A stretch of DNA of 64,000 nucleotides from Sphingorhabdus sp. M41 (GTDB lineage: Bacteria > Pseudomonadota > Alphaproteobacteria > Sphingomonadales > Sphingomonadaceae). The translations under genes and the position numbers were made by a program. The notes beneath the pieces are model-generated. The model did not search any database and had not been told where the DNA came from. It saw only the letters and a list, made by a program, of their open reading frames with translations. The stretch lies in contig NZ_CP014545.1 of NCBI RefSeq assembly GCF_001586275.1, positions 2,630,501 to 2,694,500 of the forward strand, written 5' to 3'. Shown here one piece after another: positions 1-64,000 of the stretch; within the stretch, counting starts at the first letter, position 1, and each line of letters starts with the position of its first letter.

Positions 1-1173
1 AACCCAGACATTCTTCTGGCTGCGGCAAGGGTGGAGGAAGCCCGGGCGACGGAAACAGTCTCACGCTCCCTCTTAATACCAACGCTTGAAGCGGGACTTG
101 CAGGAGGCGCGCGGCGTGAAGTGTCGCCCTTGGGCCAGGGCCAGAATTCGCTCGTTGCAGAACCCGCCTTCCGCGCATCCTATGAAGTGGATCTGTTCGG
201 CAAGAACCGGGCGAATATCGATGCGGCGCAGGCCGGTGTCGCAGCAAGCGAGGCAAGCAAAGAAGCGGCCTTGCTATCGATCAGCGCCGCAACGGCGAGT
301 GGTTATGTCAGCTTGCTGGCGCTCGATGCGCGCCGCAAGGTCCTTAGCAATACGCTGGAACTGCGCACCCAGGCATTGAAGTTTGCCCGCGACCGGGCGG
401 AAGTCGGCTATACGTCGCAGCTGGAATGGCGTCAGGCGCAGGCGGAATATCAGGCGACGGCACAACTGGTGCCGCAGATTGAAGCACAAATCGCGCGGCA
501 GGAAAATGCCCTGTCGGTGCTCACCGGCGAGATGCCGGGCGACATCATTCGCGGTGGTTCGCTCGCCGATTTGCAGCAACCACCTCCCCCCGATGTCATA
601 CCATCGCAACTTCTGCGGCTGCGTCCCGATATTGCAGCGGCCGAATATCAGCTGGCGGCTTCCGACGCACAAATGCGCGCTGCGCGGGCCGGTCTCATGC
701 CAAGCCTGGGGCTCAGCGCATCGGCGGGCGCGGCCATCTCCGATCTGCTCGGCGACCCGATCTCGATATGGTCGATCGGCGGCAGCCTCCTAGCACCGAT
801 CTTCAATGCAGGTCGGCTGCGGGGACAGTTTGATGCCGCAACCGCACGGCGCGACCAGGCCGCTTTCGCTTATCGGTCAACCGTTTTAAACGCCTTTCGA
901 GAAGTGGAAGACCGGCTGGCAGTCGTGGCCCGCCTCGGTGATCAGAAACGCGCTCTGGAAGCCCAGCGCAAAGCTGTCGCCGATGCATTGCGGCACGCAC
1001 GAAACCGCTACCGGGCAGGCTATACGCCCTATATCGAGCAAGTGGATGCGCAACGTAGCCTGCTGGGCGTCGAACTGTCTCTGGTGCAGCTGGAAGCGGA
1101 CCGGATCAATGCGACAATCAGCCTGTATCAGGCGGTCGGTGGTTCGCCCGATGCTGCTGCAGCGGTCGAATAA
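1..1173 (+). CDS. RND efflux outer-membrane channel, NodT/OprM family (5' partial)
   Basis: C-terminal 390 residues of an outer-membrane factor that forms the trimeric exit duct of a tripartite efflux pump. The frame is open from the first base, and its opening residues NPDILLAAARVEEARA match the usual N(L/P)DxxxAxARVxxAxA helix of the family, so the true start and lipoprotein signal lie upstream of the window. Two repeated OEP halves are visible, with typical coiled-coil segments, the LRLRPDIAAAEYQLAASDAQ helix start and the C-terminal RNRYRAGYTPYIEQVDAQR repeat. Inner-membrane pump genes would be expected further left. Family identity is secure; the exported substrate cannot be told. Confidence 0.93.
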   Translation, partial: NPDILLAAARVEEARATETVSRSLLIPTLEAGLAGGARREVSPLGQGQNSLVAEPAFRASYEVDLFGKNRANIDAAQAGVAASEASKEAALLSISAATASGYVSLLALDARRKVLSNTLELRTQALKFARDRAEVGYTSQLEWRQAQAEYQATAQLVPQIEAQIARQENALSVLTGEMPGDIIRGGSLADLQQPPPPDVIPSQLLRLRPDIAAAEYQLAASDAQMRAARAGLMPSLGLSASAGAAISDLLGDPISIWSIGGSLLAPIFNAGRLRGQFDAATARRDQAAFAYRSTVLNAFREVEDRLAVVARLGDQKRALEAQRKAVADALRHARNRYRAGYTPYIEQVDAQRSLLGVELSLVQLEADRINATISLYQAVGGSPDAAAAVE

Positions 1174-1397
1174 ACAGTCAGACAGTCTGAAGCGAAGAAA
1201 CCTTACGCAACCTTTGCCTGTTCGGGACGTATTTCAGACAATGCAGGACTATTCGCCAATATTCGGCCATAGATACAGGCATCAAACGAATAGGTGTGCA
1301 GCATATGAAGTCCATATCGCGAAAGTGGAACAAACCGGCGCAGGCTGACACAGCGGCGAACCATCATCTCAGTTCGAAATCTCCAGTTCGCTAAGCC

Positions 1398-3335
1398 ATG
1401 GACACAAGGGCCAAAAAATCTTCCGCATTTCCCCATCGACGGACCCGCAATATCGGCGTTGGAATCCTCGCTATTTCGATTCTGGCAATAATACTGCTAG
1501 GCGCGGTCCCGGCGAGTATATTCGAGACTGTGATCCGTGACAAATTGCAGGGTGCTTCGGATCGTGAAGTGGCCATCGGTTCTGTCAGCAGAGACAGTTT
1601 CTTCTCTTACTCCCCTGTTATCACCATCCACGATATACGCGTCGCGCAACCGGCTTGGGTGGGAGAAGGCGATTTTCTCAGATTGAAATCGATATCGGCG
1701 CGGGTAGCCGTGCTTGACGTTCTCACCGGCAGCGCAAGGCCTGATCGTGTCAGGGTCGACGGGCTCGATATAGCACTCATCCGGGATAAAAACGGCCGGA
1801 GCAACTGGAGTGACGATGATGGTGATGAAGACGAAGATGATCGCGGTCCCGTCTTAACCGATCTCGATATCACCAATTCGCATTTCAGTTTTGCGGACCA
1901 CAAACGCAGTCTCTCGCTCAATGGCCCCATATCCGTCAGCTCGAAAGGCGGCCTTCGCGCGGAAGGCAGCGGAACATTCTTGAGATCTAAAGCGACCATG
2001 TTGTTCACAGGCGGTGCCATTGCCGGGATTGATCCCGAGGCTGATTATCCCTTCACAGTCTCGCTGCAATCGCCGGCGCTTGAATTGACGGCAAACGGTG
2101 AAATGCAGGGCGTTTTGAACACGGATCGGTTCACCGCATCGTTGTCCGCCCGTGCGCCGACGCTCAAAAATCTCGATCAGATAATCGAAGCTGGCCTGTT
2201 CGGAACTCAGAAGATTAATTTGCAGGCCGATATTCGTCACAAGGACAAGGACTGGTTTGTCGAGAAGTTGAACGGATCGATCGGACGGTCGAAGCTTTCC
2301 GGCAAAGCAACTATTCGCAAGCGCGATGGCCGAACCAAGATAGACGCAGACATAAAGGCCGCCACACTGGATTTTGACGATCTGGCCGATGATGCAGGCT
2401 TGGCACGCGCGGCTGCTCTCACCCGACGTATCGGCCCTCGGGTTCTTCCCAACACCCGCATCAATCTGTCTAATATGGGGCCAACGGACGGACAGATGAA
2501 CTTTACCGTCGACCGGCTGCTCTCCCGGCGGGATACTGTGTTCCGGCGGCTGAAGGGCAAATTGTCGCTGGATCACAAAATCATCAAAATCACCAATCTG
2601 GTTGTGGGTTTGAAAAGCGGGCAACTAACAGGCAGCATTCAAGTTGATCATCGTCGCGGCGCGCCGAAACTATCGACAGACCTGACGCTCTCGGGAGCCT
2701 CTCTTTCCGATCTGATCGGCAATGGCGATATCGTGACAGCGACCATGCGGGGCCGGATAAAATTACACGGGTCAGGTGACACGTTCCGGGATGCCTTGGA
2801 AAAAGCTGACGGCAACGCCGCGATGGTCGCCTCGGGCGGCAGTGTTCGCGCCACTGTTGCCCATGTTCTCGGCCAGAATCTTGGCGGTGCGGTCGAGGAG
2901 ATTATCGGCGATCCGAAAGCCCGAGCTCCGTTACGTTGTCTGGTTGCAAATTTTAAAGCGCGCAACGGCATTCTGACGCCTGCACCGCTCGCTGTTGATA
3001 CAAAAGTATCGATTGGACGCGGTGAAGGAAGGATCGCGCTGCGCGGCGAAAAAATTTCACTGATCTTGCGCGGCGGTGCAAAAGGCAAAAGTGCACTGCG
3101 GATTGTCGACCCGATAAAAATCTCTGGCACGCTCACCGCTCCCGAGGTGTCCGTGGCGGGGCTCGGCAAAGCCAATGATGCAGAGAAACCCTCCTTTGGC
3201 GATGTCCTGAAAGTCGCGACAAAGTCCATCGGCAGCGCCCTGGGGATTGGGGATAGCAATGAACAGGACAAGGCTTTCATTCAAAAACCAAAGTCACTGA
3301 ACTGCGATGCCGTCGTCACTGCAGCTATGAGATAA
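1398..3335 (+). CDS. AsmA family protein
   Basis: 645-residue protein with one N-terminal transmembrane segment (about residues 18-41, rich in I, L and A) followed by a long periplasmic region. The AsmA layout is visible: a bridge-like beta-repeat body with motifs such as LTDLDITNSHFSF and a C-terminal AsmA_2-like block. Proteins of this family are proposed to carry phospholipids between membranes and to affect outer-membrane protein assembly. An unusual acidic run (DDDGDEDEDDRG, about residues 139-150) interrupts the beta-rich part. It lies 224 bp after the efflux gene and is probably its own transcription unit. I see no strong Shine-Dalgarno, so the start is moderately sure. Confidence 0.85.
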   Translation: MDTRAKKSSAFPHRRTRNIGVGILAISILAIILLGAVPASIFETVIRDKLQGASDREVAIGSVSRDSFFSYSPVITIHDIRVAQPAWVGEGDFLRLKSISARVAVLDVLTGSARPDRVRVDGLDIALIRDKNGRSNWSDDDGDEDEDDRGPVLTDLDITNSHFSFADHKRSLSLNGPISVSSKGGLRAEGSGTFLRSKATMLFTGGAIAGIDPEADYPFTVSLQSPALELTANGEMQGVLNTDRFTASLSARAPTLKNLDQIIEAGLFGTQKINLQADIRHKDKDWFVEKLNGSIGRSKLSGKATIRKRDGRTKIDADIKAATLDFDDLADDAGLARAAALTRRIGPRVLPNTRINLSNMGPTDGQMNFTVDRLLSRRDTVFRRLKGKLSLDHKIIKITNLVVGLKSGQLTGSIQVDHRRGAPKLSTDLTLSGASLSDLIGNGDIVTATMRGRIKLHGSGDTFRDALEKADGNAAMVASGGSVRATVAHVLGQNLGGAVEEIIGDPKARAPLRCLVANFKARNGILTPAPLAVDTKVSIGRGEGRIALRGEKISLILRGGAKGKSALRIVDPIKISGTLTAPEVSVAGLGKANDAEKPSFGDVLKVATKSIGSALGIGDSNEQDKAFIQKPKSLNCDAVVTAAMR

Positions 3336-3407
3336 TCAGTCAGCAACTACCCTCAGTGGCTCGCAAGCCTTGTACCTCTCTTGAGGGATGGCATATTGAT
3401 AAGCGAT

Positions 3408-3424
3408 TATCCGATCAGCGGATG
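3408..3424. promoter_or_regulatory. Operator-like inverted repeat, copy 1
   Basis: TATCC-gatcagc-GGATG, about 80 bp upstream of the nitroreductase start. It shares arms, the 7-base spacer and the spacer-final GC with repeats upstream of the methyltransferase operon, the IclR/leuC divergence and hyuA. One arm position differs (GGATG for GGATA). Probably a binding site of a local regulator; the IclR protein encoded in this window is the best candidate. Confidence 0.5.
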
Positions 3425-3502
3425 CAAGTCAGAAAACTGGTTACACTCGCGTAAAAATCCCCTGTCAGATGGCCATTCCATTTTCGCTGAGAGCCAAATA
3501 AT

Positions 3503-4087
3503 ATGAGTATAAAAAATCGCCCAAATGTGAACCCTCGGGTTCTGCCTGTGATCGCAGATCGATGGTCTCCTAGGTCATTCGATGGCAGCACGATGCCAGA
3601 GGAGGATTTGATGGTCATGTTCGAAGCCGCTGGTCTTGCTGCATCGGCATTCAACTACCAGCCTTGGCGATTCCAATATTGCCTCCGCAGCGACCCCAGT
3701 TGGGATGATTTCGTGAACTTGCTGATTCCGTTCAATATCGACTGGGCCAAATCCGCCTCGGCCCTGATTTTTGCGATTTCCGAAACCACCGTGAATAAGG
3801 ACGGCAATTCAAGCCCCTCGGCAAGCCATAGTTTTGACACGGGCGCTGCAGTTTCCTACCTCACCCTTCAAGCCCGAGCATTGGGATATCACAGCCACGT
3901 CATGGGTGGTGTGGACCATAGCAAAGCCCGCCCCGCTTTGGGCTTGCTCGATAATGAAAAGCTGGAGGTCGCCGTTGCTGTCGGCAGCAAAGCCTCTCCC
4001 GATGGCCTGCCCGACCATCTGAAATCATCGGAAAAACCAGCTGATCGCAAGAGCCTCGAGACCATCATCACACGTGGCTTCGGCTAG
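3503..4087 (+). CDS. Nitroreductase family protein
   Basis: 194-residue FMN-dependent oxidoreductase of the nitroreductase superfamily. The N-terminal RWSPRSFDG and the FEAAGLAASAFNYQPWRF block are the FMN-phosphate and dimer-interface signatures; SFDTGAAVSYLTLQARALG is the conserved central helix, and the C-terminal part around HLKSSEKPADRKSLETII is typical. It is alone on the plus strand, with an operator-like repeat upstream and a bidirectional terminator downstream. In this island it could reduce an aromatic or enone intermediate, or supply reduced flavin to the two NtaA/DszA-type monooxygenases; both roles are guesses. Confidence 0.9.
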   Translation: MSIKNRPNVNPRVLPVIADRWSPRSFDGSTMPEEDLMVMFEAAGLAASAFNYQPWRFQYCLRSDPSWDDFVNLLIPFNIDWAKSASALIFAISETTVNKDGNSSPSASHSFDTGAAVSYLTLQARALGYHSHVMGGVDHSKARPALGLLDNEKLEVAVAVGSKASPDGLPDHLKSSEKPADRKSLETIITRGFG

Positions 4088-4112
4088 ACAGAATTTTTCC
4101 ACCGGCAAAGAC

Positions 4113-4148
4113 AAAAGCCTGTCAGTGTTCCTTCACTGACAGGCTTTT
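4113..4148. terminator. Bidirectional rho-independent terminator
   Basis: A perfect 15-bp stem, AAAAGCCTGTCAGTG paired with CACTGACAGGCTTTT, encloses a 6-base loop. It lies between the convergent nitroreductase and the last gene of the minus-strand operon, with A-runs on one side and T-runs on the other, so it can serve both strands. Confidence 0.88.
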
Positions 4149-4155
4149 CCTATGG

Positions 4156-4866
4156 TCAGATATCAAACTGCGGAGAGAGCGGGACGGATGTCTCTCCATA
4201 TTTGACCAGTTCCGAAGTCGTCCCCGACACGTCCCAGGACAGACGCAGGAATAGCGCATCATCCCCATGCACCCATAGATGCGCAGCAGGCCAATAAGGC
4301 TGCCAGCAAAGGGCATAACGCCTGGCCGAAAATTTTCCGGCAGGAACTTCGATATCTTCCATTCCTACATAGGTCACGCCAATATCAATCGGTAGAGCCA
4401 CAAGGCTCGTTTCGCCGTTGATGTCATAAGAACATGTCACACTCTCGATCACGCGTTCGACACCCGGTTCATCAACCCCGCGCGCCAGAGCGATCATACC
4501 ATCACCAATCAACGGATGCAGACCAAGATATTGTGCACGACCTGGAAGTCTTTGCGAGCTGCGCCCCATCGCCTTCGTCAGCGATTCACATTCGGTCTCT
4601 GACTCAGAAAACCGATACCAAGCGCTGCCGATCAGCGCGCCCTTTTGAACGACACGCACATGGCCTTCAACGGGATAGTGCGCGACATCAAGCGTCCATG
4701 AAGCATCCCGGGTCAGGCCGTCGTCGTCAATCTCGCAATAGGAGCGAATGGTTCGTCCATCTTCCCGCACATCAATGGCGAAATCCTCTCGCCCTTGCAC
4801 ATCTTCACCCTTGAGATAATGGATGCGCCCTGCAATCCGACGGCGAGTGATATCGGTTGCGGTCAT
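4156..4866 (-). CDS. Hypothetical protein, DUF3108-like
   Basis: 236 residues, last gene of the minus-strand operon. The start is set by an ATGA overlap with the aldehyde dehydrogenase stop; the frame stays open further upstream but runs inside that gene. No signal peptide or membrane segment. The protein looks beta-rich, and the segment IEVPAGKFSARRYAL recalls the VPAGxFxxxxY signature of DUF3108-type lipoprotein-like beta barrels; two Trp-rich strands follow (CWQPYWPAAHLWVHGDDAL). Function unknown; the tight coupling argues for a role in the same catabolic route. The family assignment is tentative. Confidence 0.6.
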   Translation of the reverse strand: MTATDITRRRIAGRIHYLKGEDVQGREDFAIDVREDGRTIRSYCEIDDDGLTRDASWTLDVAHYPVEGHVRVVQKGALIGSAWYRFSESETECESLTKAMGRSSQRLPGRAQYLGLHPLIGDGMIALARGVDEPGVERVIESVTCSYDINGETSLVALPIDIGVTYVGMEDIEVPAGKFSARRYALCWQPYWPAAHLWVHGDDALFLRLSWDVSGTTSELVKYGETSVPLSPQFDI

Positions 4867-6356
4867 AAGGCCAGCGTAACGGCCTTCGTTTCCAGATAGA
4901 GTTCCATGCCCTCTCGACCAAACTCCCGTCCCCAGCCGGATTCGCGATACCCCCCGAACGGGATGTTGGCAGCAACGGCCCCGTGACAGTTGACCGAGAC
5001 ATGGCCTGACCGGATCCGCGACACCGTTCGGTGAGCGATCGACAGATCCCGCGTCCAAACGCTGCCGGACAGGCCATAAGGGCTGTCATTGGCCAGGGCT
5101 GCAATTTCGTCAAGGTCATCGGTTTCAAACGGCTGCACAGCCATTACGGGACCGAATATTTCTTCGCGCACGATCCGCATTGAGGGATCAACATCGGCAA
5201 AGATTGTCGGGCTGACAAAATTTCCTTTGCCGTCCCATTCGGTTCCGCCAGTCACCAGTCTTGCATCGCTGTTTTTCCCATCAGCGATAAAGCCCATCAC
5301 TCTTTCCTGCTGCCGCTTCGATATCAGCGGCCCCTGCATGGTCTCCGGATCGAGGCCATGTCCCAGCTTCATATTTTCGGCAAAAGCGGCCATTCCTTCG
5401 AGTAGCGGCTCATAAATGTCGCGGTGAGCAAAAATACGCGTGCCGGCCATGCAATTCTGGCCCTGCAGAAAAAAGGTCGCCATTGCCACCCCGGGCACAG
5501 CCTTGGAAAGATCTGCATCAGGGAAAACCACCACGGGTGATTTTCCGCCCAGTTCCAGTGACACTTTTTTCATGCTGCCGGCACATTCGCGAGCAATCGA
5601 CTTGCCCACCGCAGTCGATCCGGTGAAGCTGATCTTGGCGACATCTGGATGCGCAACAAGCGCGGTACCAGCTTCCTCTCCGCGACCGTTGACGATATTG
5701 ACGACACCATCCGGAAATCCGGCTTCACCAATCAACCTGCCGAGCACCACCGCAGAAAGCGGTGTTTCCTCGGCGGGTTTGAGAACTACGGTACAGCCTG
5801 CGGCCAGAGACGGTGCCAGTTTAAGACAAGCCATCGAAAGCGGCACGTTCCAGGGCACGATCAAACCGACGACACCAACCGGTTCCTTAAGCGTGTAGGT
5901 TAGCGCCTCGCCTTGCTCCTGAACATGCGGCGGCGGTTCGGTGGTGGTACCTTCTATCCGCTCTGCCCAACCCGCGTAATAATCGAAAAGCTGAGCGCAA
6001 TTGCCGACAATCATCTGCGCCAACATGAGCGGCATACCATTGTCGAGCACTTCAAGCTCCGCCAGCAACTGCGCATTGGCTTCAATGCCGCGCGCGAGTG
6101 CACGTAACAGACGTGCACGCTCATTCAGCTGTAACTTGCGCCATGGACCGCCAAATGCCGACTTGGCAGCGGCAACAGCCGCATCGATATCGGAAGCATC
6201 GCCCAAATCAAAATCGGCCAGCTTTTCGCCTGTAGCGGGGTCGAAACTGGTGGCACTCTGCCCCGCAGAACCGGACACGAACTGCCCCCCGATCAGCAGA
6301 GGAAATCCACCATCGAGGACCGCACGTGTAGCTGGATCAATTGGCAAATTTGTCAT
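4863..6356 (-). CDS. NAD(P)-dependent aldehyde dehydrogenase
   Basis: 497 residues, full length for the ALDH superfamily, oxidising an aldehyde to a carboxylate. Visible: the cofactor motif GFPDGVVNIVNG, the FTGSTAVGKSIA glycine motif, the general-base glutamate in LELGGKSPVVVFPDA, the nucleophilic cysteine in GQNCMAG and the EEIFGPV block. I chose the ATG that overlaps the monooxygenase stop (ATGA), six codons inside the longest frame. Same operon as an FAD hydroxylase and an imidase-like protein, suggesting oxidation of an aldehyde formed during ring catabolism. The exact substrate is not readable from sequence. Confidence 0.93.
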   Translation of the reverse strand: MTNLPIDPATRAVLDGGFPLLIGGQFVSGSAGQSATSFDPATGEKLADFDLGDASDIDAAVAAAKSAFGGPWRKLQLNERARLLRALARGIEANAQLLAELEVLDNGMPLMLAQMIVGNCAQLFDYYAGWAERIEGTTTEPPPHVQEQGEALTYTLKEPVGVVGLIVPWNVPLSMACLKLAPSLAAGCTVVLKPAEETPLSAVVLGRLIGEAGFPDGVVNIVNGRGEEAGTALVAHPDVAKISFTGSTAVGKSIARECAGSMKKVSLELGGKSPVVVFPDADLSKAVPGVAMATFFLQGQNCMAGTRIFAHRDIYEPLLEGMAAFAENMKLGHGLDPETMQGPLISKRQQERVMGFIADGKNSDARLVTGGTEWDGKGNFVSPTIFADVDPSMRIVREEIFGPVMAVQPFETDDLDEIAALANDSPYGLSGSVWTRDLSIAHRTVSRIRSGHVSVNCHGAVAANIPFGGYRESGWGREFGREGMELYLETKAVTLAL

Positions 6357-7516
6357 ATCTCTATCTTCCCGCAATCATAAGCAAACAGGCCCAGCGTTTC
6401 TTCATTCCGTGGCTTCGACTTGCCGAAACTATCGGCATCCTTCGACTGTAGCCGGTTTGCATTGGCATTCGATTCCGACTGAATGAAGGTTGTCCGTTCC
6501 AACCGTGCGGCCTCATAGCGGTCGAGCGCCTCGGTCAGGCTATCGGATTCCTCGATCGCGCGCGCCAATATGACAGCGTCTTCGATAGCGCTTGATGCAC
6601 CCTGCCCCATGAACGGTGTCATCGCGTGGGCCGCATCGCCCAGCAACGTGATCCGTCCGCCCTGATTCCATCCGGAAAGCGCCGTGCGCGCATTGATAGC
6701 CCATTTGAAGAGCTTGTCCTCCTCCAAGCGGTCGATCATACGTTGCACCGGCTCGCACCAGCCAGCAAAGATATCCTGAAGTTCGGAGCGGAATGCCGAA
6801 ATCGTCCAGCCGTCCTGTGTCCACCCTTCCTGACGCGCAAAGAACACAATGTTGAGTAATTTGCCCTTGCGAAGAGGATACCAGACAACCAGTCGGTCCG
6901 GCCCGATTATATTGCCAGGATTTTCGGCAATTTCACGGATAGTATCATCAACAGGAACAACACCGCGAAACGCGACATGGCCCGTAAAATGAGCTTCGAT
7001 CGGTTCGTATAAGTTACGAACGGCAGACCGCACGCCATCCGCACCGACGACAAGGTCCGCTTCGTGGCGGGAACCATCGGCGAGTTCAACCCAGGCCGCA
7101 TTTTCGTTCGGACCGGCATCGACAACCCGGCTGGCTGTTTTGGTCAGGCCTCCCAATCCTTCCAGTTCGGCCAGCAGGATATTATGCAAATCGGCGCGAT
7201 GTGCGTAGAGATATGGCGCACCATATTTTTTGCGCATTTCGTCACCTCGTTCCAGCGTCGAAAGTATGCGTCCATCCTGCCAGTGCCGAACCACCTGCCG
7301 CTGTGGCGAAATCGATTCTGCTTCTACCTGGGATCCCAATCCTATGGACTGAAGCCCCAACATGGCATTTGGTGCGAGGGTTACACCCGCGCCCACTTCG
7401 CCGAAGTTGCGAGCCGATTCAAACACGGTCACCTTGTTGCCAGCTTTTAGCAGAGCGATTGCAGCTGTCAGGCCGCCGATTCCACCGCCCGCGACAATGA
7501 TAGAAAGATCGCGCAT
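6353..7516 (-). CDS. FAD-dependent aromatic hydroxylase (salicylate/6-hydroxynicotinate monooxygenase type)
   Basis: 387-residue class A flavoprotein monooxygenase. The N-terminal IIVAGGGIGGLTAAIALLKAG is the GxGxxG FAD motif ending in FES; VVGADGVRSAVRN is the DG motif; LLGDAAHAMTPFMGQGAS is the GD motif binding FAD ribose and the active-site loop. Overall it resembles salicylate hydroxylase and NicC-type 6-hydroxynicotinate 3-monooxygenase. The start is ATG directly after an in-frame TTG and overlaps the upstream stop as ATGA. In this operon it likely hydroxylates an aromatic or N-heteroaromatic ring, possibly with decarboxylation; the substrate is inferred only broadly. Confidence 0.9.
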   Translation of the reverse strand: MRDLSIIVAGGGIGGLTAAIALLKAGNKVTVFESARNFGEVGAGVTLAPNAMLGLQSIGLGSQVEAESISPQRQVVRHWQDGRILSTLERGDEMRKKYGAPYLYAHRADLHNILLAELEGLGGLTKTASRVVDAGPNENAAWVELADGSRHEADLVVGADGVRSAVRNLYEPIEAHFTGHVAFRGVVPVDDTIREIAENPGNIIGPDRLVVWYPLRKGKLLNIVFFARQEGWTQDGWTISAFRSELQDIFAGWCEPVQRMIDRLEEDKLFKWAINARTALSGWNQGGRITLLGDAAHAMTPFMGQGASSAIEDAVILARAIEESDSLTEALDRYEAARLERTTFIQSESNANANRLQSKDADSFGKSKPRNEETLGLFAYDCGKIEI

Positions 7517-8430
7517 CAACCCAGCTGACCCGGAATATGATCCTCGTGATTTTCAAGATACCAATCCGCGATTTCTTCGCGTGTGGCCCACCAGACGCCC
7601 GGCAAGGATTTGGCATGCTCGATGAATTCGCGCAGCGCGCGCACTCTGTGCGCACGCCCGGATACGTGTGGATGCAATCCGACATTCATGATCCGTCCGG
7701 TCGTGGCACCTTCATCATACAGCACATCCAGTTCCTCGATCAACGCATCGCGAAACTGGTCAGTGGTAAAATTCTTGCGCGTGATGAACGTGAAGTCATT
7801 AATCTCATTCGAATAGGGCACCGAGACGATCGGACCGTTTGATGTTCGCAGAAGATATGGCTGATCGTCATTCATAATGTCGCAATAGAAAGTGCACCCT
7901 TCTCCGGCTAGAATATCAGCCGTGCGCGTCGTACCGCGGAGAGATGACGACAACCACCCCTTGGACTTCCGGCCCGTATATTTTTCGAACTGCTCGAGTG
8001 TTTGCAAAACCACTTCGCGTTCCTTTTCAGGGTCATGTGCATAGTTGCTTAGCAACTGCCCCTGCTCCCAATTATGGGCCAGCAGTTCCCAGCCTCTTTC
8101 CAAGACGGCATCGGTCATTGCTGCACGCCGTTCAAACGTAACCGCATTTGTGGTACAACTGGCCCTCACACCCAATTTGTCAAACAGGTCAAACAGACGC
8201 CAGATTCCGACTCGCTGGCCATATTCGCGCCAACTGTAATTGGGAAAGTCGGCAACGTTACCCGGGAGAATATCGGGCAGAATCGACGGACCGCCAGCAT
8301 AATAAGGCTTGTCCGTATCCTTGGTCAGATCCCATGTCTCCAGATTGAAGGTGAGGATGAGCGCTACCCGCGCGCCGTTTGGCCATTTCAACGGCTTGCG
8401 CTGTGGCAAGGGAACGTAATCATATTCCAT
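7516..8430 (-). CDS. Polysaccharide-deacetylase-fold hydrolase, imidase/allantoinase (PuuE) type
   Basis: 304 residues with the NodB-like barrel, but of the subgroup containing PuuE allantoinase and cyclic-imide hydrolase rather than sugar deacetylases: no TFDDG motif, instead VALILTFNLETWD near the N-terminus, then WREYGQRVGIWRLFDL, a metal-type His in ELLAHNWEQGQ, and GWLSSSLRGTTRTADIL. The C-terminal MNVGLHPHVSGRAHR carries further conserved His. A good AAGGAG ribosome site lies 9 bp before ATG. There are no polysaccharide genes nearby, while amidohydrolases are frequent, so hydrolysis of a cyclic amide or imide is favoured. Two paralogues lie near 32.6-34.4 kb. Confidence 0.85.
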   Translation of the reverse strand: MEYDYVPLPQRKPLKWPNGARVALILTFNLETWDLTKDTDKPYYAGGPSILPDILPGNVADFPNYSWREYGQRVGIWRLFDLFDKLGVRASCTTNAVTFERRAAMTDAVLERGWELLAHNWEQGQLLSNYAHDPEKEREVVLQTLEQFEKYTGRKSKGWLSSSLRGTTRTADILAGEGCTFYCDIMNDDQPYLLRTSNGPIVSVPYSNEINDFTFITRKNFTTDQFRDALIEELDVLYDEGATTGRIMNVGLHPHVSGRAHRVRALREFIEHAKSLPGVWWATREEIADWYLENHEDHIPGQLG

Positions 8431-8478
8431 TTACAAAAACTCCTTCGGCATTAACGGGGTCGGCTGGAAACAGCCGGC

Positions 8479-9237
8479 TCAAAACTCACTGAGCAGACGG
8501 CCAAAACCGTCCATCTGATCGTTTATACCCATTGTGCGTAGCGCATGCCAATAAGTGGCGGTATTTATCGCGATCACCGGTTTCTCCAACCAGAATTCAG
8601 CAATTGCAGCAACTTCGGCGAAGGCAAGGTTGGTTCCGCACTGGATAATCGCATCCACACCTTCACTGACCGCGATCGCCGTACGCTTGAGCTTCTGCTT
8701 GCCTTCATGCGCGATCATCATCGGCGATGGCGACTTCAGGCCAATAATATTGACGACTTCATAGCCCTGATCTTCGAAAAACTTCTTCACATTGGCATCA
8801 CCAACCGGTGCATATGGCGTCAATATGCCCAGCTTGCGGATAGGGGCACTCACGGTTTCATAGGCCTTGATGGCGGAATCGACTGCTGTAGACCCCATGA
8901 TAACCGGAACACCTTTTGACCGTTCTACCATACGCTTGTGCAGCCGTTCCGCACCTTCCGCGCCATCCCAGAAGGTTTCGGCGGACATGCCCATGACCAC
9001 GCATCCGGGATCCATAGACATGGCCACGTCAACGGTGTCCTCCGTTGCTGCACGAATATTGTTGAGCATCACCATGAAGCTGTCGTCATCGAGAACTTTG
9101 GTGTCAGGAATGGCGATACGTGCGAAATGGTTCGTCACACCTCGTGGACGCATGTCATCATATTCGGGCTGGACGCTGGTGTTTGTCGAAGGAGCAACCA
9201 CGGCGAACTTCATGCGATGGCCTAGACTGTCAGGCAT
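8479..9237 (-). CDS. Maleate isomerase / arylmalonate decarboxylase (Asp/Glu racemase superfamily) protein
   Basis: 252 residues, first gene of the operon. The N-terminal FAVVAPSTNTSVQPEYDDM is typical of maleate cis-trans isomerases and arylmalonate decarboxylases. Both families have two active-site loops; here the first reads VMGMSAETFWDG (residues 81-92) with Gly/Ser where maleate isomerase has its first catalytic Cys, and the second, IIQCGTNLAF, keeps Cys200. That one-cysteine pattern resembles arylmalonate decarboxylase. The start is the ATG preceded by AAAAGGAA; the longer frame has no ribosome site. It may isomerise or decarboxylate a small diacid from ring cleavage. Confidence 0.85.
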   Translation of the reverse strand: MPDSLGHRMKFAVVAPSTNTSVQPEYDDMRPRGVTNHFARIAIPDTKVLDDDSFMVMLNNIRAATEDTVDVAMSMDPGCVVMGMSAETFWDGAEGAERLHKRMVERSKGVPVIMGSTAVDSAIKAYETVSAPIRKLGILTPYAPVGDANVKKFFEDQGYEVVNIIGLKSPSPMMIAHEGKQKLKRTAIAVSEGVDAIIQCGTNLAFAEVAAIAEFWLEKPVIAINTATYWHALRTMGINDQMDGFGRLLSEF

Positions 9238-9326
9238 TGTGGGGCATTCCTTTTCGCTAATTTCAGCATAATATATCGCAAGTGATTGCCACCCAAGGCA
9301 GCCAAAACATAGCTGTTGAACTATTT

Positions 9327-9343
9327 TGTCCACCTGTTGGACA
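9327..9343. promoter_or_regulatory. Inverted repeat TGTCCA-N5-TGGACA in a divergent promoter region
   Basis: Perfect 6-bp arms separated by 5 bases, in the 181 bp between the divergent maleate isomerase-like and VOC genes. Additional TGTCC and GGACA half-sites occur at 9390 and 9410. The geometry is right for a dimeric regulator controlling both genes; the regulator is not identified. Confidence 0.4.
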
Positions 9344-9418
9344 TGCCAAGCAAACTATTGGAGAAGTGCCCTAGTCGCGCCAATCATCATGTCCGAACAT
9401 TGTAAGTGAGGACAATTT

Positions 9419-9928
9419 ATGAATCAGCCTTCGACTCCCTCTTCTGCCTTGATCCGCGCGACTATCTTCGTGCGCGATATCAAGCGATCCGTCCTTTTTT
9501 ACCGCGCCATCGGCCTGAATGACACCTATTTTGAGGGATCCCTAGATCATCCTTCTGCTACCGCCGTGCTAGGCTTTCTAAATCATCGCCCGTACTCGAT
9601 CCATATTCTCAAGCGGCCAGGGCCCAATTACGGAATGGTGGGTCTCTTCCAACTCGACCCGGAAATGGAGGCGGACAGTCTACCGCCCGCAACCGGACCA
9701 GCCAGAATAGGCGAAGTCACGCTCGTCTTTTATGTAGCGGACATCAAAGCGGTCTGTAGTCAGTTGCGTGATTTGGGTGCGACTTGGCTGCCCGAACCGC
9801 AGCTTTTTGCGATGGAGCACCGCTCACAGCTGGAAGTATGCCTTCGTGATCCGGATGGGGTTTTCATTAATCTTGTCGAGACCGATCCCGCAGAGCAGGA
9901 ACGCACCCGTCCGGAACTCGACTATTGA
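9419..9928 (+). CDS. Glyoxalase/bleomycin-resistance/dioxygenase (VOC) superfamily protein
   Basis: 169 residues with the vicinal-oxygen-chelate fold: the first beta-alpha-beta-beta-beta unit opens with ATIFVRDIKRSVLFYRAIGL and the second with VTLVFYVADIKAVCSQLRDLG. The end LEVCLRDPDGVFINLVE contains the usual metal-ligand Glu near FINLVE. GAGG lies 7 bp before ATG. It could be a lyase, isomerase or small extradiol-like enzyme acting on a catabolic intermediate; the subfamily cannot be decided. It stands alone on the plus strand, divergent from the maleate isomerase-like operon and convergent with the FAD oxidase. Confidence 0.88.
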   Translation: MNQPSTPSSALIRATIFVRDIKRSVLFYRAIGLNDTYFEGSLDHPSATAVLGFLNHRPYSIHILKRPGPNYGMVGLFQLDPEMEADSLPPATGPARIGEVTLVFYVADIKAVCSQLRDLGATWLPEPQLFAMEHRSQLEVCLRDPDGVFINLVETDPAEQERTRPELDY

Positions 9929-9932
9929 GAAA

Positions 9933-11492
9933 TCAGATGCCAAGCACCCCGGGTCCGATGCGCCCTTGGGGATCTAGCTCTCGTTTAATCGACCGGACAA
10001 GTTCGCCGGCAGCATTTTCTATGCGCGAACCATAGGGATATGCACGACCAAGCTGAAAATGAACCGCACCAAAACTGTCATATAGCGCGATAATATCTTC
10101 TTTGAGCTTCGCAACATAGGCAGCAGCTTCAGCATTGACCGGAAATTTGGGCAACTGTTCGAGATAATCATTCGGCACAGAAGCTTTGTGATAGGGCGTC
10201 TGCGCGTCGGGCCAGTATAGCGCTATCTCGTATAGGAATCCGCTTGTACCCACGGTGGAAAACATCCCCCCGCCCCAGATACCGAGCCGCTCCATTTCGG
10301 ATTTGCGATTCGAATAAAAAATCTCAAGCGCGTCATGGAACGGGCGAGCCTGTTCATGCGACAAGATGCCATGTAGCGGTACCCAGCGCTCCCCCTGTGG
10401 CCCGAGAACATTGTAGAAGGGAGCAAAGGGCATCGAGCGCACAACTGCCGGAACTGTTGGCGCGATCTCGGTGCCGATATCACGAACAAGTTCGCGCAAG
10501 CGATGAAGCTTGGCCTTGCACTCGCCATCATCAAAGCCTTCGACAATATAGTGCGTCATAAACGCCGAACGTGCAATTTGGCCGCGCGCCAACAGGCCTG
10601 CCGCGAGCACCTGCTTCGCGCCAGCCATCACCGAAGGCGAGCTACGAATAATGGAAAGCGCCATTTTGAGCGCGCCGCCTGCACGATCCTGCCGAGCGAT
10701 TTGTCCTTGGGACAATGCTGCATCAAGCGCAAAATGGGAATCCTCAATTCGTTCGAGCGCGATACGGCGCATGGACTCGTGCAACGCATTAAAATCGGGA
10801 AATGAGAACGAGATGACCTTGTGCGCAGGGCGCATGGCAATAATGGGTAAAGTCACCCGCGCCTTGATGCCTAACGCACCACCGTCTCCTGTGAATAGTC
10901 CGGTGAGATCCGGCCCACAATGGCGGACAAACCCCGTCTCGCCAAATGCCGAAGACCCCGTACGAAGCATCGTGCCATCGGCACGAATGATATCAAAAGC
11001 CAAAGCTGATTCAGCTGAGATACCGAAGGCGCCTGATCCATGGCTGATTGAATTCTGCGACATTGAACCGCCGATTGTCGCTTTCAGCCCGGAAAATGGG
11101 CCCCGAAACGGTGTACGCATGCCATGCTCAGCCAATGCATCCGATAAGCCAGCCCAGGTGACGCCTGCCTCTACGACCACATAACCACCAGTGGTATTGA
11201 TCTCGACAATCCGGTTAATTCGGCTGGTATCGATCAGAAAATGTGCGGCGTCGACTGTGTTATACGCATCAGTATAAGACGCACCGCCGCCACGCACGGT
11301 GAAAGAAATATTTTCCCGTGCCGCCAAGGCAATGACCTTCTGCAATTCGTCAACCGTCCCTGGGCTTATGACAGCCTGAGGCATCACCTGCGCGCGATAG
11401 ACATCCGTTGCATAGGGCGCGACACGCGTGTCACCTTGTAAAACATGAGCTTCGCCTACTATAGCCACGAAGCCTGTCACACCATTGCTCAT
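9933..11492 (-). CDS. FAD-linked oxidase, VAO/PCMH family
   Basis: 519-residue flavoprotein. The PCMH-type FAD domain covers about residues 25-215: QAVISPGTVDELQKVIALA, the phosphate-binding loop VRGGGASYTDAY, GYVVVEAGVTWAGLSDAL and IGGSMSQNSISHGSGAFG. The C-terminal half is the substrate cap of glycolate oxidase/4-cresol dehydrogenase-like enzymes. Such enzymes oxidise hydroxy acids, alcohols or alkylphenols and pass electrons to O2 or an electron carrier. The ATG overlaps the stop of the small upstream gene (ATGA), so it is the third gene of the methyltransferase operon. Substrate unknown. Confidence 0.88.
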   Translation of the reverse strand: MSNGVTGFVAIVGEAHVLQGDTRVAPYATDVYRAQVMPQAVISPGTVDELQKVIALAARENISFTVRGGGASYTDAYNTVDAAHFLIDTSRINRIVEINTTGGYVVVEAGVTWAGLSDALAEHGMRTPFRGPFSGLKATIGGSMSQNSISHGSGAFGISAESALAFDIIRADGTMLRTGSSAFGETGFVRHCGPDLTGLFTGDGGALGIKARVTLPIIAMRPAHKVISFSFPDFNALHESMRRIALERIEDSHFALDAALSQGQIARQDRAGGALKMALSIIRSSPSVMAGAKQVLAAGLLARGQIARSAFMTHYIVEGFDDGECKAKLHRLRELVRDIGTEIAPTVPAVVRSMPFAPFYNVLGPQGERWVPLHGILSHEQARPFHDALEIFYSNRKSEMERLGIWGGGMFSTVGTSGFLYEIALYWPDAQTPYHKASVPNDYLEQLPKFPVNAEAAAYVAKLKEDIIALYDSFGAVHFQLGRAYPYGSRIENAAGELVRSIKRELDPQGRIGPGVLGI

Positions 11493-11836
11493 AGCGAGCC
11501 ATCTGCAATAGAATCGATAGTCGCAAGATAATTTTCCCGCGTTTCATTTGCCCCTGATTCCGCAGCTTCTTTGCGGACCAAATAGAAAAGCCTGTCAAGC
11601 ATCGCCTGTCTGCGCGTTTCCCGTACTTCGAGCGCCTCATCGTCAAATTCCAGCTTGGCGATTTCCGTTACTGCGTCGATACCATGAGCCTTTAACACCC
11701 GCTGCGTTGAATCAATTTCGTCCGCCAGTACTGATACTTCGCCTGCCAGCACCATGATCATCGACATCATTTGATCCAGAGCAGGGTCTTCGTAGAACGA
11801 AGGGCGCTTGCCCTTGGCTTCGCGTTTCATTGTCAT
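11489..11836 (-). CDS. Small helical protein paired with methyltransferase, copy 1
   Basis: 115 residues, predicted mostly alpha-helical with a coiled-coil-like stretch around LDQMMSMIMVLAGEVSVLAD and an Arg-rich helix later. No known domain recognised. It is clearly homologous to the 106-residue protein at about 34.5 kb: both share MIxxLxxEVxVLxxxxD, a DxEA segment, an RRxxM/L motif and a terminal EAA helix. Each copy lies beside a homologous methyltransferase-like gene, which suggests a partner or chaperone subunit. Of three candidate starts the second (ATG) has AGAGG 9 bp upstream; the longest form would use TTG. Function unknown. Confidence 0.8.
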   Translation of the reverse strand: MTMKREAKGKRPSFYEDPALDQMMSMIMVLAGEVSVLADEIDSTQRVLKAHGIDAVTEIAKLEFDDEALEVRETRRQAMLDRLFYLVRKEAAESGANETRENYLATIDSIADGSL

Positions 11837-11856
11837 TTCCAATTACCTCTGCAACT

Positions 11857-13074
11857 TCAACCCGCTTTGCGAGCAATGAGTACTTCCCAACCGCCGCCCG
11901 GAGCAAATTCGCCAGCGGTAAACTCACGATCGGCGACGCCAGCTGCACTCTCGTCATTATACCCGCCTTGTGCGGTGGCAGCGAGTTCCATCATGGCCAT
12001 CGGCGCGGTATCGAAGCGGATTGTGTCGGCGGGGAAACCCGCGTCCTTTGCCAATTGCACCTGATCCATTTCGCGCATTGCGCCCCAGAACGGCTCATTG
12101 TTGTAATATGTTTCGTTATCGAGGATGAACTGCGTAAACGGGTCCATCAAGTCAAACGGCGGTAAATCCGCATGGATCATGACGCCACCGGGCTTCAATA
12201 TCCGGTGACATTCCTTAAAAATCTTCGGCATCGCCTTGCCGCTTGTTTCGTGGAGCAGGATATGGCTGACGACCAAATCGAAGCTCTCATCCTCGAAATC
12301 TACATTCTCCGCGTTCATCAGAGCAAAATTGACATCCTGTCCCATTGCTCCGGCGCGCGCATGGGCATAGCGCACCATGGGTTCACCGACATCAATGCCC
12401 CAAACCTCCGCATCGGGAAACATTTCCTTGTAAGGCAGGGTAGAATGGCCGACCGTGCAGCCCATATCCAGAATGCGCTTGGGCTGGAGATTCGGCAGGT
12501 TCCTCCTGATATAATTGCAGGCCGACCGTCCCATATCATCGTTGAACGGGCCGGTATAACCCATTGAATATAGATAGACCCCGCGATCATAAAGTACGCC
12601 GAGCGACACATCCTCGCCCGTATCCTGGTCGCCGCAATAGCCCCCTGGCATGCAATGGATATCGAGCGCACTGACGTAACGAGGCGGAACGAAGCCCTCG
12701 GGTATACGCAATTCACCCTTGTTCCGAGCCGACATTTTGGCGGTATTTTCGTTTAAGGCCGCTTGCTCCCGTTCGATGCTGTCGATGACCCCGTCCCAGA
12801 GCATTTCCTGACTGATGCGGTTTACAGCAGCATAGTTGCGGAAATATGGGTCGCCTACCATGGCCTTGCGAATGTCGTGCCGGTTCTCAGGCTCGCGCCC
12901 TTCGCTGCGAGCGAATTTCGGCGCCGCTCGTCCACGGAAGACTGGCTCCAAGCCAGGGAGCAGTCCTTGCTGCACATAATGTTTCAGACTCTTGGCAAAT
13001 TCCTGCCGGGATGCTTCCTGCGGCGTAGCGGTGGGCAACATGCCATGCCCGGTCTGCTGGAAGATGTTAAGCAT
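11857..13074 (-). CDS. Class I SAM-dependent methyltransferase-like protein, copy 1
   Basis: 405 residues. The N-terminal 165 residues form an unusual extension with a conserved DIHCMPGG motif and a DRGVYLYSMGYTG segment; the C-terminal part is a Rossmann methyltransferase, with motif I LDMGCTVGHS, the acidic WGIDVG strand end, NAENVDFEDESFDLVVS and RILKPGGVMIHADL. It matches the protein near 35 kb along its whole length. AAAGGAG lies 7 bp before the chosen ATG; the upstream TTG is too close to it. First gene of an operon with the small helical protein and the FAD oxidase, with an operator-like repeat 72 bp upstream. Methyl acceptor unknown. Confidence 0.87.
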   Translation of the reverse strand: MLNIFQQTGHGMLPTATPQEASRQEFAKSLKHYVQQGLLPGLEPVFRGRAAPKFARSEGREPENRHDIRKAMVGDPYFRNYAAVNRISQEMLWDGVIDSIEREQAALNENTAKMSARNKGELRIPEGFVPPRYVSALDIHCMPGGYCGDQDTGEDVSLGVLYDRGVYLYSMGYTGPFNDDMGRSACNYIRRNLPNLQPKRILDMGCTVGHSTLPYKEMFPDAEVWGIDVGEPMVRYAHARAGAMGQDVNFALMNAENVDFEDESFDLVVSHILLHETSGKAMPKIFKECHRILKPGGVMIHADLPPFDLMDPFTQFILDNETYYNNEPFWGAMREMDQVQLAKDAGFPADTIRFDTAPMAMMELAATAQGGYNDESAAGVADREFTAGEFAPGGGWEVLIARKAG

Positions 13075-13145
13075 GGTCAAGCTCCTTTAGAGAATAGCGC
13101 ACCACCATAGCCGTTGGATGAACCCGCGTCGAAAGATGACAAAAA

Positions 13146-13162
13146 CTATCCGGCCTGCGGAT
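13146..13162. promoter_or_regulatory. Operator-like inverted repeat, copy 2
   Basis: TATCC-ggcctgc-GGATA, a perfect 5-bp-arm repeat with a 7-base spacer, in the 106 bp between the methyltransferase start and the stop of the second aldehyde dehydrogenase. Same arms, spacing and spacer-final GC as the repeats at 17.34 and 25.31 kb. It implies a promoter for the methyltransferase operon controlled together with those genes. Confidence 0.6.
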
Positions 13163-13180
13163 AATATGGACTTTACGGAG

Positions 13181-14683
13181 CTACACAATGGCGCATACGG
13201 TCTTGGTCTCGAGATAATTATCCAGCGCCTCAATCCCGCTATCACGGCCATAGCCCGACTGCTTCATTCCACCAATAGGCAGCGATGCGTCGTACATCGA
13301 GTGGCTATTTATCCACACCGTTCCTGCCTTGATCCGTCGCGAGATGCGATGCGCACTGGACAATGAATCTGTCCAGATTCCTGCTGCAAGTCCGTAAACG
13401 CTGTCATTAGCACTGGCGATGACCTCTTCGACATCATCGAACTTCTGTATGGCAAGAACAGGTCCAAAAACCTCCTCCCGCACAATTTCCATATTGGCAT
13501 CGACATCGGCAATCACAGTTGGGCTGACGAATGTACCGACAGGACCGAGGCGTTCACCGCCGGCGATAATCGAAGCACCTTCACTTTTGGCGCTGGCGAT
13601 AAACGATCCCACCCGCTCGGCATGTTGAACCGAAACAAGTGGTCCCATCTGCGTTTCGGCGTTGAGACCGTGCCCCAAAGCCATGCCATTTGCATAAGCG
13701 GCAAGCCCTTCTGCCACGCGATCATAAATGGAGGAGTGCACATAAGCACGTGAGCCAGCAACGCACACCTGCCCGCCATTGAAGAAGATCGCATTGGCCG
13801 CCCCCGGAATCGCATGCTCAAGATCAGCGTCTGGCATCAAAATCACCGGCGACTTCCCGCCCAGTTCCAGCGACACACGCTTCAGATTCCCCTTAGAAGC
13901 ATCCAGCACCGCTCGTCCGGTTGCGGTACTGCCAGTGAAAGCGACCTTGTCGACATCCGGATGAGCCGCCAGCAATGCTCCGGCCTGCTGACCGCGGCCC
14001 GTGACTATATTGAGAACGCCATTGGGCAATCCGGCTTCTGCAATCAATTCGCCCAGGCGAATGGCACTTAATGAAGTCAGCTCAGCTGGCTTCAGTACAA
14101 CTGCACAACCAGCGGCAAGAGCGGGAGCGAGTTTCAACGTAGCGAGAATGATCGGAGAGTTCCACGGAACGATAGCGGCCACCACTCCCACTGGCTCGCG
14201 CAGCGTCCACGCCTCCACTTCCTTCCCTGCTGGCTGGTAGTTGATCGAGGTGCTTATAGTCTTACCTTCGATCGCCATCGCCTGCCCGGCGAAAAACCGG
14301 AACTGCGCAACCGCCCCCGGTATCTCGGCCCAGCGCGCAACATAAAGCGGCTTCCCCTGGTCCAATGCTTCAAGTTCCGAAAGTTCGTCGATATTAGCCT
14401 CGATCAGATCGGCAATTTTCCAGAGTATCCGCGCGCGTTCAGCGGGAACCGTTGCAGCCCACCCCTGCTGCGCAACTCTCGCAGAAGCGACCGCATCATC
14501 GACATCGGATGCGGTGGCATCGGGGATCATCGATATGATCTTGCCCGTAGCGGGGTCGGCACTTGATATGGTCGCTCCGTTCGATGCCGCAACCCAGGCG
14601 CCATCAATGAACATTCTTGCTTCACTCGGTTCGTTGAGCAAGCTGCGCACTGCTGCGGACTTTGGTTCAGGTATTAGATGCAT
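13181..14683 (-). CDS. NAD(P)-dependent aldehyde dehydrogenase, second copy
   Basis: 500-residue ALDH, clearly related to the enzyme at 4.9 kb. Motifs: GLPNGVLNIVTG, FTGSTATGRAV, catalytic Glu in LELGGKSPVILMPDA, nucleophilic Cys in GGQVCVAGSRA, and EEVFGPVLAIQKF. Two ATGs two codons apart are possible; the inner one is preferred because AGGA lies 6 bp before it, while it abuts the outer one directly. Separated from the downstream methyltransferase operon by a gap containing an operator-like repeat, so probably its own transcript. Likely oxidises an aldehyde intermediate of the island; substrate unknown. Confidence 0.93.
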   Translation of the reverse strand: MHLIPEPKSAAVRSLLNEPSEARMFIDGAWVAASNGATISSADPATGKIISMIPDATASDVDDAVASARVAQQGWAATVPAERARILWKIADLIEANIDELSELEALDQGKPLYVARWAEIPGAVAQFRFFAGQAMAIEGKTISTSINYQPAGKEVEAWTLREPVGVVAAIVPWNSPIILATLKLAPALAAGCAVVLKPAELTSLSAIRLGELIAEAGLPNGVLNIVTGRGQQAGALLAAHPDVDKVAFTGSTATGRAVLDASKGNLKRVSLELGGKSPVILMPDADLEHAIPGAANAIFFNGGQVCVAGSRAYVHSSIYDRVAEGLAAYANGMALGHGLNAETQMGPLVSVQHAERVGSFIASAKSEGASIIAGGERLGPVGTFVSPTVIADVDANMEIVREEVFGPVLAIQKFDDVEEVIASANDSVYGLAAGIWTDSLSSAHRISRRIKAGTVWINSHSMYDASLPIGGMKQSGYGRDSGIEALDNYLETKTVCAIV

Positions 14684-14876
14684 AACCATTCCTATCTTTA
14701 ATCATTCGGGCCGTCAGCTCGGCGGCACCGTGATCGGTGCTACAACTATAATTGCCACGTTGAGTGAGCATATCGGAATCTCAACTCCATTTCTCCGCAG
14801 CGCGAACAGTCTGCTCATCGAGGGGTCGTCCTGAGAGAGCATAGCCTATTCAGTTCATTAACAAATAGGAGTTGCT

Positions 14877-15164
14877 ATGTCCGCTTACATTATCGCTACG
14901 GTCACCATTAATGACCCAGAGAAGTTTGCTGCCTACGGCACAGCTATCAAGGGACTTGCCGAAGAATTCGGAGGCGAAGCCGTCGTCAAGGGACCTGTCT
15001 CTGAAGTGCTCGAAGGCGAAGCTGCAGAGAATGAACGGGTCGTAGTGACTCGCTTCCCCGATATTGCAAGCGCGCGCTCCTACATCGCGTCTAACAGATA
15101 CCAACAGGGACGTGCACTGCGCGAAGGCGCCGCATCAGCTCGAATCCTGCTGTTGGCCGAATGA
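14877..15164 (+). CDS. DUF1330 family protein
   Basis: 95-residue dimeric alpha/beta ferredoxin-like small protein. The start MSAYIIATVTINDPEKFAAY is the DUF1330 hallmark, and ERVVVTRFPDIASARSYIAS is the second conserved block. AGGAG is 5 bp before ATG. It directly precedes an FAD hydroxylase, which begins at or just after its stop codon. Members of this family often sit beside catabolic genes and are poorly characterised; a role as a small isomerase or lactone-handling protein is only a possibility. Confidence 0.87.
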   Translation: MSAYIIATVTINDPEKFAAYGTAIKGLAEEFGGEAVVKGPVSEVLEGEAAENERVVVTRFPDIASARSYIASNRYQQGRALREGAASARILLLAE

Positions 15165-15187
15165 CGCTGGGTAAAAAGGGCACAAAA

Positions 15188-16387
15188 ATGCAGTTTGACG
15201 AAGTTCGATCTCAAGTCCTGATAGCTGGTGGTGGCCCGGTAGGAATGACCTTGGCCTATTCACTTGCACTCAAAGGCATTTCTGTTCGGGTGATTGAAGC
15301 TGCACCAGGGTGCATGGAAGACATGCGCGCCTCTACCTTCCATCCTCCAACGCTCGAGATGATGGAAAGTCTTGGCCTCCTCTCGGAACTCGAGGATATG
15401 GGCTTGCGCGCACCTGTTTACCAATATGGTAACGTAGTCGACGACCGATATTATCATCTCGACATGGCAGAGATTGGTGATGTTACACCATTCCCATATC
15501 GAATGCAGTGCGAGCAATATAAGCTGACTCGCCTGATCGCCACAAAGCTTGAAGCGATCCCTCACGCCGAAGTTCTGTTTTCCCGGAGCATCTTAAACTT
15601 CGATCAAGGCGCAAACGGCGTTCAAGCTGCCGTCGAAGGACCACTCGATATCCGGCTTTTCCAAGCCGACTATCTTGTCGGCGCGGATGGAGGCAATTCA
15701 ACCGTGCGAAAATGGCTGAATGTCGGTTTCGATGGGTTCACTTATCCGGAAAGCTTTCTGACGCTTTCCACCGCATACCCAATCGAAAAACATCTGCCTT
15801 GGCTAAAACAAGTAAATTATGTGAGCGATGCTCCAAGCTGGTGGGTGGTTTTGCGTGTACCAGGCTTGTGGCGCGTTCTGGTTCCACAAAATATTGAAGC
15901 GTCCGACAACGACGTCATGAGCGATGCGCGCAAAGACAAAGTCTTTTCCGAACTGCTGGGAACAAAAGACATAATCGATACAAAACATCGCACTTGCTAT
16001 CGGGTCCACCAACGCGTGGCAAAAACGTTCCGAAGCGGCCGCGTAATGCTGGCCGGTGATGCAGCTCATCTCAACAACCCGTTGGGCGGATTTGGCATGA
16101 ATTCCGGAATCCATGATGCCATGAACCTTTCCGAGAAGCTGGAAAAGATCTTCCACAACAACGGCGATGCAGATGCGTTGCTCGATAAATATGATCGTCA
16201 GCGCCGCACCGTCACTCACGAGTTCATTCAAAAACAAACGCTTGCGAACAAAGAGGCATTTGATGGATCATTGAACGGACGCGAGGCATTGATGGAAAAT
16301 CTTATGAACCACCCCGAAAAGCGTCATCGATATATGATGGAGCAAGCTATGTTCTTCAGTCTCGAACGTGCGGCGGAAATCGAATAG
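15188..16387 (+). CDS. FAD-dependent hydroxylase, PHBH/MhpA-like
   Basis: 399-residue class A flavoprotein monooxygenase of the FAD_binding_3 type: QVLIAGGGPVGMTLAYSLAL (FAD motif), LVGADGGNSTVRKWLNV (DG motif) and VMLAGDAAHLNNPLGGFGMN (GD motif). It is distinct from the NicC-like enzyme at 6.4 kb and closer to 3-(3-hydroxyphenyl)propionate hydroxylases. Two starts compete: an ATG overlapping the DUF1330 stop without a ribosome site, and the one chosen, nine codons later, with AAAAAGGG 7 bp upstream. Probable role: hydroxylation of an aromatic ring early in the pathway. Confidence 0.88.
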   Translation: MQFDEVRSQVLIAGGGPVGMTLAYSLALKGISVRVIEAAPGCMEDMRASTFHPPTLEMMESLGLLSELEDMGLRAPVYQYGNVVDDRYYHLDMAEIGDVTPFPYRMQCEQYKLTRLIATKLEAIPHAEVLFSRSILNFDQGANGVQAAVEGPLDIRLFQADYLVGADGGNSTVRKWLNVGFDGFTYPESFLTLSTAYPIEKHLPWLKQVNYVSDAPSWWVVLRVPGLWRVLVPQNIEASDNDVMSDARKDKVFSELLGTKDIIDTKHRTCYRVHQRVAKTFRSGRVMLAGDAAHLNNPLGGFGMNSGIHDAMNLSEKLEKIFHNNGDADALLDKYDRQRRTVTHEFIQKQTLANKEAFDGSLNGREALMENLMNHPEKRHRYMMEQAMFFSLERAAEIE

Positions 16388-16459
16388 AGCACTCACTTGA
16401 TACCGCATATGCTCGATCACACATCCTTCGACGATCGGCCGAAGATGCATGCCGTGTCG

Positions 16460-17266
16460 CTAGTTTACCTGCTCCAGAATCTGGCTTTCCTTTTCGGCAA
16501 GCAAGTCAGCAGTGATTTGCCCGGCCGTTTTCTTGAGGTCAGAGAGGTAGCGTTCAATCGCTTCGTCCTGTTTCATAGCCGTAGCAAAATAGATCAGGGT
16601 CACAGCCGCCTCGAAACGTCCATGCTGGATGATCGGTACCGATATCGTCGAAGTTTTGCCCGGATTGAGATTATGCTGCCCCCAACCGATCGCGGCATAG
16701 CCTTCTTCACGAATTTTTTTCAACGAGTTGACCGATACATAAGCGGTCAATTCCCTGTCCTCGGGCATGCCGACAAGACCAACCCAGCGCATTAACTCGT
16801 CCAGCTCATGCTGTGACATGTGAGCAAGACAGACTCGACCCGAAGCGCAATCCATCAACGGCAACCGAAAGCCCGGATAATATCTCTCGAAGGTTAGCGA
16901 AGTTTCGGCATGGGTTGAATCGCGCACAACCATCTGCGTGCCCACCCGGACTGCGACCGAAACCGGCCAGCCATTCTTCTCCGTCAGCGTACGAATATGA
17001 CTGCGGGCATATTCGACGACCATGCTATCGCCCTGAAAACCCTGGGACAACGATTCGACAAGTGCCGTCGCCCGGTAATATTTGCGGGCTGGTTCCTGCT
17101 CGATCAAACCCTCATGTATCAGAGTCTGGACGATGCGGCAGGCGGTAGGATAAGGCACCCCAACGAGTTTCGATATCTGCATCATCGATAAAGACCCCAT
17201 CTGGTTAATCGCCTGAATCGTGCTGATCGCCCTGCTGACCGATCGGATGGGAACGCCTCTTTCCAT
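16460..17266 (-). CDS. IclR-family transcriptional regulator
   Basis: 268 residues: an N-terminal winged helix (RAISTIQAINQMGSLSMMQI followed by the recognition helix near VGVPYPTACRIVQTL) and a C-terminal IclR effector domain with SGRVCLAHMS and GYAAIGWGQHN. GGAG is 8 bp before ATG. It is divergent from leuC1, and a perfect TATCC-N7-GGATA repeat lies about 75 bp upstream, which suggests autoregulation and control of the neighbouring operons. IclR proteins usually sense aromatic or small organic acids in catabolic loci; the effector here is unknown. Confidence 0.92.
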   Translation of the reverse strand: MERGVPIRSVSRAISTIQAINQMGSLSMMQISKLVGVPYPTACRIVQTLIHEGLIEQEPARKYYRATALVESLSQGFQGDSMVVEYARSHIRTLTEKNGWPVSVAVRVGTQMVVRDSTHAETSLTFERYYPGFRLPLMDCASGRVCLAHMSQHELDELMRWVGLVGMPEDRELTAYVSVNSLKKIREEGYAAIGWGQHNLNPGKTSTISVPIIQHGRFEAAVTLIYFATAMKQDEAIERYLSDLKKTAGQITADLLAEKESQILEQVN

Positions 17267-17339
17267 GTAACCAACTCCGTTTTACTACAGTGTGCGAACA
17301 TGCCTTATTCGCTGTGCGATCATTCGCCCGTGCGCGCCA

Positions 17340-17358
17340 TTATCCACGGTGCGGATAA
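17340..17358. promoter_or_regulatory. Operator-like inverted repeat, copy 3
   Basis: TTATCC-acggtgc-GGATAA, perfect 6-bp arms with a 7-base spacer, in the 280 bp between the IclR gene and leuC1. A weaker relative (TATCC-acgatac-GGTGA) lies at 17480-17496, nearer the leuC1 start. It is the most symmetrical member of the set and a plausible autoregulatory operator. Confidence 0.62.
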
Positions 17359-17546
17359 ACTGCAAGTCTCGGCACGGACCGAGTCAACTCCAATGGAGAA
17401 AGCATTCGATTCCAAGATAGCAAATTATCACTACTTGTCAGAGCGTTACACTCACCCCTGATTAAAACAAACAAGCGAATATCCACGATACGGTGAAACA
17501 GCATTCCAAATTGGCTCTTCGCAATTCGATCCGCCAATGGAGCAGG

Positions 17547-18956
17547 ATGCTTACAAAATCAGTTTCCGACTCGAGCCCAAAAACCTTGTATCAACGCCTT
17601 TGGAATGCCCATGTTGTAGCGGGCGATCCAAATGGCCGCGCCTTGCTCTATATTGATCGTCATCTGTTGCACGAAGTCAGCACTCCAGAAAGCTTCGAAT
17701 TACTGCGCGACAACAACCTTGCAGTTCATCGCCCTTCTACACAACTTGCTGTGCCTGACCACTCTGTCCCCACACGCAACCGCACTTCCCTGTTGCCTCC
17801 AGGCCTCGCCCGCGATCAGGTCAATCTGCTTGAAGCCAATTGCGCGCAGTTCGGGATAGAATATCTGCCCCTGAATGACTCCCGGCAAGGCATCGTTCAC
17901 GTCATATCTCCTGAGCAGGGCTTCACGCTACCCGGTATAACGCTTGTTTGCGGCGACAGTCACACAGCAACCCATGGGGCTTTCGGTGCACTGGCATTCG
18001 GGATCGGAGCTAGCGAATGCGGTACAGTCATGGCAACGCAATGCCTTTGGCAAACCCGCGCCAAAACCATGCGCGTCCGGTTTGATGGCGCAACGCAGAC
18101 AAATGTCGGGACCAAAGACCTGATTCTGGCGTTGATCGCTCAAATCGGCGCGTCCGGTGCAACGGGGCACGCCATAGAATTCGTCGGCGATGCCGTTCGC
18201 AACGCGTCGATGGAAGCGCGCATGAGTTTGTGCAACATGGCTACCGAGGCAGGTTCACGTACCGGACTGGTCGCTCCCGACGACACGACATTTTCCTATC
18301 TGAAGAGCCGACCTCGCGCACCTACTGGAAAAATGTGGGATGCTGCGATTGGCAACTGGCGCAAGCTTGCAAGCGACGATGAAGCGATATTTGATTACGA
18401 AACCACCTTGGATGTCTCGGCGATTGCTCCGCAGATCAGTTGGGGCACCTCACCCGATCAGGTCATCGGCATTGATGGACGGATCCCCGCGGATACCAAT
18501 GATCCGCGAGCCGCGAAGTCATTGGCCTATATGGGTCTCGAGGCTGGCCAGCCGATCAAAGGCATTCCAATTGATTTTGCCTTTATCGGCAGCTGTACCA
18601 ACGGAAGAATAGAGGATCTTCGCGCGGCTTCTGGGGCGATACGTGGCCAGCGTGTAGCTGACAATGTTACGGCGATAGTCGTTCCAGGCTCTAGCAGTGT
18701 AAAAACGCAAGCCGAAGCTGAGGGCCTGGATCGCATCTTTCTCGCGGCCGGTTTTCAATGGCACGATGCCGGCTGTTCACTATGCGTCGCAATGAATGGT
18801 GATGTCGTTCCGCCAGGCCGCCGTTCAATCTCTTCCAGCAACCGCAATTTCGAGGGACGACAAGGGCCAAATGTACGCACGCATTTGGCGAGCCCCGTGA
18901 CGGTCGTTGCTTCCGCCATTGCCGGATACATTGCCGATGCAAGGAAGCAGGCATGA
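17547..18956 (+). CDS. Aconitase-family hydro-lyase large subunit (LeuC-like), copy 1
   Basis: 469 residues, the size of LeuC. It carries the three [4Fe-4S] cysteines: one in FIGSCTNGRIEDL and two in GCSLCVAMN. Also seen: VPDHSVPTR, HVISPEQGFTLPG and VCGDSHTATHGAFGALAFGIG. The catalytic large subunit dehydrates or hydrates 2- or 3-hydroxy diacids. Leucine-biosynthesis neighbours are absent; the next genes are the small subunit and a C-C lyase, as in dimethylmalate or citraconate metabolism, so a catabolic (substituted maleate)/(malate) hydratase is favoured. The chosen ATG has GGAG upstream; the longer frame would need GTG. Confidence 0.9.
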   Translation: MLTKSVSDSSPKTLYQRLWNAHVVAGDPNGRALLYIDRHLLHEVSTPESFELLRDNNLAVHRPSTQLAVPDHSVPTRNRTSLLPPGLARDQVNLLEANCAQFGIEYLPLNDSRQGIVHVISPEQGFTLPGITLVCGDSHTATHGAFGALAFGIGASECGTVMATQCLWQTRAKTMRVRFDGATQTNVGTKDLILALIAQIGASGATGHAIEFVGDAVRNASMEARMSLCNMATEAGSRTGLVAPDDTTFSYLKSRPRAPTGKMWDAAIGNWRKLASDDEAIFDYETTLDVSAIAPQISWGTSPDQVIGIDGRIPADTNDPRAAKSLAYMGLEAGQPIKGIPIDFAFIGSCTNGRIEDLRAASGAIRGQRVADNVTAIVVPGSSSVKTQAEAEGLDRIFLAAGFQWHDAGCSLCVAMNGDVVPPGRRSISSSNRNFEGRQGPNVRTHLASPVTVVASAIAGYIADARKQA

Positions 18957-19567
18957 AGAATTTCGACAAATTGATCGCTCAAGCAACCTCCCTGCCCGAC
19001 GATAATATCGACACCGACATCATCTATCCAGCACGCTTCCTACTGATAACTTCGAAAAAGGGTCTGGGCAGCCATGCCTTTACCGACCGGATTGCCGCTG
19101 GCGATGACCGTATCGGCGAAGGCCGGGTCTCTCCCATCCTGTGCACAGGACAAAATTTCGGCTGCGGGTCTAGCCGCGAACATGCGGTTTGGGCGCTGGC
19201 AGATATTGGCGTCCAGGCAATTTTCGCTCCATCATATGGCGAAATCTTCCGGGGAAACTGCGTGAACAACGGCATCCTTGCAGGCCAAGTGACACCGGCT
19301 GACATGCCCAATCTACATGCAGGCGCGAAAAGTGGAGCAATGCTGCGCATTGATCTGATTCACTGCACTATCTCCGGACCTTTCGGCTCAATCGATTTTT
19401 GCATCCCTGATGCTGATCGCGAGACGCTGCTCAACGGATGGAACGAGACGACGCGCATCCTGGCCCTGCACAAACAGGACATATCAACTTTCGAACAGCA
19501 ACAGCGAATTTCTGCACCTTGGCTGTGGACGCACGAATATCAACAGGAGTTACCCCAGAATGACTGA
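18953..19567 (+). CDS. Aconitase-family hydro-lyase small subunit (LeuD-like), copy 1
   Basis: 204 residues, swivelling domain partner of the preceding LeuC-like subunit. Motifs: DNIDTDIIYPARFLL with the conserved DTD, and FGCGSSREHAVWAL, the substrate-carboxylate loop. Its ATG overlaps the large-subunit stop (ATGA), and its own stop overlaps the next start by 8 bp, so the three genes are translationally coupled. The substrate loop after ARFL differs from the second copy in this window (ITSKKGLG versus SVTKRGLA), consistent with different diacid substrates. Confidence 0.9.
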   Translation: MKNFDKLIAQATSLPDDNIDTDIIYPARFLLITSKKGLGSHAFTDRIAAGDDRIGEGRVSPILCTGQNFGCGSSREHAVWALADIGVQAIFAPSYGEIFRGNCVNNGILAGQVTPADMPNLHAGAKSGAMLRIDLIHCTISGPFGSIDFCIPDADRETLLNGWNETTRILALHKQDISTFEQQQRISAPWLWTHEYQQELPQND

Positions 19568-20414
19568 TTTCCCTTTGCGCGAAAAGCTTGCTTCTCGAGA
19601 ATTTTTCGTCGTGCCCGGCGTTCAGGATATGATAGCTGCGGTCGTCGCCAAAAAGACCGGTTTCGATATCTTGTATGGAACTGGCTATTGGCTGACTGCA
19701 TCGGCTTACGGGCTACCCGATACAGGATTGGTCTCATATAATCAGATGCTCGACCGGATGGATACGGTCAAGCGGACAACCGGCGCGACCCTAATCGCGG
19801 ATGCCGACACTGGCTTTGGCGGTTTGCTCAATGTCGATCACACTGTGCGTGGATATGAACGCGCAGGAATTGCCGCGATACAGATTGAAGATCAGGAATT
19901 TCCAAAAAAATGTGGCCATACGCCCGGCAAGCGCGTGGTCGCGGTTGAAGATATGGCAGAAAAGATACGAGTCGCGATCGACGCACGCGACGAGATGCTG
20001 ATTATCGCTCGCACCGATGCAAGGCAGGGTGAGGGTATGGACGGGACATTGCGCCGGCTCGAGGCCTATGCAAAGGCAGGCGCTGATGTTCTGTTTCCCG
20101 AAGCGCTGGAAAGTGAAGAGGAAATGCGAAAGGTTTGCGAAAGTTTCGACCTTCCCATCGTCGTGAACATGTCCAATGGCGGAGCCACACCGATGATCAA
20201 GGGGGATGTCCTGGCCGACATCGGTTTCGCCTTTGCAATTTACCCCTCGCTGACCAGCCTTGCCGCTGCCCATGCGATGGAGCAAGCCCTGATCCGCCTG
20301 CGCGACAATCTCGATGGCGAGCCAGCGGATGTTCCGATCTTTAATTTCAAGGAGTTCTGCACCCTGATCGGTTTTCAGGAAGTATGGGACTTTGACAAGA
20401 AATGGGCCCGTTGA
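19560..20414 (+). CDS. Isocitrate lyase/PEP mutase superfamily C-C lyase (dimethylmalate/methylisocitrate lyase-like)
   Basis: 284-residue TIM-barrel lyase. Mg2+ site ADADTGFGG, conserved EDQEFPKKCGHTPGKRVV with the catalytic loop cysteine in KKCGH, then IIARTDAR. This matches 2-methylisocitrate and 2,3-dimethylmalate lyases, which cleave 2-hydroxy diacids to pyruvate or glyoxylate plus a second acid. Start set by the CAGGAG ribosome site, well inside the longest frame. Downstream of LeuCD it would cleave the acid made by hydration, without CoA. The precedent is the DmdAB-Dml pair in clostridial nicotinate fermentation; orthology is not claimed. Confidence 0.88.
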   Translation: MTDFPLREKLASREFFVVPGVQDMIAAVVAKKTGFDILYGTGYWLTASAYGLPDTGLVSYNQMLDRMDTVKRTTGATLIADADTGFGGLLNVDHTVRGYERAGIAAIQIEDQEFPKKCGHTPGKRVVAVEDMAEKIRVAIDARDEMLIIARTDARQGEGMDGTLRRLEAYAKAGADVLFPEALESEEEMRKVCESFDLPIVVNMSNGGATPMIKGDVLADIGFAFAIYPSLTSLAAAHAMEQALIRLRDNLDGEPADVPIFNFKEFCTLIGFQEVWDFDKKWAR

Positions 20415-20665
20415 CGTCCCGCACCGTAATGATTGCCGCCTTCGCCCTGCCAGTCGGCAATGCATGATCCTTTGAGAAAACCGGTGGTATGCGGATAACC
20501 GCTCTCGCCCCCGATCTGATGGGTCGGGGGTGGCCGCGTGGAGCCGGCCCGCCCCTCCATCAAACAATGAATTCACCGTCGAGGCTGTGTTGCTGAACGA
20601 GGAAGTCAACTCTATTCGACTAACTCGCTGAACGGCAACTTCAAACTAACGATCGGCAAGTCTTT

Positions 20666-21289
20666 TCAATCTGCCATATGGGCAAGGGCTTCAGCCTCGC
20701 TAACGACCTCGGCATATTTCTGCGACAGGTCAAACAGGTTTGATTCATGCGGGCGTTCATCACGATCCCCGCAGGCATCAGCAACGACCATCGGCACAAA
20801 GCCGTGTTGCATGGCATCAAGCGCCGAAGCGCGGACGCAACCTGATGTTGAAAATCCGGTAATGAACAAGGAATCGACACCCATCGCGGTCAGCGTGGCT
20901 GCCAGCGACGTGCCAAAAAATGCGGAGGCATATTGTTTTGTCACAATGACCTCATCGGCTAGCGGCTGCAGATATGGAGGGAATGCACCGAGCGGCGACC
21001 CTTCGAGAAAAGATTGCAACGCCGGAACCTTGCGATAGAATAATCCGCCGTCCAACCCGCCTGCGCGATAGACAACATTGGTGAAGATTACAGGGATGCC
21101 GTTCGCCCGCGCCGCACTGGCTAACCGGTCACAGCTAGCCGCAGCCTCTTCGAAACGGGGCGAATATAGCGGGCAGTCCGGGTCGAGATAAGCCATAACA
21201 ACATCAACCAGCAGCAAAGCTGGACGTTTGCCCAATGCGATCGACCCTCCAAAGCCACCTGACTTATAGTCGTTTAGAAGTTCACTCAT
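20666..21289 (-). CDS. Isochorismatase-like cysteine hydrolase (N-carbamoylsarcosine amidase/half-amidase type), copy 1
   Basis: 207 residues. The Asp-Lys-Cys triad is readable: Asp in ALLLVDVVMAYLD, Lys in VTKQYASAFFGT and Cys in TSGCVRASALDAMQHG, with the preceding GFSTSG turn of N-carbamoylsarcosine amidohydrolase and maleamate amidohydrolase. It would hydrolyse a carbamoyl or amide group, releasing ammonia. Start ATG lies 5 bp after the hyuB stop on the minus strand; the longer frame runs back into hyuB. Last gene of hyuA-hyuB-amidohydrolase, an order that suggests ring opening of a cyclic ureide or imide followed by removal of the resulting carbamoyl or amide group. Confidence 0.9.
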   Translation of the reverse strand: MSELLNDYKSGGFGGSIALGKRPALLLVDVVMAYLDPDCPLYSPRFEEAAASCDRLASAARANGIPVIFTNVVYRAGGLDGGLFYRKVPALQSFLEGSPLGAFPPYLQPLADEVIVTKQYASAFFGTSLAATLTAMGVDSLFITGFSTSGCVRASALDAMQHGFVPMVVADACGDRDERPHESNLFDLSQKYAEVVSEAEALAHMAD

Positions 21290-21294
21290 GCCGC

Positions 21295-23163
21295 TTATTC
21301 TACATTGGCCCATTTGGGCTGCTTGGGAGCTGGCAAGCCAGTTTCTGCCAAGCAATTTGCCCGCAGCGTTTCTATATCGGGACCGAAGTTGAAGGGACTG
21401 CCAGTCTCCTCGCGCTCAGAACGCATCTTGCTGCGCAGCGCATCGGTTTCGGCCGCATCAACTGTACCATCGACCGCGACAACAACGCCATAGTTCAACG
21501 CTCCATCCGCGGTGACCAATCCTTGCGCTATCTCTTTTACAATCAGCGCCGGGTCACGTTCAAGCGGGTCGCCCCACCCTCCCCCACCCCAGGTTATGAA
21601 GTGCAACTGATCATCGGCCTCAACCGGGTAATCCTCAACCTTGTTGCCCAGCACGATCTCTGTTCCGTCAGCCTTTACCAGAACCTTGCGAGCACGCGTC
21701 CCCGGAAGGCCGCCGTTCACGCCCCAGGGCGGAACAAACCAGCGGTCATCATGGATCGCGATCACGCCCGGCTCCAGGAAACGGTAGACCATGTTGATGC
21801 CATTGCCACCACGGTGAAGACCGGCGCCACCACTGTCCGCCACGGTTTCATAGCGTTCGATGCGCAGAGGGAAGTAACGTTCGAGAAATTCGTTCGGTAC
21901 GTTGGTAAAGCCAGGCCAAAGCGAATGCCCGTCGGGCCCGTCACCCAACGGACGCCCCGGGATACCACCAAATCCAATCTGGAACAGCTGAAACCACTTT
22001 CCCTTGCTGTCCGTGCCTGCATAGAACAAATGTGGGCTGGACGAAAAACCTGCACCGTTGAGGAATTCCGGTGTCTTCTGGCCGAGCAGGCCGCCAAGAA
22101 TGTCGAACAAGCGGCCAAGCGCATGTGTCCGACCCGAGAGGGCTGCAGGGAATTTCGGTTTGAGTAGAGAGCCTTCCGGAATTCTCACCTCGATCAGGTC
22201 GTAAAATCCGTCGTTAAACAGAATTTGCGGATCAAAGACCATGATCATGTAGATGCCAAAGAACATTTTCATCATATTCTCGTTCAGCAAGAAATTGATG
22301 GATGCCTGGCTCTGCGGATCAGTCCCTTCAAAATCGAGAATGACACGGTCATTCTCGCGCCACATCGTGCAACGGATCTTATAGGGACCGTAGCCTAGCC
22401 CATCATCGCAGATATAATCTTCAAAGCTGACTTTTTCTTCAGAAACCGATGTCGAAATCAGCGTCTGCATGGCGCGGCGATTGCGCTCAAGCAACATGTC
22501 CGTCGCAGAAGCATAGACATCGTCACCAAAGCGTTCGCACATTTCGATGACCCGGCGCGAGGATACTCTGCAGGCGGCGATGAGCGCGTTCAAATCGGCG
22601 GAACACCATTCGGGCGTGCGGACCTGATGCATGACCAGCTTGTATAGATCTTCGTTGAATTGACCTTGTTTCCAAAGCTTGACCGGCGGTATCCGGACCC
22701 CTTCCTGAAAAATGCTGGTCGCGTCGATCGGCATCGATCCTGGAACCTTGCCTCCGATATCGGACATATGACCGAACATCGAGGTAAAGGCGACAAGCCG
22801 TCCGTCCTTGAACACCGGCATCAGCACCAGCCAGTCGTTGCTGTGACTGATCGCGCCGTTCACCGAATAGGGGTCAGACAGGAAAATCAGATCGCCGTCT
22901 TCGACCGTGCCTTCAAAACCGTCCAGAAAAGGGCCGATGTAGCTTCCAAACTGGCCAACGATCATGCGTCCCTTGCTGTCTGCAATCAATGGGAAGGCAT
23001 CTCCCTGTTCGCGGATGCCAGGTGACATGGCAGTCCGTACGAGGGTTGCGTCCATCTCCACGCGGGCATTGCGTAGCGCATTTTCAATAACCTCAAGCGT
23101 GACCGGATCGATGTCGACCTTGTTAAACGGCTTATCGTTAACCTGGATGATTTGTGCGGGCAT
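21295..23163 (-). CDS. hyuB: Hydantoinase B/oxoprolinase family protein
   Basis: 622 residues, B subunit of the ATP-dependent hydantoinase/5-oxoprolinase/acetone carboxylase family. Conserved pieces: IDPVTLEVIENALRNARVEM at the start, then DPYSVNGAISHSNDWLVLMP, GRTHALGRLFDILGG and the C-terminal WGGGGWGDPLERDP. The ATG has AAGGA 8 bp upstream; the longer frame overlaps hyuA. With HyuA it would use ATP to open a cyclic amide such as an N-methylhydantoin or pyroglutamate analogue, though carboxylase activity is known for some relatives. Cytoplasmic. Confidence 0.92.
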   Translation of the reverse strand: MPAQIIQVNDKPFNKVDIDPVTLEVIENALRNARVEMDATLVRTAMSPGIREQGDAFPLIADSKGRMIVGQFGSYIGPFLDGFEGTVEDGDLIFLSDPYSVNGAISHSNDWLVLMPVFKDGRLVAFTSMFGHMSDIGGKVPGSMPIDATSIFQEGVRIPPVKLWKQGQFNEDLYKLVMHQVRTPEWCSADLNALIAACRVSSRRVIEMCERFGDDVYASATDMLLERNRRAMQTLISTSVSEEKVSFEDYICDDGLGYGPYKIRCTMWRENDRVILDFEGTDPQSQASINFLLNENMMKMFFGIYMIMVFDPQILFNDGFYDLIEVRIPEGSLLKPKFPAALSGRTHALGRLFDILGGLLGQKTPEFLNGAGFSSSPHLFYAGTDSKGKWFQLFQIGFGGIPGRPLGDGPDGHSLWPGFTNVPNEFLERYFPLRIERYETVADSGGAGLHRGGNGINMVYRFLEPGVIAIHDDRWFVPPWGVNGGLPGTRARKVLVKADGTEIVLGNKVEDYPVEADDQLHFITWGGGGWGDPLERDPALIVKEIAQGLVTADGALNYGVVVAVDGTVDAAETDALRSKMRSEREETGSPFNFGPDIETLRANCLAETGLPAPKQPKWANVE

Positions 23164-23179
23164 TATGCTATTCCTTCGC

Positions 23180-25228
23180 TCAGGCGAGATTGATGAGGAT
23201 GTTGCCCACCGCGTCGACGGTGCCGGTACAATCGGCCTCAATCAAAGTGGTGGAGTCCATTTCGACGACAATGGCGGGACCGGGGATAATATCTCCGGCA
23301 CGAAGCTTCTCGCGGTCGTAGATAACGGCAGGGTGCATCTGCCCGTTGTCCCATAGTTCATGGTCGCGAATCTTCGCTTCCGACGGGTCGCCGTTACCCT
23401 GAGGCAGGTTGAACCGGCCGAGATCGAGGGCTTTGCCCAATGCCACGGCTCGCAAATTCACCAGTTCGTGCGGACTGGCCATGTTGAAGGTGAACAGCCT
23501 TTCGTGTTCCTCGTCGAATCGAGCCTGCACAGCAGCAAGCCCATCCTTGCGCAGCGTATCCGGATCGATGGAGAGCGGCACTTCAAAAGCCTGCCCTTCG
23601 TAGCGCACGTCGATTTCGAACGAGATCGTGATGTCACCCGGTGCAAGTCCTTCAGCCTCGAGTTCCGCGCTCGTCTCAACGGCCATCTCTTCAAGCGCAG
23701 CGATAACGATGGTCTCGTCCGTTTCACTGAACGGCTTGGAGAAACTGCGGGCCGTTTCCGTTCTCATTTGGGTTGTCGCATCGCCCAGAGCGCAGAGCAC
23801 TCCGGGGGATACTGGCGATACAGCTGGCCAGCTTCCCATCAATCGCGCAACCGCGTTTACGTGTAGCGGTCCGGCTCCGCCAAATCCCATCAGGGCAAAA
23901 TCGCGGGGATCGTAACCCTGCTGAACCGAGATCATGCGCAGAGCCCCGAACATATTCTCGTTCACAATGTCGATGATACCGCGCGCGGCCTCCATCAACC
24001 CAATGCCAAGCTTGTCCGCAATTTCCTGAACCGCCTGCTTTGCGCCGTCACGGTCCAGTTTAAATGCACCGCCGAGCAAGCTCTCCGGCAGATAACCAAG
24101 CACAACATTTGCGTCCGTCACCGTCGCTTCAACACCACCCTTGCCATAGGCAACCGGCCCTGGCACCGCTCCTGCTGATTGCGGGCCAACCCGCAAGGCG
24201 CCGGTAAGCTCCGGAACATACGCAATGGAGCCGCCGCCAGCCCCCACGGTTTTGACATCCAATGCCGAAGCGCGAACCGACAAGTGGCCGACTTCGGTGG
24301 TGCGCACGCGCCGCGCTGTAAGATTCTCGATCAGGGCAACATCCGTGGATGTTCCACCGACGTCCAGCGTCAATATATTTTTCAGACCCGCGTTCTTTGC
24401 CACCCACAGCGCGCCGGTGACGCCACCGGCAGGACCGCTCATCAGCAAGGACACCGGGTGAATCTCCGATTTTTCGGAAGACATCAGGCCACCGTCAGAA
24501 CGAAGCAAAGACAGCGAACCCGCCATGCCGCCAGCTCTCAGTTGGCTACGAAGGTTGCGCACATAATTGCCAACAATCGGGCGCACCGCAGCATTGGCTA
24601 CAGTCGTCAATGTGCGCTCATACTCCTGCATTTCCGGCAGAACTTCGTGGCTGAGTGAAATTGATATGTCCGGCATGATCTCGGCGGCCAGTTCACCCAC
24701 ACGTTTTTCATGCGCGCTATTGAGATAGCCATTCATCAGACTGACCGTCAGCGCCTCAACCCCGGCATCACGCAATTTTTCCAGAGCCGCGCGTATCTGC
24801 GCCTCATCAATGGCGCGCACCTCATTGCCTTGCGCATCCATGCGTCCATCAATCTCGATTGTGTCTTCAAGCGCTGCAAGTGGCTCGGGCTTTGGCCATA
24901 CGATCCATCCGGCCAGGCCGCCCGGTACAAAGCTGCGCGCTATTTGCATGACGTCGCGATATCCTTCGGTAACGATCAGTCCTACGCGGCTGCCCTTACC
25001 TTCCAACACAGCATTGGTTGCAACCGTTGTACCGTGCAGAAAATATTCGATATCAGCGGGGACAATGCCAGCCTTCTCGCAAATAGCGGTTAGCCCGTTC
25101 AATATGCCTTCTGAACTGTCATGAGGCGTCGAGGGCGTTTTATGGCGCCAGAACGATCCACTCTCTTGGTCAAACAACAGAAGATCCGTGAAAGTACCGC
25201 CGACATCCACACCAAGCCGATAAGCCAT
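23180..25228 (-). CDS. hyuA: Hydantoinase A/oxoprolinase family protein
   Basis: 682 residues, the ATP-binding A subunit. N-terminal RLGVDVGGTFTDLLLFD is the actin-like phosphate-1 motif; FLHGTTVATNAVLEGKG follows; LTLDVGGTSTDVALI is the second phosphate motif; GFGGAGPLHVNAVARLMG lies in the C-terminal hydantoinase_A block. First gene of the minus-strand operon ending in the carbamoylsarcosine-amidase-like gene. GGAA precedes the ATG by 8 bp. Two TATCC-N7-GGA repeats lie in the 0.33 kb upstream, so it probably belongs to the same regulon as leuC1 and the methyltransferase operon. Confidence 0.93.
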   Translation of the reverse strand: MAYRLGVDVGGTFTDLLLFDQESGSFWRHKTPSTPHDSSEGILNGLTAICEKAGIVPADIEYFLHGTTVATNAVLEGKGSRVGLIVTEGYRDVMQIARSFVPGGLAGWIVWPKPEPLAALEDTIEIDGRMDAQGNEVRAIDEAQIRAALEKLRDAGVEALTVSLMNGYLNSAHEKRVGELAAEIMPDISISLSHEVLPEMQEYERTLTTVANAAVRPIVGNYVRNLRSQLRAGGMAGSLSLLRSDGGLMSSEKSEIHPVSLLMSGPAGGVTGALWVAKNAGLKNILTLDVGGTSTDVALIENLTARRVRTTEVGHLSVRASALDVKTVGAGGGSIAYVPELTGALRVGPQSAGAVPGPVAYGKGGVEATVTDANVVLGYLPESLLGGAFKLDRDGAKQAVQEIADKLGIGLMEAARGIIDIVNENMFGALRMISVQQGYDPRDFALMGFGGAGPLHVNAVARLMGSWPAVSPVSPGVLCALGDATTQMRTETARSFSKPFSETDETIVIAALEEMAVETSAELEAEGLAPGDITISFEIDVRYEGQAFEVPLSIDPDTLRKDGLAAVQARFDEEHERLFTFNMASPHELVNLRAVALGKALDLGRFNLPQGNGDPSEAKIRDHELWDNGQMHPAVIYDREKLRAGDIIPGPAIVVEMDSTTLIEADCTGTVDAVGNILINLA

Positions 25229-25311
25229 GTTCGCATTTCCAATTGCTTAGAATTTAAAGAACCGAATTAAGAGCATCAGGACCGGCGACCTGTCTGTTCC
25301 CGGCTGGAAAC

Positions 25312-25328
25312 TATCTACCAAGCGGATA
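25312..25328. promoter_or_regulatory. Operator-like inverted repeat, copy 4
   Basis: TATCT-accaagc-GGATA, about 85 bp upstream of hyuA. One base of the left arm differs from copies 2 and 3; spacing and the spacer-final GC are kept. Confidence 0.55.
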
Positions 25329-25413
25329 GACCCTCCGGGATTGACCGAGCGACCCGTTCAGACTTTGCGGGCAGCGGGTTCAGGATCACGACAAACGTAC
25401 CGCATTCATTATT

Positions 25414-25430
25414 TTATCCAACAGGCGGAC
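25414..25430. promoter_or_regulatory. Weak operator-like repeat, copy 5
   Basis: TATCC-aacaggc-GGACG, about 100 bp from copy 4 in the same divergent region between hyuA and the alpha/beta hydrolase. The left arm is perfect and the right arm keeps only GGA. It could be a second, lower-affinity site for the same regulator. Confidence 0.3.
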
Positions 25431-25559
25431 GCGTCCATACTTTTCTGGTGCAAGACAACCAGCTCGCGATAAGCATATATGCTCAGGATTTTCGAAGTGC
25501 ATCTACGCTCGCAACCCGGTCACCGACGTTGCTGAACCCCGTAAGAAGGACAGCCTGAT

Positions 25560-25715
25560 ATGGGCAAACAGCCAACAAGGCTCATGGCGACAACAGCGGC
25601 ATTATACCGCGGCGAATTCCCGGTTTTCCACCAGCCGCCTCTGACGCTGGACATTCAGGCCGGTACGTCGGTTGCACATAACGTGTCGGAGACATTAGCC
25701 TATGACCATATCTGA
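25560..25715 (+). CDS. Possible 51-residue leader ORF overlapping the alpha/beta hydrolase start
   Basis: A short frame starting MGKQPTRLMATTAALYRGEF, with AAGGA 9 bp before ATG, ends 14 bp inside the following alpha/beta hydrolase. No family recognised and no clear signal peptide. The good ribosome site and the overlap would allow translational coupling, but a chance frame is equally possible. Confidence 0.28.
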   Translation: MGKQPTRLMATTAALYRGEFPVFHQPPLTLDIQAGTSVAHNVSETLAYDHI

Positions 25716-26526
25716 AAATAAATTTCCCCGGCGGGCCTATGCAGACGGCCCATTTGGTCAGGTCCATTTCCAGTCGCTCGGCGAAGGCGACCCTCTTCTC
25801 CTCTTGCATCAGGCCCCGATGACGTCGGGACAATTTGATCTGGTATATGAACCGCTGGCCCTGCGCGGCATTCAGGCGATCGGAATCGACATGCCCGGGT
25901 TTGGCCTGTCAGACCCCACTCCAGATACGCCGACCGTTGGCGATTACGCGCATGTCATCCCATCCGTACTGGATGCACTTGGCATCGAAAGCGCGGCTTT
26001 GCTGGGCCATCACACCGGCGCGCTTGCCGCAACCGAAGGAGCGATCCTTTTCCCGGACCGGATCGATCGCCTGATCATCAATGGTGCACTGTTGGTCAGC
26101 GATGAAGACCGCGCTGACTTTCTGGCAAATTTGCACCCATGGGAAAAGAATTTCAAAGCACGCGAACACGCCGGACATCTGGCCGAGCTATTCGATATTC
26201 GTCACAAATTTGCCAAGGATACGGTCCCTCTGGAAAGGATTAGCGACTATATTGTTCAGGCCATGGTCGGACGGGGGCCTTTCTGGTGGGGGCACCACGC
26301 AGCCTACATGTATGATCAGGCGCCGCGCCTGCCGCTGATCACCCAGCCGACAATGCTGCTGACCAACAGCGGCGACATGATCAACGCTGATTCGCACGCC
26401 GCACATCAAATCCGGCCCGATTTTACCTTCGTCGAACTGGAAGGTGGAGGTGTCGATATCGTTGACCAGCAAAGCGAAGCCTGGGCCGAAGCCGTCGCCA
26501 GCTTTCTGACAAAGGCTAAAGGCTAA
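25702..26526 (+). CDS. Alpha/beta hydrolase with GHHTG elbow
   Basis: 274 residues with the alpha/beta-hydrolase fold: LLLLHQAPM (oxyanion region, HQ in place of the common HG), IGIDMPGFGLSDP, then the elbow LLGHHTGALA at residues 101-110. The elbow normally reads GxSxG; here the nucleophile position is His104, followed by Thr105. The C-terminal acid/His region is also atypical (GGGVDIVDQQSEAWAEAV). It is paralogous to the protein at 40 kb, which has GYHTG. It may use a different mechanism or be non-hydrolytic. Single gene, divergent from hyuA. Confidence 0.87.
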   Translation: MTISENKFPRRAYADGPFGQVHFQSLGEGDPLLLLHQAPMTSGQFDLVYEPLALRGIQAIGIDMPGFGLSDPTPDTPTVGDYAHVIPSVLDALGIESAALLGHHTGALAATEGAILFPDRIDRLIINGALLVSDEDRADFLANLHPWEKNFKAREHAGHLAELFDIRHKFAKDTVPLERISDYIVQAMVGRGPFWWGHHAAYMYDQAPRLPLITQPTMLLTNSGDMINADSHAAHQIRPDFTFVELEGGGVDIVDQQSEAWAEAVASFLTKAKG

Positions 26527-26588
26527 AATCACACGGTCCTGCGCCATTCTGGCTCAGATCCACACTAACTCACGTTCCATCTTTGCAC

Positions 26589-27353
26589 CTATTCTGTCCG
26601 CAACATCGGATGGGGGACTGCGTCAAGATCCAGAGCAAGCTGATAGCGATCACCCCGATATTGTGCGATCGTACGCGCCATCGGTTTGCCGTCCTCACTG
26701 CGCAGCAACCGCTCGATCCGGAGAAGCGGAGCACGCGGTTCCAGCTCCAGGCGCAAGGCAATCTCTGGCCCTGCCGCCACAGCCGAAATGACCTGTTGGC
26801 CGGCCCGGATCTCCCGACCGCTATGGCTGAGCAATTCTAGCAAGGGATTGTTCGCTAGCTTCTCCTCGCTGACCCACTGTGTGGCTTCTAACGGCAAGAT
26901 GCTTTCGATTATTCCCAGTGGCAAATTCTTTACAAGACGGAGCCTCTCCACTCGCAAGATGCGTTGCTGACATTCGATTTCGAGTGCAGCGGACTCTTCA
27001 AGAGTAGCCTCACTCACTTCATAGGAAATTATCTTTACCAGCGTTTCACGACCGAAGGCGATCAGCGAATCGATCGTGGTCCGACCATCGGAATCCGTTG
27101 GCAGCGGCGAACGATAGATGACCTTGGTTCCCGTCCGTCGGCGGCGTTCCACCAAGCCGTTTTCGGACAGCTCTTTCATCGCACGCCGGGCGGTTATACG
27201 GGATACACCAAACTGCTCGGAAAGTTCATGCTCGGTCGGCAACGACGCGCCATATGACAGTTCTCCGGACTTTATCCGGTCACGCAGCGAAGAATAGATC
27301 TGGTAGTAGAGAGGCAATGCTGCCGCTCGTTGACCAACTTTTGCATATTCCAT
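26589..27353 (-). CDS. GntR-family regulator, HutC/UTRA type
   Basis: 254 residues: N-terminal winged helix (LPLYYQIYSSLRDRIKSGEL, then GASLPTEHELSEQFGVSRIT and RRAMKELSENGLVERR) and a C-terminal UTRA effector domain (IECQQRILRVERLRL; ALRLELEPRAPLLRIERLL). Chosen start is the inner ATG; an upstream TTG directly abuts the GGGAGG motif. It follows leuCD2 on the same strand after 250 bp. It is the best candidate to bind the AT-rich repeats at the leuC2 and CaiB/HMG-CoA-lyase promoters. HutC-type regulators often respond to urocanate-like or amino-sugar ligands; the ligand here is unknown. Confidence 0.92.
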   Translation of the reverse strand: MEYAKVGQRAAALPLYYQIYSSLRDRIKSGELSYGASLPTEHELSEQFGVSRITARRAMKELSENGLVERRRRTGTKVIYRSPLPTDSDGRTTIDSLIAFGRETLVKIISYEVSEATLEESAALEIECQQRILRVERLRLVKNLPLGIIESILPLEATQWVSEEKLANNPLLELLSHSGREIRAGQQVISAVAAGPEIALRLELEPRAPLLRIERLLRSEDGKPMARTIAQYRGDRYQLALDLDAVPHPMLRTE

Positions 27354-27414
27354 TTTTCTGCGTAACAACCTCCCGATACGCCCATATCCCTTAGCACTAA
27401 GGCCCGGTCAATAG

Positions 27415-27600
27415 TCACGTGGACATGAGAGTTTCCATCTGGGTCGACGGTTGTTGGACAGCAGCACCTACTCTCACCATGAGTCTATCTTGAAATAGCG
27501 AGAGCATATTCAAGTGCAACGGCTGGTCGGGCCATTTTCTGATATTGAACCAGGCATGTTGAACAACCAGCACCGGTGAGGTCACCATCAATGCTCTTTT
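27415..27600 (-). pseudogene. Possible C-terminal remnant of an amidase-signature protein
   Basis: The frame ending here reads SPVLVVQHAWFNIRKWPD, then QPLHLNMLSLFQDRLMVRVG and AAVQQ before a stop. The spacing of Pro, the small residues and the Leu/Val-rich end resembles the last part of amidases (P-L-x-L-Q/N-x-x-x-x-x-F-x-D-x-x-L-x-x-V-x-x-A-x-x). No upstream amidase body exists, because the leuD2 gene occupies the region. This is weak, by-eye evidence; the 249-bp gap may simply be noncoding. Confidence 0.22.
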
Positions 27601-27602
27601 CC

Positions 27603-28190
27603 CTATAAATAGATCCAGGGCCGCTTGATCCGGTCTTGGCTGCGCCACGATGTGATGAGCGGTTGCGATAGCAATGTCCGGTCGATCTCGTCCTGACCGC
27701 TTATCAGGATCGCAGCGGATTCTTCGTCGATATCGAAAGACCAGCAAGAGCCATCGGTTCCGCATATCGCCCGTTCCGGGAGATTCACCGTCAAATTCAT
27801 CTGCCTTGACGCTATCGGCATTGTATCAGCCGTTGCCGGCAGGATGAAATTGCGAATGCAATTGCGCTTGAATATCGGGTTGAACGATGGTGCGACGATC
27901 ACCCGAAATCCATATTCTGCCAGAGCCCATACCGCCTGTTCCCGGCTAGAACCGCATCCGAAATTGGCTCCCCCGAGAAGGATGCTTGCCTCGGCAAATT
28001 CTGGACGATTGAGCACGAATTCCGGATCCGGTGTCCGGTCCTCGAGATAACGCCATCCGGCAAAAAGACCGCCTGCAAGCCCTCGCTTGGTCACCGAACG
28101 GATTTCGCGTGAAGGGATGATGATGTCCGTGTCGATATTATCCTGCAATAGTGGCACGGCCAGGCTGTCGACTGAGGTAAAAGCATTCAT
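27603..28190 (-). CDS. Aconitase-family hydro-lyase small subunit (LeuD-like), copy 2
   Basis: 195 residues. Motifs DNIDTDIIIPSREIRS and FGCGSSREQAVWALAEYGF identify the LeuD swivelling domain; IVAPSFNPIFKRNCIRN follows. The ATG overlaps the large-subunit stop (ATGA). The substrate loop after the DTD motif (SREIRSVTKRGLA) is different from copy 1, hinting at another diacid. Cytoplasmic partner of the LeuC-like subunit encoded immediately upstream. Confidence 0.9.
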   Translation of the reverse strand: MNAFTSVDSLAVPLLQDNIDTDIIIPSREIRSVTKRGLAGGLFAGWRYLEDRTPDPEFVLNRPEFAEASILLGGANFGCGSSREQAVWALAEYGFRVIVAPSFNPIFKRNCIRNFILPATADTMPIASRQMNLTVNLPERAICGTDGSCWSFDIDEESAAILISGQDEIDRTLLSQPLITSWRSQDRIKRPWIYL

Positions 28191-29629
28191 GCCTCGTCCT
28201 CCTGCTTTGCAGTGGCGTCCATGACAGCAAGCTCTCTGGCACTGGTGATCCGGCCGAGAATGGCCGAAGCCGCGACATTGGCCGGCGCTGCGATATGCGT
28301 GCGCGTCCCCTGCCCCTGACGATTCTCAAAATTGCGGTTGGTGGATGACATGACCCGATCCTGTGGACCAAAGCTCTCGCCGCCCACAAAGAAGCACATT
28401 GAGCATCCGGGCTCACGCCATTCGAACCCGGCTTCCAGAAAGATACGGTCGAGCCCTGCCTCTTCGGCGCGGCGCTTGACACTGCCGGAGCCGGGAACAC
28501 AAATCGCCCGGACCCCTGACGCGACTTTGCGCCCCTGCAATATCTCCGCGGCGCTTTTCAGATCTTCAAAACGCGCATTTGTGCAGGAACCAATAAAAGC
28601 GCCGTCAATCGAAAGGCCGGCAACCGGCTGCGTCGCATCCACTGCCATATAGGCAAGCGAGCGCTCTGCACCCGTAACATTGTCAACGGCGATATTTGGC
28701 GCGGTGCCAATCGCCGCCGATTGCTCGGGATTGGTGCCCCAACTGACCATTGGCATGATTTCGCTTGCATCAAATCTATGCTCGATATCGAATTGCGCAC
28801 CCTCGTCGCTGAAAAGCTGTCGCCAATCCGATATTGCAGCCAGCCACGCCTCACCAGTCGGCGCGTAGGGACGTCCTTGAAGATAATCGAAAACCTTGTC
28901 ATCCGGAGCGATAATCGCGGAAAAGGCACCCATTTCCGCGGCCATATTGCACAATGTCATTCGCCCTTCGATCGACATTTCGCTCACTGTGGTACCTGCA
29001 AATTCGACTATATGACCTTTGGCCCCTGAAGACCCGATGTGCGAGATGATATGCAGGGCAATATCCTTGCCCGTGACATCAAGCGCGCTATCTCCGTCAA
29101 TCATGATCCGCATGGTTTTCGGCTTTGCCAGACGCAGCGTCATTGTCGCCAATGCATGCTCTGCTTCGGTCGACCCGACACCCCAGGCGAGCCCGCCAAA
29201 AGCTCCCTGCGTGCAGGTATGACTATCGGGGCATACGAGAGTCACCCCTGGCAGGACAACCCCCTGTTCGGGCGAAATGACATGGACTATGCCCTGCCGC
29301 TCATCTCCAATATCGAACAGGGTCAAGCCAGCAGCCTTTGCGGCCTCTCGCGTTACACGGATAAATTCTGCGCCCGTGGGCATGGTTGTTTCATCCCCGC
29401 GACCGGGAAAAGTATCAACGACATGGTCCATAGTCACAAAGACATTTTCTGGTGCGACCACCTTGCGGCCATCTTCTGCCAAACTCTTCAGAGCAACGCC
29501 GCCCGTCCGCTCATGCAGCCATACCCGATCGATCGCGACCAGCGAAAACCCCTCGCCGACCTCAACTTCGTGAAGCTCCCATATCTTCTGGAAGATAGAT
29601 TGCGCCTTACCGGAAACTGAACTTTTCAT
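28187..29629 (-). CDS. Aconitase-family hydro-lyase large subunit (LeuC-like), copy 2
   Basis: 480 residues. [4Fe-4S] cysteines in FIGSCTNARFEDL and GCSMCFFVGG; HVISPEQGVVLPG and VCPDSHTCTQGAFGGLAWGVG also conserved. Start is one of two ATGs two codons apart; neither has a Shine-Dalgarno, but TATAAT lies only 10-16 bp upstream, pointing to leaderless mRNA. With leuD2 and the neighbouring CaiB and HMG-CoA-lyase-type enzymes it probably hydrates or dehydrates a methyl-branched C5 or larger diacid (citraconate/citramalate-like) for CoA-dependent cleavage. Leucine biosynthesis is unlikely from context. Confidence 0.9.
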   Translation of the reverse strand: MKSSVSGKAQSIFQKIWELHEVEVGEGFSLVAIDRVWLHERTGGVALKSLAEDGRKVVAPENVFVTMDHVVDTFPGRGDETTMPTGAEFIRVTREAAKAAGLTLFDIGDERQGIVHVISPEQGVVLPGVTLVCPDSHTCTQGAFGGLAWGVGSTEAEHALATMTLRLAKPKTMRIMIDGDSALDVTGKDIALHIISHIGSSGAKGHIVEFAGTTVSEMSIEGRMTLCNMAAEMGAFSAIIAPDDKVFDYLQGRPYAPTGEAWLAAISDWRQLFSDEGAQFDIEHRFDASEIMPMVSWGTNPEQSAAIGTAPNIAVDNVTGAERSLAYMAVDATQPVAGLSIDGAFIGSCTNARFEDLKSAAEILQGRKVASGVRAICVPGSGSVKRRAEEAGLDRIFLEAGFEWREPGCSMCFFVGGESFGPQDRVMSSTNRNFENRQGQGTRTHIAAPANVAASAILGRITSARELAVMDATAKQEDEA

Positions 29630-29632
29630 AGT

Positions 29633-29654
29633 CATTTGATATATTATTATACCA
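29633..29654. promoter_or_regulatory. AT-rich operator-like repeat and -10 element at the leuC2 start
   Basis: On the plus strand this reads CATTTG, then A, a TATATTA core, TT, and ATACCA. It matches the element at 30948-30969 at 19 of 22 positions. On the minus strand it contains TATAAT about 10 bp before the outer leuC2 ATG, so a bound regulator would cover the promoter and the start codon. I found no good -35. Confidence 0.5.
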
Positions 29655-29815
29655 TAATGGCCAAACAGAATTGGATCTTCATAAACTGTGTCTTTCAAAG
29701 CCGGATATGATCATAAACGCTTGATATTATTATATAAACTAACCTCGGGCCAATTGGTCTGCACAATCCGCAATTCAGACTAATCGCTCAGTGGTTATTT
29801 CGAATGCATGCGAGT

Positions 29816-30916
29816 CTAGTCAGCGTCAGGCAAATCGTGACGCAGTGGCATGCGATTGCCTTCGAATTCCAGGGGGAGGCCGGGCAAGCTGACCGTTTCA
29901 CCGTTGGATAGCGTCACGTCCAACAGCCCGCCGGCCTGGAGATGCGGGTCGTGAAACATGTCCTCCGGCCGCATGATCGGTGCGAAAGGCAAGCCGATCG
30001 ACTCCAGGCGGGCCAGCAGGTCCTCGCGGGTCATCCTTCCGATTAATTCTCGCAATGCCGGCATGAATGCATCGCGCTCCTCGACACGCTGGTTATTGGT
30101 CTCGAGCGCCGGATCAGCGAGCAGATCATCCAGAGCAAATTCCTTGCAGAAGGCATTCCACTGCGAGTCACTGACAACCCCGACGAACACCTGTTCGTCC
30201 TCGCGCGCTGTAGCGAATACGTCGTAAACCGCCCAAGCCGATACCCGAACCGGCATCGGCCTCGCAGCTTGGCCCGTCACAGCTCCCTGCGCCATATGCT
30301 GGCCGACAAGAAAGGCTGTGGTCTCGAACAGAGCGCATTGCACGTGCCCTCCCTCGCCATCTCGGTGCCGTCGCTCAAGGGCAGCAAGAATACCGATTAC
30401 GCCAAACATGCCGCCAGCGACATCGATTACCGAAGCCCCTGCACGCAATGGCTTGCCGGGTGGCCCCGTCATATAGGCAAGACCGCCCATCATCTGCGCC
30501 ACTTCGTCAAGAGCAGCACGTTTTTCATAAGGACCCTTTAAAAAGCCCTTGGCCGAACAATAAATCAGTCTTTCATTCTCGGATTTCAGATCATCATAGT
30601 CGAGACCCAGGCGGCGCATGGTTCCCGGTCGAAAATTCTCGATAACCACATCGGCCTTCAGGCACATTTCCCGGGCTCGGGAAGCGCCGTCTTTGCTCTT
30701 GAGGTCGAGCACAACGGCTTCCTTGTTGCGATTATACATCGGGAAATATCCCGAACCGGAACCGAGGAGCTTGCGGGTACGATCACCCCCCGGTGGCTCT
30801 ATCCGAGTCACATTCGCGCCCAAATCACCGAGTATCAACCCGACCGTGGGGCCCATTACCATATGCGTGAATTCGATCACCTCTAATCCGGCTAAAGGCA
30901 GCGTACGTTCTGACAT
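29816..30916 (-). CDS. CaiB/BaiF (class III) CoA-transferase
   Basis: 366 residues of the family III CoA-transferases, which move CoA between carboxylic acids through an aspartyl-CoA intermediate. Visible: AGLEVIEFTHMVMGPTVGLI near the N-terminus, GANVTRIEPPGGD, YNRNKEAVVLDLKSKDG, VVIENFRPGTMRRLGLDY (the usual location of the catalytic Asp is just beyond, around VDVAGG), and GAGASVIDVAGGMFGVIGIL-type helix. Good TGGAG site. It is divergent from the HMG-CoA-lyase-like gene by 77 bp. A succinyl-CoA:citramalate-type activation before C-C cleavage is the natural reading of this pair. Confidence 0.9.
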   Translation of the reverse strand: MSERTLPLAGLEVIEFTHMVMGPTVGLILGDLGANVTRIEPPGGDRTRKLLGSGSGYFPMYNRNKEAVVLDLKSKDGASRAREMCLKADVVIENFRPGTMRRLGLDYDDLKSENERLIYCSAKGFLKGPYEKRAALDEVAQMMGGLAYMTGPPGKPLRAGASVIDVAGGMFGVIGILAALERRHRDGEGGHVQCALFETTAFLVGQHMAQGAVTGQAARPMPVRVSAWAVYDVFATAREDEQVFVGVVSDSQWNAFCKEFALDDLLADPALETNNQRVEERDAFMPALRELIGRMTREDLLARLESIGLPFAPIMRPEDMFHDPHLQAGGLLDVTLSNGETVSLPGLPLEFEGNRMPLRHDLPDAD

Positions 30917-30947
30917 TAAAATCTCCAGTTGGCTCGACAGCTTGATT

Positions 30948-30969
30948 CATTTGTTATATTAACATACCA
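30948..30969. promoter_or_regulatory. AT-rich operator-like repeat in the CaiB/HMG-CoA-lyase divergent promoter
   Basis: Reads CATTTG, then T, a TATATTA core, AC, and ATACCA. Inside it is a perfect inverted repeat TGTTA-TAT-TAACA. Located in the 77-bp region between the two divergent genes and nearly identical to the element at the leuC2 start. Likely binding site of the GntR-family protein encoded at 26.6 kb. Confidence 0.55.
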
Positions 30970-30993
30970 ATTAGTCCTAGGAGAATTTGAACC

Positions 30994-31938
30994 TTGTCTA
31001 TCCTGATCAGTGAAGTCGGCCCGCGTGACGGCCTGCAAAATGTATCCGCCATCATGCCTACCGAAGCCAAGAAGGATTGGATCAAAGCCGAGGCAGCGGC
31101 AGGAATTCGCGAAATAGAGGTCGGCAGCTTCGTGCCGGCAAAACTGCTTCCCCAACTGGCGGATAGTGCTGAGATTGTCGCCTTTGCGCGCACCATCCCC
31201 AATCTTGTCGTCGCCGTATTGGTTCCCAATGCGCGGGGAGCTGCGGATGCGATTCGGGCAGGCGCGCACAAAATTACTCTGCCCCTTTCCGTGTCCGAGA
31301 CCCATTCTTTACGCAACCTGCGCCGCACCCATGTGCAAGTCATAGAAGAAGCGCGCACTATTGCCGGAATGATTTCAGCCTTGCCTGAAGACGATCGCCC
31401 CCATTTCGAAGGCAGCCTGTCGACAGCCTTTGGCTGCACGCTGGAAGGGTCTATTCCGGACAGCCAGATCGCTAGCCTTGCAGCAGCATTGATGGATGCG
31501 GGCTGCGACGAGGTAGGCTTGTCCGACACCACCGGTTATGCCAATCCTGTGTCGGTACGGCATCTCATCAAATTGGTGAGAGGTACAGTCGGCCAAAACG
31601 CGCTGACCGGAATTCACCTGCACAACACGCGAGGCCTCGGCCTTGCGAACGTTCTGGCCGCGCTTGAAGAAGGCCTCGACACGATCGATTCTTCGCTCGG
31701 GGGGCTAGGCGGCTGCCCCTTCGCTCCGGGTGCGAGCGGTAATATTGTAACCGAGGACCTCGCTTTCATGCTGGAATCAATGGGCCTCGATACGGGTGTG
31801 GACTTGGACAAACTGTTCGCAGTTCGGTCAATTATAGCGAATGCACTTCCAAATGAGCCTCTATATGGGTTCGTTACGGATGCCGGGATCCCACTCGGTT
31901 TTGAAAGTCGCACAGGAAAGGCGGTGCTATCGGCATGA
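30994..31938 (+). CDS. HMG-CoA lyase-like enzyme (HMGL/citramalyl-CoA lyase type)
   Basis: 314-residue TIM-barrel lyase. ISEVGPRDGLQN carries the metal-binding Asp, VGLSDTTGYANP is a conserved loop, HLHNTRGLGLANVLAALEEG holds the metal His residues, and GLGGCPFAPGASGN holds the catalytic Cys. The start appears to be TTG, with AGGAG 10 bp upstream; no ATG fits. Enzymes of this family cleave 3-hydroxy-3-methyl acyl-CoAs to acetyl-CoA plus a keto acid. Next to a CaiB protein and leuCD2, a citramalyl-CoA-like lyase role is favoured. First gene of a six-gene plus-strand operon. Confidence 0.9.
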   Translation: MSILISEVGPRDGLQNVSAIMPTEAKKDWIKAEAAAGIREIEVGSFVPAKLLPQLADSAEIVAFARTIPNLVVAVLVPNARGAADAIRAGAHKITLPLSVSETHSLRNLRRTHVQVIEEARTIAGMISALPEDDRPHFEGSLSTAFGCTLEGSIPDSQIASLAAALMDAGCDEVGLSDTTGYANPVSVRHLIKLVRGTVGQNALTGIHLHNTRGLGLANVLAALEEGLDTIDSSLGGLGGCPFAPGASGNIVTEDLAFMLESMGLDTGVDLDKLFAVRSIIANALPNEPLYGFVTDAGIPLGFESRTGKAVLSA

Positions 31939-32612
31939 CCCTCGGCACAAAAATGATCTGCGAAGGGCGCACCGCTCGCGAGATCTTTGAAGATGTAATG
32001 GCAAAGCCGAACCGCGCCAAATTCGGGTTCGGTGAGAAGCTGGCTATTGTTAATGTCGATTTCCAGAACGCCTATACCAATATGGCCGAATTCAAAACTG
32101 CCTATGAAACCGACCCGCGCCAGATCGAATATACAAATATGATATCCCGATTGGCGAGACAAGCCGATATGCCGGTCATCTGGACGCATGTCGCTTATGC
32201 CGGCGATGCCAGCGATGCCGGCGTGTGGGGTACCCGTACCGACACACCGGACAGCCTGCAGAATATCAAATATCAATCGCGTCGACACGAGTTTGATGAG
32301 CGATGTGAAATAGATCCACAGGATATGATCTATACCAAACGCATGCCATCAGCCTTTTTCGAGACACCGCTGCAAAGCCTTCTGGTTTGGCACAAAATCG
32401 ACACGCTGGTTATCACCGGTGGCTCCACGTCCGGTTGCATTCGCGCGACCGCAATCGACAGTCTTTCGCGGGGCTATCGCACGATCGTGCCCATCGAAAC
32501 CTGCGCTGACAAACACGAGAGCTATCACTTTGCGAACCTGACCGATCTGCAGCTTAAATATGCCGATGTAGAACCGGTTCAGACGGTAATTGACTGGCTG
32601 GAGGCGCGTTAA
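31935..32612 (+). CDS. Isochorismatase-like cysteine hydrolase (half-amidase type), copy 2
   Basis: 225 residues. Triad: Asp in AIVNVDFQNAYT, Lys in IYTKRMPSAFFET and Cys in GGSTSGCIRATAIDSLSRG. The TSGC(I/V)RA motif is shared with the copy at 20.7 kb and with N-carbamoylsarcosine amidohydrolase and maleamate amidohydrolase. It has an extra N-terminal 30 residues (CEGRTAREIFEDVM region) lacking in copy 1. ATG overlaps the HMG-CoA-lyase-like stop as ATGA. It precedes two imidase-like genes, consistent with hydrolysis of the half-amide they would produce. Confidence 0.9.
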   Translation: MTLGTKMICEGRTAREIFEDVMAKPNRAKFGFGEKLAIVNVDFQNAYTNMAEFKTAYETDPRQIEYTNMISRLARQADMPVIWTHVAYAGDASDAGVWGTRTDTPDSLQNIKYQSRRHEFDERCEIDPQDMIYTKRMPSAFFETPLQSLLVWHKIDTLVITGGSTSGCIRATAIDSLSRGYRTIVPIETCADKHESYHFANLTDLQLKYADVEPVQTVIDWLEAR

Positions 32613-33523
32613 TGCAGGAAGGTCAAAAAGATCCGGATCTTTATGATTTTCGACGTTGGCGTGACCGTGAGCAGATACGCTGGCCAGACGACAAAAAAGT
32701 GGCTGTATGGGTATCGCCCAACCTTGAATTCTACGAAATAGACCCGCCAGCCAACCCGCATCGCAAGAGTTGGACCAAGCCTCACCCCGACGTCGTGCCA
32801 TATAGCCATCGCGACTTTGCCAATAGGGTCGGTCACTGGCGCATGGCCGACGTGATGAGCAAATATGACTTTCCGGGATCCGTAAGCCTTTCGGTCGCTC
32901 TCTGCCAACATATTCCCGAAGTCGTTGAGGACGCAAATGCGCGTGGCTGGGAATTTTTCAGCCACGGCATCTACAATACCCGCTATTCTTACGGAATGGA
33001 CGAGACGCAGGAGCGGGCCATCATTGAGGATTCTATCCGCACCGTGCGTGAGGCGACTGGCCAGACAATCAAGGGCTGGCTAGCCCCTGCCCTGACGCAC
33101 ACCACGCGCACTCTGGACCTGATTGCTGAATATGGGCTGTCATACACTTGTGATCTCTACCACGATGACCAGCCGGGCGCGGTGAATGTGAAATCGGGAC
33201 AGCTGATTTCCATGCCCTACAGCCTCGAGGTCAACGACCATTACGGATTTTTTGTCTATAATATGAGCCCGCGCGATTATGCCGATGCGCTGATCCGCCA
33301 GTTCGAGCGCCTGGCCGCAGAGGGCGAGAAAGGCGGGACGGTCATGTGCATACCTTTGCACAGTTACTTGATCGGTCAGCCACACAGAATCGGTGCCTTT
33401 GAAGAGGTACTTCGCCATATCGCTGCTGACGGGCGCGCCTGGATCACTCGATCGGGAGATATTGCGGATCTTTTGACGAAAGAAAACGAACGCTCGAGCC
33501 ATGCCGAGAGGAGAGCGATATGA
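32612..33523 (+). CDS. Polysaccharide-deacetylase-fold hydrolase, imidase/allantoinase type, copy 2
   Basis: 303 residues. Opening IRWPDDKKVAVWVSPNLEFY, then HRDFANRVGHWRMADVM and the His of EFFSHGIYNTRYSYGMDE; GWLAPALTHTTRTLDLIAEYG and VMCIPLHSYLIGQPHRI carry the later conserved His residues. Like copy 1 it lacks the sugar-deacetylase TFDDG motif. It begins within the stop codon of the preceding amidohydrolase (TAATG) and overlaps the next gene by ATGA. Paired with copy 3, it may form a hetero-oligomer or handle different imides. Confidence 0.85.
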   Translation: MQEGQKDPDLYDFRRWRDREQIRWPDDKKVAVWVSPNLEFYEIDPPANPHRKSWTKPHPDVVPYSHRDFANRVGHWRMADVMSKYDFPGSVSLSVALCQHIPEVVEDANARGWEFFSHGIYNTRYSYGMDETQERAIIEDSIRTVREATGQTIKGWLAPALTHTTRTLDLIAEYGLSYTCDLYHDDQPGAVNVKSGQLISMPYSLEVNDHYGFFVYNMSPRDYADALIRQFERLAAEGEKGGTVMCIPLHSYLIGQPHRIGAFEEVLRHIAADGRAWITRSGDIADLLTKENERSSHAERRAI

Positions 33524-34449
33524 GCCTCGATCCCGCCTATCTTGAATATCCGATGCGTCGCCGGGGCATGGACCATGATCGCTATGGTTGGAGCAACCTG
33601 TTCCAGCGTCCCCCTGTCGTCTGGCCGGACAATAAATCAGTCGCAGTTCCGGTGGTAATCAGCCTTGAATGGTTCCCAATCATTCCCGAAGACGAACCCT
33701 TCCGAGCACCCGGCCACATGGTCACCCCCTATCCGGATTATCGCCACTATACATCGCGCGAATATGGCACGCGGGTCGGCTTCTATCGGCTGCTGGACAT
33801 GTGCAAGCGCTATGCCATACCCGCGACAGTGGCTATGAACGCGGCAATAGCCGAACGCTATCCGAAGATAGTAGAAGACGTTCTGACAGAAGGTCACGAG
33901 ATTGTTGCGCATGCGAGCGATATGAACGGCACAATCGCCAGTGGCATTGCACCGGATCGCCACGCTTCGATCATTGGCGAAAGCCTGGACACATTGGAGC
34001 GTATAGCCGGAAAGCGGCCCACGGGATGGCTGTCGATTGCGCGCTCACAGGCTTTTGACACGCCCGATCTGCTCGCCGCGGCCGGTGTCGAATATATGCT
34101 CGACTGGGTTAATGATGAATTGCCCTATAGCTTTGCCACAACGTCTGGCCCAATCATCAACTTGCCGCTCAATCACGAGATTTCGGACCGGCAGATCATC
34201 AACGTCCAACAGCAGTCCATCGATTCTTACGCTCTGCAGATCGAGGATGCTTGCGACTGGCTAGAGAAAGAGTCCGCAGGCCATGGCGGGCGCATGTTAC
34301 CGCTACACCTCACGCCCTATATCACGGGTCTTCCCTATCGTATCGAAGCGCTCGAAGCGATGTTTGCTCGACTCTCGGCGCGCGAAACCACCTGGTTTGC
34401 AACGGCGGACCAGGTGGTTGCTTCGGCCAGATCACAACTCATAAATTGA
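33520..34449 (+). CDS. Polysaccharide-deacetylase-fold hydrolase, imidase/allantoinase type, copy 3
   Basis: 309 residues, same fold as copies 1 and 2: WPDNKSVAVPVVISLEWFP, then HYTSREYGTRVGFYRLLDM and GWLSIARSQAFDTPDLLAAAG. The first metal His is kept (EIVAHASDMNGTIASG), but the loop after it lacks the His/Glu pattern seen in the sisters, and the later His lies in LPLHLTPYITGLPYRIEAL. It may be a specialised or regulatory subunit of copy 2, from which it is offset by only an ATGA overlap. Function inferred from family and operon. Confidence 0.83.
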   Translation: MSLDPAYLEYPMRRRGMDHDRYGWSNLFQRPPVVWPDNKSVAVPVVISLEWFPIIPEDEPFRAPGHMVTPYPDYRHYTSREYGTRVGFYRLLDMCKRYAIPATVAMNAAIAERYPKIVEDVLTEGHEIVAHASDMNGTIASGIAPDRHASIIGESLDTLERIAGKRPTGWLSIARSQAFDTPDLLAAAGVEYMLDWVNDELPYSFATTSGPIINLPLNHEISDRQIINVQQQSIDSYALQIEDACDWLEKESAGHGGRMLPLHLTPYITGLPYRIEALEAMFARLSARETTWFATADQVVASARSQLIN

Positions 34450-34465
34450 AGGAACGCTGAAAATA

Positions 34466-34786
34466 ATGACCCGAACTCCTTTACCACGCAAGCCCAACCG
34501 GCTCGATGCAATCGAGGGAGCGCGCGATCTGGACGAGCAGTTTCTGGCCATGATCGTAAGCCTGACATCCGAAGTAACAGTGTTGCGCGCCCGGCTCGAT
34601 GCTGCAGAGCGGCTGCTGGTCAAACGTGGTTCGCTGAACAAGGGGGAAGTGGACTCATTTGACCCGGACAGCGAAGCGCAAATCGAACGCGACGCGTTGC
34701 GCCGACGCACCATGCAAAAAATATTCCGACCGCTGCAAGAGGCCGCGCAAAAAGATCTGGAAGAAACCGAAAGGCGTGCACGATGA
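34466..34786 (+). CDS. Small helical protein paired with methyltransferase, copy 2
   Basis: 106 residues, alpha-helical with a heptad-like stretch at LDEQFLAMIVSLTSEVTVL and a charged C-terminus. Homologous to the 115-residue protein at 11.5 kb: shared MIxxLxxEVxVL, an (R)xL(L/K)xxG turn, a D-D/P-x-EA segment, RRxxM and EAA. Its stop overlaps the start of the adjacent methyltransferase-like gene (ATGA). In copy 1 the gene order is reversed, so linkage has survived rearrangement, which supports a functional pair. No known domain. Confidence 0.8.
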   Translation: MTRTPLPRKPNRLDAIEGARDLDEQFLAMIVSLTSEVTVLRARLDAAERLLVKRGSLNKGEVDSFDPDSEAQIERDALRRRTMQKIFRPLQEAAQKDLEETERRAR

Positions 34787-35952
34787 ACGCTACCACCAGC
34801 TTGCCGAACATCGACGAAGGCCGCGCAAAGCTCGACCACCCGTTGATTGCCATACCCAGTCATGACGAATTGATCGAACAACTCTTCGTGCGCGACCTCA
34901 AACTCTTTGTAATGTCCGAGCTTGAACCGGTGCAGGCCAAAATTGCCAAGGCAGAAGAAGCCGCCTTGCCAGATTCCGCAAGCAACAACCGCGCATCACA
35001 GTTGCGCGATAGCATGAGCGGACACGAATCCTTCCGCTCCTGGCTGGCTTTGAAGCGTGAAAGCCAGCGCCAGCTCTGGGAAACAATTTCGGAGAGCGTC
35101 GCAAGACAGGCTGAAGAACTGGAAGCGCTTGCCGCGATAAAGGAGCCAAAGGGATCCGTTCGAACCGATCCCGGCTTTGCCGCGCCAGATTATATTCTGG
35201 ATGGTGATATCCACCTGATGCCCGGTGGCAATGCACATGATGACAATTCTATATTGCAGGGTGCCGTCATGGATCGCGGCGGTGCCGTATATATGCTGGG
35301 TCGGAACGGGGGGATGCTCAACGATCTGCGCGGCCAGACAGCCATGGCTCATGCTCTGACCCGATATCCCGATTTTGCGCCAGCGCGCATTCTGGACATG
35401 GGGTGCGGGATTGGTACGAGCAGCGTGCCGGCATTCAACTGCTTCCCGGATGCGGAGGTGCACGCCGTTGATGTGGGCGCTTCCATGCTGCGCTATGGCC
35501 ATGCCCGCGCGGAACATCTGGGTGCAACAATACATTTTTCTCAACAGAGCGCGGAAAAAACGGATTTCGAAGATGGTAGCTTCGATCTGGTGTTCAGTTG
35601 CATATTGTTCCACGAAACATCCCAGGATGCGACGTTGAACATTCTCGCTGAATCAAAGAGGTTGCTGCGCCCTGGCGGTCTAGCCATCCACCTTGAAGTT
35701 CCGCTCCTTCACGACAATACCGACCTCTGGACGGAATTGAGCGGCGAACTGGAAGCCCAGTATAACAACGAACCAAATTGGCGTGGTGCACTGACTGCAG
35801 ATTATGCGTCCCTGCTCGGAGCGGCGGGCTTGACCGACATCCAGACCGGCTATCAGCCAACAAGCTTGAACGCCCGCGAGGGACCTTTCCGGTTCGAGCC
35901 AAAGAGCGAAGGTGTCTTCAGATCCTGGTTCGTAGCGTCCGGGATAGCCTGA
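34783..35952 (+). CDS. Class I SAM-dependent methyltransferase-like protein, copy 2
   Basis: 389 residues, full-length homologue of the protein at 11.9-13.1 kb. The N-terminal extension (about 165 residues) carries the shared DIHLMPGG motif and MDRGGAVYMLGRNGG; the methyltransferase domain has ILDMGCGIGTSSVP (motif I, closer to consensus than copy 1), VHAVDVGASMLRYGHARAEH, then FEDGSFDLVFSCILFHETS and RLLRPGGLAIHLEV. Last gene of the six-gene operon. Substrate unknown; the conserved HET following the beta-4 strand (ILLHETS/ILFHETS) is shared by both copies and may be catalytic. Confidence 0.87.
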   Translation: MNATTSLPNIDEGRAKLDHPLIAIPSHDELIEQLFVRDLKLFVMSELEPVQAKIAKAEEAALPDSASNNRASQLRDSMSGHESFRSWLALKRESQRQLWETISESVARQAEELEALAAIKEPKGSVRTDPGFAAPDYILDGDIHLMPGGNAHDDNSILQGAVMDRGGAVYMLGRNGGMLNDLRGQTAMAHALTRYPDFAPARILDMGCGIGTSSVPAFNCFPDAEVHAVDVGASMLRYGHARAEHLGATIHFSQQSAEKTDFEDGSFDLVFSCILFHETSQDATLNILAESKRLLRPGGLAIHLEVPLLHDNTDLWTELSGELEAQYNNEPNWRGALTADYASLLGAAGLTDIQTGYQPTSLNAREGPFRFEPKSEGVFRSWFVASGIA

Positions 35953-36033
35953 ACGGGTCATTTTGCTACGTTAAATTCAAGAAAAGAAGATTGACGACTC
36001 CTATAATTAATCAATTAAAAGGGAAAATATAAA

Positions 36034-36963
36034 ATGATCAACAGACGGCAGCTAGTATCAAGCGCTGGTTTAATCGCAGCGACATCTGCGATTTCATTTT
36101 CATCCTCGATCGCAGCCCATCCAGTGCCAGATGTTACGCCCCCTGTCGGTCAATGGCAGTCCAAAGGCGACATCTCCCGTGCTGGAGGTATTCTACATTA
36201 TGCTGCGATGGGACCGGATGATAGCGGCAAGCCACCGGTTGTGCTTCTCCATCGGCTAGGCGGCTGGCTTTCAGACTGGCGTCATGTTGCAGCTCTTCTC
36301 GCCGAGGGCAGAAAGGTAATCGCTTTCGATCTGCCGGGGCACGGCGGCTCTCGCTGGGAAGGTTCGCCCCCGTACATCCAGACGCTTGGCGAAACGGCGG
36401 CGCTTCTGGTTGGCGCATTTGACGAAATGGGCATCGAAAAGGTCGATCTGATTGGAACGTCACTGGGCGGCTGCGTCGGTGTCCCCCTCGCCGCTTTATG
36501 GCCAGAACGGGTCAACAGCTTCTCGATCGTTTCGTCCGCTCTGTCGCCCAAGCGATCTCTCGAAGCCGTGCGCAGCGCAGTTGATGAGGGACAGGTTGAC
36601 CGGTTTGATGCCAATGGCCTGCCACTTTCCTATCCGGAAAGTCTGCTGACCGAGACGTTCGGCATTATCGACACCCATGCCATTTATGTTGAGAGCCTCG
36701 CCAGTCGCAAAGCCGCCGGCTTGTGGATCCAGCCATCCGAGCGCGGTGTTGGCGTCACAGACGTTGTCGGTACATTGGGGCGCATCACCGTCCCCACGCT
36801 TATCCTTTATGGGTCAAAAGATAAGGCCTATGGCAAATATCGGAAAAACGCGCAGGCAGCGCTTCCATCGGCAATATTCGATGATATTCCAGATACCGGC
36901 GCCTTCGCGATCCAGGAACAACCGGCGACAACCGCAAGCATGCTGCGCGACTTCATCGGCTGA
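36034..36963 (+). CDS. Exported alpha/beta hydrolase (Tat signal)
   Basis: 309 residues with a twin-arginine-type N-terminus: INRRQLVSSAGLIAATSAIS followed by a small-residue cleavage region near IAAHP. The body is an ordinary alpha/beta hydrolase: VVLLHRLGGWLSDWRHV, FDLPGHGGSRW, the elbow LIGTSLGGCVG with Ser nucleophile, Asp near LYGSKDKAYGKY, and a C-terminal region where the expected His is replaced or displaced (DTGAFAIQEQP). It lies 81 bp after the methyltransferase gene, behind an AT-rich gap, and may be transcribed separately. Probably hydrolyses an ester or lactone in the periplasm. Confidence 0.85.
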   Translation: MINRRQLVSSAGLIAATSAISFSSSIAAHPVPDVTPPVGQWQSKGDISRAGGILHYAAMGPDDSGKPPVVLLHRLGGWLSDWRHVAALLAEGRKVIAFDLPGHGGSRWEGSPPYIQTLGETAALLVGAFDEMGIEKVDLIGTSLGGCVGVPLAALWPERVNSFSIVSSALSPKRSLEAVRSAVDEGQVDRFDANGLPLSYPESLLTETFGIIDTHAIYVESLASRKAAGLWIQPSERGVGVTDVVGTLGRITVPTLILYGSKDKAYGKYRKNAQAALPSAIFDDIPDTGAFAIQEQPATTASMLRDFIG

Positions 36964-37015
36964 AGAAAACAGACAATCAGTAATATTGGCGATGTAATCC
37001 CGTTGCTACCCAATC

Positions 37016-37056
37016 AAAAAGAGCCTGCACCGAAATTTCGGTGCAGGCTCTTTTTT
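37016..37056. terminator. Bidirectional rho-independent terminator (30-bp perfect palindrome)
   Basis: GAGCCTGCACCGAAA is followed directly by its exact reverse complement, flanked by AAAAA on the left and TTTTTT on the right. It lies between the exported hydrolase and the convergent flavin monooxygenase, so it ends both transcripts. Confidence 0.93.
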
Positions 37057-37077
37057 ATCATGCTCTGGCTGATATAT

Positions 37078-38430
37078 TTACCAGATTTCGGGTTTGCTGC
37101 GTAGCGCAGGGTCTTTCTCGTAGATGTTTTCCGGATAAGAGAGATCGAGCCGATCCCGCAGCGTTTCTCCTTCATATTCCTTCCGGAACAGGCCCCGATC
37201 CTGAAGGATCGGCACCACCTTGTCGACAAAGGTCTCCAGACCTTTGGTGAGGACAGGGGGCGAAATGACAAAGCCGTCAGCTGCCCCTTGTTCATACCAG
37301 TTCGCCAATAAATCAGCGACATCCTCTGCCGTACCTACGGCGGCGCTGCTCGTCCGTCCGCCAGCAACCTGATTGGCCAGTTGACGGATTGAAGGTCCAT
37401 CGCGTTCAGCTACTTCGAGCACTCTGTCCCGGGTCGAGTTCTGGCCATCCGTATACGCTGCTGGCAGCGCCGGGAGCGGCCCATCCGGGTCAAAGCCCGA
37501 CAAGTCGAACCCGCCAATCAGGCGTTCAAGCTTGTCCAGTGCGATCGGCAACGGAATCAGCGCGTCAAGTTCAGCCTTCAGGGCTTGCGCCTCCTCGCGT
37601 GTTTCTCCGATGATCGGTGTGATCGCCGGCATCACTTTCAGCGATTCCGGCGTCCGCCCGAACTCCCGGAGCAACTTGTGCATGTCTTCCCGAAATGCGA
37701 TTGCGGTTTCGATCGACGGGTGGGAAGTGAAGATGACTTCCGCCCGGCTCGCTGCGAAAGCTTTCCCGTCAGCAGATGCTCCGGCCTGCACCAGAACAGG
37801 ATAGCCCTGGGGTGATCTGGGAACATTCAGCGGGCCGGCAACCTGAAAATGTTCACCGACATGGTCAACCGCTGTGAGGCCGTTGGAATCGACATATCGG
37901 CCACTTGTCTTGTCGGCCAGCATGGCATCATCCTGCCAACTGTCCCAGAGCTTGCAAGAGACATCGACAAATTCGGCTGCCCGCTCATAGCGTTCGGCAT
38001 GCCCCATATGGGCTTCACAGCCATGGTTGTGGGCTTCATGTTCCATCGTCGAAGTGACGATATTCCACCCGGCCCGTCCGTGGCTGATGTGATCCAGCGT
38101 CGCAAAACGGCGAGCGGTCGGATAGGGTTCGTTATAGGTTGTCGATGCAGTACCGACGAGACCGATTTGCTCGGTCTTCGCTGCCACCGCAGAAAGCAAC
38201 AACAGGGGGTCAAGCTTCGGCCCCTCCTGCCCTTCAAAAGCCTCAGCAGAGCGCGATCCGGGATATCCCAGAGAATCAGCAAAAAAGACGGCATCGAACT
38301 TGCCTCGTTCAGCAATTTTTGCCGCTGAGATGAAATAATCCACGTCACAAAGTGCCCGCTCCGACGCGAGGGGGTGACGCCAACCGGCGATATGGCCGCC
38401 CGTTTGCATAATGAAAGCCAGCAGTTTCAA
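37078..38430 (-). CDS. LLM-class flavin-dependent monooxygenase, NtaA/SnaA/DszA family, copy 1
   Basis: 450 residues, luciferase-like TIM barrel using FMNH2 supplied by a separate reductase. Motifs: the GGHIAGWRHP N-terminal loop, AERGKFDAVFFADSLG, RRFATLDHISHGRAGWNIVTS and SPQGYPVLVQAGASADG, all typical of the NtaA/DszA clade. The start is TTG with AAAGGGGA 7 bp upstream; an ATG just before it is out of frame. Family members oxidise chelators, sulfones, pyrimidine or other N-heterocycles. It is divergent from an MFS carrier and paralogous to the protein at 47.9 kb. No flavin reductase gene is evident apart from the nitroreductase. Confidence 0.9.
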   Translation of the reverse strand: MKLLAFIMQTGGHIAGWRHPLASERALCDVDYFISAAKIAERGKFDAVFFADSLGYPGSRSAEAFEGQEGPKLDPLLLLSAVAAKTEQIGLVGTASTTYNEPYPTARRFATLDHISHGRAGWNIVTSTMEHEAHNHGCEAHMGHAERYERAAEFVDVSCKLWDSWQDDAMLADKTSGRYVDSNGLTAVDHVGEHFQVAGPLNVPRSPQGYPVLVQAGASADGKAFAASRAEVIFTSHPSIETAIAFREDMHKLLREFGRTPESLKVMPAITPIIGETREEAQALKAELDALIPLPIALDKLERLIGGFDLSGFDPDGPLPALPAAYTDGQNSTRDRVLEVAERDGPSIRQLANQVAGGRTSSAAVGTAEDVADLLANWYEQGAADGFVISPPVLTKGLETFVDKVVPILQDRGLFRKEYEGETLRDRLDLSYPENIYEKDPALRSKPEIW

Positions 38431-38594
38431 AACATGGTCCCCTTTGTCAATTCAACAATCCAATCATCGAATAATGGCATGCTGAATGCTCCTTACAACG
38501 ACTGGTCCCGTCATTTAGCCACACAGCGGTTACTTTATGAATGTCATGCACGAGAACAAGTCGTCGCTGGCATTCTGGAATAGAAGGAGCTTCG

Positions 38595-39956
38595 ATGAAC
38601 TTATCCCCGACCGAACAAGATGACGTCCGCTTTCAGCCCAATTTGGCTAAAGCCTGGTTTGCTGTCATCCTTTTGTGCCTGGCGCAAATCATCTCAACGA
38701 TAGATCGCGGTATGCTTGCCCTGGTTGTTGATCCGATCCGCGCGGAACTTGGCATTAGTGATGTCCAGATAGCCCTGCTTCAGGGGCTGGCGTTCTCAAT
38801 TTTCTATGTTATCGCCGGCATCGCCCTGGGCTTGGTTGCCGATGTGGTGAATCGCAAACGACTGCTGATCGCTGGCATTGTCGTTTGGAGTGCGGCTACC
38901 GTTGCCAGCGGCGTTGCCGAAACCTTTGGCCAGATGTTCGCCGCCCGTCTCTTCATCGGTATCGGTGAGGCCGTACTCGCCCCTTGTGCCGTCACCATCA
39001 TTGCCGATCTGTTTCCGGTCAGTCGGCGGGGCAAGCCTATGGCGCTGTATGTTTTTGGTTCCATGATCGCCTTCGGCGTGGGTTCACTGGTCACCGGATA
39101 TATTTTGGCCGCCGCCCCACAAGGCGCTTTTGACTGGATCGGATTTTTGGAGAACAAGGCGCCGTGGCGCATTGCTTTCATTCTTGCAGGAATCGCCGGT
39201 ATCATATTGGCCGCCGTATTCACCATGATCGATGAACCGAAGCGCAACGATTCCAAGGTCATCGTTCGGCAAACCAACGACTTGCGAGACAGTCTCCAAG
39301 CGATGCTTGCCAACTGGAAATTATATTTGCCAGTCTATGCTACCCTTGCCTTCTTCGGAATGGGGATTTCGGTCGTCATTAACTGGAGCCCGATGCTGTT
39401 AACCCGTGTCTTCGAATATAAGATTGAAGATGTGAGCAAAATGCTCGGTATGGCTCACATAATCTGGGCCGCGATCGGTGCGTTGACCGCCGGTTTCGTC
39501 GTCGACCGTGCGGTTAAGCGTTGGGGGTCCGCCGGTCTGATATATTTGGCCAGCATGGTCTCGCTCCTCGCAATTCCGTCTACACTTGCCATTTTTACCA
39601 ACAATGGGCTTTTCGCGATCATTCTTCTGTCAGAAGTAACCTTTGCTTCTGCGCTATTTGGCTCGGCTATGCTCTCCGCAATTGCCGAGATATCGCCGAA
39701 ACGAACCAGGGGCTTGTCCGTTGCCTTCTATGCCTTCTCCATGACATTGATAGGCGCGTCCACGGGACCATTGCTCGTCGCCTTCATTACGGAATATTTG
39801 TTCGCTTCGGAACAAGCCGTCGGCCTATCCATTGCGATCGTTGGTAGCGTCGCATTTGGAGGAGCCGCCTTGCTCGCCTTCGTAAGCGGATCCAAATTGG
39901 TTGCAATAACGGCTGATTCCGTCCGGATACATGCTACGCGCCCCGCTGCTACTTAA
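38595..39956 (+). CDS. MFS transporter, copy 1
   Basis: 453 residues with about 12 hydrophobic segments. The N-terminal half has AQIISTIDRGMLALVVDPI followed by the loop GLVADVVNRKRLLI (the MFS motif A position between TM2 and TM3), and FIGIGEAVLAPCAVTIIADL in TM5. Overall like organic-acid or aromatic-acid carriers of the Spinster/hexuronate type. AAGGAG 5 bp before the chosen ATG decides the start. It overlaps no gene and is followed at 14 bp by an alpha/beta hydrolase. Likely takes up the island's substrate or an intermediate across the inner membrane. Confidence 0.9.
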   Translation: MNLSPTEQDDVRFQPNLAKAWFAVILLCLAQIISTIDRGMLALVVDPIRAELGISDVQIALLQGLAFSIFYVIAGIALGLVADVVNRKRLLIAGIVVWSAATVASGVAETFGQMFAARLFIGIGEAVLAPCAVTIIADLFPVSRRGKPMALYVFGSMIAFGVGSLVTGYILAAAPQGAFDWIGFLENKAPWRIAFILAGIAGIILAAVFTMIDEPKRNDSKVIVRQTNDLRDSLQAMLANWKLYLPVYATLAFFGMGISVVINWSPMLLTRVFEYKIEDVSKMLGMAHIIWAAIGALTAGFVVDRAVKRWGSAGLIYLASMVSLLAIPSTLAIFTNNGLFAIILLSEVTFASALFGSAMLSAIAEISPKRTRGLSVAFYAFSMTLIGASTGPLLVAFITEYLFASEQAVGLSIAIVGSVAFGGAALLAFVSGSKLVAITADSVRIHATRPAAT

Positions 39957-39970
39957 ACTGACAAGACTGG

Positions 39971-40801
39971 ATGGAAAACCACATGCTGCCCATAAAAGCC
40001 TATGCACCAAGCCCATTTGGTCAATTGCATTACCGGATTGTACTGCCCGACCAAGAAGCCAGGCAACCTCCCCTGCTCTGCCTCCACCAGACCCCCAGCA
40101 GCAGCCGCGAATGGGAGCCAATCCAGGCATCCCTTGCTAAAGACAGGGTAGTTATTGCAGCAGATACACCCGGCTATGGCATGAGCGACCCCCCACAAGA
40201 GCCTCTAGAAATTGGCGATTATGCGGAGATCATGCTCAGCCTGATGGATTACCTTGCTGATACTGGTACGATTGCTTCGGGGGCCTTCGACGTCATGGGC
40301 TACCACACAGGTTCGATCACTGCGACCGAGCTTGCACGGAGTCAGCCCAATAGAGTGCGCCGCGGCGTGTTATTCGGGCTTGCCGCCTATCCCGCGGAAG
40401 CTCGCCAAGAGAAGCTCGCCACATTGCGCGAAAAATTTCCCGAACCTGACCGCACTTTACATCATGTCGAGCAACTGTGGTCCATCATCTGCCAATTGGG
40501 TGATGAACGGATGTCTGCTGAGCATATGCATGTTGCGATGGGCGAAAGCTTGCGACTGGGCTCGCGACTCCCGTGGGGCTATATTTCCGTCTATCGATAT
40601 GACTTTCTCGGCGCGATGGCAGATGTGGCGCAGCCGATTCTAGTGATGAATCCCGAAGATGACCTGTGGGACGTTACAAACGAAACTGCCCACCTCTTTC
40701 GCAATGGTCAGCGCTATGACATGCACGGGGTCTCGCACGGCGTTCTTCAGATAGAACACGACCGTGTCGTCGATGAAATTGAAAAATTCCTCCGCTCCTG
40801 A
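39971..40801 (+). CDS. Alpha/beta hydrolase with GYHTG elbow
   Basis: 276 residues, homologue of the 25.7-kb protein: shared PFGQ(L/V)HY/F opening, LLCLHQTPSSS, IAADTPGYGMSDP, and an elbow VMGYHTGSI in which His112 occupies the position of the usual Ser nucleophile. The acid is probably in MNPEDDLWD and a His pair is at GVSHGVLQIEHD. Retention of GxHTG in two diverged paralogues argues against a sequencing error or decay. An inner ATG four codons later has GGAA upstream and could be the real start. Follows the MFS gene, so probably the same transcript. Confidence 0.86.
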   Translation: MENHMLPIKAYAPSPFGQLHYRIVLPDQEARQPPLLCLHQTPSSSREWEPIQASLAKDRVVIAADTPGYGMSDPPQEPLEIGDYAEIMLSLMDYLADTGTIASGAFDVMGYHTGSITATELARSQPNRVRRGVLFGLAAYPAEARQEKLATLREKFPEPDRTLHHVEQLWSIICQLGDERMSAEHMHVAMGESLRLGSRLPWGYISVYRYDFLGAMADVAQPILVMNPEDDLWDVTNETAHLFRNGQRYDMHGVSHGVLQIEHDRVVDEIEKFLRS

Positions 40802-40825
40802 CAACCTGTTTAAATTATGATATTT

Positions 40826-40851
40826 ATCTATATAGATCATGCATTTAATGC
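40826..40851. promoter_or_regulatory. Two adjacent palindromes upstream of the TonB receptor
   Basis: ATCTATATAGAT is a perfect 12-bp palindrome, and GCATT-T-AATGC follows 3 bp later. They lie in the 278-bp gap before the TonB-dependent receptor, about 230 bp from its start. Either may be a regulator site. A CAGTGCGAACAT element nearby resembles one just upstream of the IclR gene. Confidence 0.35.
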
Positions 40852-41079
40852 GCTATTTTGATATTTCGTATATGCTCAACAAGGCCTCATAACCGCAGTG
40901 CGAACATTATTTTCGTCGGGCATTTTTTATTCTCAACTCTCATTAGAAAAGTAGGTGCTTCAGGATATTCTCACCCTGAATAAAGCCAGGCGAATGATCG
41001 TAAACGACACGCTGAAGGTAGGGTGAGGTGTATATTGAAATCTGCACTTGAATTTCATGTCAAAACAAGGGGACCTCTC

Positions 41080-43545
41080 ATGCGAAAACATTACATTTTG
41101 AAGTTGTTTGCCTCCACCGCAACAATCATGGTCGGCGTCCAGCCCGCCATTGCGCAGTCGGAAGAAAGCGCGACCGTCGAAACGGACGAAGCAAGCCAAC
41201 AACCAGCCTATGCTGAGATCGTCGTCACTGCCCGAAAGCGGGTCGAAAACATCCTTGATACACCTATTGCTATTTCCGCTTTCGATAGTGAAGCTCTGGA
41301 ATCTCGCGGCATAACTTCGGTTGCTGACTTGGCAGATTACACCCCCGGCATGAACACAAATAGTGTTAGCTCTGGCCGCAACGACCGTTCATTTCAGTCG
41401 ATCATCATTCGCGGATTCGCGCCTGCTCTTTCGACCCAACAAACCTCCAGCATCTTTATCGACGGCGTTCCGGTTTCAACGCCAACCGCGATCCAGAATA
41501 TCGGCGATCCGGCTCGAATCGAAGTGCTCAAGGGTCCGCAAAGCGCCTATTTCGGTCGCCAGACTTTTGCCGGTGCAGTCAACGTCGTAACCCAGGACGC
41601 TCCGGACTATTTCTCCGGAACGATCAAGGCAATGCTCGGCACCCGTGAAAACCGCGAAATTTCTGCTCAGATCGGCGGACCGCTAATCGAGGACCTGTTA
41701 AGCTTCACCGGCGGCGCACGCTATTGGAGCCGCAAGGGTTCTTATGAGAACGGCGGCCAAAGAGGTCAGACACTTGGCGATCAGTCCACCACCTCAGCCA
41801 ATTTGGCGCTTGAATTCACGCCATCGTCGAATTTCAAAGCGAAGGTCGTTGGTATCTGGAGCGAAAATGACGACGGTCCTAACGCGTCAGGTCTCATCCC
41901 AGCCTATACTCTGACCGACGCCGCCGGTAACACGGTCATCCAGAGCCAGTCCAATTGCCTGATTGATGGCAATCCATATTTCTGCGGTGCATTGCCTGGC
42001 TTGCAAGCTGGTCAACCATCCATGAACGTTACGAATAGCCCTTTCATCCAGGACTTTTTGGCTAATCCAACAGGCCGCTTGCTCGACCCGGAAGATGGTA
42101 CAGACGGATTTGGTCTGAAAAGCCGTTTCTACCACGTCCACCTGGCGATGGATCTGGAATTGGGCGACACCGGCGTTACCCTCAGCTCTTTGACCGGATA
42201 TAATGACGAGATCAAAAGCCAGCTTTCCGATCTCAAGGTCTATAGCACCGACACTTTGCTCAACCCATTTGGCGGTCCAACCTATTTCAGCTATCCTTAT
42301 CTGGTAGAATATCAGCAAAAGGATTTTTCACAGGAAGTCCGTGCCAATTACGATAATGGTGGACCATTTCACGCAGTGGTCGGTGCCAGCTATCTGTATT
42401 CCTTCTTCCAAAGTGGCGGCGGCGGATCACCGGGTAATCTCGGCGTTACGACATTCCCGACTGTCAGTGGCGCTACCAAATCGCGTACTTATGGTGCATT
42501 CATCGGCTTGACCTATGACGTAACCGATCGCCTTAGCCTCAGCTTTGACGGACGGTATCAAATCGACAAGCTTGGCGCATATGCCCGCCCGGGCGGCCAG
42601 ACGCTGCTTTCCGATGCTTTTGCGCCTGCTGGCACATATGCTGATGGAGAGAAGTTGATCGGCAAGACCTATAAGAACTTCATGCCACGTGCGATCATCA
42701 ACTATGACATCGCACCGGACATGATGGCTTATGCTTCATATGCAAAGGGGATAAACCCAGGCTCGTTTAACGTTGTGTTTCTCAGTCGCCCTGCATCGAC
42801 CCAAGCAGCCGCAGCGGCCGCAGGTTTGCAAATCGCCGTGGAACCTGAAACGCTCGATAACTTTGAAATCGGTCTTAAAGGTCGCGCATTTAACGGCGCT
42901 TTGACATACACGTTAGCCGCTTATTATGGCATTTGGGATAAGCAGCTCAATGTGCAGCAAATTCAGGCAACAAACCCCAATACCGGGATTATCGAACTGA
43001 TTTCGGCCAACGTTAATGGCGGCAAGGTTAAGGTAAAAGGCATAGAAGCTGAATTGACAGCCTTTGTGTCAGACAATTTAACGCTAACCGCGAGTGGATC
43101 GATCAACGACTCTTCGATCGATAGCTATAGCAGCCCGACTGTGACAAACCTGACCGGAATAACCGACTTCTCCGGCAAGGAAAACCCGAACACGTCCAAA
43201 TATTCAGGCGTTTTCTCGGCCGAATATAAGCAACCGGTCGGCACGGGATCCACGGAAGCATTTGTCCGCGGAGATTTCATCTATCGCTCCGGCATCTATA
43301 CGAATGTTTCGAACATTACCAAAACGCCCGCTTACAAGCAGGTTAATGCTCGTGTAGGTCTTGTGAATGATGATATTTCAATCGAGGCATATGTTACCAA
43401 CCTGTTCAACGACGATGCATATCCATCGGCTGTTGACTTTTTCACGATAGATCCAAGCTTCGCTTACTTCGGCACCCAATCCGGTGCGGTAGTGGCTCTG
43501 CGTGAATTGCGTACTTTTGGCATCCGCGCCAAATATAACTTCTAG
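41080..43545 (+). CDS. TonB-dependent outer-membrane receptor
   Basis: 821 residues: a signal peptide (MRKHYILKLFASTATIMVGV, cleavage near AIAQ-S), a TonB-box-like EIVVTARKR, a plug domain (about residues 55-170; TPIAISAFDSEALESRGI, VLKGPQSAYFGRQTFAGAVN) and a 22-strand barrel ending in the typical aromatic residue (RAKYNF). No N-terminal signalling domain. The ribosome site AAGGGGA 6 bp before ATG decides the start; the longer frame begins with GTG and lacks a signal. It stands before the amidohydrolase-M24-MFS-monooxygenase genes, so it probably imports the pathway substrate. Long upstream gap, hairpin after the stop. Confidence 0.93.
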   Translation: MRKHYILKLFASTATIMVGVQPAIAQSEESATVETDEASQQPAYAEIVVTARKRVENILDTPIAISAFDSEALESRGITSVADLADYTPGMNTNSVSSGRNDRSFQSIIIRGFAPALSTQQTSSIFIDGVPVSTPTAIQNIGDPARIEVLKGPQSAYFGRQTFAGAVNVVTQDAPDYFSGTIKAMLGTRENREISAQIGGPLIEDLLSFTGGARYWSRKGSYENGGQRGQTLGDQSTTSANLALEFTPSSNFKAKVVGIWSENDDGPNASGLIPAYTLTDAAGNTVIQSQSNCLIDGNPYFCGALPGLQAGQPSMNVTNSPFIQDFLANPTGRLLDPEDGTDGFGLKSRFYHVHLAMDLELGDTGVTLSSLTGYNDEIKSQLSDLKVYSTDTLLNPFGGPTYFSYPYLVEYQQKDFSQEVRANYDNGGPFHAVVGASYLYSFFQSGGGGSPGNLGVTTFPTVSGATKSRTYGAFIGLTYDVTDRLSLSFDGRYQIDKLGAYARPGGQTLLSDAFAPAGTYADGEKLIGKTYKNFMPRAIINYDIAPDMMAYASYAKGINPGSFNVVFLSRPASTQAAAAAAGLQIAVEPETLDNFEIGLKGRAFNGALTYTLAAYYGIWDKQLNVQQIQATNPNTGIIELISANVNGGKVKVKGIEAELTAFVSDNLTLTASGSINDSSIDSYSSPTVTNLTGITDFSGKENPNTSKYSGVFSAEYKQPVGTGSTEAFVRGDFIYRSGIYTNVSNITKTPAYKQVNARVGLVNDDISIEAYVTNLFNDDAYPSAVDFFTIDPSFAYFGTQSGAVVALRELRTFGIRAKYNF

Positions 43546-43553
43546 TGACCTAT

Positions 43554-43578
43554 CCGGCGGAAGCGGTGCTTCCGCCGG
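43554..43578 (+). terminator. Hairpin after the TonB receptor
   Basis: Perfect 11-bp stem CCGGCGGAAGC/GCTTCCGCCGG with a 3-base loop, followed by CTTTCAT. The short T tract makes it a partial terminator or mRNA-stabilising structure that could keep receptor expression above that of the downstream enzymes. Confidence 0.65.
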
Positions 43579-43624
43579 CTTTCATAAGTCGAAACATCCA
43601 AGAATATAGTGGAGAAGGCCGGTA

Positions 43625-45349
43625 ATGAGTGAGTTCGATCTTGTCGTCAGAAATGGAACGGTAGCGGATGGGAGCGGCGATGAGCTGCAGAACATCGACG
43701 TCGCCATATCGGACGGGAAGATTGCCGCAATTGGCCAGATCTCCGGCACGGGCAAAGAAGAAATCGACGCCACGGGCAAGCTTGTCACGCCGGGATATGT
43801 CGATATTCATACTCACTATGATGCGCAGGTCACTTGGGACTCGCGCTTCTCTCCGTCGACCAATCACGGCGTTACAACTGTCCTGATGGGCAATTGCGGC
43901 GTGGGTTTTGCGCCCTGTCTGCCTGAACAGCGCGAGCAGATGGTCGAAATCATGGAGGGCGTAGAGGAAATCCCGAATATCGTGATGACCGAAGGCCTCC
44001 CCTGGAATTGGGAATCCTTTCCCGAATATATGAACGCTGTCGAGGCCCGGCACATGGATGCGGACTTTGCAGTAGCTGTCCCCCATATTCCCGTCCGTGT
44101 ATATGTCATGGGCCAACGTGCGCTTGATCGCGAGCCCGCTACTGGCGAAGATATGCAAGCCATGGCCAAACTGGTCGGCGAAGGCCTTGATGTTGGCGCA
44201 TTCGGTTTTTCTACCACACGTGTTATCGGTCATCGCGATGCCAAGGGCAATCAGCTTCCCGTCACCACGGCGAGCGAAGATGAGCTGATGGTCATTGCCG
44301 ACGCCATGAAAAAACGCGGCAAATCCCTCTTCATGTCAGCGTCTGAATTTGACACGAGCCTTGGTTTCTCTTCGGAACTGAATATGCTCGCGCGTATCGC
44401 CAAATCAAGCGGGCAAACTGTGACATTCCCGCTTCTCCAATATGATGAATATCCGGGTCGCTGGCTTGAAGTCGCAGAGGCTTGCGCCGCAGCCCGTACA
44501 GACGGCTCGGATATTTACGGACAGGTTGTGGCCCGCCCGGTCGGTGTCCTGTTCGGTCTCGAACTGCGCCTCAACCCGTTTCAGGGTTGCCCCACCTATG
44601 ACCGGATCGAGACTCTACCCCTTGCCGAACGCATCGCGGCAATGCGCAAGCCAGAGACGCGTGCCGCGATTCTGGAGGAATATAAACTGCCGTTGAATGC
44701 CGATGTGCCAGCCATGGTCCGGCTTATCGAGCGGGCTTATGCGATGGGCAAGGAACCTGTCTATGATCCGCCCGAAGAGACTCGTTTCGACAGGCTGGCT
44801 CAGATTCGAGGCTGCACGGTTTCGGAACTGGCCTATGATGTCATGTTGGCAGACGAAGGCCGCGGCATCATCTATTTTCCGGCGCGCAATTACACATTTG
44901 AAAATTTGGACATTGTCGAAGAAATGCTCGGCAGGGCCGATACAGTCCTGGGTCTCGGCGACGGCGGCGCTCATGTTGGAGCGATCTGTGACGGAAGTAT
45001 GCAAACCTATATGCTGAGCTATTGGACCCGTGATCGCAAAGGGAAAAAGCTCAGCGTGCCTGAAGCAGTCCGCATGATGACCCATGAGACAGCAACAATC
45101 GGTGGCTTTGGTGATCGCGGCCTGATTGCCCCTGGTTACAAGGGCGATCTCAACGTCATCGACTATGACCGCTTGGCCATGGGCCCTCCTCGTGTAACCT
45201 ATGACCTGCCCGCTGGCGGCCGGCGCCTGTATCAGGAAGCATTCGGATATGATGCGACCATTGTTTCGGGAGTCGTTACAGCGCGGAACGACCAGCCGAC
45301 TGGCGCTCTCCCGGGCAGGCTTGTACGAGGTCGCCGTCAGGCACCCTGA
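43625..45349 (+). CDS. Amidohydrolase, N-acyl-D-amino-acid deacylase (D-aminoacylase) type
   Basis: 574 residues of the metal-dependent amidohydrolase superfamily, D-aminoacylase branch. Begins FDLVVRNGTVADGSGDELQN; the metal motif is GYVDIHTHYDAQVTWD; NHGVTTVLMGNCGVGFAPC is the conserved Cys loop; the later catalytic Asp lies in LGLGDGGAHVG. The C-terminal GYKGDLNVIDYDRL closes the beta sandwich. Such enzymes hydrolyse N-acyl amino acids or related amides and cyclic ureas. It begins an apparent operon with the M24 peptidase, MFS and monooxygenase, which suggests peptide- or amide-bond cleavage of the imported compound. Confidence 0.9.
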   Translation: MSEFDLVVRNGTVADGSGDELQNIDVAISDGKIAAIGQISGTGKEEIDATGKLVTPGYVDIHTHYDAQVTWDSRFSPSTNHGVTTVLMGNCGVGFAPCLPEQREQMVEIMEGVEEIPNIVMTEGLPWNWESFPEYMNAVEARHMDADFAVAVPHIPVRVYVMGQRALDREPATGEDMQAMAKLVGEGLDVGAFGFSTTRVIGHRDAKGNQLPVTTASEDELMVIADAMKKRGKSLFMSASEFDTSLGFSSELNMLARIAKSSGQTVTFPLLQYDEYPGRWLEVAEACAAARTDGSDIYGQVVARPVGVLFGLELRLNPFQGCPTYDRIETLPLAERIAAMRKPETRAAILEEYKLPLNADVPAMVRLIERAYAMGKEPVYDPPEETRFDRLAQIRGCTVSELAYDVMLADEGRGIIYFPARNYTFENLDIVEEMLGRADTVLGLGDGGAHVGAICDGSMQTYMLSYWTRDRKGKKLSVPEAVRMMTHETATIGGFGDRGLIAPGYKGDLNVIDYDRLAMGPPRVTYDLPAGGRRLYQEAFGYDATIVSGVVTARNDQPTGALPGRLVRGRRQAP

Positions 45350-45385
45350 AAACCAATCCACTGATTCCAAAGCCGGGAAATAAAT

Positions 45386-46564
45386 ATGCTCCTCAACCGC
45401 GAACGTGCCGATCAAATTATGGATCGCGAAGATGTGCAGGCACTGATCGCCTCCACCCCGATCAACACATATTATCTAAGCAGCTGGGCGACGGATGCCA
45501 GTTGGGGGTTTGGCGACCTTGCCATGGCAATCCTGCCGCGGGATCACGCCAAGGAAAGCGCAGTTCTGACGGTTGAAGTCGATGCAGGACAGCCGCAGCA
45601 GCGCGACGGCACATGGATGCGGATCGTAAGGGGCTACGCCCGTAAGCCAGGGATCGGCGCAGGCGGTGTGCAAACCGATATGGTTGTAGAGACGGACTTG
45701 CCGCAAAACCACCAGGAGGCCGTTGCCGCCTATCTGAAAGAATTGGGTCTGGAAGGTTCGCGCGTGGCCTTTGAAGATCGAGGCCTCGGTCTGGATGTCC
45801 AGGAAATCTTGGGCGAAGGATTCGAGCCGGTAGGCGCCCGGGATCTTTTGCGCGAAATTCGCATGGTCAAAACGCCTCTCGAAATGCGCCACATAAGAGC
45901 CGCATCCCGCAAGACCGAACTGGCATTGCAAGTCAGCGCGGAGGCAATTGCCGCCGGTGCTAACTGCGCCGAGGCAGAACGCGTATTCTGGTCTGCCGCT
46001 GCATTGGCCGGTGGACGACCTGTTTTTCTGCTGATCACACCCTATCGCCCAGGTCATGGACGTCTGGCGAAAACCGATACTCTTGTCCGAGGCGACATGG
46101 TTACGTTCGACGCAACCGCAGAATTCGACCATTATACCAGCGACATCGGTCGAACGGCAGTGATTGGTGAACCAAGCGCGGAACAGCTACGATGCTATAA
46201 CGCGACCCGGCAAGGTTGGAAAAACTCGCTTGGCGAATTCCGGCCAGGCAGAATGTCTTTCGAGATCGAGGAGGCCGTTTCACAGGCGATCCGTGATGCC
46301 GGCAATCCCGAATTCAAGACCTGCGGCATTCACTCCGTCGGGCTGGAGCATACGGATCACCCTCACCCGGGTGGCGGCATCCACAAGTTCGAACTGGTCG
46401 ACGGCATGGTATTGAGCTGCGACCTGCCATGGATCGGACCGGAGGTAGGAAAGTTCCATTTCGAGGACCTCATCTACCTGTCCGATGGCCAGGTTGAGAT
46501 CATCAACGATTCAGATGGCCGGCTTCTTTCATGCATGGATGGCAGGACTTATCTTGTCGATTGA
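45386..46564 (+). CDS. M24 metallopeptidase family protein (Xaa-Pro peptidase/creatinase/ectoine hydrolase type)
   Basis: 392 residues: N-terminal creatinase domain (STPINTYYLSSWATDASWGF) and a C-terminal pita-bread domain. Metal ligands: two Asp 11 residues apart in TFDATAEFDHYTSDIGRT, His in GIHSVGLEH, Glu in HFEDLIYLSDGQ; the fourth ligand, usually Glu in an IEP motif, is Asp in LSCDLPW. This Asp form is seen in a subgroup with non-peptide substrates, so hydrolysis of a small amide is as likely as a dipeptide. Followed with an overlap by the MFS gene. Confidence 0.88.
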   Translation: MLLNRERADQIMDREDVQALIASTPINTYYLSSWATDASWGFGDLAMAILPRDHAKESAVLTVEVDAGQPQQRDGTWMRIVRGYARKPGIGAGGVQTDMVVETDLPQNHQEAVAAYLKELGLEGSRVAFEDRGLGLDVQEILGEGFEPVGARDLLREIRMVKTPLEMRHIRAASRKTELALQVSAEAIAAGANCAEAERVFWSAAALAGGRPVFLLITPYRPGHGRLAKTDTLVRGDMVTFDATAEFDHYTSDIGRTAVIGEPSAEQLRCYNATRQGWKNSLGEFRPGRMSFEIEEAVSQAIRDAGNPEFKTCGIHSVGLEHTDHPHPGGGIHKFELVDGMVLSCDLPWIGPEVGKFHFEDLIYLSDGQVEIINDSDGRLLSCMDGRTYLVD

Positions 46565-47894
46565 ACCCAACTATCCCGGCCTCAAACGCAGCTGGTGGCC
46601 TATGCTGCTGCTCTTTCTGGCGGCGAATCTTTACAGCATCGACAAGTCTATTGTCGGTGTCCTTGCCGAGCCAATCAGTCAGGACCTGGCACTGAACGAT
46701 GTCCAGATGGGTCTGCTTCTCGGGTTGGCTTATACGGTTCTCAACGGAATCTGTGGCCTCTGGCTCGGCAGCTTGATCGACCGGCATACCCGATGCAAAA
46801 TCCTGGGCGGCGCGATCATATTGTGGAGCCTGGCAACCGCCGCGGGCGGGCTCGCTCCGGATTTCAAAACCTTTTTTGCCTTACGCGCTCTCGTCGGTCT
46901 TGGCGAAGCAGCCGTCGCTCCGGCTGCCGTATCGCTGATCGCCGATATGTTCTCCCCGCAGCAGCGAGGACGTGCGATTTCGACCTATCTTTTCGGGGCA
47001 ACAATCGGGACCGCCCTTTCCTCGATCATCCCCGGCTTCATTCTCGATTTGAACTTGCATCTGTCGCTGCCAATTTATGGCCTCGTGACCCCGTGGCGTG
47101 TCAGTTTTCTGATTTGCGGGCTGGTCGGTCCAGTCGTGGGCATCTTGTTTCTGACTGTAAGGGAGCCTGCACGACGGGGGCAGGCCAATGCGGATTCAGG
47201 CGCCATGAAAGTCATGAACAAGCTGCAGTTCATATGGTTGCACAAGAAAATATTCGTCCCGCTTCTCAGCGGTGTTTGCCTGTTCTACATCGCCTTTGTT
47301 GCGATCGCGTCCTGGATGGCAACCTTCATAATGCGCAAGTTCGATATCGGCCTGCCGGCATTCGCAAATGAAATGGGTCTTGCCTTGCTGATTAGTGGGG
47401 CACTCGGTTATTTTTCCGGTGGCCTGGCTGCTGATTCAAAATTTGGCCGCGGAGCGCGCGGAAAATTGACTATCATGGCCATTCTGCCCGTTTTGGCAGT
47501 GCCCGCCACCCTGGCTGTGGTCGCCCCCACACCGCTTGTCGCTCTTGTCCTATTGTGCACGATCATGGTTGTTGCACCGGTACTCAACGTGTCGCTCAAC
47601 ACCACGGTACAGGACCTCCTGCCGAATGAAATGCGCGGTTTCACATATGCATTTATCAGCGTTATTGCCGCGCTCCCGGCAGGCGCTGGCGGCCCACTCG
47701 CTGTGGCATTCGTTACCGAATATGTTTTTCAGGATCAGGAGGCAATTGGATTGTCCCTGCTCGTAGTCTGCTTGCCAGCGCTGGTTCTTGCCAGCCTGGC
47801 CTTTGCCATGGCCCGACGCGCAACAGCCGTTACACCCAAGGCTGCTGAAGAAGGCGAGATGGCTTCCATGCTGGTCGCCCCGAAACCAATTTAG
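46554..47894 (+). CDS. MFS transporter, copy 2
   Basis: 446 residues with about 12 membrane segments: LLLFLAANLYSIDKSIVGVL (TM1), LGSLIDRHTRCKILGGAI (motif A loop), LRALVGLGEAAVAPAAVSLI (TM5). Related to the carrier at 38.6 kb. Start is uncertain: TTG with AGGA 6 bp upstream, overlapping the M24 stop, was chosen; an ATG five codons earlier without a ribosome site is the alternative. Placed between the M24 and flavin monooxygenase genes, it probably moves a pathway compound across the inner membrane. Confidence 0.88.
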   Translation: MSIEPNYPGLKRSWWPMLLLFLAANLYSIDKSIVGVLAEPISQDLALNDVQMGLLLGLAYTVLNGICGLWLGSLIDRHTRCKILGGAIILWSLATAAGGLAPDFKTFFALRALVGLGEAAVAPAAVSLIADMFSPQQRGRAISTYLFGATIGTALSSIIPGFILDLNLHLSLPIYGLVTPWRVSFLICGLVGPVVGILFLTVREPARRGQANADSGAMKVMNKLQFIWLHKKIFVPLLSGVCLFYIAFVAIASWMATFIMRKFDIGLPAFANEMGLALLISGALGYFSGGLAADSKFGRGARGKLTIMAILPVLAVPATLAVVAPTPLVALVLLCTIMVVAPVLNVSLNTTVQDLLPNEMRGFTYAFISVIAALPAGAGGPLAVAFVTEYVFQDQEAIGLSLLVVCLPALVLASLAFAMARRATAVTPKAAEEGEMASMLVAPKPI

Positions 47895-47905
47895 AGGGAA
47901 GAATA

Positions 47906-49276
47906 ATGTCCAACCAAAAACGCCAGATGATTCTCGCGACTTTCATCCATAACAGCGGTTCACATCCTGGTGGCTGGCGATATCCGCAGTCCGGGCCGGT
48001 CGATCAGCATGATTTCGGACATTATGCACGCCTCGCGCAGAAGGCCGAGCAAGGCAAGTTGCACGTCTATTTCTCCGGCGATTCCCAGGGTTTTCCTCAT
48101 ATCAAGGGTAAAGACGCTTTCGCGACGACCGATTATGCGGGAAAACTGGAGCCAACGACCTTGCTTGCAGCACTGGCGGCAGTCACTAGCCAGATTGGTC
48201 TGGTCGCAACGGTTTCGACCACCTTCAACGAACCATATTCAATCGCTCGACGCTTCGCGTCACTCGATCATATCTCCAATGGCCGCATTGGCTGGAATGT
48301 CGTGACATCCACCGGGTCGATCGAAGCCCGGAACTTTGGCTTCGACGAAATCATGGACCACGACCGTCGATACGATCGGGCCGAAGAATTTGTAAACGTC
48401 GTTCGAAATCTCTGGGACAGCTGGGAAGACGGCTCCATCACTCGTGATGCCGCCTCTGGCCGTTATTTCGATCCCGAAATGGTGCATCAACTCAACCACG
48501 CAGGCGAATTTTTCAAGGTAGCCGGACCGCTGAATGTCGCACGTCCACCTCAGGGCCACCCCGTCATAGTGCAAGCTGGTGGATCTCCCGCAGGACGGGC
48601 TCTAGCCGCGCGAACGGCCGACATGATCTTCACAGCACAGAATGAGCTCAGCGGTGCGAAAGACTTTTATAAGGACATGAAATCGCGCGCAAAAGGCTTT
48701 GGCCGCAATCCGGATAATCTGAAAGTGATTCCATCTGTGCAGTTCATCATCGGGGGCACGGAAGCCGAAGCCAGCCGCAAACAGGAAGAGTTGCTTGAAC
48801 TAATTCCCGAAGCACTGGCTCTGCAGACCTTGCAGGTACAAATCGGCGCCGATCTCTCACATTGCTCCCCTGACGATTATCTCCCAGAAATCCCCAAGAC
48901 CGAAGGTGGTCAATGGGTTCAGGATCAAATCGTCAAGATGGCACGCGACGAAAACCTGCGGATAGGCGAACTCGCCAAACGCGTCGTCGTTTCCCGGGCC
49001 AGCCTGATACGGTCCGGTACTCCGGAACAGATCGCTGACTTCTGCGCGGAATGGTTCACCGAGGGAGCCGCCGACGGTTTTTCCGTTACGCCAAACTATC
49101 TTCCCGACAATCTCGAAGAATTCATCGATCAGGTTGTACCAATACTTCAGAAACGTGGCCTGTTCCGCACAGACTATGAAGGCGGAACGCTACGCGAGAA
49201 TATCGGACTGGAACGCCCGGAAAATAGCTTCGTCAACGACCCTGCGCTCGGTTGCGAACCAAGGATTTGGCAATAA
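47906..49276 (+). CDS. LLM-class flavin-dependent monooxygenase, NtaA/SnaA/DszA family, copy 2
   Basis: 456 residues, paralogue of the 37-kb enzyme. Motifs: HNSGSHPGGWRYPQSG, LAQKAEQGKLHVYFSGDSQG, RRFASLDHISNGRIGWNVVTS, and RPPQGHPVIVQAGGSPAG. AGGGAAG 6 bp before ATG. It would use FMNH2 from a separate reductase to oxidise a ring or C-N bond. The order TonB receptor, amidohydrolase, M24 protein, MFS and monooxygenase on one strand suggests one uptake-and-attack operon; substrate unknown. Confidence 0.9.
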   Translation: MSNQKRQMILATFIHNSGSHPGGWRYPQSGPVDQHDFGHYARLAQKAEQGKLHVYFSGDSQGFPHIKGKDAFATTDYAGKLEPTTLLAALAAVTSQIGLVATVSTTFNEPYSIARRFASLDHISNGRIGWNVVTSTGSIEARNFGFDEIMDHDRRYDRAEEFVNVVRNLWDSWEDGSITRDAASGRYFDPEMVHQLNHAGEFFKVAGPLNVARPPQGHPVIVQAGGSPAGRALAARTADMIFTAQNELSGAKDFYKDMKSRAKGFGRNPDNLKVIPSVQFIIGGTEAEASRKQEELLELIPEALALQTLQVQIGADLSHCSPDDYLPEIPKTEGGQWVQDQIVKMARDENLRIGELAKRVVVSRASLIRSGTPEQIADFCAEWFTEGAADGFSVTPNYLPDNLEEFIDQVVPILQKRGLFRTDYEGGTLRENIGLERPENSFVNDPALGCEPRIWQ

Positions 49277-49278
49277 TC

Positions 49279-50391
49279 ATGCGGAGGCTCTCGTTCGCAC
49301 TGGCGCTGACTCTTTTTGCTCAACCCGCTTTTGCGGAGAACATGACGGCAAATAATTTCTCGCCGGCCGACGTGAGCGCGAATGCTCCTGAAGAACTCGA
49401 TTATACAGACCCTGCAAGCTGGGCAGCGTTCCCCGGACAAGGCGGGCCAGCCCTTACCGTTCCATCAGAGGCAACGCCGATCGCACTCGATCCACAGGTC
49501 GATGTTTTCTACATTCATCCTACAACGGACAAGGCCCGGGACTATATCAACCAGCCAGTCCTGAAAGATGTCAAAGGACGCCAATGGACGGACGAGAGTG
49601 TAATTGCGCGACAAGCCTCTGCCTTCAACGCCTGTTGCAGTCTCTACGCGCCTTACTACCGCCAAGCGACCGCGGGCGCATTTATCAATCTTTCGGTAAT
49701 GGAAACAGCTTTCGATATTGCCTATTCCGATGTGCGTCGCGCGTTCGAACATTTCCTGGCGATTCGCGAGAATGATCGCCCGTTCATCATAGCGGGCCAC
49801 AGTCAAGGCGCGATGCACACGCGGCGACTGCTGACCGAACTGATTGACGGAGAACCGATTTCAGAATCTCTCGTCGCTGCCTATGTCATCGGAGTTGGTG
49901 TCAGCAATGGAGATTTCGGACGGACCTGGCATGATTTACAGCCATGCAGAACTCCCGCGCAGACGGGCTGTGTAATATCATGGAATTCCATGCTGCCTGA
50001 CAGCGCTCGGGCGGAATATGCAAAACTCGTGAAATCGACTTATGTCGCAAAATTCGGCAGGGAGGGCAGCGACCTGCTCTGCATTAACCCACTCACCTTC
50101 AATACCGATGCGCCATCCGCACCGGCGGAACAGAGCCTGGGCGCAATTCCGGGAGAGCCAGGCGCTGGTCCCGTAAGCCGAATCGCATCGGGAAAACTTT
50201 CAGCCTATTGCGCCAAAGACGGGCTACTCATCGTTGAACCCGCAACCGAACTCGATTTACAACCACTACCAAGCGGTAGCATGCATTACCACGATATCGG
50301 CCTCTTTTACGAAGATGTTCGCAGCAACGCCATGTTGCGATCCAGAATATTTCTCGAGCGCAAGGCAGCATCGAAAGCGCAAAAGAAATGA
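49279..50391 (+). CDS. Secreted DUF3089 alpha/beta hydrolase
   Basis: 370 residues with a Sec signal peptide (MRRLSFALALTLFAQPAFAE, cleavage at AFA-E). DUF3089 hallmarks: DVFYIHPTTDKARDYINQPV, YAPYYRQATAGAF, and the elbow FIIAGHSQGAMHTRRLL with nucleophilic Ser; the C-terminal HYHDIGLFYEDVRSN holds the likely His. The chosen ATG gives the signal peptide; an upstream TTG would overlap the monooxygenase. A periplasmic esterase/lipase-like enzyme, possibly acting on the substrate during uptake. Last gene of this block. Confidence 0.88.
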   Translation: MRRLSFALALTLFAQPAFAENMTANNFSPADVSANAPEELDYTDPASWAAFPGQGGPALTVPSEATPIALDPQVDVFYIHPTTDKARDYINQPVLKDVKGRQWTDESVIARQASAFNACCSLYAPYYRQATAGAFINLSVMETAFDIAYSDVRRAFEHFLAIRENDRPFIIAGHSQGAMHTRRLLTELIDGEPISESLVAAYVIGVGVSNGDFGRTWHDLQPCRTPAQTGCVISWNSMLPDSARAEYAKLVKSTYVAKFGREGSDLLCINPLTFNTDAPSAPAEQSLGAIPGEPGAGPVSRIASGKLSAYCAKDGLLIVEPATELDLQPLPSGSMHYHDIGLFYEDVRSNAMLRSRIFLERKAASKAQKK

Positions 50392-50832
50392 CTGCGCTAA
50401 TCCTTTTTTAGCTCCACCATAAGATCTCACAGCAAGACTCTGGCCCTTGGGTCTGCAGATAATAGGGCACCGATGATGTCCCCGCTCCATAGATATAATG
50501 AGAACTTCATTTCATCATCTGATGCCTGCGTCGGATCCCTGCGCTGCGAGCGTCGGCTTTCAGCTTAAAGCCGCGAGGCCGTTCGATAGCGATGACTTTG
50601 GCAGCAACAATCTATCGCCGCTGGCGCGCATGCACGTCGAAGATGATTGTAAAGATGTCAGATTTTTATTGAGTGATTGGGAACCTTTTAACGAGATTTG
50701 GTTATTAGCTTGTTCAAACCGGTTCTTTTTCAACACAGATCCGAGCTTTCGGCGAATTAGGTGGGTAAACCTAAGCCGTTTAAAACCGTTAATCGCTTCG
50801 TAGTAGTTTTGATGGCGGTCTCAGGAGTTTCA
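50392..50832. other. Intergenic region, 441 bp
   Basis: No convincing gene. A 7-bp stem CGGCTTT/AAAGCCG with a CAGCTT loop lies at 50554-50573 without a T tract. A frame of about 100 residues is open on the plus strand but has no family signature and runs into the next gene in another phase. The end supplies the AGGAG site of the GGDEF-EAL gene. Confidence 0.5.
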
Positions 50833-52872
50833 ATGCGCGTACTGACTTGCCTCTACCATGAACATAATCTGTGGATTGTGGCCTTGGCATCGCTGATGTG
50901 CCTGGTCGGCTCTCTAACATCAGTAAAGCTGTTTCAACGTACCTTCACTGAGTCCGGTGCACCCCGGTACCAATGGTGCTTCCTGTCCGCTTTTACTGCA
51001 GGATCAGCAATTTGGGCCACTCATTTTATTGCCATGCTCGGTTACCGCCCCGGCGTTCCGGTAACACTGGATGGTACATTGACCGTATTATCGGCACTGA
51101 TCGCAGTTGTCGGCACAGCAGTGGGCTTGTTGGTCGCTTCGTCACGCAACCGCTTTATAGCTGTCGTCACCGGCGGCGGGATTATCGGTCTGTCGATAGC
51201 ATCCATGCATTATGTTGGCATGTTCGCATATCGAGCCGACGGTATTGTCAGATGGCTGCCGGAATATGTGATTGCTTCCCTTGTGCTGACTGTCATCCTT
51301 TCAGCCCTGGCCATCGACCAGGTAAGAAAAATTGGCATGGCAAAAAATATCGGCCTGCCCGCAGGATTATTCGCTGCGGCTATTGTTACCCTGCATTTTA
51401 CCGGCATGGCAGCCTTCACCGTGGTCCCCCTTCCCGGCGTGCAAGCGGGCGCGGACAGCGAAACCTTTACCGCATTGGCGGCGGCAATCGCAATGGTCAC
51501 ATTGATCATCATCGGCGCCGGCATTTCGACCCATCTGGTCGACCGGCGGACCAGATCAAGATCTCAAGAGCAGCTTCACCATATTGCACTGCACGATGCA
51601 TTGACCGAAGTGCCCAATCGCCGTGCTTTTTCCGAAGCCTTGAAAGTCGAATGCGACAAGCTGAAAAATCATGGTCACCATTTTGCCTTGTTAATGATAG
51701 ATCTGGATCGATTTAAGCCGATCAACGACACGCTTGGCCACCCGGTGGGTGACATAGTTCTTCAAAAAGTGGCCTGGCGGCTAGGTCACGCTGTCCGCCA
51801 AGGGGATTTGGTTGCCCGAATTGGCGGGGACGAGTTTGCCATAATTGCTTATGGGCTCACGGCGGAAGATGAAGCAGAGGCATTGGCAGCTCGGGTTGTC
51901 GAAATTCTGGGGCGTCCGTTTGTCATCGAGGGACAAGTCGCGGAACTTGGAGCAAGCGTCGGGGTCTGTCTCGCGCCCCATCATGGGAATGACCCCGAAA
52001 CACTGGTACAATATACTGACATTGCATTATACTCTGCAAAGCGGAAAGAAGAGCGGGGATATCGCTTATTTGAACCATCATTGCAGGAGGTTATACAACG
52101 CCGCCGTTTTCTCGAAACCGATCTTCGCCGTGCCTGTATGCGGGAAGACTTCAGGATTGCCTATCAACCCGTCATCGACTCTGCCACGGGCGCCTATACC
52201 GGGGCAGAAGCCTTGTTGCGATGGACTTGTCCGGAGCGGGGTGAAGTCCAGCCCTCCGAATTTATTCCGATCGCAGAAGAGTTGGGACTGATTTCGAGAA
52301 TCGGCGCCGGAGTTCTCAAACAAGCTTGCCTTGACGCCGCTTCCTGGCCGGAGCATCTCGACCTGGCGGTCAATATTTCCCCCGTTCAATTGCTCGACCC
52401 GCGGTTACACCAAACCGTGATGCAGGCATTAGAGAGTTCGGGCTTCCCTGCCACGCGCCTGGAACTGGAAATTACTGAAACGGCGCTGCTTGGCAACGAC
52501 GAGATTGTCATGCGCACTCTCACCAATCTACGAGATTCAGGTATTCGAATTTCGCTCGATGATTTCGGCACGGGCTATTCATCGTTAAGCTACCTCCACC
52601 GCTTTCCGATTTCCCGGATCAAAATCGACAAATCTTTTGTCCAGCAGCTGCCTACCGATGTTGGCAGCGCGTCCATTGTCCGCGCGATCGCGCAGCTTGG
52701 CGCAAGCCTTCAAATGAAAACAACCGCCGAAGGCATCGAAACCGATGAACAAATGGCATTTATTACCGAGCACGGATGCAATGATGTGCAGGGCTTTTTG
52801 TTCAGCAAGCCGATTAGTGCGTCGTCCATCGGCGATCTGTTCCAGGGCGAAAAAAATAAGGCTGCAGCATGA
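50833..52872 (+). CDS. MHYT-GGDEF-EAL cyclic-di-GMP regulator
   Basis: 679 residues. An N-terminal MHYT sensor domain with seven membrane helices carries the repeats ATHFIAMLGYR, ASMHYVGMF and LHFTGMAAF, whose Met/His pairs are proposed to bind copper and sense O2, CO or NO. GGDEF follows with an intact signature at residues 331-335, then EAL with EAL at 459-461 and the LDDFGTGYSSLSYL loop. Both catalytic motifs are intact, so it could make and degrade c-di-GMP. Start chosen at the ATG with AGGAG 5 bp upstream; the longer GTG frame adds 24 odd residues. Its stop overlaps the BLUF gene start. Confidence 0.94.
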   Translation: MRVLTCLYHEHNLWIVALASLMCLVGSLTSVKLFQRTFTESGAPRYQWCFLSAFTAGSAIWATHFIAMLGYRPGVPVTLDGTLTVLSALIAVVGTAVGLLVASSRNRFIAVVTGGGIIGLSIASMHYVGMFAYRADGIVRWLPEYVIASLVLTVILSALAIDQVRKIGMAKNIGLPAGLFAAAIVTLHFTGMAAFTVVPLPGVQAGADSETFTALAAAIAMVTLIIIGAGISTHLVDRRTRSRSQEQLHHIALHDALTEVPNRRAFSEALKVECDKLKNHGHHFALLMIDLDRFKPINDTLGHPVGDIVLQKVAWRLGHAVRQGDLVARIGGDEFAIIAYGLTAEDEAEALAARVVEILGRPFVIEGQVAELGASVGVCLAPHHGNDPETLVQYTDIALYSAKRKEERGYRLFEPSLQEVIQRRRFLETDLRRACMREDFRIAYQPVIDSATGAYTGAEALLRWTCPERGEVQPSEFIPIAEELGLISRIGAGVLKQACLDAASWPEHLDLAVNISPVQLLDPRLHQTVMQALESSGFPATRLELEITETALLGNDEIVMRTLTNLRDSGIRISLDDFGTGYSSLSYLHRFPISRIKIDKSFVQQLPTDVGSASIVRAIAQLGASLQMKTTAEGIETDEQMAFITEHGCNDVQGFLFSKPISASSIGDLFQGEKNKAAA

Positions 52873-53327
52873 ACGCATATAGCTCGCACAAACAATTCTC
52901 ACGCCTTCTCTATATCAGCTCTCTTGATGTGGAAAATTCCGGCGAACGACCGGAACAAACCGCTCGTGAAATAGCGGAAGCCTCTGCAGCGCATAACCGA
53001 CTGGCTGACCTGACTGGCAGTCTGCTCTTCATTGACGGGTGCTTCATCCAAATTTTGGAAGGGCCGCCGGAAGAAGTGGAGAAGACTTTTGAACGTATTT
53101 GCTGTGATTTTCGGCATATCGATCTGCGACTGATAGACCTGATCAGTGTTTCAGAGCGATTGTTTGAGCACTGGGATATGGCTTGCCTCTGTGAAGATGA
53201 AGAGACGTCTTTGGCGTTGCGCGACGGATTGCAGGAAGTCCGGTTTCTGGTCGGGATCAACGCAAGCCAGGCCACTCTGCAAATGCGCAGCCTGCTTGAT
53301 AGTCAATCTGCCGGCAGCAAAGATTAA
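52869..53327 (+). CDS. BLUF-domain blue-light sensor
   Basis: 152 residues, a short BLUF photoreceptor binding FAD. Key residues are all present: Tyr15 in LLYISS, Asn43 in AHNRLADLTG, Gln61 in FIQILEG, and Trp102/Met104 in FEHWDMA. A C-terminal helix of about 45 residues follows and there is no fused output domain. The ATG overlaps the stop of the GGDEF-EAL gene (ATGA), so the two are made together; as for other short BLUF proteins acting on EAL partners, it probably alters c-di-GMP levels by protein contact. It sits close to the flagellar cluster. Confidence 0.93.
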   Translation: MNAYSSHKQFSRLLYISSLDVENSGERPEQTAREIAEASAAHNRLADLTGSLLFIDGCFIQILEGPPEEVEKTFERICCDFRHIDLRLIDLISVSERLFEHWDMACLCEDEETSLALRDGLQEVRFLVGINASQATLQMRSLLDSQSAGSKD

Positions 53328-53773
53328 AAATCAACCTGTGACTTGGACAACGACACTGTTTCCGTCGATATGCTGATTCCGGCGCATAGCCGGGGACGGT
53401 AGCGGACTATCTCGGCCGCGAAATACCGCAGCACTGCGTCGATTATGGCCATTTGCAAGACTACAGTCTGCACTTTTGCAAATTTCAGAAAAAGTAGTGC
53501 GAGACGCACTCTGTCGCGAACCGGCCTCGCCAATTCATTTCCCTGCATAGCAGGGGATCTACAGGGAATTTGTCATCCTGGAAGCCGTCTGCGCGTCATA
53601 CCTAGTGACTCTGTCGCAGTTTTCTGGCGTTATTTTTCGGTATTTCCCTGGGTTTTCGATCAGGCAAACAAATCAGCTTTTCAGGGAGTGCCACCCGTCC
53701 AGCAGGTGATTTCGATAGCGGGGGCGAGTGCGAGCCCCGTATTTACCGGCCGGCCCTTTGGCTGCTAGATCGA
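53328..53773. other. Noncoding region upstream of the transposase remnant
   Basis: No gene supported. Hairpins: CCCTGC-ATA-GCAGGG at 53541-53555, and a GC-rich arm pair around 53720 (GGGGC / GCCCC). The sequence may include the decayed 5' part of the IS element, but I could not read transposase homology in it. Confidence 0.4.
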
Positions 53774-54168
53774 CGGTTTCGTTGCAGGAACAAGGTCTAT
53801 AAAAAACACAAGTCAGCCAACGCAATCTACTTGGTCGATCACAATATCGACAAATTCCCGTTCCGCATTCGCGAAATCAGAGTCGACAACGGTCACAACT
53901 TCTAGGCCAAGTTCAATTGACGTGTCGAAGAGCTTGGCATCAGACACACCTGTATGAAACGTGGCACTCCACCACTCCACCACTCAACCGCAAAGCGGAA
54001 CGATTCCACCGCCCTGATTAGCAGGAGTTTTACTAGCCGCAAAGCTATGGTGGCGCCGTCGATCTGGAAGCCAAACTGGATCAATGGAAGCGTCTTTTTA
54101 GATTCCTCAGATACATGGCGTGTTCAATGGAAGAACCCCCTCACGAAGCGCATATCGAAAACTTATAA
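53774..54168 (+). pseudogene. IS481-like transposase remnant (degraded)
   Basis: Pieces of a DDE transposase are readable: DKFPFRIREIRVDNGHNF (Asp of the catalytic triad in VDNG), then a TAG, then AKFN, a TGA, RVEELGIRHTCMKRGTPPL; after a one-base shift LNRKAERFHRPD, TAG, QEFY, TAG, and YGGAVDLEAKLDQWKRL. These match the C-terminal half of IS481/IS3-type integrase cores. At least four stops and one frameshift make it inactive. It lies at the junction between the signalling genes and the flagellar cluster. The N-terminal half and inverted repeats are not visible. Confidence 0.72.
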
Positions 54169-54193
54169 GGCCTCCAACTGGATGTCTCCCCAG

Positions 54194-55069
54194 TCACCCG
54201 ATATTATGCTCGACCCGTTGTTGTCGCATGCCCGGCAGCAATTCGAAGCGCGGGTCGCTTTCCGAAATTGCGGCCATGGTTTTCGCAGCGCGGCGGCTGA
54301 TCTGGCGAATTCGTTCGCGTGTCAGGCCAGTGTGGTCGGAAATCTGGTACTGGCTGTCATTGAGGAAGATTGAGCGAACAATGATTTCGCGGTCACGCTC
54401 CAGCCGTCCCTCCAATTGGGCAAGTTCGGCTGGATCGATAGCGTTGATCGTGGAGCGAAAACCAATCGGCAGGTCCGGACGCGCTTTACGAAACGCTTTC
54501 GAAGGTTTCGCGCACTTTTTCAGTTGCTGTATCCCGGCCTTGCGCTCGTGTTCGATATAGGCGTTGATTAGCGCTTCGGTTGCGGACCGGGCGAGATAAC
54601 TTCCCGCACCCGATTCGGTAAGGTCGAAGGCATTTTCGTCCTCGATCACCGTTTCAAGGGTTGCGGACTCACCATCGGAACCTGGGCTCGGCGTGTGAAT
54701 AGAGACCGTTGTGGCATCGACTTTTTTGGCTGATGGTCGCTGATCCGTCATCAAGCGGAAGCGCAGCCCTTGCAACTCGCCACGCAACTGCCAGTTGATA
54801 TGAGTGGTAAATTTGGCCTTGTCGGGGTCATAGCTGTTTAATGCGTTGTGGACGGCAATGGCGCAAACTTGTTCAGCGTCTTCCCAATGGTCGTGCAACC
54901 CGTATTGACGGATGAAATGGCGGATGCGCGGTGCGATCAGATTGAGGATCGCGGAAAAGGTCCGATCTGCTTCCAGTCGTTGACGAGGCGTCGCTTGTTC
55001 AACTTCCTTCGTCCGTCTTGCCAGCATTGTAGCGACGAGGTCTTCAAGCTTGCGAGTTGTCGTTGACAT
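54194..55069 (-). CDS. Sigma-70 family RNA polymerase sigma factor
   Basis: 291 residues. Region 2 is spread over residues 40-105 (LNLIAPRIRHFIRQYG, AVHNALNSYDPDKAKFTTHI), and region 4 is near the C-terminus with a helix-turn-helix, TGLTRERIRQISRRAAKTM. The centre is long and acidic, unlike ECF factors; it resembles group 3 (FliA/RpoH-like) factors but departs from both. AGAGGAG lies 6 bp before ATG. It is downstream of the fliJ/muramidase operon on the same strand, so a flagellar or phase-specific sigma factor is plausible. Its promoters are not known. Confidence 0.8.
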   Translation of the reverse strand: MSTTTRKLEDLVATMLARRTKEVEQATPRQRLEADRTFSAILNLIAPRIRHFIRQYGLHDHWEDAEQVCAIAVHNALNSYDPDKAKFTTHINWQLRGELQGLRFRLMTDQRPSAKKVDATTVSIHTPSPGSDGESATLETVIEDENAFDLTESGAGSYLARSATEALINAYIEHERKAGIQQLKKCAKPSKAFRKARPDLPIGFRSTINAIDPAELAQLEGRLERDREIIVRSIFLNDSQYQISDHTGLTRERIRQISRRAAKTMAAISESDPRFELLPGMRQQRVEHNIG

Positions 55070-55212
55070 TATATTCTCCTCTATTCAATCTGGTATTCAG
55101 TTCGAAAGAAGAAATTAGGCCGTCATCAATAAGGTTATGGGTCCGCTGCCGTAGGTATTTTCCACTACGTATATTTACCTAGTCAGGATGCGGCGTCACG
55201 ATTTTGGGATCG

Positions 55213-56259
55213 TTACAGAGCGTAGCGATCCGGTCGAATATTCCGGTCGATATACCCGTCCAGCCAGTTTCTATGTGCAAGCGACGCGTTTCCGGCGGCG
55301 GCAATCCGGCGGTGTGCTGCGTCTCCGCCCACCTGGGCTTTTAACAATATCTGGGCGCGCTGTTCATCGATACCACCGCGCAGATATCGCAGCGCGTCTC
55401 CCAGACCGAGATGATGGCCGAGATAGGCACTGCGCGCGAGAGTCTCGGGACTGTCATCGACCTTTGCTCCCGCCCGCCGCAAGCGACTGAGATTGTGTTG
55501 AGCATAGTCGGCAGTCGTGTGGATCGCTGCCTCACCGTCATAGCGCAGCGCCAGCAATTGTGCCCGCGCGCCGCTTTGCACTTTGCCGTTTGCACCGACC
55601 AGCCCACTCTCCTGCGCCTTTGCATTGAGCCAGGTGCCCTTGGTCCGCGCCATATCGATCCAGGTTCCAGCCAGAAACTGGCCCAGCCCTGCGGCACTCG
55701 AGCGGGGATTGCGAGAACGTATATTCCACCGCCCATCGCGGTGTTTGCTGGCCTCGGCATCAACGATCGCGGCGAGCGCTGGGGCTGGTATTTGAGTCCG
55801 CCGTGCGGCATCCGAAATTGCGCCGGCAAACTGCGCATTGGGACCAAGGCCGGCAAGTTCGGTCGCTGCAGGGAAGCGTCCGACTTCCGCTGGTGCGAGC
55901 GCGACTTGCGGGATCGCAAACGCAGTGGATGCGGATGTATCGCCTACGCCAGACAGTTTGGCCCCTCCAGATATGGTTGGTTGATGCCCGGCGCTTTCCT
56001 GTTGATCACGGATTAACGCGAGTAGCGTGTCGAGATTGGAGCCATTCTTGCTGGACGGGATGAGCGCTGACGGCCGAGCGCGATCGTTTTCCGCTGTTCC
56101 GCCCATCGCTGCCTGCCACAGGCGTTCGGACATGTCAGCGCGCGCTTGCGCATAGATGAGCCGAGCCTTTTGAACCGTGCTTAGGCCGGAAAGAAGATCA
56201 CTGCCGTTTATGATGCTGCCCCTATTCTGGAAGCGCGCATATGATGGGTGAGCGCCCAT
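55213..56259 (-). CDS. Flagellar muramidase-like (lytic transglycosylase fold) protein
   Basis: 348 residues. The catalytic block resembles soluble lytic transglycosylases: ALAAIVDAEASKHRDGRWNI with the acid Glu, SAAGLGQFLAGTWIDMART following. It lacks a visible signal peptide, as do FlgJ-like rod muramidases exported by the flagellar system. The N-terminal 150 residues are low in complexity. The only clear ATG gives a 52-bp overlap with fliJ; a later ATG (MSERLWQAAM) is possible. Co-directional with fliJ and fliI, so it likely opens peptidoglycan for rod passage. Confidence 0.75.
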   Translation of the reverse strand: MGAHPSYARFQNRGSIINGSDLLSGLSTVQKARLIYAQARADMSERLWQAAMGGTAENDRARPSALIPSSKNGSNLDTLLALIRDQQESAGHQPTISGGAKLSGVGDTSASTAFAIPQVALAPAEVGRFPAATELAGLGPNAQFAGAISDAARRTQIPAPALAAIVDAEASKHRDGRWNIRSRNPRSSAAGLGQFLAGTWIDMARTKGTWLNAKAQESGLVGANGKVQSGARAQLLALRYDGEAAIHTTADYAQHNLSRLRRAGAKVDDSPETLARSAYLGHHLGLGDALRYLRGGIDEQRAQILLKAQVGGDAAHRRIAAAGNASLAHRNWLDGYIDRNIRPDRYAL

Positions 56260-56639
56260 TCGTCGCTCGCATCTTGTTCCCGGCGCGATGCCGCGCGCTG
56301 ATGCTCATGACGAAAGCGTTCAGCGGCGTTTTCGAGAGCGTGGACGAGCGCTAAAAGCGCGCGGGATTGATCGCGTAAATCGACAAGACCTGACTCTACA
56401 GATACAAGCCGATCCTGCAGGTCGGTACGCTCGCTGCGGCACGCGGCCAGATATCTATCGCATGAGAACCCCTGACTGCTCTGGCTATGATCCTCAATTT
56501 CGCGGAGCATGGTGATAGAAAGCTGTGTTATGGCGCGCACGATATCCTTTTGCTCCTGAACCGATTGCACAAGGTCCCGGCGCAAGTTATCCAGCTCCTG
56601 CTGTCTCAGACGCAAAATAGTGTCGAAAGGCGTCTTCAT
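56208..56639 (-). CDS. fliJ: Flagellar export chaperone/stalk FliJ-like protein
   Basis: 143 residues, almost all alpha-helix with long coiled-coil periodicity (LRLRQQELDNLRRDLVQSVQ; LEDR-type heptads later). FliJ connects the export ATPase ring with the export gate. Sequence identity to known FliJ proteins is always low; the call rests on size, the coiled coil and the ATGA overlap with fliI. The 3' end overlaps the next gene by 52 bp, which is unusual. Confidence 0.82.
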   Translation of the reverse strand: MKTPFDTILRLRQQELDNLRRDLVQSVQEQKDIVRAITQLSITMLREIEDHSQSSQGFSCDRYLAACRSERTDLQDRLVSVESGLVDLRDQSRALLALVHALENAAERFRHEHQRAASRREQDASDEWALTHHMRASRIGAAS

Positions 56640-57967
56640 TCCTCTGCATCTCCTGCAAACAGAGCAGCGAGCTCAGAAAAAGCCGTTGCGGGGCAGGCCT
56701 TATCCTGCGGTGTTTGGCCGAGAATCCGCTCGATTTCGGGGGCCAGCTGGATGGCCTTGTCGATATCGGCATTGGCCCCGGTCTTATAGGCCCCGAGACG
56801 AACCAGCTCTTCGACATCGCCATAGGTGGACAGGATCTGGGCAGCTTGCTGGCGCAATTCATTCTGCTCTGCAGAATGGCAGCCCGGCAAGGTTCGCGAC
56901 ACCGATTTGAGCACATCGATCGCCGGGTATCGTCCGCGTTCAGCGATCGTGCGGGTCATGACAACGTGACCGTCCAAGATACCGCGAACCGCGTCGGCAA
57001 TCGGCTCATTATGGTCGTCTCCATCAACCAGAACCGTAAACAGCCCAGTGATAGAACCGCCCTGCGGACCTCCTGGTCCAGCGCGTTCCAACAGACGTGG
57101 CAATTCGGCGAAAACGGTGGGTGTGTAGCCTTTGCTGGCCGGCGGCTCGCCATTGGCGAGGCCAATCTCGCGCTGAGCCATGGCAAAACGTGTCACCGAA
57201 TCCATCATGCACATAACCTGTGCGCCAGCGTCGCGAAAATGTTCCGCGAGCGCCAGCGTCGTCCAAGCAGCTTGTCGCCGCAATAACGCGGGTGCATCTG
57301 AAGTCGCGACCACCACGATGCTGCGAGCCAATCCTTCGGCGCCAAGATCGTCTTCAATGAATTCCTGCACTTCGCGTCCGCGTTCGCCGATCAGACCGAC
57401 GATGGTCACATCGCACTCGCTCCACCGTGCGAGCATCGATAATAGAGTGGATTTTCCGATGCCCGATCCGGCGAATAGCCCAAGACGCTGCCCGCGGCAC
57501 AGCGGGGCAAAGATATCGAGCGCCTTGACTCCGGTGGTTAGTTTGTCGCCAACCCGGAGGCGCGATGCGGCGGCGGGAGGCTCCCCCTTGATCGGGCATA
57601 TGTGCGGCCCTCGCGGCAGTGGACCTTTGCCGTCGATAGGTCGGCCGAGGCCGTCTACTACCCGCCCGAGCCAGCCATGAGTGGGCCGGAGTGATAATTC
57701 GCGGGACACCAGTTCGACCCGGGTTCCCGCGGCGAGTCCCTTGGGTTCACTGAACGGCAGGCAGGAGGCGGTTCCACGGTTGAGAGCGGTAATCTCGGCA
57801 TCGACCGAGCCATGTTCGCTTTCGATCACCACGTGCGAACCGATACGGCCTGCACTCAGGAACCCGTCGACCTCGATTAACGCACCGCGCACGGCCACCA
57901 CGCTCCCGAAATGACGATAGGGATCGGTGCTGCGGAGAGCGCGTGTCATGGCTGCGAGATCGGACAT
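56636..57967 (-). CDS. fliI: Flagellum-specific ATP synthase FliI
   Basis: 443-residue ATPase of the flagellar type III export system. Walker A GSGIGKST near residues 168-175, catalytic Glu in GLIGERGREVQEFIEDDL, Walker B VMCMMDSVTRFA, and DGHVVMTRTIAERGRYPAID are all present. It powers and regulates export of rod, hook and filament proteins at the membrane. Its start lies 8 bp after the flbT stop. Confidence 0.96.
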   Translation of the reverse strand: MSDLAAMTRALRSTDPYRHFGSVVAVRGALIEVDGFLSAGRIGSHVVIESEHGSVDAEITALNRGTASCLPFSEPKGLAAGTRVELVSRELSLRPTHGWLGRVVDGLGRPIDGKGPLPRGPHICPIKGEPPAAASRLRVGDKLTTGVKALDIFAPLCRGQRLGLFAGSGIGKSTLLSMLARWSECDVTIVGLIGERGREVQEFIEDDLGAEGLARSIVVVATSDAPALLRRQAAWTTLALAEHFRDAGAQVMCMMDSVTRFAMAQREIGLANGEPPASKGYTPTVFAELPRLLERAGPGGPQGGSITGLFTVLVDGDDHNEPIADAVRGILDGHVVMTRTIAERGRYPAIDVLKSVSRTLPGCHSAEQNELRQQAAQILSTYGDVEELVRLGAYKTGANADIDKAIQLAPEIERILGQTPQDKACPATAFSELAALFAGDAEE

Positions 57968-57975
57968 CGTCTGCT

Positions 57976-58383
57976 TCAGCCTGTCACTGTTTCGGCCGAC
58001 ATTCTTTCGAATATGCTGTTCTCATAAACGATGAGGTCGCGGCTTACGGCCAGAGCACGATAGAAATCGCCTAGCGACACTTTCCCGGCATAGCTCGCAC
58101 ATAGACTTTTTGCCTCAGGCGTTTCGACCACACCGATCAGGTCTTGCAGGTGAGCCAGAATCGTTTCCTGATGTTCCGCAATCTTGTCCGGCTCGAGATA
58201 AGCCAACATGGTGACGAAATACAGCCGACGCGCAGGTGTATTCGCCTGTTCGGGCGACATGATATCTTTTCCGCGTAGCAGAGATACATCGTTTTCCAGC
58301 GTCAGGCTGGAACGCCCGCTGCTGACAATGACCGCACCGTTGATCACAACCTTCTCGCCGTCTTTCAAACTAATTCTGAGCAT
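57976..58383 (-). CDS. flbT: Flagellar biosynthesis regulator FlbT
   Basis: 135 residues. The N-terminal LRISLKDGEKVVINGAVIVS is the FlbT signature, and ANTPARRLYFVTMLAYLEP is its second conserved block. In alphaproteobacteria FlbT binds flagellin mRNA and controls flagellin synthesis relative to hook completion. Two ATGs are possible; the inner one is chosen because GGGG lies at a suitable distance. First gene of the fliI-fliJ operon, divergent from flgE; no FlaF partner is visible in the window. Confidence 0.9.
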   Translation of the reverse strand: MLRISLKDGEKVVINGAVIVSSGRSSLTLENDVSLLRGKDIMSPEQANTPARRLYFVTMLAYLEPDKIAEHQETILAHLQDLIGVVETPEAKSLCASYAGKVSLGDFYRALAVSRDLIVYENSIFERMSAETVTG

Positions 58384-58548
58384 AAGTCTCATCCCCGTTG
58401 GTTCGATACTATTATAGTGGATGCGGCGCAGGGCCGGAGGACAAGGTGGGAAATTTTTGCCGCTTTTGGATTTAGCCTTGCGTCATCCTAGAATAGTAAT
58501 GAGGCTCGGCGAGAACTGCCGGAGCCATGTGACAGGAGCGAAAAATCC

Positions 58549-59844
58549 ATGAGCCTATATTCCGCACTATATGCAGGGGTCTCCGGCCTTAGCGCCCAAT
58601 CTTCGGCGATGGCGACCGTTGCCGACAATATTACCAATATCAATACTGTGGGATATAAAGGCACTGAAGCCGACTTTCGCACGCTGGTTACCGATGGGCG
58701 TTTGAAGTCGAGCTATTCCGCAGGCGGCGTAGCGATGTCGCCGCGTGCGACAATATCCAAACAGGGTCTGCTGCAAGCCGCATCCGCTTCGACCGATCTC
58801 GGCATCGAAGGCAAGGGCTTCTTCGTAACCCGTACTGGTCCTGAAGCCGATAGCGGGGTGGCTTTCACTCGCGCGGGTGCTTTCCGGCCCGATGACGAGG
58901 GCTATCTGCGCAACACCTCCGGATATTATCTCCAAGGCTGGCGGCTCGACGCGCAAGGCGATTATGTCAATAACGGTAGCCTCAATGATCTTCAGCCGAT
59001 CCGGGTTAGCGAACTGGCTGGCACCGCAGCGGCATCGACCCGGATTGCCATGCGCGCGAACCTCCAATCTACCCAGACCGTAATGACCGGATATGTCGCC
59101 GGAACGATGGCGAATGGTACGACCACACCACAATTCAGCCGCGCTGTTGAAGTGTTTGATGCTCAGGGCGGGTCGCATACCGTCACTTTGGGTTTCGTCA
59201 AAACCGGACCCAATGTCTGGCAGGGTGAAATATATGCCGATCCCGGCGAAGTGACAGCGCCAGGCGGACTGCTTGCCAGCGGTACGATCCAGTTCAACCC
59301 CGATGGCAGCCTCGACCTTGCTTCTTCCTCTCCCGCATTGTTCGACACCCTCAACATCACGTATACCAATGGCGCTGCTGCGCTCCCGATCAATCTGCAA
59401 CTGGGTAGCCAGGACGGGCTCGACGGGCTGACGCAATTCGGCGGTCCATCAGCAGTGATCGCATCGGCCACAGATGGAGGTATGCTGGGCGAGATTTCCT
59501 CTGTCGAAATCAGTAGGGACGGATTGGTCAGCGCGATCTTTGCCGATGGTACGGCGCGCGCTGTATTCCAGCTCCCACTCGCGGGATTCCCCAACCCTGA
59601 CGGGCTGACCCGGCTGCCGGGCAATGCTTACTCGGTCTCCCAGGATTCAGGTACAGTTGCCATCAATGCGCCGGGTTCACTAAGCGGCGGGACGATTTCG
59701 GCTGGCACACTCGAAGCTTCGAACGTCGATCTCGCGACCGAATTCACCAATATGATCCGCTTTCAACGCGCCTATTCGGCATCATCGAAAATTATCACGA
59801 CAGTCGATGACATGCTTCAGGAAGTAAGCGCTCTGAAACGCTAA
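58549..59844 (+). CDS. flgE: Flagellar hook protein FlgE
   Basis: 431 residues. N-terminal SLYSALYAGVSGLSAQSSAM, then ADNITNINTVGYKGTEADF, the classical rod/hook ANN(I)NT-x-GYK motif; C-terminal ASNVDLATEFTNMIRFQRAY, then SSKIITTVDDMLQEV. These terminal helices form the D0 coiled coil of axial proteins. AGGAG precedes ATG by 10 bp. It polymerises outside the cell as the hook and is followed by the hook-associated proteins. Confidence 0.95.
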   Translation: MSLYSALYAGVSGLSAQSSAMATVADNITNINTVGYKGTEADFRTLVTDGRLKSSYSAGGVAMSPRATISKQGLLQAASASTDLGIEGKGFFVTRTGPEADSGVAFTRAGAFRPDDEGYLRNTSGYYLQGWRLDAQGDYVNNGSLNDLQPIRVSELAGTAAASTRIAMRANLQSTQTVMTGYVAGTMANGTTTPQFSRAVEVFDAQGGSHTVTLGFVKTGPNVWQGEIYADPGEVTAPGGLLASGTIQFNPDGSLDLASSSPALFDTLNITYTNGAAALPINLQLGSQDGLDGLTQFGGPSAVIASATDGGMLGEISSVEISRDGLVSAIFADGTARAVFQLPLAGFPNPDGLTRLPGNAYSVSQDSGTVAINAPGSLSGGTISAGTLEASNVDLATEFTNMIRFQRAYSASSKIITTVDDMLQEVSALKR

Positions 59845-59867
59845 TCGCGCATCAGAAAGACTAATAT

Positions 59868-61964
59868 ATGTCGCTTAGTGAAATACTCAGTACCGCGGTT
59901 TCGGGCTTGGGTGCGGCCCAGGGGGGGCTGCGCACGGTATCGAGTAACATCGCAAATATCAATACGCCCGGTTATGCACGGGAACGGACCGTTACCACTA
60001 GCAACGCCGTCCAGGGAAGGGGAGCCGGCGTTATCGTCGGCGAACCGGCCCGAGTGGCAGATCGGTTTCTCGAAAGCGCCGTATACACAAGGAGCTCTGC
60101 TACCAGCGCAGCGGCGACCACCGCCAACTATCTTGCACGCCTCGATGCTGCCTTGGGAGAACCGGGTGCCGCGACCAGCCTGCCCGCCCGGCTCGATGCA
60201 GTCGAAGCGGCAGCGATCAGGCTGACTGGGACACAGGCAGGAAATCTGGCTGTTGGCGAATTTACCGACACTGTCGAAGATGCGCTGTTTTCGATGCGGC
60301 AATTCGCCACCGATATCGACCAGTTGAGAGGCGAAGCCGCGGTCGACATCGCGTCATCGATCAACCGCACCAACTCGCTGCTCAGCCAGGTGCACGAACT
60401 GAACGGGGAGATCGGCCAGCTGACGGCGAGCGGTCGTACTGCATCGGGGCTCGAAAACCGCCGCAATGCCGTGGTCGAGGAACTGGGTTCGCTCATAGCG
60501 ATCAACGTCCGGCATCAGACTGGCGGGCGGCTGGAGATCGAAACCGCCGGTGGCACCACATTGCTCGATCAGCGCCTGCGGGTGCTGGATTACCCTCCCG
60601 ACAATTCGGATCAAGCGCAAAAGGATTACCCCCCGGTATCGCTCCGTTTCGCTGGTGAAAATGGGACTCCCGGCCCGGCCACGGGTACGGTTCTCGATGG
60701 ACCGGCAATCGGCGGTCGGATCGGTGCGTTGATGAGCCTGCGCGATGCACGATTGCCGCAGGTCGCTGACGATATCGCCCGTCTGCAACGCGGGCTGGCC
60801 GCGGCCTTGAACCAGGTCGCCAACGAAGCGACTGCCTCTCCTCCTCCCACGGTCCTGGAAGGGCGAGCTACCGGGCTTGCAGGCAATGACATTGCCCGCT
60901 TCAGCGGCCGGGCGATCTTTGCCGTGACCGACCGGTCGGGTGTGATTACCGCCCGTACCGAAGTGGATTTCGATAGCTTGGGCGCCGCCGCTACGGTGGA
61001 TGACGTCGTCGCCGTGATTAATGCCGGGCTCGGCGGGCGGGCGAATGCCAGCTTCACCGATGGCCAGCTGACCATCCGGAGCACAAGCGCCACCGAGGGC
61101 GTTGTGGTGGCGCCGGGCGATCCCCCTGCCATACGTGGCGGCAACGGGTTTGCCCATTTCTTTGGCCTCAACGATATTACACAAGGCACCGCGTCCAGCG
61201 TTGGTTCGGGCTTCACTGCTGCAGACCCACACGGTTTCGGCGCGGGCGAGACCGCTGAAATCGTGTTGCGCGACAGCGCCGGCCGCCTGCTTGGTCGCAC
61301 CACCATGCGTGCCGACGATGGGTCGAGCTGGGGTGATATTGTCAGCAATCTCAATAGTGGATCGCTTGGCGGATTCGGTGCTTTTCGTTTGGCAACCGAC
61401 GGACAGATGGTCTTTGATGCCAATCCGGCGACCGGTTCCACGGTTTTGTCCATCACCTCCGATTCCACCAATCGCCGTGCGACCGGAAACAGTTTCACGC
61501 AATTGTCTGGCCTGATACCGCGAGATCCGGGCGTTGCCGATACCGATGTGAGAGCTGCTTTCCGAGACGATCCTAGCCGGGTCGGAATAGCATTTTTCGA
61601 CACAAGCGCGGTGGTCGGCCAGCGCAGTGTTGGGGCCGGTGATCGGCGCGCCGCCAACGCATACAGCGCTGCGTTCACCGAGCGATACAACCTCGCAGAA
61701 AACGGTGCGCCGGCGACCCTTTCGGCCCATTCGGCGAATATTCTGGGTGCGGTCGGTAGCGCCGCCGGTCGGGCCAGCGACAATCTGGCGCTGGCCGAGG
61801 CGCGCCAGAGCGATGCGGTCAACAGGCGGGACAGTTTTTCAGCCGTTAATATCGATGAGGAACTGGCTCAGATGGTGATCCTGCAAAACAGCTACAGCGC
61901 AGCCGCCCGCGTCGTCAGCACCGCCAGCGAGATGTATGATACGTTATTGCAAATGGTCCGCTAA
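59868..61964 (+). CDS. flgK: Hook-associated protein 1 (FlgK)
   Basis: 698 residues, long for FlgK. The N-terminus ILSTAVSGLGAAQGGLRTVS, followed by SNIANINTPGYARE, and the C-terminus VNIDEELAQMVILQNSYSAA are diagnostic; the middle (about residues 250-560) is a variable surface region. FlgK joins hook and filament. It begins 24 bp after flgE and is followed at 16 bp by flgL, so the three form one unit. Confidence 0.95.
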   Translation: MSLSEILSTAVSGLGAAQGGLRTVSSNIANINTPGYARERTVTTSNAVQGRGAGVIVGEPARVADRFLESAVYTRSSATSAAATTANYLARLDAALGEPGAATSLPARLDAVEAAAIRLTGTQAGNLAVGEFTDTVEDALFSMRQFATDIDQLRGEAAVDIASSINRTNSLLSQVHELNGEIGQLTASGRTASGLENRRNAVVEELGSLIAINVRHQTGGRLEIETAGGTTLLDQRLRVLDYPPDNSDQAQKDYPPVSLRFAGENGTPGPATGTVLDGPAIGGRIGALMSLRDARLPQVADDIARLQRGLAAALNQVANEATASPPPTVLEGRATGLAGNDIARFSGRAIFAVTDRSGVITARTEVDFDSLGAAATVDDVVAVINAGLGGRANASFTDGQLTIRSTSATEGVVVAPGDPPAIRGGNGFAHFFGLNDITQGTASSVGSGFTAADPHGFGAGETAEIVLRDSAGRLLGRTTMRADDGSSWGDIVSNLNSGSLGGFGAFRLATDGQMVFDANPATGSTVLSITSDSTNRRATGNSFTQLSGLIPRDPGVADTDVRAAFRDDPSRVGIAFFDTSAVVGQRSVGAGDRRAANAYSAAFTERYNLAENGAPATLSAHSANILGAVGSAAGRASDNLALAEARQSDAVNRRDSFSAVNIDEELAQMVILQNSYSAAARVVSTASEMYDTLLQMVR

Positions 61965-61979
61965 CCCAAGGAAACATTC

Positions 61980-62888
61980 ATGAATAGAGTTGCCACCATC
62001 CCGTTTCAGCAGACGCTGAGCGTAGCGTTTCAGCGGAGCCAACAACGTGCAAACGACCTGCAGCTGCAGATAGCCAGCGGCAAAAGCGTACAAACTTATG
62101 GCGATCTTGGTCAGCTGGCGCCGCGGAACATCTCCGCTCATGCGATGCTCACCCGGATCGAAGCATATTCCGACACCGCCAAAAGTGTTGGCACGACGCT
62201 GTCGCTTTACGATGCTCACCTCGGCAGAGCCAGCGATGCGGGGCAGTCCCTCAAGAACAAGCTGCTCGATGCCCTCGCGATCGGCGAGAGTATGGGCCTC
62301 GACCAAGAGATTGAGAATGGCTTTGCCGCCTTCACTGGGGCCATGAACGCGAGCGAAGGTGGCAACCCGCTGTTCGGCGGAACAAACACTGCGGAGTCGC
62401 CCTTCCGTCCGGAGACGCTCGGCGATCTCGCCGCTTATGATCGCAATACCGCCTTCGCCAACGACAGCATCCGCGCCAGTGCGACATTTCTCGATGGACA
62501 AAACCTAAAATATGGCGTGGTGGCAAATGCCGTCGGGGCCGATCTGTTCGATGCATTCAAGACCCTGGCCAGTCTCGGCCCCCTGAACGGCAAGCTGACG
62601 GACGCCCAGAAATCCGCTATCGATCAGGCAATCGGCGAACTCGATCGCGGGGTGGATACGGTTTTAGAAGCGCAGGGTGTCAACGGCGGCAACCAGACGC
62701 GGCTCGAGCGGCTCGAACGTCAAGGCGAGGACCGGCATATCCTGCTGACCGGGATCGTTGGCGAAACGGAAGACGCGAATCTGGCTGAGATTGCCGGTCA
62801 ACTGGCGCAAACCCGGACAATGATCGAGGCGAGCTATTCGGTATTTTCTCAGCTATCGCGGCTTAGCCTGACACAATATCTGCGCTGA
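61980..62888 (+). CDS. flgL: Hook-associated protein 3 (FlgL), flagellin-like
   Basis: 302 residues with flagellin-type ends: an N-terminal helix QRSQQRANDLQLQIASGKSV and a C-terminal AGQLAQTRTMIEASYSVFSQ followed by LSRLSLTQYL. The short central part has no hypervariable domain, as expected for FlgL rather than flagellin. AAGGAAAC precedes ATG by about 5 bp. Forms the adaptor ring between FlgK and the filament. Confidence 0.92.
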   Translation: MNRVATIPFQQTLSVAFQRSQQRANDLQLQIASGKSVQTYGDLGQLAPRNISAHAMLTRIEAYSDTAKSVGTTLSLYDAHLGRASDAGQSLKNKLLDALAIGESMGLDQEIENGFAAFTGAMNASEGGNPLFGGTNTAESPFRPETLGDLAAYDRNTAFANDSIRASATFLDGQNLKYGVVANAVGADLFDAFKTLASLGPLNGKLTDAQKSAIDQAIGELDRGVDTVLEAQGVNGGNQTRLERLERQGEDRHILLTGIVGETEDANLAEIAGQLAQTRTMIEASYSVFSQLSRLSLTQYLR

Positions 62889-62904
62889 CCCGCGTTCGGG
62901 CTGC

Positions 62905-64000
62905 TCAACCCTCTTTGTTCACCATCAGCAGGTCTGCATATTTGCCGGCCGGGCTGGCTCCGGGCATTTTTCCCAGCGCTTCGGCCAGCATCTGTGTATC
63001 GCGTTCTGCCACGGGCCCGGTGAGCGCGACAAAGGCTTCACCGTTAGGCAAGTTAGCGAAGCTGGCCCCGAATTCGTTACGCAGGCGCGCCAGTCCGGGC
63101 TCGTCTCCCAGCATGGCATGAGCCACAGCCTGGCGCAGCACTATCGTTTGTTCAAGCGCAGTCAATTGGCCGGGGCGCGGCAGAACGCGATCAGGATTGG
63201 CTGCCAGGGCTTGCCAATTGTGACGCCGCCATTCGATCTCGGCGGCAATGGCGGCGCTGTCGGGAATCGATTCGAGTATCGCCAGTGCTTCGTCCGTGCG
63301 GCCGATATTGGCAAGCGCGATCGCTTCTATGCGTTGCCTGTCCCACCGCATTTCCTCGGGAAACGGGATCGCTTCCGTCTGACGCAGGATCTTCATCGCC
63401 AGTGGCGCTTCGCCTGCCAGCACATAGAGCGTAGCCACGCGGATCGAAAGCGGACCCACGGTTATCCCCACCGCCCGCTGCAGCATCTGATGTTGGAGCA
63501 GGTCGGCGGCGCGGCGATAGAGCCCGGCCCGTTGAAGACGTGTGGCAAAATTGCTGGCCATCAGATCGCCTTCGGCACCGGCCGGGACCAGATCACGAAA
63601 GTCCCAAAACATACCGGCAGCCTTGAGCAGCGGAACCTTGCTGGCGGGTTGCAACGCCCCGGCCAAGCGGGTTTGCAAGGCGCGCAAAACCGGCAAGGTA
63701 GACGAGCTCTGCACGTGATAGCGTAACAAGGTAGCGCCTGCTTCCAAAGCTGCACGATCATCGCCCAAGGCTGTCGCAGTGCGATAGGCAAGCAGTGTAG
63801 CTCGCCGTTCCAATTTGTCGCCGCGCCAGCGATAGCGCACTTTGTTCGCCAGTTTGAGCGCCTTATTCAGATCGGGGCGACTTACAGCACCCCGCTCCAT
63901 TGCAAATTCGGCCAAGGCAAGGCGCGCGGACAGGCGACGGCGTTCAACCGGTCCCGCTGCCGCAGCAAGCCAGACGCTCCGCGCTGCGGCATTTTTATTC
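62905..64000 (-). CDS. Helical-repeat (TPR/Sel1-like) protein, N-terminus beyond the window
   Basis: At least 365 residues; the frame stays open to the right-hand edge, so the start is outside. Repeated helix pairs of about 34-40 residues rich in Ala and Leu (RWRGDKLERRATLLAYRTAT; DRQRIEAIALANIGRTDEAL; ALEQTIVLRQAVAHAMLGDE) suggest a TPR-type scaffold. No known family recognised. Convergent with flgL, 16 bp apart; it may be an unannotated flagellar or motility protein, which is inference from position only. Confidence 0.7.
   Translation of the reverse strand, partial: NKNAAARSVWLAAAAGPVERRRLSARLALAEFAMERGAVSRPDLNKALKLANKVRYRWRGDKLERRATLLAYRTATALGDDRAALEAGATLLRYHVQSSSTLPVLRALQTRLAGALQPASKVPLLKAAGMFWDFRDLVPAGAEGDLMASNFATRLQRAGLYRRAADLLQHQMLQRAVGITVGPLSIRVATLYVLAGEAPLAMKILRQTEAIPFPEEMRWDRQRIEAIALANIGRTDEALAILESIPDSAAIAAEIEWRRHNWQALAANPDRVLPRPGQLTALEQTIVLRQAVAHAMLGDEPGLARLRNEFGASFANLPNGEAFVALTGPVAERDTQMLAEALGKMPGASPAGKYADLLMVNKEG

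Follow-up and report, generated by a model that had tools for sequence, protein, structure and literature searches.

Organization of the two gene pairs

The window analysed here, a stretch of 64,000 nucleotides from Sphingorhabdus sp. M41, holds two gene pairs about 21 kb apart, each made of a small protein and a methyltransferase (MT) (Table 1). The initial annotation had described reversed gene order and different strands for the two loci, and the coordinates confirm both. In pair 2 the small protein gene overlaps MT2 by 4 nt, and the end of small partner 1 is overlapped by 4 nt by the ORF of a FAD_binding_4 oxidase. MT1 counts 407 aa from a TTG start and 405 aa from an ATG located two codons in.

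Table 1. Features of the island and of the two pairs (positions in the window)
Feature	Position	Strand	Remarks
Flavin monooxygenase	6353-7519	-	
PuuE-like amidohydrolase	7516-8430	-	match below NCBIfam cut-off
Amdase-family protein	8479-9333	-	no PDB match at E 1e-5
FAD_binding_4 oxidase	9933-11492	-	homologue in 68/116 related loci
Small helical partner 1 (P0001), 115 aa	11489-11836	-	follows MT1; phmmer, family profile
MT1, methyltransferase subunit 1 (P0002)	11857-13080	-	clade 0; Pfam Methyltransf_25, tree
Aldehyde dehydrogenase	13181-14689	-	upstream of MT1, same strand
FAD monooxygenase	15161-16387	+	
LeuC-like	17493-18956	+	clusters with 28187-29698; recurs in related loci
LeuD-like	18953-19567	+	by inspection; recurs in related loci
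PrpB/dimethylmalate-lyase-like	to 20414	+	
HyuB-like, lactam-hydrolase-type	21295-23241	-	
HyuA-like, lactam-hydrolase-type	23180-25228	-	by inspection; recurs in related loci
Second LeuD/LeuC-like set	27603-29698	-	
Small helical partner 2 (P0003), 106 aa	34466-34786	+	precedes MT2; phmmer, family profile
MT2, methyltransferase subunit 2 (P0004), 389 aa	34783-35952	+	clade 1; Pfam Methyltransf_25, tree

Both partners are homologous between the loci, as had been proposed, and this family relation was computed directly. The MTs share 38% identity across 341 aa (E 2e-67), with the N-terminal part within the alignment. The relation between the small proteins is seen by phmmer but not by BLASTP, for which they do not match (best E 9.9): with P0001 as query, P0003 was found at E 1.3e-5 among 14,412 ORFs. 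The small-protein family profile matches P0001 at 4.6e-43 and P0003 at 2.5e-26, both being rows of that profile and the match of P0003 extending beyond a stop. No other full-length relative of the MTs was found in the genome: the four matches ranking after them (E 1.1e-5 to 0.003) concern the general methyltransferase domain only. The profile found no third small protein among the 15 scored out of 21 candidates.

The predicted methyltransferase subunit

Both large proteins match Pfam Methyltransf_25 above the cut-off, P0002 at 1.1e-22 over residues 203-299 and P0004 at 5.7e-21. Within SAM motif I (DxGxxxG), computed directly from the alignment, G207 and G211 are invariant in 157/157 aligned MTs, and the first position is D in 147 and E in 10 of them; the acidic residue after β2, D230, is present in 156/157. 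The DIHxMPGG and HE(T) motifs noticed initially are real, since H142 (DIHxMPG loop), H277-E278 (after β4) and E329 (NNEP) are each invariant in all 157 sequences. A dead second enzyme in islands with two MTs was also considered; it is not supported, seven residues being invariant in 157/157.

With the joint model described below as query, Foldseek returned a Rossmann methyltransferase fold, with E values from 4.5e-9 to 1.3e-7, TM-scores by target from 0.32 to 0.65 and mostly SAM enzymes among the 50 matches listed; none of these covers the whole chain well, and matches of 402-445 columns have an rmsd of 12-17. A profile search of the PDB with the MT matched 31 sequences, the best stretches of which fall inside residues 163-371, so that no PDB sequence matches the helical N-terminal part. 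By its SAM motif and Rossmann fold, the large protein is assigned to the class I SAM-dependent methyltransferases; transfer of a methyl group from SAM is predicted.

The small partner and the predicted complex

The small protein had been presented as having no described family, and the copies of Pfam and NCBIfam that we scanned indeed hold no model specific to the pair. P0001 matches nothing in either collection, and the family profile has no match in the PDB. For the small protein, nothing credible came out of the scans of Pfam, NCBIfam and PDB, the best matches being one to PspB for a single member out of 52 (E 0.0036) and one at 0.065. Neither P0001 nor P0003 contains a cysteine, and a relative is predicted to be helical.

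The AlphaFold2 joint model of a natural in-frame pair, a single chain produced by covalent read-through (only 16 joined rows among 90), reached a pTM of 0.91 and, by its confidence scores, supports docking. The small part averages a pLDDT of about 95.5 there over eleven blocks; modelled alone it reaches 83, with a pTM of 0.58, and the first ten residues, with the GKRP arm, rise from 64 alone to 91. The model suggests that the small protein and the MT may form a physical complex. No natural fusion of the two was found among the ORFs of the loci examined.

Conservation of the pairing across genomes

The pairing is near obligate, as computed directly from three genome samples. In a sample of the bacterium's own order (the order sample), the MT is present in 42 of 296 genomes and the small protein in the same 42; both occur in the same 4 of 398 genomes of a wider sample and in the same 6 of 274 of a gammaproteobacterial one, which gave 13 matches for each partner. 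The small protein is therefore not one mostly found without the MT. The count of adjacency called for in the initial annotation places it within 1 kb at 98 of the 104 MT sites of the order sample. Of the 117 small ORFs that lie downstream on the same strand in the loci examined, 108 overlap the stop of the MT or begin at most 30 nt from it; the measurement used longest ORFs, a choice that favours overlap.

Co-inheritance was also computed directly: MT and small-protein distances correlate over 135 pairs (r 0.93), and the nearest small protein is paired with an MT from the same clade in 128/131. Related pairs are found in Sphingomonadales, other Alphaproteobacteria and several Gammaproteobacteria, with MT relatives on plasmids too; on plasmid pJE1 the pair is annotated only as a class I SAM-dependent methyltransferase and a hypothetical protein. 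MTs with no partner inside 1 kb amount to 6/104 in the order sample, 2/13 in the gammaproteobacterial sample and 22/161 in the loci examined. Five loci, of which three are tandem-MT loci, together hold eight MTs for which no partner was found at E 10 in the surrounding DNA retrieved. A detectable adjacent partner is thus missing for some MTs, and some lineages may be able to do without it. Eight loci have an MT at a distance of 1.4-15 kb from a small gene that is otherwise unpaired.

In the tree, MT1 belongs to clade 0 and MT2 to clade 1, and both clades recur together in islands elsewhere. Judged from these phylogenies, the two pairs are older paralogous MT lineages kept together in one island. 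The view of a pairing retained through rearrangement is thus upheld for the retained pairing, but not for a single pair duplicated and rearranged in place. A recent local duplication was rejected: MT1 and MT2 fall in different clades, and the small-protein and MT lineages agree.

The surrounding islands

The island context was computed directly in 116 related loci: homologues of the FAD_binding_4 oxidase recur in 68, of the PuuE-like protein in 41, of the LeuC-like protein in 32 and of an isochorismatase in 32, while four control genes recur in none. For several of the window's island genes, recurrence is as low as 0-3 of the 116 loci, and in 35 loci all nine core catabolic genes are missing. 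The islands look catabolic and probably serve degradation; as they vary in content, one single pathway cannot account for all of them. DUF1838, a family name taken from one member, occurs in 26/81 neighbourhoods. In the Sphingorhabdus genome, neither DUF1838 nor any of the 14 controls gave a match, so that its absence does not follow from this search.

Proposed function

We propose, with a probability of roughly 0.6, that an undescribed SAM-dependent methyltransferase of two subunits is encoded at each locus. An undescribed two-component enzyme had been suggested at the outset, and the near-obligate pairing and the joint model support it. The large subunit would combine a family-specific helical N-terminal domain with a class I (Rossmann) methyltransferase domain, and the small subunit would use its extended GKRPxF arm, together with a long helix, to dock on the large one. 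H142, H277-E278 and E329 probably make the active site with bound SAM, and perhaps with a metal. Both pairs most likely methylate intermediates in the breakdown of a probably nitrogen-containing natural compound.

The small protein could instead be a transient chaperone, activator or regulator of the MT. The MTs without a detectable adjacent partner and the eight loci in which the two genes are separated speak for such a helper; we nevertheless consider it rather unlikely, given the confident joint model with its gain over the small protein alone, the 108/117 overlapping or closely spaced ORFs and the 13 MT and 13 small-protein matches in Gammaproteobacteria. We are similarly sceptical that the large subunit binds SAM without transferring methyl, its methyltransferase scaffold serving a lyase, cyclase or hydratase reaction as in SpnF. 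This cyclase does appear among the Foldseek and profile matches, the invariant His-Glu pair and the DIH motif are unusual, and methylation would seem odd within a breakdown pathway; however, the glycines of the SAM motif are invariant in 157/157, and most sequence and fold neighbours among the matches listed bear methyltransferase names.

That the pairs belong to a biosynthetic rather than a catabolic cluster seems quite unlikely: several of the fold neighbours are enzymes of antibiotic biosynthesis (RebM, AtmM, MitM, CysG) and a pJE1 neighbour is annotated as REDY-like protein HapK, but TonB receptor, CoA-transferase, lyase and hydrolase genes are present and inspection of the listed ORFs by eye showed no synthase-type gene. 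A plain local duplication, with a generic methyltransferase that has the small gene beside it by chance, would fit the presence of just two full-length copies found in the genome, and is hardly credible given that MT1 and MT2 come from two distinct clades that co-occur elsewhere and that the pairing is kept in three genome samples. Returning to the two-subunit methyltransferase, a bolder version, which we regard as improbable, would make it a new metal-assisted class whose two paralogous MT-partner units act in turn, or as a hetero-assembly, on one molecule and add a cryptic methyl mark in the breakdown of a natural product of the cyclic imide or lactam kind. A tetrapyrrole fragment is one possibility, guessed from gene content. 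If so, island proteins homologous to enzymes that act on imides, half-amides, dialkylmaleates and dialkylmalates would complete the breakdown.

Comparison with known systems

To our knowledge, few SAM methyltransferases need a dedicated small partner, and we found no literature on this pair, which has no name to search by. Trm112 is a small protein required by a SAM methyltransferase and binds zinc at a cysteine-based site. The pairs resemble Trm112-type activators in having a small protein beside a SAM methyltransferase, but P0001 and P0003 have no cysteine and no credible Pfam match, and a relative is predicted helical. The RebM/phosphoethanolamine-methyltransferase type shares the Rossmann domain with its SAM motif (best PDB profile matches 5wp5, 5wp4 and 3bus, about residues 196-321), and in the alignment H277 falls opposite the first His of the RebM LHHM; the helical N-terminal part, in contrast, has no sequence match there, and we know of no small partner of such kind for these enzymes. 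The corrinoid-protein-associated methyltransferase CpaM (NF043040) gives the best NCBIfam score for both MTs, 64.4 and 60.5 bits, yet far under the 180-bit cut-off, and no corrinoid protein was noticed in the window on inspection by eye.

The BelI/CysG metal-dependent carboxyl O-methyltransferases are alike by fold and by profile match (9fce, E 4.9e-10). They are reported to bind the metal by a His122-His123-Asp191 motif, and their substrates are alkylmalates (PMC11408123), which may be set beside the LeuCD-like genes of our islands. If the two sites correspond, the His-His pair would be replaced here by H277-E278 (157/157); the extra N-terminal domain and the small partner also set our pairs apart. 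Solving the pair would provide a handle on the group of probably catabolic islands that it marks.

Two gene pairs and their relationship

The window encodes two copies of a methyltransferase-like protein with a family-specific N-terminal part (MT1 and MT2), each beside a small helical protein (small proteins 1 and 2). The initial annotation had described the two pairs as homologous in both partners and reversed in gene order on differing strands, and both points hold (see table). MT1 and MT2 are 38% identical over 341 residues, the N-terminal part being covered; the small proteins share 22% identity and give no match to each other by BLASTP, but phmmer connects them (E 1.3e-5 among 14,412 ORFs). 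No third full-length MT was found in the same genome (3.34 Mb), in which four other places match MT over the general methyltransferase domain only, nor was a third small protein found there (15 of 21 candidates scored). Judged from sequence and modelling, MT and small protein would most likely be the two subunits of a SAM-dependent methyltransferase of catabolic islands; we found no description of such an MT-partner system.

Coordinates of the gene pairs and of associated features
Feature	Sequence	Position	Strand	Remark
MT1 gene	window	11857-13080	minus	followed by small protein 1
Small protein 1 gene	window	11489-11836	minus	after MT1
Small protein 2 gene	window	34466-34786	plus	followed by MT2
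MT2 gene	window	34783-35952	plus	4-nt overlap with small protein 2 gene
Dense island	window	6353-34449		two LeuC/LeuD-like sets; PrpB/dimethylmalate-lyase-like gene; two isochorismatase-family genes; three PuuE-like genes; Amdase gene; HyuA/HyuB-like genes
Island extension	window	37078-49276		TonB receptor, N-acyl-D-amino-acid-deacylase-like, M24-like and luciferase-like monooxygenase genes (by inspection)
Gene without Pfam match	window	4156-5058		homologues in 26/116 related loci
Gene annotated REDY-like protein HapK	L165 (plasmid pJE1)	19517-19837		adjoins MT

Association across genomes

MT and small protein constitute a real, near-obligate system. Their joint occurrence across genomes, proposed in the initial annotation as one check on the pairing, supports it: the same genomes carry both in an order sample (42 of 296, own genome included; MT counted at E 1e-25), a phylum sample (4 of 398, own included) and a gammaproteobacterial class sample (6 of 274). 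These samples overlap, two of the last six genomes being also hits of the phylum sample. Seven further order-sample genomes matched the small-protein profile only weakly and over a short stretch (E 1.6e-5 to 8.4e-5), most likely by chance. Up to six MT candidates were scored per order-sample genome, so that the MT places number at least 104; at 98 of the 104 listed a small-protein match lies within 1 kb: on the MT's own strand, downstream at 86 and upstream at 8, and on the opposite strand, downstream, at 4. At the remaining 6 there is none within that distance. Conversely, 19 of 117 small-protein matches have no listed MT within 1 kb. Nine of these are weak matches (E 1.6e-5 to 9.8e-5), and ten were followed where, and only where, their island was fetched. 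The gammaproteobacterial sample yielded 13 matches of each protein and, reading two tables together, a partner within 1 kb for 11 of the 13 MTs.

A set of 123 loci (some islands entered twice; MT matches under about 250 profile positions removed before counting) gave a partner within 1 kb for 139 of 161 MTs. Among the remaining 22, eight are accompanied in their locus, at 1.4-15 kb, by a small gene that is otherwise without a partner (L085, L087, L089, L093, L174, L178, L188, L189), five share a locus whose sole small gene is that of the island mate (L094, L097, L098, L100, L106), and one, the very divergent MT of L203, is directly followed by a 94-residue gene with a weak match (E 0.011). The last eight, in five loci (L113, L119, L121-L123), show no small protein at E 10; L121, L122 and L123 are tandem MTs of the same family from proteobacterial metagenome-assembled genomes, with no small partner detected in the fetched DNA, and the MT of L113, an Acidobacteriaceae contig, sits at the contig edge. 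No MT-small protein fusion was seen among the ORFs of the examined loci. In each of L093, L094, L097, L098, L100 and L106, two MTs are separated by about 3.9 kb and lie on opposite strands, and just one of them has a small gene next to it (L093 has the additional unpaired one). These loci also hold a beta-lactamase-family gene, and several carry genes that resemble MmgE/PrpD (by inspection) and DUF1838.

Two lineages per island and predicted structure of the pair

MTs cluster within genomes. Twenty-seven genomes of the order sample have several copies, and 50 of their 89 MTs have another MT no more than 40 kb away, against a mean of 6.1 and a maximum of 18 in 2000 random placements on a 3.4-Mb sequence. 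In a midpoint-rooted FastTree tree of 157 MTs, MT1 belongs to a large clade with 120 members (support 0.74) and MT2 to one with 13 (support 0.99). Ten of these 13, the window included, share a locus with a large-clade MT, and one more (L171) is 27 kb from one. In each of 25 two-pair loci, both small proteins are closer to a relative elsewhere than to their island mate. Distances among MTs and among their partners are correlated (r 0.93, 135 pairs), and the nearest small protein comes from the same MT clade in 128 of 131 cases, 103 of the 131 belonging to the large clade. Shared ancestry would by itself increase r as well, so that the agreement within islands that have two pairs carries more weight.

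We folded the natural in-frame pair of locus L056, read through the intervening stop as one covalently joined chain, with 16 joined, 35 MT-only and 39 small-only alignment rows. The model reached a mean pLDDT of 91.5 and a pTM of 0.91, with 49 for the translated spacer, a mean of 95.5 for the small part over eleven blocks, and 91 for its non-helical block with the GKRP motif. Folded alone with its own alignment, the small protein gave pLDDT 83 and pTM 0.58, with 64 for its first block; its last three blocks scored 81, 70 and 77 alone versus 97, 96 and 96 in the joint model. We read this gain, judged from pLDDT and pTM in a model of joined chains, as predicted docking.

Island gene content

Among 116 related loci, each 13 kb or longer and not independent of one another, homologues of island genes recur as follows: FAD_binding_4 oxidase (68), PuuE-like (41), ALDH (37), LeuC-like (32), isochorismatase (32), two flavin monooxygenases (29 and 24), PrpB-like (23), Amdase (20), HyuA (18) and HyuB (13). 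Of nine core genes, three or more occur in 45 loci and none in 35. Four genes of the window that served as controls, by inspection three flagellar genes and a GGDEF gene, have homologues in none of the 116. Some island genes hardly recur either: the nitroreductase-like gene and one alpha/beta hydrolase gene in 0 loci, a deacylase-like gene and each of the two luciferase-like genes of the island extension in 2, and DUF1330 in 3.

The lyase encoded in the window is similar to methylisocitrate and 2,3-dimethylmalate lyases. Since aconitase-C also matches two frames elsewhere in the genome (908 and 212 aa, AcnA- and LeuD-like by length), the two LeuCD-like sets of the window are probably not for leucine. 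The gene set of the dense island suggests a pathway that leads from a cyclic imide or lactam to alkylmalates, and the contents of the islands are consistent with the degradation of a compound that contains nitrogen. MT relatives occur in 8 of 72,556 plasmid records (E 1e-20); on plasmid pJE1 the pair sits in a similar island, where a gene annotated DUF3108 may correspond, by inspection, to the window gene without Pfam match.

Family assignment and comparison with BelI/CysG

Pfam matches of the MTs are confined to the methyltransferase part (residues 182-349), as are PDB profile matches (31 rows, residues 163-371); the N-terminal part has no sequence match in either search. All NCBIfam scores among the best 25 matches listed per MT fall under the curated cut-off. 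For the small protein, Pfam, NCBIfam and PDB searches gave nothing credible. Among the Foldseek matches listed, which come without query ranges, most alignments span 225-293 columns, and longer ones (338-445) have an rmsd of 12-17.

Seven residues are invariant in 157 of 157 MTs: H142, G207, G211, D268, H277, E278 and E329. H277 aligns with the first His of the LHHM stretch in RebM. According to PMC11408123, BelI/CysG methylate a carboxyl of alkylmalates and have His122-His123-Asp191 as metal ligands. A metal in these MTs is no more than a lead. The aligned ranges suggest that H277 falls at most about two residues from the BelI/CysG His pair, if the chain numbering is that of the paper.
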